DNA of 35,493 nt from a virus. The stretch spans positions 1-35,493 of the IMG/VR virus record IMGVR_UViG_3300030503_000195. One strand, 5' to 3'. The translations under genes were made by a program, and so were the position numbers. Shown in pieces: positions 1 through 35,493 of the stretch. The notes beneath the pieces are model-generated. The model was not told the DNA's origin. It saw only the letters and a program-made list of their open reading frames with translations, and did not search any database. Within the stretch, counting starts at the first letter, position 1. Each line of letters begins with the position of its first letter.

Positions 1-52
1 GTTGAGGCGACAAGCGGGGGTTTTTCGCGCATGTGTCGCAAACCCAACGCAT
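1..52 (-). CDS. possible leftward gene start, open at the window edge
   Basis: On the minus strand an ATG at 52-50 opens a frame with no stop to the window edge. It reads MRWVCDTCAKNPRLSPQ, with a CxxC pair suggestive of a small zinc-binding protein. An AACCCAACG promoter-type motif with a TGGACA box lies upstream of it on the same strand (83-61). Only 17 codons are visible, and the -10 to ATG spacing is tighter than at the other promoters, so this may be chance. Contiguous sequence to the left would settle it. Confidence 0.25.
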   Translation of the reverse strand, partial: MRWVCDTCAKNPRLSPQ

Positions 53-77
53 TTAGGAACTTGCATTCGTTGGGTTT
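40..77. promoter_or_regulatory. inverted repeat of the AACCCAACG promoter motif
   Basis: AAACCCAACG at 40-49 and its exact reverse complement at 68-77 form a 10-bp inverted repeat with an 18-base centre. On the minus strand the second copy is preceded by TGGACA (83-78), as at the promoters further right. The plus-strand copy has only a poor -35 (TGTCGC). It lies about 45 bases upstream of the packaging operon, so it could be a divergent promoter or an operator controlling late genes. That role is inference. Confidence 0.45.
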
Positions 78-120
78 TGTCCATGTTTCTAACCTTGTTA
101 ACTATTAGAACGGCCTTGAA

Positions 121-747
121 ATGCGAGCGTCACCAACATCACAGGAAGCCAAGCGACGTGGCATCACGCAACGGGCCGTCCGCTTAGCCAAGCAACGTGC
201 ACGCGAGAAAGCCGGGGAAAAGACTTCCAAGGGCCATGTGACCGCTGCACGCGAAGCACGGGTGGCACAGAATAAGGCGCTGGCAAAGAAAAATTTGGCC
301 ATCCGTTCCAAGGGCAAGCTATCGGATGCACTTGGCGTTGGGGCCACTGTAAAACGGCTTCGCGAGTATGAGCGCCAGTGCGCACAGGAATTGGAAGTGG
401 CCCGCACCACCGGTGACGTCGATTTGGAATGGGCAGCGCAAAAGAAGTGGATTGCGGTTGCGGAACAGCTTCGCAAATCGGAGAACGATGCACCCAAGGT
501 GGACGCATTGAACAAAGATCAAATCCCAACGGCAGAAGTGGAAGGCGCTTGGACACGATCCATTTTAGTTTTCCGAAACATCCTTGATGCGTCTGCCGTT
601 CGCATTTCATCCAACCCGTTGATTGCCCATACGGACAGAGTGAAGCTTAAGGAACTTATTTTAGATGAGCATACCCGAGCCATGAAGGCTTTGGAAAAGC
701 ACAAGTGGGAAGACGACGAAGAGGAAGAAGATGCCGAGTCGAGTTAG
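121..747 (+). CDS. probable terminase small subunit
   Basis: A 208-residue protein, basic in its first 60 residues and acidic at the end (run of D/E around residues 198-205). It sits directly before and overlaps the GpA-type large terminase by 17 bases. This position and the size fit a small terminase subunit, which binds the packaging site and regulates the large subunit. I do not see a clear helix-turn-helix, so the name rests on context. Residues 75-120 are rich in charged and aliphatic residues and are likely helical, as in small terminase oligomerisation domains. No strong Shine-Dalgarno precedes the ATG. Confidence 0.55.
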   Translation: MRASPTSQEAKRRGITQRAVRLAKQRAREKAGEKTSKGHVTAAREARVAQNKALAKKNLAIRSKGKLSDALGVGATVKRLREYERQCAQELEVARTTGDVDLEWAAQKKWIAVAEQLRKSENDAPKVDALNKDQIPTAEVEGAWTRSILVFRNILDASAVRISSNPLIAHTDRVKLKELILDEHTRAMKALEKHKWEDDEEEEDAESS

Positions 748-2614
748 CAAACTTCTCGGGCAGGTTGTCCGCAAGAATCTAAAGCCGCGCACACGTTTGA
801 ATGCGTGGCGATGGGCAGAAGCCAACGTGGAACTAGACCGGCGCTTCTCTGCCATTGAAGGGCCGTACAAAGCGGATTACACCCCATACCTTAAAATCTT
901 CCACGAGTGGTTGAGTGACCCGTTTGTAAATGAAATCACTTTCGAGAAACCCCGGCAGGTAGGCGGCACAACATTTCTGGCGAATGGGATGATGTTCGCC
1001 GTGGTGGAAGACCCCGGCCCGGTGCTCTATGTCACGTCAACCGGTTCGCCCGGAAACGCCCAAGCGTTCGCAGAGCGGGAGTGGCACCCACGGGTGGAAC
1101 TGTGCCGCGCACTTCGTGAACTGAAACCGGATGACAAGGACGATTACAAAACAACAGAGCAACACTTTAAAAGTTGCACCGTAAAATTTGCCGGTGCCCA
1201 ATCCACAAACAACGTGATGTCACGTCCGGTGCGTTGGTTGTTCATGGATGAGATTGACACGTGGCCACAGGGTTCCGAATCGGAAGCACCCACCACGGAA
1301 ATTGCAGAAGCTTGTACGATCTCCTACGGCCTTTCTAAAAAGATCGTGCGAGTATCGACACCCACGGTTCCCGGAGGGGCCATCCACGTCCAAGCCGAAC
1401 GCGGAAGCCGTCACCGGTTGCATGTCCTGTCACCGTTCGCCAAGGACAAGCCGCGCTTTGAATTGAAATTGGAGATGCTCAATTTCCACAAAATGGAAAA
1501 CAAGAACAAAGAGAATGGGCGTTGGAATCTGGACGCGGTGAGGAAGACGACGACGCTAACTTGCCCGTACACAAATCTTGACATCCCCATGACAGATAAA
1601 GCGTGGATGGTGAATGAGGCTTGTGAAGACAATGTTGGTTGGGTTTCCACCAACCCCCACGCACCAAGCGAGCATAAGAGCGGACAGATTTCCGCGCTCT
1701 ATTCCCCCATGATGACGTGGGGAGACTTGGCCGTCCTGTTCCTGCAACGCAAGGACGCCCCCGGCGGACTACAGGATTTTTACAACCACTATCTTGGGTT
1801 GCCGTGGGAAAGGAAGAAAGCTGAGATCAAGCAGAATGATATTGAGATTTTAGTTGCCGAGTCACCGGCATACGACCGGCCAGAAATAGGGGCCATGGCC
1901 CACAATCTCCCCTTCAATTTAAATGTCATCCTCACCATGGCGGACGTCCAGCAATCCGGCTTTTGGTGGGGACAGTCAGGCTTGCGTGTAACCGCTGAAA
2001 AGAAAATTGAGCATTACGTTTTGGATTGGGGTGCGGCAGCTTCATTTGAAGATTTGGAAAAATTGATGGATCGAGAATACACCGGCCCGAATGGTGATGC
2101 GATGAAACCTTATCGGGGGTTGATTGATTCGGGGTACATCGCCAAACGGGAAAACGGTGTTTACGAATTCTGTTGGGCCAATGATGGGTTATGGTTCCCA
2201 TGCCAAGGGCGTGTACTGGAAAATGGATTGCTTGCCCCGGTACGTGAAACCATCTTCACCCATAAAGGCGTTGACTTTGAGGCCGTGCAATTCCGTGACG
2301 ATCTCGCCAAGGAAGAACTCTACATCTCGCGAATCAAAGACCGGGTGCGTCCGCTTTTCCTGCCACAGAAAATTGACATCCAACTTATTCAACAATGGAT
2401 GGACGAAAAATTAATCAGCAAGAAAACCGAACGTGGCGGGGAAAAGCTGGTGTGGAAAGACCACGGCAATAATCACCTTGGTGACGTGTTTAAGCAAGCC
2501 ATCGTGGGCGAGTGGTTGTTAACCGATGCACTCCTAAACCCGGACGGTGAAGACGACGGCGACGAAGCTAACAAGGAAGGTGCCATTGCAGAGGAAGCTA
2601 ACAGTGCGGCTTAA
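731..2614 (+). CDS. terminase large subunit, GpA (lambda) family
   Basis: A 627-residue DNA-packaging motor and nuclease that translocates phage DNA into the prohead using ATP and cuts it. A degenerate Walker A (KPRQVGGTT, residues 73-81) and a Walker B (RWLFMDEID, residues 168-176, with acidic D173 and E174) mark the ATPase. The nuclease half carries spaced acidic residues in TMADVQ, GLIDSGYI and HLGDVFKQ, as in GpA proteins. The cysteine-pair zinc motif common in this family is absent. Length is normal for GpA (about 600-640). The C-terminal tail EDDGDE is encoded by one copy of the dispersed GAAGACGACGGCGACGA repeat. The start overlaps the upstream gene, typical of terS-terL pairs. Family call is firm. 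Confidence 0.93.
   Translation: MPSRVSKLLGQVVRKNLKPRTRLNAWRWAEANVELDRRFSAIEGPYKADYTPYLKIFHEWLSDPFVNEITFEKPRQVGGTTFLANGMMFAVVEDPGPVLYVTSTGSPGNAQAFAEREWHPRVELCRALRELKPDDKDDYKTTEQHFKSCTVKFAGAQSTNNVMSRPVRWLFMDEIDTWPQGSESEAPTTEIAEACTISYGLSKKIVRVSTPTVPGGAIHVQAERGSRHRLHVLSPFAKDKPRFELKLEMLNFHKMENKNKENGRWNLDAVRKTTTLTCPYTNLDIPMTDKAWMVNEACEDNVGWVSTNPHAPSEHKSGQISALYSPMMTWGDLAVLFLQRKDAPGGLQDFYNHYLGLPWERKKAEIKQNDIEILVAESPAYDRPEIGAMAHNLPFNLNVILTMADVQQSGFWWGQSGLRVTAEKKIEHYVLDWGAAASFEDLEKLMDREYTGPNGDAMKPYRGLIDSGYIAKRENGVYEFCWANDGLWFPCQGRVLENGLLAPVRETIFTHKGVDFEAVQFRDDLAKEELYISRIKDRVRPLFLPQKIDIQLIQQWMDEKLISKKTERGGEKLVWKDHGNNHLGDVFKQAIVGEWLLTDALLNPDGEDDGDEANKEGAIAEEANSAA
2549..2565 (+). repeat. dispersed 17-bp repeat, exact copy
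   Basis: GAAGACGACGGCGACGA, the plus-orientation core of the genome-wide short repeat. Here it encodes EDDGDE in the C-terminal tail of the large terminase. Other exact 16-mer cores lie at 18387-18402 (minus), 21604, 25706, 27396 and 35140-35155 (minus). Confidence 0.8.
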
Positions 2615-2616
2615 GT

Positions 2617-3027
2617 ATGGCCTTTTCTGGACGCAAAGTTGTCCCCGATATATCCCAAGCATTAGTTGACAAAGCAGAGGAAATAAACTATGCGGCTTGG
2701 GGTGGCGAAGATGCGGTTATCTGCAACCCGGACGGCACGCCAATTTTGAATGCGCGTGGCCTTCCCATAACCCAACAGGAAGCACTCTATGCTTCACCCG
2801 GCGTGGCATGGCTTCGCCAGCTTCGCGACTTGGCCCTAGGCAAGATCAACCAGAAGTCCATGTCCATGTCTTCGTTGACATCGGCCAATGTCAACGGTGA
2901 ATCCTTTGTGCGAGAGATTGCCATCGATGCCGCCGCGATGCTGGATCAAATCAATACGGCGTTGCGCGAAGTGTTGGGCACGGAAGTCCGCATCACCTAC
3001 ACCCACTGGCGCGACATTCCCCATTAG
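2617..3027 (+). CDS. small head protein between terminase and portal
   Basis: A 136-residue protein of unrecognised family, two bases after the terminase stop and followed six bases later by the portal gene. In lambda-like phages this slot holds the head-tail joining protein gpW, but that protein is about 68 residues and I see no clear gpW match. The C-terminal half (about residues 90-128) looks helical and then turns to a hydrophobic beta-like segment. Position supports a structural or packaging role only; the product is otherwise hypothetical. Confidence 0.6.
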   Translation: MAFSGRKVVPDISQALVDKAEEINYAAWGGEDAVICNPDGTPILNARGLPITQQEALYASPGVAWLRQLRDLALGKINQKSMSMSSLTSANVNGESFVREIAIDAAAMLDQINTALREVLGTEVRITYTHWRDIPH

Positions 3028-3033
3028 AATTTT

Positions 3034-4986
3034 ATGAGCTTCCTTACACGTCTCTATTCCGAACTCGGCATCAAGGCGGACGCATTTCCGCCGGGCCACA
3101 GTTTCACCAACAATGGATTGGGCACCGCGGGCATGTTTTTTGCCGGAGCCGGTGACAGTCAGACGCGCACGTCAACGGTGTTCATGCCCACGGATTCACG
3201 CCGTGAGTTGTACTACCAGAACCGCATGGAGATTCTAAAAAAATCCCGGTGGTTGTTTAATAATCTCGGGTTGCTTCGTCGTCTGGTAAACGGCGTGGCC
3301 CGGTACTCGGTGGGCGATGGTATCACGCCCATTCCTGAAACCACCGATCTTGCGTGGAACGCATTGGCTCAACAGTATTTTGATGATTGGGCAAGCAACG
3401 CCATTCTGTGCGATGTGCAGGGCAAGAAAACTTTTTGGGCCATGCAAAAGCAGGCCGTCAAGTCCATGTTGAAAGATGGGGAATTCTTTGCCATCCAAAC
3501 CGCCGGTGCGGATGCGCCAGACCCCAACGACCCGAACAACCCCGAGTTGATCCCCGGACGTCCGCAACTGCAATGGGTGGAATCCCAAGTGGTAGCGAAT
3601 GCCCAAGGTGAATCGCCGGACTTGAACAAGGACGGATTTCGCGAAGGCATCAAGTGCAACTCACTCAACCGCGCACAGACCTACCGGGTGCGTCGTGACA
3701 AGGACGTGCGTCTTTATGATCTCGCGGATTATTCGGACGTCCCCGCAGAGTCCATGATTCACGTCTTTGATAGTGACCGAGCCGGAATGGTACACGGGTT
3801 GCCTTGGGCATACTCCGGCGTCAACTCCTGCTTGGACATGCTGGACTTGAACAGCCTCGAAAAAGCGGCTGTCAAACTCCATTCCACTTTGGCCGGTAGC
3901 ATCAAAAAGAAAACGGCGGATGCGGGCAAGCGTGGATTCTCCGGCAACCTTTCCCGCCGGAAGACCGTGGGTAAGGATGGCAAACAAGTCGTTACCGCGT
4001 TTGAAAATTTCATGGGCGGTGCCGCAATCCTGCAACTCGCCACGGACGAAGAATTTAATTTGCTGTCCAGTGACCGGCCCGCTTCCACGTGGATTGGTTT
4101 CATGGATTACTTGGTGCGTGACATCGCATTCGGGTTTGGTGTCTCACCTGAATTCATTTGGAACATTGCCGGAATTGGTGGGGCAAATACCCGGTTCATC
4201 CTGCAAGATTCGCAATGGTTCTTTGAGGAAATCCAGACGCTTCTCATTGATCTATTTTGCCAGCGCGTTTACGTGTGGGTCATTGCCCGTGCCATGAAGC
4301 GCAAGGAATTGCCCGCATGCAAAGACACCCGTTTTTGGGCGGCACGTTGGCAGGCACCCGCGCAAATCACGGTGGATATGTCGAAAGATTCCGCCGCGAT
4401 TATCGAGCGCCTTAAGAATGGTCTCACCACATGGGAAGATGTCTATGCCTCACTTGGCCAAAACGCCACCAAGGTTTTGGACAAGCGCATTGAAGAACTC
4501 AAACGCACCATGGACAAGTGCAAAGCCGCCGGTGTTCCGTTCTCACTCCTCGTTCAACTTGACCCCGGCTCACCCGCCGCGCTCGCGTTGGAAGGTATCG
4601 AGGGAACCGGGGAGACGACGGCGACGACCAGTGCACCTCCCACTTCTGCACCGGCACCAACGGCAGACGAAAAAGCCGCAACCGACTTGGAAAACCGGAT
4701 GTTGAATTATTCCAATGCGGTCAAGTCCGGCGTCATCACGCCCAATTCAGACGACGAAGATTATTGGCGCAAAGAGCTTGGCCTGCCGCCTATGTCTGCC
4801 GATGTCAAAGCCGCATGGAAAGCGGACGGAACGCGATTCCCTATCACGCTGCAACCGATGGAAAGCACCAAGCCCGAACCTCCCAAGGTTGTGGCAGCAC
4901 CGCCGGGGGCACATCCGCCGCCCGTTCCCGGTGCACCTGCACCAAAACCCAACGCCCCCGCACCGGCACAACCTGCCCAAAAATAA
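3034..4986 (+). CDS. portal protein, lambda family
   Basis: A 650-residue portal, the dodecameric ring at the capsid vertex through which DNA is packaged and the tail attaches. The N-terminal half contains the family pattern of an early basic helical region (SRRELYYQNRMEILKKSRW), then WLFNNLGLLRRLVNGVARYSVG and later HVFDSDRAGMVHGLPW, which matches the lambda gpB-type HxxxxxRxGQxRGxPW signature. It is longer than gpB (533) because of a tail of about 110 residues rich in Pro and Ala (residues 530-650), probably disordered. A dispersed-repeat copy at 4612-4627 encodes ETTATT at the start of this tail. Order terminase-small gene-portal-protease is the lambda order. Confidence 0.92.
   Translation: MSFLTRLYSELGIKADAFPPGHSFTNNGLGTAGMFFAGAGDSQTRTSTVFMPTDSRRELYYQNRMEILKKSRWLFNNLGLLRRLVNGVARYSVGDGITPIPETTDLAWNALAQQYFDDWASNAILCDVQGKKTFWAMQKQAVKSMLKDGEFFAIQTAGADAPDPNDPNNPELIPGRPQLQWVESQVVANAQGESPDLNKDGFREGIKCNSLNRAQTYRVRRDKDVRLYDLADYSDVPAESMIHVFDSDRAGMVHGLPWAYSGVNSCLDMLDLNSLEKAAVKLHSTLAGSIKKKTADAGKRGFSGNLSRRKTVGKDGKQVVTAFENFMGGAAILQLATDEEFNLLSSDRPASTWIGFMDYLVRDIAFGFGVSPEFIWNIAGIGGANTRFILQDSQWFFEEIQTLLIDLFCQRVYVWVIARAMKRKELPACKDTRFWAARWQAPAQITVDMSKDSAAIIERLKNGLTTWEDVYASLGQNATKVLDKRIEELKRTMDKCKAAGVPFSLLVQLDPGSPAALALEGIEGTGETTATTSAPPTSAPAPTADEKAATDLENRMLNYSNAVKSGVITPNSDDEDYWRKELGLPPMSADVKAAWKADGTRFPITLQPMESTKPEPPKVVAAPPGAHPPPVPGAPAPKPNAPAPAQPAQK
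4612..4627 (+). repeat. dispersed GC-rich repeat, near-exact copy
   Basis: GAGACGACGGCGACGA, one base shorter than the core, inside the portal gene. It is read in a different frame from the terminase copy (ETTATT rather than EDDGDE). Confidence 0.7.
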
Positions 4987-4987
4987 T

Positions 4988-5887
4988 ATGAGCTATCCCC
5001 GCATTCTTCAAAAAGTAATGATGGAACCTTGGGCCATCATGCCATCCATGCATGACACCATCTGTGACATTCTCGTGGCCCACATGGAAGGCCGGGGTGC
5101 GGTCATGGAAAAGACGGCCATGGCCAATTTCCAGTTGCCCCGAGAAGAGATTAAAGCAGACTCCGGCAACCCACGGCCCGGCCCGCATGGCACGATGAAG
5201 CAACCCGGTAGCGCGTTGTATACTCGTGGTTCGCTTGCGGTCATCCCGGTTGATGGGGTTATTGGGATCAAGCTTTCCATGATGGAACAGCTTTGTGGCG
5301 GACAGTCAATCGAGGCTGTCCAGAACATGGTGGAAGCCGCCTACAACGACCCCAACGTAACCAAGGTTTTGTTTGATGTCTCATCCCCCGGCGGCATGAC
5401 GTACTCCATTGCGGAAACCGCCGCCATGATTGCGGACTTGTCCAAGAAGAAAGAAACCTTTTCCGTGACGGAAGAATTGCAGGGCAGTGCCGCGCAATGG
5501 CTCGCCTCACAAACTCGTGCCAGCTACGCCACTTCCGCTTCCGTGGTGGGCAGCATTGGCGTGTTCACGGCCCGTTTGGATTTGTCCAAGCAACGGGAAC
5601 AGGATGGCGAGAATCTTCAAATCATCAAGGCCGGTAAGTATAAAGCGATGGGTGCAACCGGCCCATTGACCGACGATGAACGTGCATTGCTGCAAACCAT
5701 CGTGGACGAAAACTATGCAGATTTCACCAAGGCGGTGGCGAAGGGCCGTAACAAGTATGCGGGTAAAAACGTGACGGATGAAACGATGCAAGGGCAGATT
5801 TTTTCCGGCAAACAATCCGTGCAAAATGGCTTGGTGGACGCGCTTGTCCCATCCGTTCTTTACATGGTTCGGCAACTGTCTAGCTAA
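4988..5887 (+). CDS. S49 (SppA/ClpP-like) capsid maturation protease
   Basis: A 299-residue serine protease that in lambda-like phages (gpC) trims head proteins and scaffold during prohead maturation. The ClpP/crotonase-like core runs from about residue 80 (LAVIPVDGVIG). The likely nucleophile is S167 in ELQGSAAQWLAS and the likely general base is K219 in AGKYKAMG, 52 residues apart as in bacterial SppA. SSPGG (about residue 136) precedes them, as expected for the oxyanion region. The frame is open further upstream, but the ATG at 4988, one base after the portal stop, is the sensible start. No separate scaffold is seen inside the gene, unlike lambda gpC/Nu3; the next gene may be the scaffold. 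Confidence 0.88.
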   Translation: MSYPRILQKVMMEPWAIMPSMHDTICDILVAHMEGRGAVMEKTAMANFQLPREEIKADSGNPRPGPHGTMKQPGSALYTRGSLAVIPVDGVIGIKLSMMEQLCGGQSIEAVQNMVEAAYNDPNVTKVLFDVSSPGGMTYSIAETAAMIADLSKKKETFSVTEELQGSAAQWLASQTRASYATSASVVGSIGVFTARLDLSKQREQDGENLQIIKAGKYKAMGATGPLTDDERALLQTIVDENYADFTKAVAKGRNKYAGKNVTDETMQGQIFSGKQSVQNGLVDALVPSVLYMVRQLSS

Positions 5888-5931
5888 CATTTCGCGATTA
5901 AGTATAACCCGTTAAACCGAAAGAAAATTTT

Positions 5932-6336
5932 ATGCCCCGCAATTTTATCTCCAATATCGACGAAGCTAACCGCGTAATCGTGGAACTTGACGGCACCGTG
6001 GCGAACCACGCTACCGCGATTGAAAACGCGAAGACGGCGGCGACGACGGAGATTCAAGGCAAGCTTACCGCCGCTGAAACGCTGGCCAAGACGGAAGGCG
6101 AACGCGCCACCAAGGCCATCACCGATTTGGCCACTGCCAATGCCCGTGCGGATAAGGCGGAAGCCGATTTGAAGGACGCCAAGAACGCCACCGTTACCGG
6201 TGCCGCTGCCCCCGGCGTTGTTCCTGTGACCGGTGCCACCAAGCCGGACGACACCAAGAAAACCGAATTGACCGGACGTGCCCGCACCGTTGCCGCCATG
6301 GCGACGATGCAACCCAACATGGGAGCACGCAAGTAA
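5932..6336 (+). CDS. coiled-coil protein, scaffold candidate
   Basis: A 134-residue protein with a long Ala/Lys/Glu-rich helical stretch (about residues 10-85, heptad-like), a flexible Gly/Pro/Val linker, and a short basic C-terminus (TGRARTVAAM...GARK). It lies between the capsid protease and the major capsid gene, where scaffold or capsid-assembly proteins usually are. The helical core plus basic tail fits a scaffold that binds capsid protein through its C-terminus. That role is inferred from position and composition. An A-rich ribosome site (GAAAG) precedes the ATG. A variant dispersed repeat at 6030-6049 encodes KTAATTE inside the helix. Confidence 0.6.
   Translation: MPRNFISNIDEANRVIVELDGTVANHATAIENAKTAATTEIQGKLTAAETLAKTEGERATKAITDLATANARADKAEADLKDAKNATVTGAAAPGVVPVTGATKPDDTKKTELTGRARTVAAMATMQPNMGARK
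6030..6049 (+). repeat. dispersed GC-rich repeat, permuted variant
   Basis: GAAGACGGCGGCGACGACGG, a variant of the core with the GGC unit displaced, inside the scaffold candidate gene. Confidence 0.55.
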
Positions 6337-6381
6337 GTTTCGGAAACCCCAATTTAACCCACCCCAAAGAAAGAACATACT

Positions 6382-7332
6382 ATGCCCTTCGGAATGCCCA
6401 CCATGCTGGATTTGGCCAAAGCCAAAGACAACGATACAACGATTGGTTTGATCGAGGAAAATATCGCGGTTATGCCCGAGTTTAATCTGTTCCCTTCCCG
6501 GCAGATTTCCAAAACTTCGTATCGCACGATCATCCGCACCGGGTATCCCACGGCGGCTTTCCGTTCCGCGAATTCTGGCCAGCGCCGTTCCAAGTCCGCG
6601 TTTGAAAACCGGATGACCGAATGCTTCATCATCGATACCCCCATTGCCGCAGACAAGCAGGTTGCGGACGCTTGGGAACCGGGTGGCGCTCCCGAGTATC
6701 AGTCCATCGAATCCGAAGGCGTGCTTATCGCCACCTCCCGCCGGGTGGCCACCCAAATCTATTATGGCAACTCTGCCGTATCGGTTGCCGCCGGACTCGG
6801 TGACGCCAAGGGCTTCCCCGGTTTGGTGGATGCCTATGACGCCACGGGCCATTCCGTGAATGCCGGTGGCAGCACCGCGCTAACCTCGGTGTGGGCTGTC
6901 AAGCTCGGCATCAAGGATGTTCACCTTGTGTTTGGTGGTGATTCGGTTCTTACCCTTCTTCCCCAATGGCGCATTGAAACCGCGTACGACGCGAGCGGCA
7001 ATCCATACACGGCTTACATGAATAACCTCGCCGGTTGGATTGGGCTTAACGTGTCCACCATCCTAACGGTTGTTCGCATTTACAACATCGGCACGGACGC
7101 CAACAAGGGCATGACGGATGCGCTTGGCCAAGCCGCCATGGAACTGTTCCCGGCCCAAGTGTTCCCTGACTACTTCATCATGAACCGCCGTTCCCGCCGC
7201 CAGTTGAAAAACTCGCGTGTGCAGGTATCGACGGGTCAGGGTTGGAATGCCAACTCGGTGCCGCTTCCTAGCGACATTGAAGGCATCCCCATCCTCATCA
7301 CCGATGCTCTCTCCAATGCGGAGACGTTCTAA
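6382..7332 (+). CDS. major capsid protein
   Basis: A 316-residue protein resembling the Bbp17-like (podovirus-type) major capsid family. Features that recall that family are an N-terminal region with TSYRTIIRTGYP, a central LIATSRRVATQIYYGNSAV followed by FPGLVDAYD, then TSVWAVKLGIKDVHLVFGG, and AGWIGLNVSTILTVVRIYNIGTD. It forms the icosahedral shell. The size fits an HK97-fold subunit without an N-terminal delta domain. It sits after protease and scaffold candidates and before a cement-protein candidate, the expected order. The start at 6382 has an AAAGAAAGAA ribosome-binding stretch upstream. Family recognition is from memory of sequence patterns, so the subfamily is less sure than the function. 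Confidence 0.85.
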   Translation: MPFGMPTMLDLAKAKDNDTTIGLIEENIAVMPEFNLFPSRQISKTSYRTIIRTGYPTAAFRSANSGQRRSKSAFENRMTECFIIDTPIAADKQVADAWEPGGAPEYQSIESEGVLIATSRRVATQIYYGNSAVSVAAGLGDAKGFPGLVDAYDATGHSVNAGGSTALTSVWAVKLGIKDVHLVFGGDSVLTLLPQWRIETAYDASGNPYTAYMNNLAGWIGLNVSTILTVVRIYNIGTDANKGMTDALGQAAMELFPAQVFPDYFIMNRRSRRQLKNSRVQVSTGQGWNANSVPLPSDIEGIPILITDALSNAETF

Positions 7333-7365
7333 ACATCACCCAAATTCAGACAACCAAAAATCACT

Positions 7366-7794
7366 ATGAGCCAATTCCTACAGATTGAAGATGCCTTGCT
7401 TGCCAATGACACGGCGCTGCCCAATGGGGCATCCACCACCGTTACGTCCGCCGTTATCGACTTGGACGCGATTGTGGCCACGGGCAAAAGTCTTCGCCAA
7501 GCCAACGTGGAAGTGGGCGTCTCCATCCCCGGACTCACCACCACCATGTTGCCCGATACGCGCACGTTGACTCTCGACATCGAGACCAGCGATGACCCGG
7601 CGTTTGGCAGTGGCGTGGAAGTCATCCGCACGCTTGTCATTACCGGAGCCGGTGGTGTGGGCAATGCGAACCCCACACTTCTGCAAACCCGTATTGAGCC
7701 GAACGGCACCCGGTACGTGCGAGCTAAGGCGGTTAGTGGTGCCAGCACCACCGATATGTCAACGCTCAAGATGCACATGGCCCTCAAGTTTTAG
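7366..7794 (+). CDS. capsid cement/decoration protein, Bbp16-like
   Basis: A 142-residue beta-rich protein directly after the capsid gene. The pattern LQIEDALLANDTALPNGAST, SAVIDLDAIVATG, and later LTLDIETSDDPAFGSGVEVI resembles Bbp16-type capsid cement proteins, which bind the outside of the shell and stabilise it. Length is in the usual range (about 130-150). Pairing with a Bbp17-like capsid protein supports the call. An intrinsic terminator follows within 25 bases, so this ends the head operon. Confidence 0.65.
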   Translation: MSQFLQIEDALLANDTALPNGASTTVTSAVIDLDAIVATGKSLRQANVEVGVSIPGLTTTMLPDTRTLTLDIETSDDPAFGSGVEVIRTLVITGAGGVGNANPTLLQTRIEPNGTRYVRAKAVSGASTTDMSTLKMHMALKF

Positions 7795-7816
7795 TCACGG
7801 ACAGGACATCATGCGG

Positions 7817-7855
7817 GAAGGGGAGTGACTTAGGTTGCTCCCCTTCTTTTTGTTT
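7817..7855 (+). terminator. rho-independent terminator after the head genes
   Basis: GAAGGGGAG (7817-7825) pairs perfectly with CTCCCCTTC (7838-7846) around a 12-base loop, and TTTTTGTTT follows at once. It closes the capsid operon; the next gene starts at 7856, directly after the U tract. Its strength may set the ratio of capsid to tail transcripts. Confidence 0.8.
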
Positions 7856-8191
7856 ATGGAAAGCGAATACCAAGATTTTATTGAAGAGTCCATGGCGGAA
7901 GCTTCCGGCAAGGAAAATATGGGCGTCGTCTTCGTCGTCTCCGGCAAAGAACTGGTAGGCGTTCCCGCACCCCTCACCGTGGAAGTTGAAACCACGACAA
8001 GCGCACAACAGCGCAAATCCGCCATATCTCTAATGATCCCGTGCCCCATGGGTGTAACGAGCAAGGACTTGATGGCCACCTATCACAAGGGTCTGGTGAT
8101 GATCGATTCCCGTGGGCGTTCATTCAAGGTCTATCGGTACGAAGAAAAGCGGATGGCCCTTGAGATATTTATGATTGACATTAACCGGTAA
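7856..8191 (+). CDS. hypothetical head-tail connector-position protein
   Basis: A 111-residue protein with no family I recognise. The ATG at 7856 is preferred over an upstream in-frame TTG because the TTG lies inside the terminator stem. The sequence ends with a beta-like section (KVYRYEEKRMALEIFMIDINR). It lies between capsid cement and a gp10-like tail-completion candidate, where adaptor or stopper proteins usually are, so a connector role is possible but unproven. A variant of the dispersed repeat in minus orientation (7922-7943) encodes VVFVVS. Confidence 0.6.
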   Translation: MESEYQDFIEESMAEASGKENMGVVFVVSGKELVGVPAPLTVEVETTTSAQQRKSAISLMIPCPMGVTSKDLMATYHKGLVMIDSRGRSFKVYRYEEKRMALEIFMIDINR

Positions 8192-8195
8192 ACTT

Positions 8196-8942
8196 ATGCC
8201 AACCGGTTCCGGCTTTACCTTTAACATTGATTCAATTCGCTTCGATAAGGCCATGGCCGCTTTTCGGAGTCTCGGAATAGAGTCCAAGGTTATTGTGAAG
8301 GACGAAACCCGTTTTCTAGTCAAGCAGGTCATCAAGTTTACCCCGCCTAAAACACTGGCCCAAGGACGCAAGGCCGTTGCCCGTGACATCAAGAACGCCA
8401 TGGAACCGTTGGACGATACCAAGTTCACGTCCAAGAAAATTTCCATGCTCATCCGCAATAAGGACGTAAACTCCATGCGGGAAGTAGTCCGGCGAATTCC
8501 CACCATGAAGGCGTCCACCGTGGAAGAGTTTGACCCGGTGCGTTTGCATGAACGTCGTCGTGATTCTCGCGGGCGTGTCCAACGTTCCAAGGGTGTCTTC
8601 GTGCTGGACAAAAAAGGCTGGAAAAAGTACGTGTCCAAAAAACAGAAAAATGTGGGCAGCGCCAAGGCGGGTTGGTGGCCAAGCCTAGCCGCCGTGGGCG
8701 GTTCGGTTCCGTCGTGGGTTTCCCGGCATTCAAATCGTTTCGGTTCGGTGGATACATCAAGGCTGGAAAGCAACACGTCCCCGCGCATCCGAATCCAGAA
8801 CTTTTCCACCGCCGCCAATTCACAGAATCAACAGAACCACCAAGTGGAAAGCGCCGTGCGGATGCGTGCACGATCCATGGAAGGCAAAGCCCGTCACATG
8901 GTGGAACAAGCTGCAAAAGCCGGTGGACTTACCGTCCATTAA
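8196..8942 (+). CDS. gp10-like minor tail / tail completion candidate
   Basis: A 248-residue basic protein. The opening (residues 5-45: FNIDSIRFDKAMAAFRSLG...DETRFLVKQVIKFTPPKT) resembles HK97 gp10-like proteins, which begin with a helix and then a segment ending in TPP or TPVDTG and act at the head-tail interface. It is longer than the usual 120-170 residues, with a Lys/Arg-rich middle and an added C-terminal helical part. The in-frame ATG at 8175 overlaps the previous gene; 8196, four bases after that stop, is preferred. Assignment is moderate and depends on position and the N-terminal pattern. Confidence 0.55.
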   Translation: MPTGSGFTFNIDSIRFDKAMAAFRSLGIESKVIVKDETRFLVKQVIKFTPPKTLAQGRKAVARDIKNAMEPLDDTKFTSKKISMLIRNKDVNSMREVVRRIPTMKASTVEEFDPVRLHERRRDSRGRVQRSKGVFVLDKKGWKKYVSKKQKNVGSAKAGWWPSLAAVGGSVPSWVSRHSNRFGSVDTSRLESNTSPRIRIQNFSTAANSQNQQNHQVESAVRMRARSMEGKARHMVEQAAKAGGLTVH

Positions 8943-8957
8943 ACGCTAAGGAAATAT

Positions 8958-9464
8958 ATGCCTATCACCCAAACCCCATCGGCCTACGGCGTCCGTCAAA
9001 CGAGTGAAGGCATATGGCTAGCATGGGCCAAGTCAAAAGCGTTGCCGGGTACACCGATGGGGATCGCTAATTTTTTCACCGGTCAATCAACTGAGGAAGT
9101 CGCGTTGCCTGCCGTGATAGCCGCCTGCAACGGTGCGCGGGAACTTCTTATGCCCGGTTCCGGTTATTGGGAAGTGGACTTGGACTTCCTGTTGATGTCC
9201 TCTCCGGACGGCGGTGCCGATGCAGATAAGGCACAAGCCGCCTTGGTGGGCCAGATGGAAGCCTTACTTTATGGGCCAAATCCCGGTGATACGGAAAGCA
9301 TCCAATTTGTCGCCAATGAGGTGCAGGCAATGCCCGGTTGGCATTATTCCATTTACGGGTTCTGGATCGAGGAACAGACGGGCCAAGCCGTGGAACAGCA
9401 CTGGATAGACCAGTTTCGTCTTAAAGTGCATTGTAGCCCTAATTCCGGCCTCGCACCGGCCTAA
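8958..9464 (+). CDS. tail terminator-position protein
   Basis: A 168-residue protein with ribosome site TAAGGAAAT before its ATG. Its middle (WEVDLDFLLMSSPDG..., then QFVANEVQAMPGWHYSIYGFWIEEQ) reads like alternating strands. In siphophages the gene after a gp10-like protein commonly encodes the tail terminator, which caps the growing tail tube. The sequence alone does not prove this. No cysteine clusters, signal peptide or membrane segment. Confidence 0.55.
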   Translation: MPITQTPSAYGVRQTSEGIWLAWAKSKALPGTPMGIANFFTGQSTEEVALPAVIAACNGARELLMPGSGYWEVDLDFLLMSSPDGGADADKAQAALVGQMEALLYGPNPGDTESIQFVANEVQAMPGWHYSIYGFWIEEQTGQAVEQHWIDQFRLKVHCSPNSGLAPA

Positions 9465-9493
9465 TAGAGACTAGCTAACATTCAGCCATAAGT

Positions 9494-9862
9494 ATGGCCC
9501 TTAACATTCGCGGAATCCAACCCATTGCATGGGGCACGATTACCACCACCGGTTTTCTTACCGAGTCCATCAATGCATCCGATAAGACGGATGAGAAAAT
9601 CATTGACGGCGACGACGGCGACCAAGCCATACAAATCACCGGCTTTGGGCTTAAGACGGATGTGACTTTGGAAGTCATCCCCAAATCGTCCGTGGATGCA
9701 CCCCCGGTTTGCGGCGACGTCTTTGGCTACGGCCCCACCGGTGACGACCAGATTCTTATCACCATCATTTCCATTGACCGAAAGAAGATGAACAAGGACG
9801 TGGAAAAGTGGAGTATCAAGGGCAACTTCATGCCAACCATCACGCTCACCCTTCCGGGCTAA
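9494..9862 (+). CDS. small beta-rich protein, tail tube candidate
   Basis: A 122-residue acidic, beta-rich protein (repeated short strands such as VTLEVIPKSS, ILITIISID, WSIKGNFMPTITLTL). It sits between a terminator-position gene and the genes leading to the tape measure, the usual place for the tail tube. It is small for a major tail protein (about 130-250), but simple tube subunits of this size exist. A dispersed-repeat copy (9605-9623) encodes DGDDGD. The start ATG lies in the phrase AAGTATGGCC, shared with the gene start at 2617. Confidence 0.5.
   Translation: MALNIRGIQPIAWGTITTTGFLTESINASDKTDEKIIDGDDGDQAIQITGFGLKTDVTLEVIPKSSVDAPPVCGDVFGYGPTGDDQILITIISIDRKKMNKDVEKWSIKGNFMPTITLTLPG
9605..9623 (+). 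repeat. dispersed GC-rich repeat, permuted variant
   Basis: GACGGCGACGACGGCGACC, a permuted form of the core in the tail tube candidate, encoding the acidic turn DGDDGD. Confidence 0.6.
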
Positions 9863-9877
9863 AAAGGAGACTTCCGT

Positions 9878-10495
9878 GTGGATGACTCCTTTTATCAAGC
9901 GCATGTCCATTCCGGCCCTCACTATGTTCTAGGGCGGAAACTGCACCCGCTATGTCTGCAAGACATCTTGCGGTTCATGTTGGTGGGTTCGCCCTATGGC
10001 CGGGTGCAAGATAATTCCGGCGGTTCATTTCCCGTTACGTTGGGCGAACTTCGTATAGCGGTTTCCATTTGTTCCACTCCCTTGGAAGAGTACGTCCGGG
10101 CCACGAGCAACCGGCACTTGGTGCCTGTCCTCAAGAACCTGTGGTGGAAGCGCCAGACCGAAAAGCTCAACCTCGATTTAGAGGTGGCCAAGTTTGACGC
10201 TTACTTTAATGACTACTTTTCCACGCCCGAACTGTGGGAGACGACCGGCGAAAGCTCCGCTATTGGTGCCCCGTGGCCCTTGGCGATTGCCGCTAGTTTG
10301 ATGTCAAAGACGGCCATGGCCCGTAATGAAGTCTGGACGATGCCGGTGGGGGAAGCCATCTGGCTTAACGCATCAATCTTGGAACAGGCCGGAGCAACTG
10401 AAATTGCCAGCGCGGAACAGATAGAAGCCATGTACGAATTGGGTTTGCGTAAACGGCCTGAACCCCGCAAGCGGAAGGCGGTGAACCGTGCCTAG
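9878..10495 (+). CDS. pre-tape-measure protein, tail assembly chaperone position
   Basis: A 205-residue protein starting with GTG; AAGGAG at 9864-9869 gives proper spacing and decides this start. It lies just before the tape measure, the place of tail assembly chaperones (lambda gpG/gpGT), which coat the tape measure during tail assembly. I see no obvious slippery sequence or second overlapping product. The C-terminus is very basic (RKRPEPRKRKAVNRA). It overlaps the next gene by 8 bases. Function is by position. Confidence 0.55.
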   Translation: MDDSFYQAHVHSGPHYVLGRKLHPLCLQDILRFMLVGSPYGRVQDNSGGSFPVTLGELRIAVSICSTPLEEYVRATSNRHLVPVLKNLWWKRQTEKLNLDLEVAKFDAYFNDYFSTPELWETTGESSAIGAPWPLAIAASLMSKTAMARNEVWTMPVGEAIWLNASILEQAGATEIASAEQIEAMYELGLRKRPEPRKRKAVNRA

Positions 10496-12116
10496 TATTA
10501 TTGACATCGTCATTGGGCTGAACCATGAGGCGGTGGACGAAGGCGTCAACCACATCCGTGAACAGGTGGCGGAAATGAAGGAAGGCTTTACGTCTGCCAT
10601 CGCTGAATTTGCATCTGTTGGGTTCTTGGCCGAACTGTCCGAAAAGACCATGGAGTACGGGCACCAAGTCAACGCGCTTTCCGAACGCTTGGGCATCAAT
10701 GCCGAGTGGATTCAGAAGGTGGCGAACGTGGGCAAGCTCTATGACACGGATATGCAGGCCACGGCCTTTGGCTTGAATAAGCTTGTGGTGGCCCAACAGA
10801 AGGCAATCAACGGCAGTACCGAACAGACGGAAGCCTTCGCCCGGTTCGGAATCTCACTGGCCCAACTTAAGACGATGCACCCGGACGAAGTTTTCAACGC
10901 CTTGGCAGATGCGACGATGAACGCCAAAGACCGTGGCGAAGCATACGGCGATGTCATCACGTTGATGGGCCGTAATGCCGGGGTGCTTTTCCCCATGCTG
11001 GAAAAAGGTTCCAAGGCAATTCAGGAACAGGGTGAAGCAATGGGAGTCATGTCCACGGATTCCGTTAAATCACTTGAGGAAGCAGATCGTCACATCAAGA
11101 TTTTTGAACAACAGGTGGTGGTGTCTTTTGGCAACGCCATTAGCATTGCTTCACGGGCCACATCCGCCATTGCCTTGGTGTTCACAGAAGCCATTGGCGA
11201 GTCCAGCGCGTGGATGGCACAGGCCACCGGAGATTCCGAACGGGCGGAACAAATCATGCAGAACTTGGCAAAGGTTCGCAAGGACACCCAACAATATATC
11301 TATACGGGGGTTGATCCAAATGCCCCCAAGGAAAAAGCGGGTGCGATTGATGAAGACCGCGAGACGGGCGAGGAGATGAAGGACGCTGCCAAGAAAGCCA
11401 AGGAAGAGGCGAAGGAACAAGCAAAGGCCGTCAAGGAAGCGGCAGACTATGCCCGCGAATCTGCCCGCGCACTTCGTGAAGCCAAGGTGGAGGAACTTAA
11501 GGGACAGGAAAAAATCGACGCCATTTTTGATGACATGGTGGAAGCGTCCAAGCACTTGAATGAGGGAACGGATTCTGAAAAATTACAGAAGCTCAAGGAT
11601 TATGATGCGATGAACCGGCAACTAATCGCCGCCGGTAAATCTGCCGATCAACAGAAGATGGAAGCCGCACGGACGCTTGCCGAAATGCAGGAACGTTATC
11701 AAGACCGCTTGGAAAGCCGGGCACGTAAAGCAGATGATGACGCTTTTGAAAACCGTTTTCGCGCCATCCAAAATGAAGGGGATCGTAAGACAGCATTACT
11801 TGAACGCGAGAAGCAACTGGAAAAAGAATTGGCCAATATTCCCACCCCGGCGGCGGACAAGATGTTTGCCAAGCTCGATGAAATCAACACGATCAAAGAC
11901 CGTATCGCGGAAGCCAATGCCCGGCCCGGCAAGGGCGTCGTGGCAGATTCCATGGCCCGGATTGGCGGCGGCGGAAACGTGGCGGGAATTGGAACGATGG
12001 AAAAACAGTTGAACGAAACCAAGGAAATGAACCGCACACTAAAGGACATTAAGTCCATCCTTGGCCCAAACAACAGCGCGGGTGGTGGCCTCGCCAATGT
12101 TAGTTTGAATCCCTAA
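10488..12116 (+). CDS. tape measure protein
   Basis: A 542-residue, mostly helical protein. It starts with GTG inside the end of the previous gene. Residues 1-190 resemble tape measure N-terminal regions (ALSERLGINAEWIQKVANVGKLYDTDMQ..., then LMGRNAGVLFPMLEKGSKAIQ). A hydrophobic Ala-rich stretch near residues 208-235 could be the membrane-active segment. Residues 300-470 are highly charged coiled coil. Tape measures set tail length; at about 1.5 angstrom per residue this would give a tail near 80 nm, which is short. No lysozyme or peptidase domain is seen. The following genes encode distal tail parts, as expected. Confidence 0.82.
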   Translation: MPSIIDIVIGLNHEAVDEGVNHIREQVAEMKEGFTSAIAEFASVGFLAELSEKTMEYGHQVNALSERLGINAEWIQKVANVGKLYDTDMQATAFGLNKLVVAQQKAINGSTEQTEAFARFGISLAQLKTMHPDEVFNALADATMNAKDRGEAYGDVITLMGRNAGVLFPMLEKGSKAIQEQGEAMGVMSTDSVKSLEEADRHIKIFEQQVVVSFGNAISIASRATSAIALVFTEAIGESSAWMAQATGDSERAEQIMQNLAKVRKDTQQYIYTGVDPNAPKEKAGAIDEDRETGEEMKDAAKKAKEEAKEQAKAVKEAADYARESARALREAKVEELKGQEKIDAIFDDMVEASKHLNEGTDSEKLQKLKDYDAMNRQLIAAGKSADQQKMEAARTLAEMQERYQDRLESRARKADDDAFENRFRAIQNEGDRKTALLEREKQLEKELANIPTPAADKMFAKLDEINTIKDRIAEANARPGKGVVADSMARIGGGGNVAGIGTMEKQLNETKEMNRTLKDIKSILGPNNSAGGGLANVSLNP

Positions 12117-12120
12117 ACCT

Positions 12121-12855
12121 ATGGCAACCGCACCACTTCTCAGTAATGTAAACGTCCGTGGAAATAACGACGTTGTTAACGGGAAAACTTTTTACAAGGT
12201 AACTTCCCACGGGCCGGTTGATCTTTTGACCGATGGCAGCGTTACGCAAAAATTAACCTTTCAATGTGATTGGCCGTCCCTGTTTAATCACATGCCGGTG
12301 CGCGGGTACACATCGTCCCCGGATTTTCCCGGTTTACTTTGTGAGTCCGCAACTGCCGCATACGAATTACCCGGCATCGCCGTCGTCGTCGTCACCTATC
12401 GAGGCATCCCATTTAACTTGCCCCCCGGTGATGAGGAGATGATCGTATCAACTCAAGAACAGCCTATCGAGACGCACCCGCTTTTCGTTTCCACATTGGC
12501 GGGCACTCCGGCTAGCCCGTTGAATGGTGCCCAATTTGATGGCACAGACAATGTTAATTCCTCCTTCATCCGGTTTGCCGCTACGTCCAAGTACGCGGGA
12601 CTCGAATCTTATCTTGCCCCCACCATGACTTTCCGCCGGAACTATGCAGACTTTAACCGGCCCGATATTTCCAAGGTTGGGTTTATCTGGACGCCAAACG
12701 ATGCGCCAACCCCCGGAGGAAATCGCAATTGGCTTTGCGCGGGCATCACGTGGCGGAAATACGGCGGGTATTATTCCATCAATGAGGACAGCCTTATGTC
12801 AGGGCCAAAGGGTTGGTTGGAAGATGTATATAAACAAAATAACGGGGGATCATAA
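12121..12855 (+). CDS. distal tail / minor tail candidate
   Basis: A 244-residue protein immediately after the tape measure, in the slot of the distal tail protein. No domain recognised. The C-terminal part (NRNWLCAGITWRKYGGYYSINEDSLMSGPKGWLEDVYK) looks like a folded beta-rich module. A minus-orientation repeat variant at 12377-12397 encodes IAVVVVT. Its stop overlaps the start of the next gene by one base, suggesting coupled translation. Structural role inferred from context. Confidence 0.55.
   Translation: MATAPLLSNVNVRGNNDVVNGKTFYKVTSHGPVDLLTDGSVTQKLTFQCDWPSLFNHMPVRGYTSSPDFPGLLCESATAAYELPGIAVVVVTYRGIPFNLPPGDEEMIVSTQEQPIETHPLFVSTLAGTPASPLNGAQFDGTDNVNSSFIRFAATSKYAGLESYLAPTMTFRRNYADFNRPDISKVGFIWTPNDAPTPGGNRNWLCAGITWRKYGGYYSINEDSLMSGPKGWLEDVYKQNNGGS
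12377..12397 (-). repeat. dispersed GC-rich repeat, minus-orientation variant
   Basis: The plus strand reads GCCGTCGTCGTCGTC at the heart of this segment. On the minus strand it is a GACGAC-rich variant of the core, here inside the minor tail candidate gene. Confidence 0.45.
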
Positions 12856-13562
12856 TGCCTCGCGGTTCTGGAAATGCTTTTGGGTTGAAACGGTTTGAGG
12901 GCAATCGTCCGCTGTCTGAACAGTTGACGGCAGACCGTCTTAACCAGATTTTAGACTTCGTTGACATGGGGGTTATCCGGTTCGGTCGTGGGCTTCATGG
13001 GGCACGCACCACAGGCGGAACTACGATCAATATTCGCAACGTGCCGGAAAACGCCGTGGATGATCTCGGGCCGTTTGAAATCGCATGGCGAACCAACCCG
13101 GCAGACCCCACGGGAAACACCTTCCAAGCGAAGGTGTCCAAGAATTCGGATTACCTGAAATCGACAAAACCCAACGATAGCTTAAGCGTGACCGGGCTAG
13201 ATTCGTGGTTTCCGTTTTTGACTACGGATGTCATCACAATCTTTTCCCCGGTAACAAGCTACGTTCCCACATCCGCCACAGTTCAATCCTACGGACTCGG
13301 CACGACCAGCTTTGACCCTACAAGTGACCCGTGGAATACCGGGGATAATGGAATTGTTTTTGATGATGGGGGCACGCCACCGGTTCAACAGGGTTTAAAT
13401 GTTCTACTGGCCTATTCCACCCCGGATTTGAAGGGTAAGCCATACGTCATTCAAAGTCAGTTAGACCACATCCTAATTGAGTCCGGCATTATCGCGGGCC
13501 GTGCGGCGGTGTATGATTTTTCCCATCGTCGTCGCTACGGAATTACCGCACCGGGGATTTAA
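12855..13562 (+). CDS. hypothetical tail structural protein
   Basis: A 235-residue protein, translationally coupled to the genes on both sides (one-base overlaps at 12855 and 13562). The N-terminus has PLSEQLTADRLNQILDFVDMG, resembling the early segment of other phage virion proteins of unknown function. The middle is rich in Thr, Ser, Asp and Pro with strand-like pieces. No enzyme motif. Position between tape measure and fibre genes suggests a baseplate or tail-tip component. Confidence 0.5.
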   Translation: MPRGSGNAFGLKRFEGNRPLSEQLTADRLNQILDFVDMGVIRFGRGLHGARTTGGTTINIRNVPENAVDDLGPFEIAWRTNPADPTGNTFQAKVSKNSDYLKSTKPNDSLSVTGLDSWFPFLTTDVITIFSPVTSYVPTSATVQSYGLGTTSFDPTSDPWNTGDNGIVFDDGGTPPVQQGLNVLLAYSTPDLKGKPYVIQSQLDHILIESGIIAGRAAVYDFSHRRRYGITAPGI

Positions 13563-14503
13563 TGAGCGCGCCAACTTACCGTCACGGGTTTTTCCCTTTC
13601 CCAGTACCCGAGACAACAGACTCAACAGACGTTGGAATCGGAACGCCTTATTTAGTTGGTCTTTCTTTTGAGGCGGCGGTTGAACTTTTTTGGCGTGCCA
13701 AAAAATTATCGGTAAGCGCACCTCTAGTTGGAACCTCCCCTATGGGGTCAAGTTTTGGGTCTTCCGCTTACCCTAGTGTGGATGTGGTGGGGGATTTCAG
13801 TTCTGGTACATCGGTTCCCATAATGATTTGTCGGTTGGATGGGGTTGGCCCGTTTTTTCCGGTTACAGATGAAATTAGGGCTATCGATCTCCCTTTCATC
13901 AATGCCACAAACGCAAATGACCCTGCAATCCCACCGGGAATTTTCTTTCCCAACTTACCGTCTAATCATACTGACCCCGCGAACGGCCCTCCATCTGCTA
14001 ATCCAGATGATCCCGATAATTGGTTTGGAACATATAATCTTTGGATGTTCATCACCATGAGCGCCCAAATTTTTGAACAAGCAGGAGACAATATAATCGG
14101 AAACATTCAAAGCCCTTGCATGGTAAAATTTGGAGACCTCTACTACCCATCGTTATCGTTTAGCGTAAGACTTGATATTGTGGAGGGGTTTGACCACGTA
14201 CCAGATGAAATCCGAACAGAAGTTGTAGGTTATAATGCCTCCTATGGAAGTGGGGACATTATATCAGGAGGAAGCTTTGGGATTACGGGAAGCGTGTTCG
14301 GCGTGGACATCGGGTCTTTAAATTGGACGCTTGATATTGCCCCAATTGTGCAAGGCGGTTTTGGCGGTGCGGTGCGTGGGCAAACCATTACAGGGTTTGA
14401 TAAGTTAAGCATCAAGATTGAAGAGTGGTGGCCCCACGACCCCAAAGACGGTCATGGCCCATTCTATGACGCCACCACAGGTGGTTGGATTGAAAGAAGC
14501 TAA
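13562..14503 (+). CDS. hypothetical tail protein in A+T-richer DNA
   Basis: A 313-residue Gly/Pro/Ser-rich protein with no family I recognise. Its DNA is visibly richer in A+T and uses codons such as TTT, ATA and TTA more than the neighbouring head genes, suggesting separate ancestry or diversifying exchange. The C-terminal region (GSGDIISGGSFGITGSVFGVDIGSLNWTLDIAPIV) is strand-like and glycine-rich, as in fibre or baseplate proteins. It starts one base inside the previous stop. Likely tail tip or receptor-related, inferred from place and composition. Confidence 0.5.
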   Translation: MSAPTYRHGFFPFPVPETTDSTDVGIGTPYLVGLSFEAAVELFWRAKKLSVSAPLVGTSPMGSSFGSSAYPSVDVVGDFSSGTSVPIMICRLDGVGPFFPVTDEIRAIDLPFINATNANDPAIPPGIFFPNLPSNHTDPANGPPSANPDDPDNWFGTYNLWMFITMSAQIFEQAGDNIIGNIQSPCMVKFGDLYYPSLSFSVRLDIVEGFDHVPDEIRTEVVGYNASYGSGDIISGGSFGITGSVFGVDIGSLNWTLDIAPIVQGGFGGAVRGQTITGFDKLSIKIEEWWPHDPKDGHGPFYDATTGGWIERS

Positions 14504-14518
14504 CAACCCCCTATAATT

Positions 14519-16036
14519 ATGCCCTCCCTAGTCCTCTTCGTTGATGAAGTAAACAAAGCTTTCGTGCGGGCATTCTCCATCAACATTCCCCAAACCGTTG
14601 GCCCGTTGACCCAAGGCAATACCTATGACGTAGCCGTGCGGTTCATGAACAGCACCAACACGGTTTCCAATCCGTTTACGGATGTTAACCACGATGGGGA
14701 CACAATCCAGATTGGCGTGGGCGTCCTTAATGAGGCACCCAACTCCGGCACTTTCATTTTAGCGGATGGTGGTGCCCCTACGGTATTCACTGCACCGCTG
14801 GCCTACAACATCACCGCCGCTGCATTGACGACCGCGCTTAACGCCGTTGCCGCCATCACAAGTGCCGGTGGTGTGGATGTTTCATCTCCCGCCAATGCCG
14901 GAGCCGGTGGCCCGTGGAACGTCACATGGCGCACGGCAGGTGCACGTGACTTACTTGTGGCAGATACGGACTTGCTCGCACCGCTATCCGGTGCACGAAT
15001 TGACCGGGTGAAGACGGGCGACGTGTCCACCCGTGAGGTGCAGAGCATTTCCCTTATTCAGGTGCCCGCAGCGTTCCAAGACACCTTCACTAATTTTCCT
15101 GCCGCCGCCGTCGTCGTCTCCAATATCCAAACCGGAAGTGGCACGGCCAACGCGGTGCAGCGTATATCCCTTAATCCGCTCCCTTACTCGGGCACGTTCG
15201 CCGTTACTTGTTTGGGCCACACCACCACGCAAATTTCATTTGGCGATGATGGCACGGGTTTGGAAGCCGCCTTGGAAGCCCTCGCCTCAGTTGGTGCGGG
15301 GAATGTCAATGTGGTGCAGTCTGGCCCATGCCAATGGGATGTTACCTTTATTGCCGCGCTTGGCCTGCAAGCCATTACCGCCATGACGGGCAACGCCACC
15401 GCGCTGGTTGTGCCCAAGGGTAAGTTGGGCGAACTGTCCATGGATGTGGCGGGTATTGACGCACTCGTGGAAAGTGGGATTTCCAACGTTACTTTTCAAA
15501 TTGATGTGACCCCGGCAGGCGGCAAGCCTTACACCGTTGTGGCCACGGGCGTTGACATTGTGGCGACATTGATTGATCCCGGCGCAAGTGTTCCCACTCC
15601 CACACCATCCTATTCCACCACGGACGAAATGAATGCGGCAATCGCCGCCGCCATCACTGCCATAATCGATACAGACCCAACTTTAGCGGCAGACAGTGAC
15701 GCACTCGTGGCGTCCCAAAAAGCCATCAAGACGTATGTGGCCGGGTTGCTTTTCCGTTGGTTGATTAAGGTGGCCAATTACACCGCCGTTTCAGAAGACC
15801 GTATCCAAACTGATACCGGTGGAGGTGCTTTCACCATCACGCTTCCCGCTGCCCCGGCAATCGGAGATCAAGTCTTGATTGAAGACGCCACGGGAAGTTG
15901 GGCCACTAACAACTTGACGATTGCCCGGAATGGTTTGAAGATCAACGACGGCACAACGAATTACACCGCATCCGTCGCCGGTAACAAGCTGTCATGCGTT
16001 TACATCTCGGTGGGCTTCGGATGGAGTATCAAATAA
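14519..16036 (+). CDS. tail fibre protein with duplicated domain
   Basis: A 505-residue fibre. Two related modules of about 90 residues can be seen: one with GTFILADGG...AALTTALNAVA...WNVTWRTAG (about 77-145) and one with GTFAVTCLG...LEAALEALAS...WDVTFIAALG (about 224-290). Then comes the common fibre linker DPTLAADSDALVASQKAIKTYVAG (about 390-413). Last is a C-terminal beta module (YTAVSEDRIQTDTGGGAF...NNLTIARNG...WSIK) that I recognise from many phage tail fibres. Function: adhesion to the host surface or spacer for the tip. It is followed two bases later by another fibre gene. Confidence 0.75.
   Translation: MPSLVLFVDEVNKAFVRAFSINIPQTVGPLTQGNTYDVAVRFMNSTNTVSNPFTDVNHDGDTIQIGVGVLNEAPNSGTFILADGGAPTVFTAPLAYNITAAALTTALNAVAAITSAGGVDVSSPANAGAGGPWNVTWRTAGARDLLVADTDLLAPLSGARIDRVKTGDVSTREVQSISLIQVPAAFQDTFTNFPAAAVVVSNIQTGSGTANAVQRISLNPLPYSGTFAVTCLGHTTTQISFGDDGTGLEAALEALASVGAGNVNVVQSGPCQWDVTFIAALGLQAITAMTGNATALVVPKGKLGELSMDVAGIDALVESGISNVTFQIDVTPAGGKPYTVVATGVDIVATLIDPGASVPTPTPSYSTTDEMNAAIAAAITAIIDTDPTLAADSDALVASQKAIKTYVAGLLFRWLIKVANYTAVSEDRIQTDTGGGAFTITLPAAPAIGDQVLIEDATGSWATNNLTIARNGLKINDGTTNYTASVAGNKLSCVYISVGFGWSIK
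15105..15120 (-). repeat. dispersed GC-rich repeat, minus-orientation variant
   Basis: CCGCCGTCGTCGTCTC on the plus strand, the reverse complement of a core variant, inside the tail fibre gene where it encodes part of AAAVVVSN. Confidence 0.5.
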
Positions 16037-16037
16037 T

Positions 16038-16742
16038 ATGAGCTTACCCGTTACAGACTCCGCACTTCAATTGCAGTTGCTCGCGCCTTTGTTTGGCGCT
16101 ACGAATACTTGGAACGCTTTCCAGACTTTCAACGATGATTTGCAGGATGGATCAGGAGACACTTTCAGTTCCCTATTTAACGGAACGGCGGGGAGCGTAG
16201 CTTTTGCTTCTAATGCTTTCAACGATCAAGTTGGCAATAATATTGCGGGCACGTATGCTACGTTAGACGATCTAAGCGCGGGGGTGAGCAACGCATTCGG
16301 TTACACTGATACGGAAGTCAATAATCTGCAAAACGCCTTAACCTCTGGTTCCGTAACAGTTCAAAATGCGACGGATGCAAGCAACGATGGAAGCGGTAAC
16401 AATATAACCTCTACTTACGCACCTTTGGCAGGGGCCACATTTACAGGATTTTGCGAGTTCCAAAACACTGTTAACTTCGACGACCGGGTATTATTTTTTG
16501 ATGGAATTTCGCTAAATGGAAGCGCAAATATTTACGCGGTATCTCAGATTGATTGCAAAATTCTTATCTTGTCAGTAGGACATACGGTTGCGGGTTTAGC
16601 TACGGACATCCCTTCGCCGGGAGTAGGCACGATGACCTACGTTACCGACGCAACCGCCCCCACCTACAATGGCGCTTTAATAGGTGGGGGAACGACCGTA
16701 ATACCGGTCTTTTACAACGGCACGGCATGGGTCTCTCACTAA
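16038..16742 (+). CDS. tail fibre tip / receptor-binding candidate
   Basis: A 234-residue protein with repeated motifs GNNIAGTYATL and GNNITSTYAPL in the first half (about residues 68-78 and 122-132), which suggest a trimeric fibre shaft. The C-terminal module (ATDIPSPGVGTMTYVTDATAPTYNG...VIPVFYNGTAWVSH) is a fibre-end module seen in many phages. A+T content is higher than in the head genes, in line with exchange of host-range genes. It probably forms the receptor-binding tip together with the preceding fibre. Confidence 0.65.
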   Translation: MSLPVTDSALQLQLLAPLFGATNTWNAFQTFNDDLQDGSGDTFSSLFNGTAGSVAFASNAFNDQVGNNIAGTYATLDDLSAGVSNAFGYTDTEVNNLQNALTSGSVTVQNATDASNDGSGNNITSTYAPLAGATFTGFCEFQNTVNFDDRVLFFDGISLNGSANIYAVSQIDCKILILSVGHTVAGLATDIPSPGVGTMTYVTDATAPTYNGALIGGGTTVIPVFYNGTAWVSH

Positions 16743-16774
16743 AATTTTAACTCAAACCAAACCGAAATAAAAAT

Positions 16775-17014
16775 ATGACCACCCCCGCAAATCCCCTCAC
16801 TCCCGCGCAAATCCTCGCGGGTCAACTGTTCAACAATTACAGCGCTCAGGCCGGTGCTTACCGTGCCGCTCGTGCCAACGGCGTTCCGGCTCGTGCCGCG
16901 CAAGGCAACATTCCCGCCGTTGCTGCCATCTCTGCCGCTGACTTCGCTACCGCCCTCGGTGGCCAGCTTGCCGCATTCGATGCCGCTTACGGTTACGTTG
17001 CCCCCACCACCTAA
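16775..17014 (+). CDS. small Ala-rich protein after the fibre genes
   Basis: A 79-residue protein, very rich in Ala (about 30%), with a predicted helical run (residues 20-70) and no membrane segment. Unknown function. It sits between the fibre and lysis genes. An A-rich leader precedes the ATG. The next intergenic stretch is filled by a dispersed-repeat copy. Confidence 0.6.
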   Translation: MTTPANPLTPAQILAGQLFNNYSAQAGAYRAARANGVPARAAQGNIPAVAAISAADFATALGGQLAAFDAAYGYVAPTT

Positions 17015-17015
17015 A

Positions 17016-17032
17016 CCGTCGTCGCCGTCTTC
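17016..17032 (-). repeat. dispersed repeat variant between genes
   Basis: CCGTCGTCGCCGTCTTC on the plus strand (minus strand GAAGACGGCGACGACGG), lying entirely between the stop at 17014 and the ATG at 17035. It takes the place where a ribosome-binding site would be expected. Because it is non-coding, it argues against peptide-level selection for the repeat. Confidence 0.65.
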
Positions 17033-17034
17033 CT

Positions 17035-17403
17035 ATGACTACGCCTCTCCCTAACCCGGACATGCCGAACCCGTTTGACCTGAAAAAGAAAACGGTAAAG
17101 TTTCCGGACGCTTCCAAGTTCATCAATAAAGACCCCGCGCTTTATGAACTGGCGATGGGGCAGGCGGAAGCACAGGAAGACCGCAACACGATGCTAGCCG
17201 CTCAACAGTGGAACAACCTTGCTACTTTTTCCATGTTGGAAGGTATCAAGGAACGCCTTGCGGAAGGTGATGAGCTTTTGAAGGAAGTCCGGTTGGTGCG
17301 CAAAATTGCGGTGTGGGCGCTTTCCGGTATCGGTGGAATTCTTGTTCTTGCCCTTGGCACGATCCTCGCCAATTGGGTTTCCCACATGGCGCATTGGACA
17401 TAA
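17035..17403 (+). CDS. coiled-coil membrane protein, holin or holin-accessory candidate
   Basis: A 122-residue protein. Residues 45-85 form a charged helix (EDRNTMLAAQQWN...EGIKERLAEGDELLKEVRLVRK), followed by one membrane segment (AVWALSGIGGILVLALGTILANWV, about 90-113) and a short end. This coiled-coil plus C-terminal anchor layout resembles XhlA-type haemolysin/holin-accessory proteins. It lies at the start of the lysis region. Unknown whether it forms holes itself. Confidence 0.6.
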   Translation: MTTPLPNPDMPNPFDLKKKTVKFPDASKFINKDPALYELAMGQAEAQEDRNTMLAAQQWNNLATFSMLEGIKERLAEGDELLKEVRLVRKIAVWALSGIGGILVLALGTILANWVSHMAHWT

Positions 17404-17443
17404 GGCTTGACGCATGGTGCCGCCTGTGGTTGGTGTCTTCGTT

Positions 17444-18019
17444 ATGAAGCTTATCAATATCATATGGGCCATGGCCGTTTTTTCCATGGCAGGTTGCGCC
17501 AGTACCACGTCACAAATCCCGGACACGGTTAGCGTTGGTGTCTATGCTGAAACGGACGCTATCCATGCGGGCCGTTACGATCTCGCGGAACAGTATGGGG
17601 ACAATCTTTTGCGCATCGTGCCAGCGCCTAAGAAACGCACCGCCGTCGCACCAGTGACTAAATCCGTTGCCGCCACGCCCACGGCACCGGCAACGCTAAC
17701 CAAGGTCAACGTGACGCCACTGGATGCGGGTAAGCTCACTTATAACATTCAAGCCGATGCCCCGGCACTGGACGGCTTGCTAGAAGTTCCGGGTGCGGTT
17801 GCCGCCCAAGCCGCTGCCGATGATTACCAAAAGCAGGTGGACGCCCAACAGAAAAAAGATGCGGATGATAAAGCCGCTGCCGTTGCCCAAGTCGCCAAGG
17901 ATAAAGAAACCATTGCCGCCGCCGCGAAATGGAAGTATATGGTTATCACCGCTATTTCACTATTCGTTGTGTCCGTGCTTGTGTACGTGGCATGGAAACT
18001 CAAGTGGATTGGCCTTTAA
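17444..18019 (+). CDS. unimolecular spanin (u-spanin) candidate
   Basis: A 191-residue protein with a lipoprotein signal peptide at the start (MKLINIIWAMAVFSMAGC, lipobox MAGC, lipidated C18) and a single membrane segment near the end (residues about 166-184). The middle is Ala/Lys/Asp-rich, with a helical stretch (about 125-160). One protein tied to the outer membrane by lipid and to the inner membrane by a C-terminal helix is the layout of u-spanins such as T1 gp11, which fuse the two membranes in the last step of lysis. The upstream in-frame ATG at 17414 would bury the signal peptide, so 17444 is preferred. It is longer than T1 gp11 (131 residues). Confidence 0.7.
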   Translation: MKLINIIWAMAVFSMAGCASTTSQIPDTVSVGVYAETDAIHAGRYDLAEQYGDNLLRIVPAPKKRTAVAPVTKSVAATPTAPATLTKVNVTPLDAGKLTYNIQADAPALDGLLEVPGAVAAQAAADDYQKQVDAQQKKDADDKAAAVAQVAKDKETIAAAAKWKYMVITAISLFVVSVLVYVAWKLKWIGL

Positions 18020-18046
18020 CCCAACATGAACCCAAGAAAGAAAACT

Positions 18047-18436
18047 ATGTCTGATACTACCACACCCCCACCCGCCGTTGCCGAGAACGCAACGCCCCCG
18101 GCCCCTGCCGCCACTGAAACCCCCACGCCCGCAGTTACGGCCCCCGTCGTTGCCTCACCCGCTGTTCCGGTGATTGACACCACGGCCAAGGTTGAGCGCG
18201 GTGCATCCCCGGCCAACCCGCATCTGTTCGGCAAGATCATCGAGGAAGGTCACGAGTTGGAAAACCGCATCGGCAAGATTGTTGAACAGGGTGCGGAATT
18301 CATCGTGCTGGAATTCGAGCGTGCCGGGTCATGGATCAAAGCCAAGATTCACCCGTCCAAGGTGCAGTTGGTTGCCGCACCGGAACCGTCGCCGTCGTCT
18401 TCTACCGTTACCACGACAACGGCCCCCGGCGCTTAA
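18047..18436 (+). CDS. hypothetical protein with Pro/Thr-rich N-terminus
   Basis: A 129-residue protein: about 45 residues rich in Pro, Thr and Ala, probably disordered; a small folded part (about 55-110: NPHLFGKIIEEGHELENRIGKIVEQGAEFIVLEFERAGSWIKAKIHPSKVQLV); then a Ser/Thr tail encoded by a minus-orientation dispersed repeat. The ATG at 18047 has AAGAAAGAAAA upstream; an earlier in-frame ATG at 18026 is less likely. It sits between spanin and holin candidates. Function unknown. Confidence 0.6.
   Translation: MSDTTTPPPAVAENATPPAPAATETPTPAVTAPVVASPAVPVIDTTAKVERGASPANPHLFGKIIEEGHELENRIGKIVEQGAEFIVLEFERAGSWIKAKIHPSKVQLVAAPEPSPSSSTVTTTTAPGA
18386..18406 (-). repeat. dispersed repeat, exact core on the minus strand
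   Basis: The plus strand carries CCGTCGCCGTCGTCTTCTAC at 18386-18405, identical over 20 bases to the copy at 35139-35158. Minus-strand core GAAGACGACGGCGACG. Encodes PSPSSST here and VAVVFY at the other copy, in different frames. Confidence 0.8.
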
Positions 18437-18453
18437 TTCGAGAAAGCAAAATC

Positions 18454-18678
18454 GTGGATAGTGAAGCATCCCCAACCCAACAGGAAACCCCCGCGCTAGC
18501 ACAGGCGGATAAGGTTTTCTTCCTCGGGTTGGGGATGACTTTTTTACTTTCCGTTGGTTGCATGATAGCCAACTATGCCAAGCCTAACTCGGTTCCGTCC
18601 GAACCCATTTGGGCTTTCGCCGCCGTGGTGTTAGGGCATAAAATTTCCGCTGACAAATACAACTCCCAAAATCTATAA
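18454..18678 (+). CDS. small membrane protein, holin candidate
   Basis: A 74-residue protein starting with GTG (GAGAAAG lies 9-15 bases upstream, which favours this start). One clear membrane helix (VFFLGLGMTFLLSVGCMIANYA, about 23-44) is followed by a weaker hydrophobic stretch (EPIWAFAAVVLGHKI, about 53-67). Size and position next to a u-spanin candidate fit a class II-like holin that permeabilises the inner membrane. No family recognised, so the role is inferred. Confidence 0.55.
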   Translation: MDSEASPTQQETPALAQADKVFFLGLGMTFLLSVGCMIANYAKPNSVPSEPIWAFAAVVLGHKISADKYNSQNL

Positions 18679-18682
18679 TCAT

Positions 18683-19072
18683 ATGCCCAACGTAAAAGCC
18701 TCTAGTTTCGCAGACCCCGCAGACGTCTCCGCCTTCCGCCGGTGCAAGGCACAAGGGCATGACGATCAATACTGTTTTAAAGTAGGTGACAACGGCATCG
18801 GTTTTTGCGGGGATGACTGCACCACCGATGTGCCCATGTGCGCATTGCCGGTGGAAGTGTGGATGGACAAATGGGGTAGCAAGGGAGACGCCCGGCTTAA
18901 GCCTGTCAACGTCACCATAAACGGCATCACGGTAAAATGCCTCATGGGGGACACGATGCCCCATTTAGCCAACATCGGCAATGGTGCGGGCATCGATCTT
19001 TCCCCCGCCGCCGTGGCGGCATTTGGTTTAACGCCACCCATCATGGTGGATGCCTTTTGGGATTGGGCTTAA
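18683..19072 (+). CDS. cysteine-rich protein, double-psi-barrel-like; lysin candidate
   Basis: A 129-residue protein in the lysis region, just after the holin candidate. The N-terminal third has five cysteines (FRRCKAQGHDDQYCFKVG..GFCGDDC..PMCALP). The C-terminal part (VTINGITVKCLMGDTMPHLANI...GAGIDLSPAAVAAFGLTPPIMV) resembles the end of RlpA/barwin-like double-psi beta-barrels, where xIDLSxxAAxxLG is typical. RlpA and MltA relatives cut peptidoglycan, so this could supply the muralytic activity that no other gene here clearly supplies. There is no signal peptide. The fold call is from pattern only and the enzymatic role is a hypothesis. Confidence 0.5.
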   Translation: MPNVKASSFADPADVSAFRRCKAQGHDDQYCFKVGDNGIGFCGDDCTTDVPMCALPVEVWMDKWGSKGDARLKPVNVTINGITVKCLMGDTMPHLANIGNGAGIDLSPAAVAAFGLTPPIMVDAFWDWA

Positions 19073-19131
19073 AAATAGTTTACGATTTATGTGGACATAA
19101 CCCAACGGGGTGGCATGATGGACGCATGAAA
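19071..19131 (+). repeat. 61-bp promoter repeat, copy 1
   Basis: Identical over 61 bases to 21258-21318. It covers the end of one gene, an A+T-rich upstream part (TTTACGATTTATG), the promoter, and the first two codons (ATG AAA) of a small gene. The genes downstream of the two copies are unrelated after Met-Lys. Confidence 0.95.
19092..19125 (+). promoter_or_regulatory. AACCCAACG-type promoter, leaderless layout
   Basis: -35 TGGACA at 19092-19097, a 17-base spacer containing TAACCCAACG, and a -10-like box at 19115-19120 (ATGATG; CATGAT one base earlier is the better sigma-70 match). The ATG at 19126 comes 5-6 bases later, so transcription would begin at or beside the start codon. Confidence 0.6.
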
Positions 19132-19359
19132 TATTGCTATTACGTTAAGACAAACTTACAAGACGGGTACATCACAACCGACGTGTGGGACACGGTTGCC
19201 GTAGTTGCCCAAGTAATCGAGGCTAAGGAGAATCGTTTCCAGAATGCCCAAGAAGTTCTTCGGGTAGAAAAGCTGAATTGGGAAGACTGTCAAGGCCGTC
19301 GTGAAACGATGGATAAGCACCCTTTCAGTTTCTCCAAACACCACAAACCTACGGTATGA
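19126..19359 (+). CDS. small early-type protein
   Basis: A 77-residue protein of unknown family with a charged middle (QVIEAKENRFQNAQEVLRVEKLNWED) that looks helical. The start is set by the promoter directly upstream: the in-frame extension runs back into the previous gene and is not needed. The gene would be translated from a leaderless or near-leaderless mRNA. It overlaps the next gene by four bases (ATGA). Confidence 0.55.
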   Translation: MKYCYYVKTNLQDGYITTDVWDTVAVVAQVIEAKENRFQNAQEVLRVEKLNWEDCQGRRETMDKHPFSFSKHHKPTV

Positions 19360-19556
19360 AATTTGTATCCGTGTCAGGTTCCACCGTTACCGGTGCGGGC
19401 AAGTTCATGCCGGAGACATTCACCCTGTTGATGTCTCGCGGTGGGTTCCGGCTTAAACCGATGGTCACAACCGTCACCCGTCCGGGGTTGCGGGAGATGA
19501 TCAAGCTACTCCGCAGGAAGGGGTATACGTCTATTTATCCGCAGAGGAAGGTATGA
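19356..19556 (+). CDS. small hypothetical protein
   Basis: A 66-residue basic protein; the start codon overlaps the previous stop as ATGA. The sequence (FTLLMSRGGFRLKPMVTTVTRPGLREMIKLLRRKGYTSIY) has a helix ending in a turn. No family recognised. Part of a short operon beginning at the promoter at 19092. Confidence 0.5.
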   Translation: MKFVSVSGSTVTGAGKFMPETFTLLMSRGGFRLKPMVTTVTRPGLREMIKLLRRKGYTSIYPQRKV

Positions 19557-19603
19557 CCACACCCGAACTAAGGTCACGGATAGACAAAATGAAAGCACAA
19601 TGA
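19553..19603 (+). CDS. possible 16-residue mini-gene
   Basis: ATG at 19553 overlaps the previous stop and the TGA overlaps the next ATG, giving a 16-residue peptide (MTTPELRSRIDKMKAQ) with ATGA junctions on both sides. It could be a real coupled peptide or simply a re-initiation bridge to the next gene. The perfect overlaps are the only evidence. Confidence 0.3.
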   Translation: MTTPELRSRIDKMKAQ

Positions 19604-19977
19604 GTAATCAATTTGACCCGATGAAGTACACCCCCGGCCCATGGCAATGGGCCGACAGGAATAACGATGAAGTTTATAATTTTGATATTCCTCAAAGTCG
19701 ATTGACTACGGCAGCACAGCATCGTTACGGACTAGGATTGTCTTTAAGAACGGTAGCGGAATACGGAAGGGAAAACTGTTCATTTAAGCTGCCGGAATTT
19801 ATCTGTGAAGCAGAAGAAATTTCTCGTGGAAATGCTCAACTATTAGCTACAGCACCCGAGCTTCTAGAGGCATTAAAAGATTGCGTCGAAAAGCTTAAAG
19901 AGGTTGGCGTTCACCATGAGCTTTATGAAACCGCCGAGGAAGTCATAGCCAAAGCAGAAGGAAGGAAATCCCCATGA
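19600..19977 (+). CDS. phage protein with TPGPW start motif
   Basis: A 125-residue protein. The opening YTPGPWQW and the later pattern NAQLLATAPELLEALKDCVEKL (about residues 85-106) are hallmarks of a widespread phage family of unknown function. The DNA is richer in A+T than its neighbours. It is coupled by ATGA to the mini-frame upstream. Role unknown; such proteins are usually early accessory genes. Confidence 0.7.
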   Translation: MSNQFDPMKYTPGPWQWADRNNDEVYNFDIPQSRLTTAAQHRYGLGLSLRTVAEYGRENCSFKLPEFICEAEEISRGNAQLLATAPELLEALKDCVEKLKEVGVHHELYETAEEVIAKAEGRKSP

Positions 19978-20023
19978 CCCCCGCACAATGGGTGATATGA
20001 CTGGCACGGTATATTCTGAGGGG

Positions 20024-20058
20024 TTGACAAAACCCAACGATTGAACTACACAAACTTT
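20024..20058 (+). promoter_or_regulatory. AACCCAACG-type promoter, leaderless layout
   Basis: TTGACA (20024-20029), 17-base spacer with AAACCCAACG, then TACACA (20047-20052) and six bases to the ATG at 20059. The -35 is perfect, the -10 is weak. An in-frame TTG at 20041 lies inside the promoter and is not a believable start. Confidence 0.65.
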
Positions 20059-20376
20059 ATGAGTACAAAAACCGAACAACCCAAACCCGCACCGCGCATG
20101 GTGGCCATTACATGCCCCAAGTGCGACAAGACTTCGAAGCACCTTGTCACGTCCGTGCTTGGCCACATCGTCACGCCCAAGAAAACCGCGTCCGCTATTG
20201 AGAACGGCATGAAGGGTGGACGGCCCAAGGGTGAAAGCCTGTCCGCCTTGAAAAAGCACATGGCAGACATCAAGGCGGGACGTGTGACCGTCTCCCCCAA
20301 TGAGCGCCACTCGCTTGGCCGATTGATTCGCCGCCGGTTGCAGGCGAAGGCGTCCAAGGAAGTTTCAGGGAATTAA
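20059..20376 (+). CDS. small basic protein with a CxxC pair
   Basis: A 105-residue basic protein. ITCPKCDKTSKHL near residue 18 is a single zinc-knuckle-like half-site. Residues 45-65 (ASAIENGMKGGRPKGES) contain GGRPKG, an AT-hook-like stretch also common next to phage helix-turn-helix segments. A DNA-binding role is plausible but unproven. It is the first gene after its own promoter. Confidence 0.55.
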   Translation: MSTKTEQPKPAPRMVAITCPKCDKTSKHLVTSVLGHIVTPKKTASAIENGMKGGRPKGESLSALKKHMADIKAGRVTVSPNERHSLGRLIRRRLQAKASKEVSGN

Positions 20377-20382
20377 ACGGCC

Positions 20383-20649
20383 ATGGCCAACTTTAAACTA
20401 ACCCCGGAACAGGCGGAAGAGGTGACGGACTATTTGCGCGGTACTTGCAACGATCCTGCCGAGTGCTTGGAAGCGTTTCCTTTTTTCAAGGACGTGGACG
20501 AAGGGCAGGCAACGGACGCCATCAACGAAGCGTGCGCAAGTGCCGAGATTGAACGGTGCGACACGTGCTCATGGTGGGTGGAAGATAACGAGTGCAACCA
20601 GCATGGCGTGTGCAGCGATTGTGCGGAAGACGAAGGGAACGAAGATTAA
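20383..20649 (+). CDS. small acidic zinc-ribbon-like protein
   Basis: An 88-residue acidic protein. The C-terminal half has CDTCSWW and CNQHGVCSDC (residues about 59-80), two cysteine pairs that could bind one zinc. The N-terminal part (LTPEQAEEVTDYLRGTCNDPAECLEAF) is helical. Unknown function. Six bases after the previous stop, same operon, and overlapping the resolvase gene. Confidence 0.6.
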   Translation: MANFKLTPEQAEEVTDYLRGTCNDPAECLEAFPFFKDVDEGQATDAINEACASAEIERCDTCSWWVEDNECNQHGVCSDCAEDEGNED

Positions 20650-21115
20650 TATCATCGCCATCGATCCCGGTGCCAACGGGGGCATTGCCCGTTTGCGTAA
20701 TGGCGAGTTTAAGCTCTGGCCCATGCCTTCCACCGAGCTTGACCTAGTGGAACTGTTGGGGAGCCTGATTGGCAACGTCACGGAAGAACCGTGCATCGTC
20801 TACCTTGAACAGGTGGGTGGATTCACCGGTGGCCCGTCACCGGGTTCTGCCATGTTCAAGTTTGGTTGGTGGGCCAGTGGCCCGGCGTGGATTGCCCTTT
20901 GCTACCAAGCCCGGTTGGTAATGATCACCCCGCAGAAATGGCAAAAGGAAATGGGATGCGGCACACGGGAAACCAAGGGCAGCGCGGGGACAACCAAGTG
21001 GAAGAACAAACTAAAGGCGATGGCCCAACGGTTGCACCCGGAATTGGGCATCACGCTTAAGACGGCGGACGCCCTGTTGATTTTGGAAGCGGCTTTGAAG
21101 TTGGAAAAGATTTGA
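20621..21115 (+). CDS. RuvC-like Holliday junction resolvase
   Basis: About 164 residues. RNase H-fold nuclease that cuts four-way junctions, used by phages to resolve recombination and packaging intermediates. IIAIDPGANGGIA carries D15, IVYLEQVGG carries E63 and LKTADALLILEAA carries D150, the classic spaced acidic set. The start is uncertain: GTG at 20621 overlaps the previous gene by 29 bases, ATG at 20603 is also in frame, and an ATT at 20645 after GAAGGGAACG is possible. The core homology begins at about 20648. Transcription probably ends at the terminator at 21191-21250. Confidence 0.8.
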   Translation: MRKTKGTKINIIAIDPGANGGIARLRNGEFKLWPMPSTELDLVELLGSLIGNVTEEPCIVYLEQVGGFTGGPSPGSAMFKFGWWASGPAWIALCYQARLVMITPQKWQKEMGCGTRETKGSAGTTKWKNKLKAMAQRLHPELGITLKTADALLILEAALKLEKI

Positions 21116-21257
21116 CGGTTGCAAACGTCGATAGTTCGCCTGCATGTCGCGAAAGCGGGGGGACGCCGGAAGTCTCGAAAGGCGAGTGTTAAAGCGGGTT
21201 GGTGAAGGTTGAATGGCGTAATCGCACTAGACCCCACCGGCCCGCTTTTTCGTGTCC
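21116..21257 (+). other. structured non-coding stretch before a terminator
   Basis: No gene fits here. Several hairpins are visible: GACG/CGTC around GTTGCAAA (21113-21128), CGC-GAAA-GCG with a GNRA-type loop, CGCCT/AGGCG enclosing it, and the long terminator stem. It could be an extended 3' leader or a small RNA. I checked for a tRNA and saw no T-loop. Confidence 0.4.
21191..21250 (+). terminator. rho-independent terminator with long stem
   Basis: AAAGCGGGTTGGTG (21191-21204) pairs with CACCGGCCCGCTTT (21235-21248) over 14 base pairs including two G-U pairs, and a run of T follows. It closes the operon ending with the resolvase, and the next promoter begins about 30 bases later. Confidence 0.7.
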
Positions 21258-21318
21258 AAAAATAGTTTACGATTTATGTGGACATAACCCAACGGGGTGG
21301 CATGATGGACGCATGAAA
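21258..21318 (+). repeat. 61-bp promoter repeat, copy 2
   Basis: Exact copy of 19071-19131, placed just after the terminator. The identity ends right after the start codon and one Lys codon. Confidence 0.95.
21279..21312 (+). promoter_or_regulatory. AACCCAACG-type promoter, leaderless layout
   Basis: TGGACA at 21279-21284, spacer with TAACCCAACG, -10-like box at 21301-21307, ATG at 21313 five bases later. Same element as at 19092. Confidence 0.6.
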
Positions 21319-21513
21319 CAAAACGAAGGTAACACTTACAAGTTCCTAGACGGCGACGTTTACGAATTCACTCGCGAAGGGGTAAAGCAGATTGTGGCCA
21401 CTCGCCGCACGCCCGGAAGCTACCCAATTACGCGCACCTATTTTGTGGCCACCTTCCGTTCGGCAATACGCCACATGGAAAAAAGACATGGCCGTTCCAC
21501 CGTGATTGCTTGA
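21313..21513 (+). CDS. small early-type protein
   Basis: A 66-residue protein of unknown family with a likely beta-sheet opening (NTYKFLDGDVYEFTREGVKQIVATRR) and a basic helix at the end. It starts at the promoter repeat, so its mRNA would lack a leader. The promoter for the AAA+ gene overlaps its last codons. Confidence 0.55.
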   Translation: MKQNEGNTYKFLDGDVYEFTREGVKQIVATRRTPGSYPITRTYFVATFRSAIRHMEKRHGRSTVIA

Positions 21514-21547
21514 CAACCAAAACCCAACACTCTTGAATTCAACCCAC
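21510..21547 (+). promoter_or_regulatory. AACCCAACA-type promoter for the AAA+ gene
   Basis: TTGACA at 21510-21515, a 17-base spacer with AAAACCCAACA, and TTGAAT at 21533-21538. The ATG at 21548 comes nine bases after. This spacing leaves a very short leader, slightly longer than at the other promoters. Confidence 0.6.
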
Positions 21548-22681
21548 ATGGCAACTAAACCTTTCCCCACCCCTGCGGGGGCAATTGACGGTGACGAAGA
21601 TATGAAGACGACGGCGACGACCGAACCCACGCCCTCAGTAGTTATCAAGCATCAACGCGACATCCCCAACGGTACGGAAGTCCCTATTACTGTCAATGGC
21701 TCCCGTGTCATGGGCGTCAAGGTGGGCTATCTCGCGGACGTGGACAAGTGCTTGGTGAAGTACGGCCCACACACGCACCGCCGTAAAATCCACGGGTTCG
21801 GTGCCGCTGCACCCCGTGTGGCAGTTGCGGAAGAACCCGCCACCAATGGCCAATCCCTATCTCAGAATGGGCAGCTAGTGGATGGCCCGGCCAAGCCGTG
21901 GCAAACCGGCATGGTGCAGGAAGAGGAAGTCCCCACCTCTCGTTTTTCGGTGCATGAGCGTTTCCAGTTCATTGAAGAGTTTGCGGACGGGGTTATCTTG
22001 GGCGATGCCAATAGCTTGGTTGTATCCGGCTCCGGTGGACTCGGCAAGACATACACCATCCTTGAACGTCTGGCCCTCGCCAAGAAAGTCAGTGAAGACG
22101 ACGTGGCACCGGGCAAGCCTTACGATTATACCATGGTTAAAGGCTTCTCCACTCCCAAGTCCATGTATCGCCTGCTATTCAATAACAAGGACAAGCTTGT
22201 CACCTTTGATGATTGCGATTCCGTCCTTGATAACCCAACGGCGGTGAACATTCTCAAAGCGGCTTTGGACGATAAGAAATCCCGGTGGGTGCACTGGCTT
22301 TCAGAAAAAGGCTTTGGCGGTGGCGAAGACGAAGACGATTTGCCCGTGCGGTTTGAGTTTACCGGGAAGATTATTTTCATCTCGAATCGTTCGCTAACCC
22401 AAATCGATCAAGCCATCTTGTCACGATGCTTCTATGTGGATGTCACCATGACCCGGCAGGAGAAGATAGACCGCATCCGCGAGCTATCCGGCAAGATGCT
22501 CCCCGCCATGGAACTGGAAGACAAGTTGGAAGTGGTGGACTTGATGGACAGCCTAAAGGAACAAATCGGGGACTTGAACTTGCGCACGTTCGGCAAGGTC
22601 TGTGACATCCGCCGACGTAGTCCCAATAACTGGCGCAACCTTGCCGAGTACCTTGTCACGGCCAACATGGGTTCCAAATGA
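21548..22681 (+). CDS. AAA+ ATPase
   Basis: A 377-residue ATPase. Walker A GSGGLGKT (residues 161-168), Walker B LVTFDDCD (D221 and D222), sensor-like IIFISNRS, and a conserved arginine-rich end. Residues 1-130 are a variable N-terminal part with an SH3-like section (GTEVPITVNGSRVMGVKVGYL...). The middle (VKGFSTPKSMYRLLFNNKDKL) is typical of phage ATPases of unknown specificity. Possible roles are helicase loading or DNA handling. A dispersed-repeat copy (21604-21620) encodes MKTTATTE near the start. The ATG at 21548 is set by the promoter. Confidence 0.8.
   Translation: MATKPFPTPAGAIDGDEDMKTTATTEPTPSVVIKHQRDIPNGTEVPITVNGSRVMGVKVGYLADVDKCLVKYGPHTHRRKIHGFGAAAPRVAVAEEPATNGQSLSQNGQLVDGPAKPWQTGMVQEEEVPTSRFSVHERFQFIEEFADGVILGDANSLVVSGSGGLGKTYTILERLALAKKVSEDDVAPGKPYDYTMVKGFSTPKSMYRLLFNNKDKLVTFDDCDSVLDNPTAVNILKAALDDKKSRWVHWLSEKGFGGGEDEDDLPVRFEFTGKIIFISNRSLTQIDQAILSRCFYVDVTMTRQEKIDRIRELSGKMLPAMELEDKLEVVDLMDSLKEQIGDLNLRTFGKVCDIRRRSPNNWRNLAEYLVTANMGSK
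21604..21620 (+). repeat. dispersed 17-bp repeat, exact copy
   Basis: GAAGACGACGGCGACGA, here read as KTTATT in the disordered N-terminus of the AAA+ protein, one frame away from the EDDGDE reading in the terminase. Confidence 0.8.
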
Positions 22682-22956
22682 CATACGAAGAAGCCATCAA
22701 GCGAACGATTGCCCGCGACTTGGCGAACTATAAAATCCGCTATGCGGGCGAGGTTCGCCGCATGGTGGGTTGGATCAATTGGCTACCTTACGAAGTGCGG
22801 TTGCAGGCCGGGGTTTTTGTGGATGCTCTCGGCACCGAGACATTATGTTGGGAACACCTTGACTTTGAAAAGCTGTCCCGTGAATTGTGGTTGCTTGATA
22901 CAGTGCCACCCCATATTGAGGAAGCACTTAAACCGAAAGGCACCCATTTAGTATGA
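22678..22956 (+). CDS. hypothetical protein
   Basis: A 92-residue protein starting in an ATGA overlap with the AAA+ gene. Charged helical opening (YEEAIKRTIARDLANYKIRYAGEVRRMVGWINWLPYEVR) with tryptophans. No family recognised. Tight coupling suggests it works with the AAA+ ATPase or is at least made together with it. Confidence 0.55.
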   Translation: MTYEEAIKRTIARDLANYKIRYAGEVRRMVGWINWLPYEVRLQAGVFVDALGTETLCWEHLDFEKLSRELWLLDTVPPHIEEALKPKGTHLV

Positions 22957-23198
22957 AGCTAGAAGACGCCTTCCCCAACCCGGACGATCTCGCCAAGGTG
23001 CGGGAGATTGAAGCGCGGGCCACCCGTGCGTCCAACCGTATCCACATGGAAGCTATGTCAAACGGCGACATCACAGGCACCCGCATGGCGGAAATTGTAC
23101 AGGAGGAAATGCCCCACCTATCCCGTCATCAATGCCTTGAAATTGTTCTAGCCATCGTTACCGAACTGGCCAGCGCCGAGGCGGCAGAAAATAATTGA
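22953..23198 (+). CDS. hypothetical helical protein
   Basis: An 81-residue protein, almost fully helical by composition, starting in an ATGA overlap. It contains MAEIVQEEMPHLSRHQCLEIVLAIVTELASAEAA (about 45-78). No recognised domain. The end of the gene lies in the 53-bp promoter repeat that starts at 23188. Confidence 0.55.
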   Translation: MKLEDAFPNPDDLAKVREIEARATRASNRIHMEAMSNGDITGTRMAEIVQEEMPHLSRHQCLEIVLAIVTELASAEAAENN

Positions 23199-23240
23199 AA
23201 ATAAATGTGGACATAACCCAACGGATGCACGATACTCTGT
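23188..23240 (+). repeat. 53-bp promoter repeat, copy 1
   Basis: Exact over 53 bases with 35209-35261. It spans the last codons of the upstream gene, an A+T-rich part (AATTGAAAATAAATG), the -35 box, the AACCCAACG spacer and the -10 box. Confidence 0.95.
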
Positions 23241-23242
23241 CC
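23208..23242 (+). promoter_or_regulatory. AACCCAACG-type promoter, leaderless layout
   Basis: TGGACA (23208-23213), 17-base spacer with TAACCCAACG, GATACT (23231-23236; five of six match TATACT), then six bases and the ATG at 23243. The strongest member of the family. Confidence 0.72.
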
Positions 23243-23446
23243 ATGAAACAAACCACTAAGAAAGCACCGCTGAAAGAGTTTTTCGTTGTAACCACGATGA
23301 GTAAAGAAACCATCCGCCAAAACCTCCGCATGCGGATGGCGGGTTGGATTCGTAATCAACTGGCAGGTGGTGCGGGTAACTTCTTTTCTGCCGTTCAAGT
23401 GTCTGAGATTTCTTGCCTGCTCTCTGACTTAAAGTTTGCGAAATGA
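23243..23446 (+). CDS. small basic protein
   Basis: A 67-residue basic protein (MKQTTKKAPLKEFFVVTTMSKETIRQNLRMRMAGWIRNQL...). The start is placed at the promoter; an upstream frame exists but crosses the promoter. Unknown family. It is followed by an ATGA overlap with the next gene. Confidence 0.5.
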   Translation: MKQTTKKAPLKEFFVVTTMSKETIRQNLRMRMAGWIRNQLAGGAGNFFSAVQVSEISCLLSDLKFAK

Positions 23447-23664
23447 AACGCACCACCAACCGCCGCCTATGGTCAACCCCGGTTCGCCGGGGTGAAGTGG
23501 ACGTCCTCGAATTCTCTTCCCCAACCGGGGGAGTGGTTCGCACCATCACCAAGCTGGAAATTGCCGGGCAACCGCTGGCCCGAACGGAAGCCGCTTCGTA
23601 TCTTATGTCCTACGCCCTTTCCTTGGCCGTCACCACTGCCAAGGATCAACACCCTCATGGGTAG
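23443..23664 (+). CDS. small hypothetical protein
   Basis: A 73-residue protein starting in an ATGA overlap. A strand-rich first half (GEVDVLEFSSPTGGVVRTITKLEIAG) is followed by an Ala-rich helix. Unknown function; third of a chain of coupled small genes. Confidence 0.5.
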   Translation: MKRTTNRRLWSTPVRRGEVDVLEFSSPTGGVVRTITKLEIAGQPLARTEAASYLMSYALSLAVTTAKDQHPHG

Positions 23665-23872
23665 GCGTCACGTTTTCCAACGGCGGAAAAAGCATCGCCC
23701 GAAACATTCCGTCGCCGTCGTCGCCATGATCCAAAAAGCTAAACATATTATTGCTATGCAGGCTATCCCCAAGCCCGTTAAACCAAGCCTGTGGCAGCGT
23801 GAACAGGAACGCCTAGCGGCAGACCCGGACTATCAGGCAAGCCGTGGATACTACCGGAGACACCGTCAATGA
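23657..23872 (+). CDS. small very basic protein
   Basis: A 71-residue protein with MGRRHVFQRRKKHRPKH at the start and RGYYRRHRQ at the end. Very high Arg/Lys/His content suggests nucleic acid binding. A minus-orientation dispersed repeat (23709-23725) encodes SVAVVA. The ATG at 23657 overlaps the previous gene by eight bases and is preferred to the upstream frame. Confidence 0.45.
   Translation: MGRRHVFQRRKKHRPKHSVAVVAMIQKAKHIIAMQAIPKPVKPSLWQREQERLAADPDYQASRGYYRRHRQ
23709..23725 (-). repeat. dispersed repeat, minus-orientation variant
   Basis: CCGTCGCCGTCGTCGCC on the plus strand, differing from the exact copies only at its 3' end. It is the only minus copy inside the otherwise plus-oriented stretch from 21.6 to 32.5 kb. 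Confidence 0.65.
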
Positions 23873-24453
23873 TTGCATCTTACTCCGGCAACCCCTTCCG
23901 TGACATCCTTCCCGGCGGTTCGCCCACCGAACCTTTCAGTAAACCCCCGCAGGTACTAATCGGGCCAAGGCCGTTTTTAGTCCTCATGCTTTGGGACATC
24001 CCCACAATCAAGTCACGCATGGGCGTTGCATCGTGGGAGAAGTTCAAGGCGGATGGCGTCACGGCCCAAGCCAAGGTACGTGAAACGGATGGCAGCGAAT
24101 ACTATGCGCGTGTCATCAAAGACGCCAACGTGGAACTAACCCTCACCGGTTTCCGTGGCCCACCATGGGAAGCGGATTATAAAAAATTTGTAACAACGGA
24201 ACCCGTATTTAACCAACCGGAGCTAGAACTAGACATGACCATACTACACGCCTTCCACACCTATATTGTGGAGGACATCTATCACGAGTTACCCAAGGAC
24301 GAAGCGGAACAACTGGCAGAAGAGTTGGCCCAAGAGGGCGGCACGTTGCAGGCCGCCAAGGCCATCCTTGATTGGCCGGAGGACTATTTCATGGAGACCT
24401 TGGAAGCGTTCTTCACCCGCGAGGTAACCGGCTACGCTAACGACGGGGAATAG
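23869..24453 (+). CDS. hypothetical acidic protein
   Basis: A 194-residue protein starting in an ATGA overlap. It has a Pro-rich opening and a helical acidic C-terminal half (LPKDEAEQLAEELAQEGGTLQAAKAILDWPEDYFMETLEAFFTREV). No family recognised. It precedes the helicase and may be a partner, but nothing in the sequence proves it. Confidence 0.6.
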   Translation: MIASYSGNPFRDILPGGSPTEPFSKPPQVLIGPRPFLVLMLWDIPTIKSRMGVASWEKFKADGVTAQAKVRETDGSEYYARVIKDANVELTLTGFRGPPWEADYKKFVTTEPVFNQPELELDMTILHAFHTYIVEDIYHELPKDEAEQLAEELAQEGGTLQAAKAILDWPEDYFMETLEAFFTREVTGYANDGE

Positions 24454-24455
24454 CC

Positions 24456-24593
24456 GTGAAATACATAATGTTTTTGGTGACGGCGACGACGGCGAAATTT
24501 TATGTTCCCGTTATCTTCCCGTCCGGGCTAACCCACCGGGACGTGTGTGGTGGGTTAATGGGGGCCATGCGGCCAGAGGCGGTGGGCGCATGA
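24456..24593 (+). CDS. small phage protein overlapping the helicase start
   Basis: A 45-residue frame with GTG start, two bases after the previous stop, ending in an ATGA overlap with the helicase gene. The pattern VPVIFPSGLTHRDVCGGLMGAMRPEAVGA resembles small phage proteins of unknown role with IIFP..xTHxD...RPxSAG features. A dispersed-repeat copy (24479-24495) encodes VTATTAK. Real coding is likely but not certain. Confidence 0.5.
   Translation: MKYIMFLVTATTAKFYVPVIFPSGLTHRDVCGGLMGAMRPEAVGA
24479..24495 (+). repeat. dispersed GC-rich repeat, permuted variant
   Basis: GACGGCGACGACGGCGA, sharing its permuted order with the copies at 9605 and 30899. Confidence 0.6.
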
Positions 24594-26254
24594 ACCCGGA
24601 AGACGTGGAAGAAATGTTGCAGGACTTCGGGTGGACGGATACCCGAACGGTGAATGGACGCAACGGCGTCACCCTGCAAGTACAGGACATGACCGAACCG
24701 CCGGGCGGCGATTTCTGGCAGATGTGGCGGCAGCATAAACCGGAGATGGTTGCCGCTGGCATCTCTGTTTCCAAGGATGATGAGACGGGTGAATACGGCG
24801 TGACGTGGTGGCATCAACCCGGTGCACGTATCGCCACCGCCGCAACCGTGCTCCCCAAGATGGCACGTGTGCAAGGCACATTGGATGACGACGGTGCAGG
24901 CACGCTTGAGCCGGAGATTTATGACATCCTTAAGCCGCACCAACGCCGTGCCGCTGCCACACTCTTTGCCGTGTACCAAGCCGGATTCAATTTCGCATTG
25001 GACGCCGGAGAGATGGGTATAGGCAAGACCTATATATCGCTCGCCACCATCCGCACCCTTGGGCTTAACTTTGGCGTGGTATGCCCGGCCAACTTGGTTT
25101 CCAAATGGACAGACACCGCCATTGACGTGTTCAACATTGAACCCGAGTTTGTACTGTCCTATGACAAGGCGAGAAGCGGGCGCGAAGACACCTTCATTTC
25201 CCGGCACGTGCTGGCCAAGGACAAGGGGTCAACCTTCACGTGGAATTGTTTCGAGCCGGTCATCCTGCTTTTTGATGAGGTGCACAATTGCGCCAAGCCG
25301 GACAGCCTTAATGCTGCCATGCTCAAAGCCGCCGTCACCAACCCCCACATCTTTACGCTTGGGTTGTCTGGCACCGCCGCCAATGATCCCGTGGAAATGC
25401 GGGTATTAGGACAGGCTCTCGGGTGCCATGATGGATTGGGGTGGTGGCGTTGGGCCAAGGCGAACGGATGCTATGAGAACAACTTTGGCGGCTTACAGTT
25501 CACCACCAACCAACAACGGGCCACCATCTTCCTTTCCGCCATCCATGCGGGAATCTTCCCCACACGTGGTTGCCGGGTGCTCAAGTCAGACATCAAGGGT
25601 GACACGCCCACACCGGCCCACGATGTCTTCACGTCATCCGTGGATGCGCCGGACACCTACCCCAAGTGGTTGGCACCTTACGTGGAAGCGGCAGAACAAG
25701 CCAAGGAAGACGACGGCGACGAATCCTTGCCCATAACCCAACAGCTACGCGCACGCATGCTGGACGAATTGGCGTTAGTGCCGCATGCCATTTCACAGGC
25801 CAACGAAGGGTTGGACGAAGGGCAGAGCGTGATTATCTTTGCCTGCTTTGAGGCTACGCTCAAGGCGCTCCATGAAGGTCTGGAAACCCACAAGCCAATG
25901 TACTACAAGGGCAGCACGTCCAAGGACACCAAGGCGGAAAACCTTCGCCAGTTCCAAGCTCACACCCGCCGTCTCCTGTTGGTGAATTCGGAAGCGGGTT
26001 CCACCGGGATCGATCTCCACGACACTTCCGGCATCCATCCCCGCTACTCAATTATATTCCCCACTTACAAAGCACGCACCTACCTGCAAGCGATTGACCG
26101 CACTGACCGCATTGGAAAGCTGTCAGTGTCTTCCGTGGAATTGCCTTTCCTAACCCGTGGGGTTCACGCCAAAATCAGGAAGGCCGTGCAACGCAAAATT
26201 GACAACATGAGCCTACTTAATGACGGGGAGTTATCAGGACTTGAGATATGTTAA
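24590..26254 (+). CDS. SNF2/DEAD-like helicase (DEVH box)
   Basis: A 554-residue superfamily 2 helicase. Motif I GEMGIGKT (residues 140-147), motif II DEVH (229-232), motif III LSGTA, and a C-terminal RecA lobe with motif V STGIDLHDTS and motif VI QAIDRTDRIGK (about 500-510), as in SNF2-like proteins. Probable role is remodelling or unwinding at replication or recombination sites. About 110 residues precede motif I. A dispersed repeat (25706-25722) encodes EDDGDE in a surface linker between the lobes. The ATG at 24590 (ATGA overlap) is preferred over a GTG at 24545. Confidence 0.85.
   Translation: MNPEDVEEMLQDFGWTDTRTVNGRNGVTLQVQDMTEPPGGDFWQMWRQHKPEMVAAGISVSKDDETGEYGVTWWHQPGARIATAATVLPKMARVQGTLDDDGAGTLEPEIYDILKPHQRRAAATLFAVYQAGFNFALDAGEMGIGKTYISLATIRTLGLNFGVVCPANLVSKWTDTAIDVFNIEPEFVLSYDKARSGREDTFISRHVLAKDKGSTFTWNCFEPVILLFDEVHNCAKPDSLNAAMLKAAVTNPHIFTLGLSGTAANDPVEMRVLGQALGCHDGLGWWRWAKANGCYENNFGGLQFTTNQQRATIFLSAIHAGIFPTRGCRVLKSDIKGDTPTPAHDVFTSSVDAPDTYPKWLAPYVEAAEQAKEDDGDESLPITQQLRARMLDELALVPHAISQANEGLDEGQSVIIFACFEATLKALHEGLETHKPMYYKGSTSKDTKAENLRQFQAHTRRLLLVNSEAGSTGIDLHDTSGIHPRYSIIFPTYKARTYLQAIDRTDRIGKLSVSSVELPFLTRGVHAKIRKAVQRKIDNMSLLNDGELSGLEIC
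25706..25722 (+). repeat. dispersed 17-bp repeat, exact copy
   Basis: GAAGACGACGGCGACGA, encoding EDDGDE in the helicase linker, the same frame as in the terminase tail. Confidence 0.8.
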
Positions 26255-26427
26255 TCGAGACGAAGCCGCAACCCGGATACACCACTTACACTTGCTCACG
26301 GTGTGGCAGCGTTAAAACTCTGGATGACTTTTCCAGTCAGCTTGCGAAGAAATTAAAAGACGCGCACCTTGAATGTTCCCCAACCGCTTATAAGGCGAAA
26401 CACCTGCCACGGGCATACCGTCAATGA
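26248..26427 (+). CDS. small zinc-ribbon-like protein
   Basis: A 59-residue protein overlapping the helicase end by seven bases and the next gene by four. It contains YTCSRCGSVKTLDDF (residues 14-28) and LECSP, a CxxC knuckle like those in zinc ribbons. It is followed by a gene whose protein also has a CxxC at the start. Likely a real small gene. Confidence 0.55.
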   Translation: MLIETKPQPGYTTYTCSRCGSVKTLDDFSSQLAKKLKDAHLECSPTAYKAKHLPRAYRQ

Positions 26428-27149
26428 GACAATATGGTTTCAGCAACCACACTTCTGTGAAGTGCAAAGCATGTGGCGAGATCAAAGATTTCTATGGTGG
26501 AGACGGTCACGATGTTGAATTGTGGAAAGATCAACACCATAAAGACGGGCAACTAGTTTGCAGGGGGAGATATAAGCCACACGTGAGAAGTCAAGTGGAA
26601 GAGATCATTGCCAGAGGGAGACAGGTTCCACCCGTTAGTGATGAGGAGGTAGAAGCCATCGTTAGGTCTTATCCAGTTGGAACTGTTGACCGTCACCGTG
26701 GGCAACCTATTCGTGCATTGGAACAGGTCAGAGATGCAATCGATCAACTTAGCGAAATGACTTCCGGGCAAGGATACTTGCCGCCCGTTGGCATTGAACA
26801 GGAGAGAATGCCTAACGGGGATATAGTGGTAAGGGATGTTGATGGACGCCGTGCGTTGACCTTGTCCATAACCGAACAGATGCTAGTGCACATCGATTGC
26901 CCCGGCGGAACTACCCAAGACCTAAACCAAGTAGCTGATATACTATCCACCGAGCTTGAACGTCCATCGCCCCAATTCATCGCCTTTATGCAATGGCTCA
27001 TTCGTGACATTCAATTAGGCGTTGATCCAGTTACCGGGCAAATCATTCGCATGTCTGAAATGGAAGACTTTCCCACTCCTTCATTGGGTGAACAATGGCC
27101 GGAAACTCTGGCACCTCCTAGGGTTGTCGATAGACAAGATGGGGATTAG
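26424..27149 (+). CDS. hypothetical protein with N-terminal CxxC
   Basis: A 241-residue protein. The first 50 residues (SVKCKACGEIKDFYGGDGHDVELW...LVCRGRY) may bind zinc through CxxC plus His and Cys; the rest is mixed helical and strand with no known domain. The DNA is richer in A+T than around. It ends the helicase operon, and the 350-base control region follows. Confidence 0.55.
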   Translation: MRQYGFSNHTSVKCKACGEIKDFYGGDGHDVELWKDQHHKDGQLVCRGRYKPHVRSQVEEIIARGRQVPPVSDEEVEAIVRSYPVGTVDRHRGQPIRALEQVRDAIDQLSEMTSGQGYLPPVGIEQERMPNGDIVVRDVDGRRALTLSITEQMLVHIDCPGGTTQDLNQVADILSTELERPSPQFIAFMQWLIRDIQLGVDPVTGQIIRMSEMEDFPTPSLGEQWPETLAPPRVVDRQDGD

Positions 27150-27260
27150 TCCAAGTTGATTTTGACTTATATGGCGTTCTGTTGGGAAATGACCACTTCT
27201 GTAAAGGTGGGAAGGATCAACGACTTACAAAAGACAGTACAATTTCCAAGGGGATCATGG

Positions 27261-27290
27261 CGGACATAACCCAACGACGCCCTATAAACG
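27261..27290 (+). promoter_or_regulatory. AACCCAACG-type promoter candidate without adjacent start
   Basis: CGGACA-like -35 at 27262-27267, spacer with TAACCCAACG, then TATAAA close to the expected -10 position. No start codon follows at the usual distance, so the RNA would be non-coding or have a long leader. Confidence 0.4.
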
Positions 27291-27395
27291 ATTTTCTCTG
27301 TAAGTGGATATAACCCAACGGGTTACAAGAGGGCGATAATAAACAGGCTAAATAATACTATTCAGGATGTTAAGCAACGACAAAACCCAACACCG

Positions 27396-27412
27396 GAAGA
27401 CGACGGCGACGG
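27396..27412 (+). repeat. dispersed 17-bp repeat, exact core, intergenic
   Basis: GAAGACGACGGCGACGG in the non-coding control region, four bases after an AACCCAACA motif. This is the clearest copy free of any coding constraint. Confidence 0.8.
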
Positions 27413-27460
27413 ACAACGGACGTCTTAACGATGACCGTTAAAATAATTTTACGATTTAAT

Positions 27461-27499
27461 TTGACGGCCATGGCCCACTTAGGGCATGTTCCCTAACGC
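27461..27499 (+). promoter_or_regulatory. possible promoter for the TOPRIM operon
   Basis: TTGACG (27461-27466), 17 bases, then GCATGT and ten bases to the ATG at 27500. It shares the upstream TTTACGATTTA phrase of the 61-bp repeats but lacks the AACCCAACG spacer. Moderate to weak. Confidence 0.4.
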
Positions 27500-27796
27500 A
27501 TGAACGAGTCCAAATCCCAAACGGGTGGTGGCGTAACGCGCACCACTGAGACAGTCACCACAACCATTAGCACCGTTAAGTGTCGCATCTATATTGAAGA
27601 GGTGCAGAAGGTGCAGGTGCCTCGCCGTAAAAATAATGACTTTGGGTATTCTGTTTTTGTGACGGAAACATCTACGTTCGGAAAAGGTGTAGTCTATGAA
27701 GAATGCGGCGAACCTCTTCACGTCAAGGGTCTGCCACTTCCTCATGATGCACGTGCGGGAATAGTTTATGAGATTAGCATTACAGAGGTTAAATAA
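27500..27796 (+). CDS. hypothetical protein before the TOPRIM gene
   Basis: A 98-residue protein with a Thr-rich opening (TRTTETVTTTISTVKC) and a mixed beta-like C-terminal part. Unknown family. Its stop is five bases before the next ATG, so it belongs to the same operon. Confidence 0.55.
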   Translation: MNESKSQTGGGVTRTTETVTTTISTVKCRIYIEEVQKVQVPRRKNNDFGYSVFVTETSTFGKGVVYEECGEPLHVKGLPLPHDARAGIVYEISITEVK

Positions 27797-27801
27797 CTCC
27801 C

Positions 27802-28848
27802 ATGAAGGAAATATTTGTCCCCCAACGTTTCGCTACCAAAAGCGAAAAGCTTCTCACCACCATCACGTCCATTTTGGAAGACATGGCAAGCCAAGGTTAC
27901 TCACTTTCGGTTCGCCAGCTTTACTATCAACTGGTGACGATCAACGCCATACCCAACAATCACAAGTCCTATAAGGTCATCAAGGCTTTGGTATCGGACG
28001 CACGGCTTGCGGGCCGGATCGATTGGGACATGATCGTTGACCGTGCACGCAACGCTTCACGGCCCCGGAATTGGGAGAACCCGGCAGATGCGATACGTTG
28101 GGTTGCGGGCCAATTCCAGATAGACAAATGGATTGACCAACCCTACCACGTGGAAGTCATGGTGGAAAAGCAAGCCTTGGAAGGCGTGTTGGAACCGGTC
28201 TGTAATGAACTGGACGTGACCTTCACGTCAAACAAGGGGTACAGTTCCCAGACCATGATGTACGAAGCGGGCAAACGCTTGGAACACTATTTAAGCATCG
28301 GAAAGAAAATCCTCATATGCTATCTTGGTGACCATGACCCAAGCGGGATTGACATGACACGGGACGTAACCGAACGTCTGGAAATGTTCTCCCGTTCCGG
28401 TGACGTGCGAGTCGATAGACTTGCTTTAAACCTGCCCCAAGTCCGGCAGTACAACCCACCAGAGAACCCGGCCAAAACCACGGACTCCCGTTGCCAAGGC
28501 TATATTGACAAGTTTGGCACGTCCTCATGGGAACTGGACGCGCTGGCCCCAAGTGTCCTCGCCGGATTGCTGCGCACGTCCATTGTCGCCGTCCGTGACG
28601 ATAAGCTTTGGGAAAAGCAAGTGGCGAAGGAAACCAAAATGTTGGCAGAAATCAACGACTCGGTTTCTGAAATTGAGAACCCCAAGCACTCCAAAGGAAT
28701 GTTTGAAGCCGCTGTCTCGGATGTCCAACGTTACGTGGGGCAAGTCAATGACCGCGATGGGGAAATTGAACGCTTGAAAGCTGCCCTCAAAAAGCGGAAG
28801 ACGGCGACGAAGACGACCAAACCTAAAACCAAGAAAGCTAAAAAATAA
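27802..28848 (+). CDS. TOPRIM protein related to Topo VI-A/Spo11-type folds
   Basis: A 348-residue protein. The N-terminal helical part (SVRQLYYQLVTINAIPNNHKSYKVIKALVSDARLAGRIDW, about 35-74) resembles the winged-helix region in front of Topo VI A-like TOPRIM domains. The TOPRIM motifs are E122 (VMVEKQALEG) and D177/D179 (YLGDHDPSGIDM). Such proteins occur in many phages, and their biochemical action is not settled. It lacks an obvious catalytic Tyr in the usual context. The basic tail (KKRKTATKTTKPKTKKAKK) is encoded in part by a dispersed-repeat variant at 28797-28818. Confidence 0.75.
   Translation: MKEIFVPQRFATKSEKLLTTITSILEDMASQGYSLSVRQLYYQLVTINAIPNNHKSYKVIKALVSDARLAGRIDWDMIVDRARNASRPRNWENPADAIRWVAGQFQIDKWIDQPYHVEVMVEKQALEGVLEPVCNELDVTFTSNKGYSSQTMMYEAGKRLEHYLSIGKKILICYLGDHDPSGIDMTRDVTERLEMFSRSGDVRVDRLALNLPQVRQYNPPENPAKTTDSRCQGYIDKFGTSSWELDALAPSVLAGLLRTSIVAVRDDKLWEKQVAKETKMLAEINDSVSEIENPKHSKGMFEAAVSDVQRYVGQVNDRDGEIERLKAALKKRKTATKTTKPKTKKAKK
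28797..28818 (+). repeat. dispersed repeat variant with insertion
   Basis: GAAGACGGCGACGAAGACG followed by ACC; a variant with an extra GAAGAC unit, encoding KTATKTT in the basic tail of the TOPRIM protein. Confidence 0.5.
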
Positions 28849-29390
28849 TGTCCCCCACCTTACGCTACCGCCGCACAGACCGGCGCAATGCTGTCACCCA
28901 TACCAAAACCCAACGCATGGGCATCGCCAGAGATGATGAGGGCCAACCCCTGTTCAACCAAGCCGTGCAAGCGCGTGGGTTTACAAACCGCATCCTCTTC
29001 ATGTTTCAACGCCGGGTGAAGGGTTCCAAAAAATCTGGCATCTTTTCCAAGGCGGATGAATCGAGCAAAGTGCTGGTCACTTCCCGCTTGTCGATCAAGC
29101 GCAAGATGGACGCCCGCCACATTGTCACCCGCCAATATAAGAAGGCGATGCGCGGGGTGACAGGTGCCCAAACGTGGAAGGACTTTGACCGGATGAAGGT
29201 GGACAAAACCGGACACCTGATTATTCCGGCGTCCGCCCTTCGTCGCCAGTTGGTGGCGGACTCCCAACGGGAAGCCTTGGGCAAGACCTACAAGGTGCAT
29301 CCCCAACCGCTTGACCGTTCGGGCCGTCGTGCCAAACAGCGTGCAGACGCCAAGGCGGAAAAGCTTCGTATCAAGTTCGCCAATAAATAA
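28848..29390 (+). CDS. hypothetical very basic protein
   Basis: A 180-residue protein with many Arg and Lys residues (e.g. RRAKQRADAKAEKLRIKFANK at the end), one base overlapping the TOPRIM gene (TAATG). Probable nucleic acid binding, from charge alone; no domain recognised. It sits between TOPRIM and nuclease genes, so it is likely part of the recombination module. Confidence 0.6.
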   Translation: MSPTLRYRRTDRRNAVTHTKTQRMGIARDDEGQPLFNQAVQARGFTNRILFMFQRRVKGSKKSGIFSKADESSKVLVTSRLSIKRKMDARHIVTRQYKKAMRGVTGAQTWKDFDRMKVDKTGHLIIPASALRRQLVADSQREALGKTYKVHPQPLDRSGRRAKQRADAKAEKLRIKFANK

Positions 29391-29394
29391 TCAC

Positions 29395-30747
29395 ATGAAA
29401 AAGAAAGCGCATGCCCCCGTCTCCCGAACTGTTTCCCGTAAACCGCAACCCCAACGGCCATCCGTCCGAAAGGACACGCCGTCTCGCCCTCCTGCTAGAA
29501 GCACGAATGTTCGCCGCGCACTTCCGCTTGCACCTGTGCGAAAAGTCAAACCCGTGTTGCCCAAGGCACCGGCGCAAGATGATCACGCGAAGCGTTCGCC
29601 GTCCAGTTTGAAGAACCGGGAACAGTGCCCCGGTTTTGAACCGCGCAAGGGCGATTCCGTCTTTAGCGCGGAAGGCCACCACCTGCATTTCCGCATGGAA
29701 ATGTGGGCGGCAGAACAGCGCGGATTGCCTCTTCCCAAATGGAAAGACAAAGAACCCATGCCGGACTTGACCGTGGAACAGGAAGGGCTTTTGGAAAAGT
29801 TGCAAGGGTACGTGTCCCAACTCCTACACGGTTTTGATCAAGACGGCGTGCACCTTGAACGCAAGTTGGACTTGAGGCCATTGGGTCTGCCGGGTTGTGA
29901 CTTTGGCACCGCTGACTTTATTGGTATCCGCCAAGGTGTGGCCACCCTCATCGATTATAAGTTTGGCAAGGTGGAAGTTGACGACCCGGAAGAAAATGTC
30001 CAGTTCCATGCCTACGCACTGGCCATCTTCCTTACCTTCCCGCAGGTGGATTGCATTAGCGTCGTGGCGCTGCAACCTCGGTTAGATTGTGTCTCCACCG
30101 CCACATTCATGCGGGCGGACATTCCAGCTTTGACGCTTCGTCTCAAAGTCATTATCGAGAGGTGTGAAGCGATGGCGGTGCCGTTCGCACAGGTGATGGA
30201 TGGCGTGGTTTCTATCCATGAAGAATTTGTCCTCAGCCAACTAAACCCGCAGACGTCCCTATGCGAGTACTGTGCCCACATTGGCACTTGCCCGGCGGTG
30301 GCGGCATTCGCGCTTAAGCTCGTACCCGGCCCCAAACTGCCGGAAGTGCTCAACCCCCACAAGCTCACCAAGGATGAAAACGGCCTTGGCCAACTTTTCG
30401 CATGGGCCAAGCTGTGCGAGGAGAAAGGCAAATCCCTGCAAAAAGAAATCGGACGGGTGGCCCAGTCCGGTGCAGACGTTGCCGGGTATCATCTGGTCAA
30501 CGGATCAACGCCTTCCACGCTTCTTGACCCTGTTGGGTTGTGCCAAACCCTCATCAAGAAACACGGCTTTACTGAGGAACAAGTTTTCTCATGTGTCCAA
30601 GTCTCCATGGAAAAGGTTGAATCTATCGTGGCGGCAACCGCACCCAAGGGTAAGAAGGAAGCTTACGCTTTGGAGATCAATAAAAAGGTGAAGTCCGGCG
30701 GTTTCTACAAACCCGGCTTTGGGTACTCCTACCTGAAAAAGAACTAA
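29395..30747 (+). CDS. Cas4/AddB-like PD-(D/E)XK nuclease with Fe-S cysteines
   Basis: A 450-residue RecB-family nuclease. Core motifs: GTADFIG (D174), LIDYKFGK (D187, K189) and the following QFHAYALAIF (QxxxY). Four cysteines match the 4Fe-4S pattern of Cas4 and AddB: C78 before the core (NREQCPGF), and C290, C293 and C299 after it (CEYCAHIGTC). Phage DUF2800-type proteins have the same plan. It probably processes DNA ends for recombination. The first 70 residues are Pro/Lys/Arg-rich and disordered. An upstream in-frame ATG at 29311 lies in the previous gene and is unlikely. Confidence 0.82.
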   Translation: MKKKAHAPVSRTVSRKPQPQRPSVRKDTPSRPPARSTNVRRALPLAPVRKVKPVLPKAPAQDDHAKRSPSSLKNREQCPGFEPRKGDSVFSAEGHHLHFRMEMWAAEQRGLPLPKWKDKEPMPDLTVEQEGLLEKLQGYVSQLLHGFDQDGVHLERKLDLRPLGLPGCDFGTADFIGIRQGVATLIDYKFGKVEVDDPEENVQFHAYALAIFLTFPQVDCISVVALQPRLDCVSTATFMRADIPALTLRLKVIIERCEAMAVPFAQVMDGVVSIHEEFVLSQLNPQTSLCEYCAHIGTCPAVAAFALKLVPGPKLPEVLNPHKLTKDENGLGQLFAWAKLCEEKGKSLQKEIGRVAQSGADVAGYHLVNGSTPSTLLDPVGLCQTLIKKHGFTEEQVFSCVQVSMEKVESIVAATAPKGKKEAYALEINKKVKSGGFYKPGFGYSYLKKN

Positions 30748-30788
30748 GCTCTGTCAGTCAACTAAACCAAACGAAAGAACAAACGCAT

Positions 30789-31961
30789 ATGGCCCGTAGC
30801 TCATTCGGTCAACGACCAACCACCGGCACCGCCGGAGTCCCAACTGCAACCCCTGCACCCGCAGCAACCCGCACACCCCCGCCGCCTCGTGGTGGCAGGA
30901 CGGCGACGACGGTGGCGGCAGCACCAACCCAAGCCGCTAATCGTCCCCCGGCTCGTGGTGCGGTTGCGCAACCTGCCGCCGCAACTTCGCGTCCGCTTCC
31001 TCCCCGTCATGGCGCTCCGGCCCCTGCACCGGAACCGGAAGCTGCACCGCAAGTGGAAGAAACCCAAACGCCGGAGGTGTTGCCGCCCGAGACGCAATTA
31101 CCTGCCACGGTTCCGGCGACTCGCACCCGCCGCACCAAGGCGAAAATTGCTGCGGATGCTGCCGCCGCTGGCACGCATTCCACCGAGACAGTCACCCCCG
31201 GACAGTCAACGGCGGTTGTGGTGCATGAACCTAGTCACGGCATGACCCCTGCCGGTTCCATTGAAGGTGATGTGGAACAGTCAGACTTGAACCTGCCCCA
31301 ACTCAAGATTGCCAACGCCGTTGGGCCGTTGTCGTTGCTTGACCCACCGATACCCGTTGGCACCATCGTTATTGGTGCGAGTGACCAGTGGATTAACTTG
31401 TGGGAACAGTGGACGGAAACAGACCCCGCCACCCGCAAGCCTGTCCAGAGGGAAACAGAACCGGTGGGCATCACCATCATTCGTGCAACCAAGTACCTTG
31501 TGCAGGACACCGACGAAACAGGCAAAAGCCTTTTCGACATTGAAGGTGCACAGGGGATGCGGTTCAAATGCAACGACGAAGGCAAGCATTTGATGGCCAC
31601 AGCGGGCGGCATGCTTGGCAACCCCGTTCCCGGAATGTTGGGTTTTGTCCCCCAACTCGATTGCCATGTGATGATCCGCAAGCCGGAACACGTGGATGAC
31701 GATCTCGGGTTGTTCAACGTTGAACAGCCGGAAGGGCTGTTTGCCCCCGCCATGTGGTACATCCGGGGATCATCTTACAACGAATGCGCCGTGAAAATCT
31801 TCACGGAAAAAACCCAATTCCTCAAGGCCGGTAGTTACACCGGGGAATTCTTGATGGACGGCAAGCGCATCGTGGGCAAGAAGAATGCGTGGTACATCCC
31901 CCGTCTCACCAACGGCGCGTTGCACCCTGCCGAGTTGGCGGAATTCTTCGCTGGTTGCTAA
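30789..31961 (+). CDS. putative ssDNA-binding-position protein
   Basis: A 390-residue protein. About 150 residues at the start are Pro/Ala/Thr-rich and disordered. The rest (about 160-390) is a folded part with VGTIVIGASDQWINLWEQW, VGITIIRATKYLV and a strand-rich end (GFVPQLDCHVMIRK...GEFLMDGKRIVGKKNAWYIPRL). In phages with a DUF2800-like nuclease next to a family A polymerase, a single-strand DNA-binding protein often lies between them. That, not a recognised OB-fold motif, is the basis of this call. A dispersed repeat (30899-30915) lies in the disordered part. Confidence 0.5.
   Translation: MARSSFGQRPTTGTAGVPTATPAPAATRTPPPPRGGRTATTVAAAPTQAANRPPARGAVAQPAAATSRPLPPRHGAPAPAPEPEAAPQVEETQTPEVLPPETQLPATVPATRTRRTKAKIAADAAAAGTHSTETVTPGQSTAVVVHEPSHGMTPAGSIEGDVEQSDLNLPQLKIANAVGPLSLLDPPIPVGTIVIGASDQWINLWEQWTETDPATRKPVQRETEPVGITIIRATKYLVQDTDETGKSLFDIEGAQGMRFKCNDEGKHLMATAGGMLGNPVPGMLGFVPQLDCHVMIRKPEHVDDDLGLFNVEQPEGLFAPAMWYIRGSSYNECAVKIFTEKTQFLKAGSYTGEFLMDGKRIVGKKNAWYIPRLTNGALHPAELAEFFAGC
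30899..30915 (+). repeat. dispersed GC-rich repeat, permuted variant
   Basis: GACGGCGACGACGGTGG, encoding RTATTVA in the disordered N-terminus of the SSB-position protein. Confidence 0.55.
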
Positions 31962-32017
31962 TCTGATTGGGTTCTAGGTAGGCGTAAATTATCGGTGCGT
32001 TATAACTGTCCCGGCAC

Positions 32018-32176
32018 ATGGAATCCAATCCCACATTGATGAAAACCCGAAACAAAAAGACGCCGGTAGTAAAGCGTCAACCCCGTGGGTTATTCTTGCG
32101 AGAGCGCAACGGGGTTTGGGAACAGATAATCAGAGAACACCTTTTCCGCCGCCTCTGTGCGCGTGGGATCGAATAA
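32018..32176 (+). CDS. small basic protein
   Basis: A 52-residue frame filling most of the 227-base gap after the SSB-position gene. It is Arg/Lys-rich (MKTRNKKTPVVKRQPRGLFLRERNGVW...HLFRRLCARGIE). The ATG at 32018 or an internal ATG at 32039 may be used. A TATAAC box ends about ten bases before the first ATG, but no good -35 is seen. Likely but not certain to be coding. Confidence 0.45.
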   Translation: MESNPTLMKTRNKKTPVVKRQPRGLFLRERNGVWEQIIREHLFRRLCARGIE

Positions 32177-32188
32177 ACAAAGGAACCT

Positions 32189-32557
32189 ATGAGTAAAGTA
32201 TGTGCAGTAACGGGAAAGCCCATGACGGATACGGAACTTGATTTTGGCGAGGCACCTTGCCTTCTTTCGGTGGGTGCACCAGTCACCGGTCAACCTGTAC
32301 TGGCGTTAGCCGTCACCATCCGGCAACGTGGCCAGTTCCATGAAGACATCCACGTTTCTCGTGATGGCATGGAGAAACTCTTGATGGAAGCGGCGGAAAA
32401 CGTCCCCACCCAAGTGAAGCCCACGGCAGTGACCGCGAAGACGACGGCGGCGACGGAACCCAACGGGATCGTGGAAAACACCGAACCGGACGCCACTGGT
32501 TCCACGGGTGCCAAGAAACCCGCACCGGAAGGCAACGCCCCCAAACTTAAGGGCTAG
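32189..32557 (+). CDS. hypothetical protein with acidic tail
   Basis: A 122-residue protein with a good ribosome site (AAAGGAACCT). The first 75 residues are folded-looking (VCAVTGKPMTDTELDFGEAPCLLSV...); the rest is Thr/Pro/Ala/Lys-rich with a dispersed-repeat variant at 32437-32457. Function unknown; it lies between the SSB-position gene and the polymerase. Confidence 0.55.
   Translation: MSKVCAVTGKPMTDTELDFGEAPCLLSVGAPVTGQPVLALAVTIRQRGQFHEDIHVSRDGMEKLLMEAAENVPTQVKPTAVTAKTTAATEPNGIVENTEPDATGSTGAKKPAPEGNAPKLKG
32437..32457 (+). repeat. dispersed repeat variant with GCG insertion
   Basis: GAAGACGACGGCGGCGACGG, the core with one extra GCG, in the linker of the 122-residue protein; it abuts an AACCCAACG string at 32457-32465. 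Confidence 0.6.
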
Positions 32558-32563
32558 TAATCT

Positions 32564-32631
32564 GTGCGCGGTGGTGTCCTTGTGGACAGGATAGAGCTTT
32601 CAATCGTTTCTCTTTATCAACCGCCGCGCAC
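32564..32631 (+). other. stem-loop in the leader of the polymerase operon
   Basis: GTGCGCGGTGG (32564-32574) pairs with CCGCCGCGCAC (32621-32631), 11 base pairs with one G-U. A smaller hairpin TGTCC-TTGT-GGACA lies inside it (32576-32589). No U tract follows, so it is not a classic terminator. It sits 14 bases before the next start and could act on translation. Confidence 0.5.
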
Positions 32632-32645
32632 TCCACTTTAATATT

Positions 32646-32960
32646 ATGGAAGACTCCCCCAACATTTCCCGCCTCACTTCGCCCGATGGCAATGGCTATC
32701 TTTTCAAGGGCATCGATGAACTATTCGCGTGGGCAAAAGCGCATGACAGGCTTTACCGTGACGCCCTCTATTGGGCCAAGACGATGAACTGTAATGAAGT
32801 GGAAACACTCCGGTTGATCCTCATTGCCTACATCAAGGACAGCGAGCGGAGGACGAAGGAATCGGTTAGCATGTTTATCAGCCCTAGTTCCCCGTCAACG
32901 GCACATCTCACTTTCCCGCACCCCAACCAAAAGCCCATTACCACTCCCATACCCGAATGA
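32646..32960 (+). CDS. hypothetical protein upstream of polymerase
   Basis: A 104-residue protein with a helical middle (DELFAWAKAHDRLYRDALYWAKTMNCNEVETLRLILIAYIKDSE). Unknown family. Overlaps the polymerase gene by an ATGA junction, so the two are translated together. Confidence 0.55.
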   Translation: MEDSPNISRLTSPDGNGYLFKGIDELFAWAKAHDRLYRDALYWAKTMNCNEVETLRLILIAYIKDSERRTKESVSMFISPSSPSTAHLTFPHPNQKPITTPIPE

Positions 32961-34903
32961 AAAAAGTCTATGCCGTCGATTTTGAATCCTACTATGACGC
33001 CGAAATTTCCATCGGAACCATGGGCGTTGATCGTTACTGCCGTGAGACTGACATCTATCTAGTCTCCGTCGTTGGCCCGGACGGTGAAGAGTTTGTGGGA
33101 AGTCCGCAAGATTTTGATTGGAACCTTTTAGTAGGCCATGAAATATGGTCACATAACGCCAGTTTTGACCGTTACTGCTATCGAGTTTTGCGTGAACGAA
33201 GCGTAGAAACGGTATGGGAATCGGACGATAACGGATATACCACAGGCGTTACCCACGAGGAAGGGGAATGGCCAGACCTTGAGACCCCACTATGGAACTG
33301 TACGGCTAATCTGGCCACGTTCTTCCGGGGTGGACGTTCGCTCAAGAAGGCGGCAAAGAACCTGTTGGGTTTGGAGCTTACCAAGGACACCCGGGACGCC
33401 ATGAAGGGTGTAAAGTGGGCCATGGCCGCTTCCATGCCGTCATCACAGGGCTTTGCTAATTTTCAAGAGGAGATCATCGCCTATGCTGCCAACGATTCCA
33501 AGGTGTGCCGTCAACTCGCTGTCCAGTTCGGCCCGCGATGGCCCGAAACCGAATGGCGTTTAAGTGACCTTACCACACAAGGCTGTCACCACGGTGTGCC
33601 GCTGGACATGGAAGCCTTGCGGAACGGCAAGACGTTACTGGAAACCAAGATATGGGAGGTTGACCAGAACTTGCCGTGGGTCACGGGCATTGAAGGTCAC
33701 ATGGCAGGCGGCATGCCCGCGTTGTCCCCCAAGGGTCTGGCAGAAGCGTGCCGTGTCTATAACATCCCTCACCCGCCATCCACGGCGGAAGACGATGCAC
33801 GCTGCATCCTGTGGGAAAATCGTTACGGTGCCGATTACCCGTGGGTATCTGACATGCGGGAACGTCGCAAGGCCAATATCCTGCTTAAGCGTGCGGACGT
33901 GTTGCTTGACCGGGAAGTGGACGGCATGTACCGGTACGAATTGAAGTATCACGGTGCCCACACGGGCCGGTGGAGTGGCGGACGTGAAAAGGAAAAAGCC
34001 GGGGATGGAGGCAAGGGGTTCAATATGCAGAACCTTCCCAAGAAACCTGCATTTGGTTTTGACCTGCGGGCATGCATCAAAGCACCGCCGGGTAAAAAAT
34101 TAATCATCGCTGACTTGTCCCAAATTGAGGCACGCATCACGCCTTACTTGGCCGGAGATGACGCGCTTATCCAGTTGATTTGCGACGGGATGAACGTGTA
34201 TGAAGCGCATGCCCGGTTGACCATGGGCTATTGCATCAATGAAAAGCTCAAGTCCAGTGCCCCGGATTTATACGCACTTGCGAAAGCTCGCGTGCTCGCA
34301 CTCGGGTTTGGTTGCGGTTGGCAACGGTTTCGGGATCAAGCACAGATTGAATATGGCGTGGGTCTGGATTGGGCGGCGGCAGTATGGAAACAACAGGTTA
34401 AGGATTACCGCGAGTCCAACCCCAAGATTGTCCGCCTGTGGAATCGTCTGGACATCGAATTTAAAGAGTCACTTGGCGGTGATTACGAGATTGAACTGCC
34501 ATCGGGCCGGATGCTGACTTACTTTGATGTTTCCACCGGGATGAAGACGACGAAGGTGGCGGAAGCCAAGGACACCGAACCCGGCGAATACACCCGGCAG
34601 GGGTTCAAGGCACGGGTTGAGATTGGTGGCACGTTCAAGTGGATGTACGGCGGCTTGCTGACTGAGAACCTTGTACAGGCAACCGCCCGTGACGTGTTCG
34701 GATTGGCGCTTCTGAGGGTGCAGGATGAACGGCCCGATTTAACTTATCTGTGGCCCACCCATGACGAAGGCGTTTGGCTTGCCGATGAAGACGACGACAC
34801 GGCCAAGCGTGACGTGGAAGAAATGTTGTGCGTGACACCCGATTGGCTTCCCGGTTGCCCCATCGGTGCCGAGGTTGTGGAGACGTTAGTATACGAAAAA
34901 TAA
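32957..34903 (+). CDS. family A DNA polymerase with proofreading domain
   Basis: A 648-residue replicative polymerase. The 3'-5' exonuclease has DFE (D8, E10), HNASFDR and YAANDSKV. Polymerase motif A is LIIADLSQIEAR (D386, E391), motif B includes AKARVLALGFGCGW (K443), motif C is HDE (602-604). Aligned on K443, the residue matching E. coli F762 is L447, and F451 stands where Y766 is. Leu at this position has been linked to temperate or slower phages in published surveys. There is no 5'-3' exonuclease domain. The gene starts in an ATGA overlap. Confidence 0.92.
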   Translation: MKKVYAVDFESYYDAEISIGTMGVDRYCRETDIYLVSVVGPDGEEFVGSPQDFDWNLLVGHEIWSHNASFDRYCYRVLRERSVETVWESDDNGYTTGVTHEEGEWPDLETPLWNCTANLATFFRGGRSLKKAAKNLLGLELTKDTRDAMKGVKWAMAASMPSSQGFANFQEEIIAYAANDSKVCRQLAVQFGPRWPETEWRLSDLTTQGCHHGVPLDMEALRNGKTLLETKIWEVDQNLPWVTGIEGHMAGGMPALSPKGLAEACRVYNIPHPPSTAEDDARCILWENRYGADYPWVSDMRERRKANILLKRADVLLDREVDGMYRYELKYHGAHTGRWSGGREKEKAGDGGKGFNMQNLPKKPAFGFDLRACIKAPPGKKLIIADLSQIEARITPYLAGDDALIQLICDGMNVYEAHARLTMGYCINEKLKSSAPDLYALAKARVLALGFGCGWQRFRDQAQIEYGVGLDWAAAVWKQQVKDYRESNPKIVRLWNRLDIEFKESLGGDYEIELPSGRMLTYFDVSTGMKTTKVAEAKDTEPGEYTRQGFKARVEIGGTFKWMYGGLLTENLVQATARDVFGLALLRVQDERPDLTYLWPTHDEGVWLADEDDDTAKRDVEEMLCVTPDWLPGCPIGAEVVETLVYEK

Positions 34904-34907
34904 AAAT

Positions 34908-35114
34908 ATGCGAATGATTGTTATCCGAGAAGACCTATACGATGAAAGGCTGAAAGATGTTCTCACCATCTTAAAGGCCAAGTGCGATGAATTGGGCGAA
35001 CGCGGGAGCCAATTTGATTTGGAGAATGGCACCCGCAAATCGTGCATGGAAAACATCCGATCAACCATGCATTTTGAGATTTGCAGGATGCTACAAAAGC
35101 TTAAAGACTTGTGA
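34908..35114 (+). CDS. small helical protein
   Basis: A 68-residue protein, nearly all helix by composition (EDLYDERLKDVLTILKAKCDEL...). Four bases after the polymerase stop. Unknown family. Its stop overlaps the GTG of the next small gene. Confidence 0.55.
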   Translation: MRMIVIREDLYDERLKDVLTILKAKCDELGERGSQFDLENGTRKSCMENIRSTMHFEICRMLQKLKDL

Positions 35115-35209
35115 AAAATAAAAATCGTTGGTTGCTTTCCGTCGCCGTCGTCTTCTACATCTGCACGCAAATACTCAACCGGTTGAGCCGGTGGATGCGT
35201 CCTTGGTAA
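35111..35209 (+). CDS. 32-residue membrane protein
   Basis: GTG start in a GTGA overlap; the peptide is VKNKNRWLLSVAVVFYICTQ followed by ILNRLSRWMRPW. One hydrophobic helix (WLLSVAVVFYICTQIL) flanked by basic residues, so a small inner-membrane protein is likely. The hydrophobic VAVVFY is encoded by a minus-orientation exact copy of the dispersed repeat. Its last codon overlaps the second 53-bp promoter repeat. Confidence 0.5.
   Translation: MKNKNRWLLSVAVVFYICTQILNRLSRWMRPW
35139..35158 (-). repeat. dispersed repeat, exact core on the minus strand
   Basis: Twenty bases identical to 18386-18405, here within a membrane helix. Confidence 0.8.
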
Positions 35210-35261
35210 AAATAATTGAAAATAAATGTGGACATAACCCAACGGATGCACGATACTCTGT
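35209..35261 (+). repeat. 53-bp promoter repeat, copy 2
   Basis: Exact copy of 23188-23240, placed before an unrelated gene that starts at 35264. Confidence 0.95.
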
Positions 35262-35263
35262 TT
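35229..35263 (+). promoter_or_regulatory. AACCCAACG-type promoter, leaderless layout
   Basis: TGGACA (35229-35234), 17-base spacer, GATACT (35252-35257), six bases, ATG at 35264. Same as at 23208. Confidence 0.72.
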
Positions 35264-35493
35264 ATGAACTTTGAAACTCTGAAAGAAATTACCGGAAACC
35301 CGAACCTTAACCCCGCCGATTGGCACCAACACAAAAACGGTGGCGGATGGGTTTACAAAGATGTCTTTATCGAAGAAAACCCGGAAATTTATATCGGCCC
35401 CAAGGCCATCGTTTGGGGTGGAACCATTCGCAAAAGTAACTTCGCTTTTAAATGCGAGATGCATGGCGGCGTGATGTGGGGCGGCGTGATGTG
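35264..35493 (+). CDS. partial gene, beta-helix or GGVMW-type repeat protein
   Basis: Open at the right edge (76 complete codons seen). MNFETLKEITGNPNLNPADW is followed by IYIGPKAIVWGGTIRKSNFAFK, which reads like rungs of a beta-helix, and then by GGVMWGGVM, the start of a 5-residue repeat from a 15-bp tandem DNA repeat (GGCGGCGTGATGTGG, 35465-35493). Such repeats often fold as stacked turns. No function can be given. The window ends inside the repeat. Confidence 0.6.
   Translation, partial: MNFETLKEITGNPNLNPADWHQHKNGGGWVYKDVFIEENPEIYIGPKAIVWGGTIRKSNFAFKCEMHGGVMWGGVM
35465..35493 (+). repeat. 15-bp tandem repeat at the window end
   Basis: GGCGGCGTGATGTGG present once fully (35465-35479) and then 14 of 15 bases again (35480-35493). 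It encodes GGVMW units. Confidence 0.85.

Follow-up and report, generated by a model that had tools for sequence, protein, structure and literature searches.

The window analysed here, the whole 35,493-nt stretch of the IMG/VR virus record IMGVR_UViG_3300030503_000195, carries six plus-strand sites, at 19092, 20024, 21279, 21510, 23208 and 35229, in which a -35-like box, a spacer, a -10-like box and an ATG follow one another. All six are present where the first-pass annotation had placed them as a phage promoter family, and the layout it described largely stands: the ATG lies 6 nt past the -10 box in the types called A, B and C below and 9 nt past it at 21510, and the spacer of type A is 16 nt long. 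The sites at 19092 and 21279 read TGGACA-16-CATGAT-6-ATG, those at 23208 and 35229 TGGACA-17-GATACT-6-ATG, and each pair is a duplication. Cassette A1 (19071-19131), composed of an AT-rich UP-like block, TGGACA (19092), TAACCCAACG, the extended -10 box TG-G-CATGAT (19114-19119) and the ATG at 19126, is identical over 61 nt (100%) to cassette A2 (21258-21318; TGGACA at 21279, ATG at 21313), and cassettes B1 (23188-23247; AT-rich block, TGGACA at 23208, GATACT, ATG at 23243) and B2 (35209-35268; TGGACA at 35229, ATG at 35264) share 97% identity over 60 nt. Types A and B are about 60% alike, and in both an AT-rich block (81-90% AT) lies directly 5' of TGGACA, in the position of an UP element. Type C (20024-20061), TTGACA-17-TACACA-6-ATG with its ATG at 20059 and the motif AAACCCAACG, has no such block upstream. 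The six sites are not independent, comprising these three types and site D at 21510 (21510-21550; TTGACA-17-TTGAAT-9-ATG, ATG at 21548), the weakest member, where AACCCAACA is displaced by 4 nt; its motif stands 5 nt and not 1 nt past the -35 box, with A as its last base, and may therefore be no more than a AACCCAAC arisen by chance. A related promoter without the motif, consisting of an AT-rich block and TTGACG before the ATG at 27500 (27438-27502, plus strand), belongs to repeat family D4 and is 79% like the upstream block of cassette A.

The genes behind each duplicated cassette are small and mutually unrelated. The first genes after A1 (77 aa, 19126-19359) and A2 (66 aa, 21313-21513) bear no visible similarity to each other, nor do those after B1 (67 aa, 23243-23446) and B2 (35264-35493, truncated by the contig end), and none of the four has a PHROG or Pfam match. 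Type C precedes a 105-aa gene (20059-20376) with a CxxC zinc-ribbon-like start, a basic GGRPKG stretch and a sub-threshold match to Pfam YnfU (E 0.006), whose product is, speculatively, a candidate DNA-binding protein. Site D precedes an AAA+ family gene (21548-22681; phrog_1250, no assigned function, E 2e-48), whose product has 29-35% identity with proteins from Bacteroides and T4-like phages; all these genes lie on the plus strand. As suggested, the family precedes small accessory genes; the AAA+ gene is attached to it through its weakest site. PHROG and Pfam scans of this possibly incomplete contig recognised no repressor, integrase or HTH protein, and no immunity repressor combining an HTH with a second DNA-binding domain. 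The host group is probably Verrucomicrobiota, and the head genes have their nearest match in Verrucomicrobiota prophages. The AAA+ and helicase proteins have no close relatives in IMG/VR, and searches through these two proteins, the topoisomerase and the head genes yielded no close relative in which conservation of the sites could be seen. Cassette A is absent from 374 genomes (class of G083), and a scan of box-to-ATG distances for a leaderless signature in three genomes with related prophages gave only a few promoter-like matches.

As a set, the six sites are not a product of chance, because TKGACAWAACCCAAC occurs six times and TKGACAWAACCCAAC-N17-23-ATG five times in the window and neither occurs in 200 dinucleotide shuffles; together with the boxes and the geometry, including a 6-nt gap from -10 to ATG that recurs in three different downstream contexts, this supports the proposed promoter family. 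The boxes are of sigma-70 type with 16-18 nt spacing. In a sigma-70 scan A and B score 9/12 with a spacing of 16-17, A1 having TG before its -10, and its matches include the four TGGACA sites; in C and D the -35 box is perfect and the -10 agrees at only 3/6 positions, the -10 boxes overall agreeing with TATAAT at 3-4/6. Between 18 and 35.5 kb the plain scan finds 14 promoter-like sites against 12.3 in shuffles, with no overall excess. The family could have dissolved if the motif were equally common at random places with correct box spacing, and no in-gene copy pairs a near-consensus -35, a -10 and an ATG at the right spacing. With their AT-rich block, TGGACA, weak -10 and closely following ATG, the duplicated types A and B look like real sigma-70-type promoters. 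As RNA hairpins, cassettes A and B fold no more strongly than shuffles, and no known RNA family was matched. An important base of TTGACA is changed in TGGACA, and the -10 boxes match at 3-4/6, as in activator-dependent promoters; this would also suit a middle-gene switch in which an activator, of phage or host origin, binds the site and recruits RNA polymerase to boxes that are weak alone. We consider such an activator unlikely: the site overlaps the -35 box and spacer, where activators seldom bind unless they take over recognition of the -35 box; from its AT-rich UP-like block the promoter seems strong unaided; and the copies distant from promoters would be left unexplained.

At sigma-70-type promoters transcription starts 6-8 nt past the -10 box, and the 6-nt gap in A, B and C would accordingly place +1 at or beside the ATG, as had been predicted. 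The arrangement agrees with that of leaderless genes, in which a -10-like box lies about 5-8 nt before a start without SD sequence; the first three types have 6 nt here and D has 9. The published rule is a TA-like signal about 10-12 bp upstream of the start (PMC3160421). An SD sequence at -4.5 kcal/mol or better precedes 15 of 53 genes, against 19% of random positions, and such near-background use suits leaderless or SD-free starts; cassette A has a weak G-rich stretch (-5.4 kcal/mol), and AACCCAACG, which lacks an SD core, ends 18-19 nt upstream of the ATG. In cassette B an in-frame ATG lies 18 nt upstream of the assigned start (at 23225 in B1), and if it were the true start the mRNA would not be leaderless. 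Leaders of about 18-20 nt would follow if a single-subunit phage RNA polymerase used the 20-nt block ATGTGGACATAACCCAACGG as its whole promoter and started just after it, which would account for the contiguous ATGTGGACATAACCCAACGG common to A and B, whose -10 regions differ, and for the constant distance of 19-20 nt from AACCCAAC to the ATG. We regard this polymerase as very improbable: no cognate RNA polymerase gene was matched among the scanned proteins of the possibly incomplete contig, type C is without the upstream half of the block, and the -35/-10 geometry would have to be coincidence. Leaderless transcription from the cassettes is the likely outcome of their geometry. A search of one collection of papers returned none on leaderless transcription or transcription start sites in Verrucomicrobiota, and gene regulation in these bacteria and their phages is little documented.

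The motif reaches well beyond these promoters. No 8-mer of the window is more over-represented than AACCCAAC, which has 28 copies against 2.5 expected (20 on the plus and 8 on the minus strand). Outside genes, 5% of the sequence holds 11 of the 28 copies (P 5e-8; 3e-6 with duplicates removed), 10 of them on the plus strand, and the 17 in-gene copies (10 plus, 7 minus) show no clear orientation bias. In coding sequence 16 copies are seen against 2.7-3.2 expected after synonymous shuffling (maximum 7-8 in 200 shuffles), which ranks the word first among coding 8-mers, or second with the junction control, and the flanks of the coding copies partly match those of the promoter copies (P 0.001, or 0.013 when composition is controlled for). 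An extended 13-mer, GACAWAACCCAAC, occurs 10 times and never in shuffles. All the motif sites listed in the first-pass annotation exist, but further copies had gone unlisted, at 84-69 on the minus strand, at 27261, 27305 and 27384, and the 17 in genes, and with copies in coding regions and on both strands the motif is not confined to promoter spacers. The minus-strand copy TGGACAAAACCCAACG (69-84) matches cassette B at 79% across 34 nt, and the core of this copy forms a 10-bp inverted repeat with a plus-strand copy at 41. The best in-gene copy is ATCGACAAAACCCAACGATA (13160-13179, plus strand; flank score 6.87, the top of the 17 coding copies). Three plus-strand copies (27268, 27312 and 27384, within 27261-27391) stand in the 350-nt intergenic gap 5' of the gene at 27500 and the topoisomerase gene, with no ATG within reach.

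This spread over the genome, its coding regions and both strands indicates that AACCCAAC is likely part of a dispersed putative binding site, some copies of which overlap promoters. It might instead be that no dedicated protein is involved, the sites being ordinary promoters shaped by recent cassette copying and chance, with AACCCAAC common through composition or codon pairs. Four of the six sites do amount to two duplications, and AGACGACG and GGCCATGGCC are likewise strongly over-represented; we find this account rather unlikely, because the coding enrichment persists through synonymous and junction-controlled shuffles, the flanks beyond the 8-mer are common to copies, and type C, the minus-strand copy and the copy at 13168 bear the extended 13-mer in separate contexts. 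A role in DNA replication, recombination or packaging, as for an iteron-, Chi- or KOPS-like word with secondary promoter overlap, would fit copies that occur across the window and on both strands in genes, with three of them clustered at 27.15-27.50 kb, an AT-richer gap close to the topoisomerase gene. This role seems to us distinctly improbable given that copies concentrate in gaps before genes and keep a fixed spacing to the -35 box and the ATG, needless for such a word.

Elsewhere the motif leaves little trace. No enrichment was found in GTDB genomes, in sampled Verrucomicrobiota, in relatives found via the topoisomerase (L061-L072) or in prophages related by head genes (G083, G910, G911 and G891), and the motif therefore looks specific to this phage. 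In GTDB genomes and sampled Verrucomicrobiota the lack of enrichment makes a host factor as the binder, once suggested alongside a phage factor, unlikely. Read as a host housekeeping promoter feature, TTGACANAACCCAAC with a -10 box and ATG gave 32 scattered matches across GTDB against roughly 28 expected by our own estimate, and 3 matches against 4 for reversed-pattern controls in 289 Verrucomicrobiota genomes; this candidate was rejected, as was conservation in a Verrucomicrobiota contig encoding a PolA homologue (L058), where the match falls by chance inside the polymerase coding sequence. IMG/VR matches to TGGACATAACCCAACG, GGACANAACCCAACG and TTGACANAACCCAACG are mostly single and near chance level, and isolated matches of this kind, whether in other phages or in genomes, suit ordinary promoters without a dedicated protein. 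A TAnnnT box follows 10 of 41 distinct TTGACANAACCCAACG sites in IMG/VR at 16-18 nt, as is expected of any real TTGACA promoter, and was set aside as support for the motif. Among these ten are the sites of an unrelated phage that has two copies (L252/L218).

We give about an even chance to a mechanism in which promoters are combined with dispersed sites for a predicted phage-specific protein that blocks polymerase, the cassette being copied as a unit. A, B and probably C would serve the host housekeeping RNA polymerase, helped in A and B by the UP-like AT block, with transcription starting at the ATG or about 1 base from it at most. The sequence (G)GACAWAACCCAACG, asymmetric and 13-15 bp long, lying over the -35 box and the start of the spacer, would be the site of the DNA-binding protein, which when bound would block polymerase and keep the small-gene operons under common control, in the manner of dispersed operators or stoperators; we thus infer repression rather than activation. 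Elsewhere in the genome the same protein may act on elongation or another DNA process, and the cassette, from the UP block through the start codon, has been copied ahead of unrelated small genes. A broader version, possible if not probable, is a monomeric protein with about 20-30 asymmetric sites, some in the -35/spacer region of copyable leaderless cassettes and the rest in genes, that would control initiation at accessory operons and also act along the genome. The site offers a concrete sequence for fishing out the regulator. The cassettes, being compact, are candidates for use as expression modules in bacteria whose phage seemingly makes little use of SD signals.

Several known systems share parts of this picture. 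In T4-type phages, Arbiol and colleagues (2010; cited in PMC4177764) reportedly found mobile promoter cassettes, in which a promoter unit is copied before unrelated accessory genes and which are said to carry stem-loops; the copied unit is alike here, but the stem-loops differ, A and B folding no better than shuffles. Cluster O mycobacteriophages such as Corndog likewise combine predicted leaderless SigA promoters with a dispersed short repeat, about one third of it in genes, but their repeat is a 17-bp palindrome mostly apart from promoters, whereas the present one is asymmetric and promoter-embedded (PMC4351075). The Start-Associated Sequences of Cluster K are 13-bp asymmetric repeats that precede the ATG start codons of small, mutually unrelated non-structural genes, almost always in a single orientation, and are essentially missing from the host (PMC3203893); unlike them, with their Shine-Dalgarno core 3-7 bp from the start, the motif here ends 19-20 nt upstream, inside a promoter. 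The stoperators of Cluster A phages (L5, Bxb1, TipsytheTRex) are short 13-bp asymmetric sites in more than 20 copies across promoters, gaps and genes (PMC9283540, PMC6550527). The present phage likewise has at least 20 short asymmetric sites (28 8-bp cores, 10 13-mers), some in promoters, but they are not consistently oriented with transcription (10 of 11 non-gene copies on the plus strand, 7 of 17 in-gene copies on the minus), no repressor was found in the possibly incomplete contig, the sequence is unrelated, and a fixed start-codon spacing is prominent. By analogy, the dispersed motif resembles mycobacteriophage operators, stoperators and start-associated repeats more than a promoter-spacer code. 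In Bacillus phage SPbeta the 15-bp SPBRE repeat was also recognised first in silico, at the promoters of genes of mostly unknown function, and later shown to be the site of the repressor MrpR; its sites are intergenic, its protein is known and no leaderless claim attaches to it, unlike the present motif (PMC10516654). The history of SPBRE and MrpR is a model for resolving the present case, which is probably a further example of dispersed phage operators, from outside the mycobacteriophages.

The six promoter sites that the first-pass annotation had described as a family with a spacer motif are present as stated when the sequence is read at each of them, and four belong to duplicated cassettes. 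A repeat search found 19071-19131 and 21258-21318, carrying the promoters at 19092 and 21279 (cassette A), to be identical across 61 nt, and 23188-23247 and 35209-35268, carrying those at 23208 and 35229 (cassette B), to differ by two mismatches in 60 nt. The duplicated unit extends from an AT-rich block through the start codon, and no similarity is visible between the proteins that follow; it is the regulatory cassette that has been copied, not the genes. The promoter type at 20024 (type C), before a 105-aa gene, has no AT-rich block, and the site at 21510, before the AAA+ gene, has TTGACA and a 17-nt spacer with the motif displaced four bases. The promoter at 27438 combines an AT-rich block like that of the cassettes with TTGACG and lacks the motif (repeat search), so promoter and motif are separable. 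The top sigma-70 match of the right half (18650-18685, CTGACA-18-TATAAT, 11/12) ends just 3 nt ahead of the start codon of gene 18683 (ATG), a gap too short for this promoter to serve that start.

In cassettes A and B and in type C, 6 nt separate the -10-like hexamer from the ATG. Transcription starts 6-8 nt past the -10, which would place +1 on or beside the A of the ATG, and the mRNAs from these promoters are, judged from sequence, rather probably leaderless, as had been predicted. Shine-Dalgarno pairing at or below -4.5 kcal/mol is found at 15 of 53 genes versus 19% of random positions, most phage genes being without it. The in-frame ATG 18 nt upstream in cassette B weakens the leaderless reading, and the promoter reading is weakened by -10 boxes that match the consensus at only 3-4 of six positions. 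UP elements sit directly upstream of the -35, where the 21 nt in A and B have an AT fraction of 0.81-0.90; in A, a TG precedes the -10 (sigma-70 scan).

The boxed pattern TKGACAWAACCCAAC occurs six times and GACAWAACCCAAC ten times, with no occurrence of either in 200 dinucleotide shuffles. Cassette duplication reduces the independence of these copies; the distinct motif contexts are A, B, C, a minus-strand copy at 84-69 and a coding copy at 13168. The motif itself, AACCCAAC, is the top over-represented 8-mer of the window by second-order Markov score (20 copies on +, 8 on -). Coding sequence holds 16 copies (one further borderline copy was counted as coding elsewhere, the gene models differing slightly) versus 2.7 expected under within-gene synonymous codon permutation and 3.2 with the next base held; the maximum in 200 coding shuffles was 7-8, and the word ranked 1 and 2 among all 8-mers. 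Because the promoters had already defined the word, this result does not come from picking a maximum. The flanks of coding copies score nearer to those of promoter copies than two controls do, flanks drawn at random (P 0.0014) and flanks taken from other A4C4 words (P 0.013). Outside genes lie 11 of the 28 copies, in 1,791 of 35,493 bases, a density per base about 12-fold that in genes, and an AT-richer gap at 27.26-27.39 kb has three. The idea of a motif confined to promoters has consequently given way to that of a dispersed site. Near the contig end (1-120), convergent copies at 41 (+) and 76 (-) form an inverted repeat of 10 bp, able to fold (z -2.4, + strand) and ending in TTTT, which may be a terminator or a pair of operators. 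An ATG follows the minus-strand copy at 76, and the open frame that it begins (MRWVCDTCARK...) continues past the end of the contig.

Two other words recur in the window. The palindrome GGCCATGGCC has 8 copies versus 0.2 expected (1891, 5116, 8249, 10312, 17467, 20379, 27466, 33418); among 19 sampled Verrucomicrobiota genomes some lie far above the reversed control (G020, 121 vs 8) and others far below, and because of this variation the palindrome may be a host signature specific to certain lineages. The trinucleotide-like GAAGACGACGGCGACGAC, among the most over-represented words, occurs in many genes and on both strands (2549, 4611, 6030, 21604, 25706, 27396, 28800 and 32437, among others).

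The 35,493-base IMG/VR record is classed as linear and is thus possibly a fragment. Its genes, almost all rightward in the gene model, run on the left from a gpA-type terminase, lambda-type portal, S49 protease and major head protein to the tape measure, and from ~18.5 kb include small genes, the AAA+ protein, a helicase, a topoisomerase, a DUF2800/PD-(D/E)XK-like protein and a family A DNA polymerase. With ~290 genomes sampled per phylum, the terminase matches Verrucomicrobiota best (E 1e-57), the phylum of the Hyphomonadaceae genome G003 at E 9e-29, and that of Arthrospiribacter (G002) not at all at 1e-20. Terminase and portal are common to the prophages of G083, G910, G911 and G891, most of which also have the protease and more head or tail genes, at ~25-40% identity; on these grounds a Verrucomicrobiota host is likely. 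The topoisomerase (27802-28848; phrog_6247, E 3e-103) is 39-55% identical to proteins from phages of several host groups that are unrelated in other respects.

The first-pass annotation had also proposed looking for the motif upstream of genes in the host and in related phages, and no enrichment was found in GTDB genomes, sampled Verrucomicrobiota or distant relatives. Matches to the promoter-with-ATG pattern are scattered across GTDB at chance level, TTGACANAACCCAAC has 3 matches in 289 Verrucomicrobiota genomes versus 4 for its reversed control, none of the 374 genomes searched in G083's class has cassette A, and the distantly related phages and prophages searched do not carry the motif; on these searches it is not a host or common phage feature. 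Only two close relatives turned up, L013 and L015, and their aligned segments are 100% identical to the window. An unrelated phage (L252, at 3844 and 6009; L218 and L267; IMGVR_UViG_3300046809_000252 and 3300046739_000203) has two TTGACATAACCCAACGGCTAGCCTATATT promoters whose spacers begin alike, but these have leaders and ribosome sites of AAAGGA type. In a 170-kb virus contig (G297, 57800-59471, the record of L064), a tandem array of 66-bp period carries GTACAAAACCAAAC.

The promoter and site feature is real and rather clean, with known parallels. The best reading is that these promoters would be read by the host polymerase, and that a putative phage-specific protein would bind an asymmetric site that spans the -35 and the beginning of the spacer, with further copies of this site scattered over the rest of the phage genome. 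Since the site overlaps the -35 and a UP-like block is present, the effect would be repression rather than activation. The sites are not classed as stoperators, the dispersed short repressor sites of Cluster A mycobacteriophages, because their orientation inside genes did not follow the stoperator pattern and no recognisable repressor was found in the contig, which may be incomplete. The arrangement is reminiscent of SPBRE (PMC10516654), of the Cluster K Start-Associated Sequences (PMC3203893), and of both the leaderless promoters and the dispersed repeat of Cluster O (PMC4351075). Like the Cluster A operators and stoperators (PMC9283540, PMC6550527), it joins an asymmetric site in promoters to dispersed copies, and by this analogy the phage sites may work like Cluster A-type operators.
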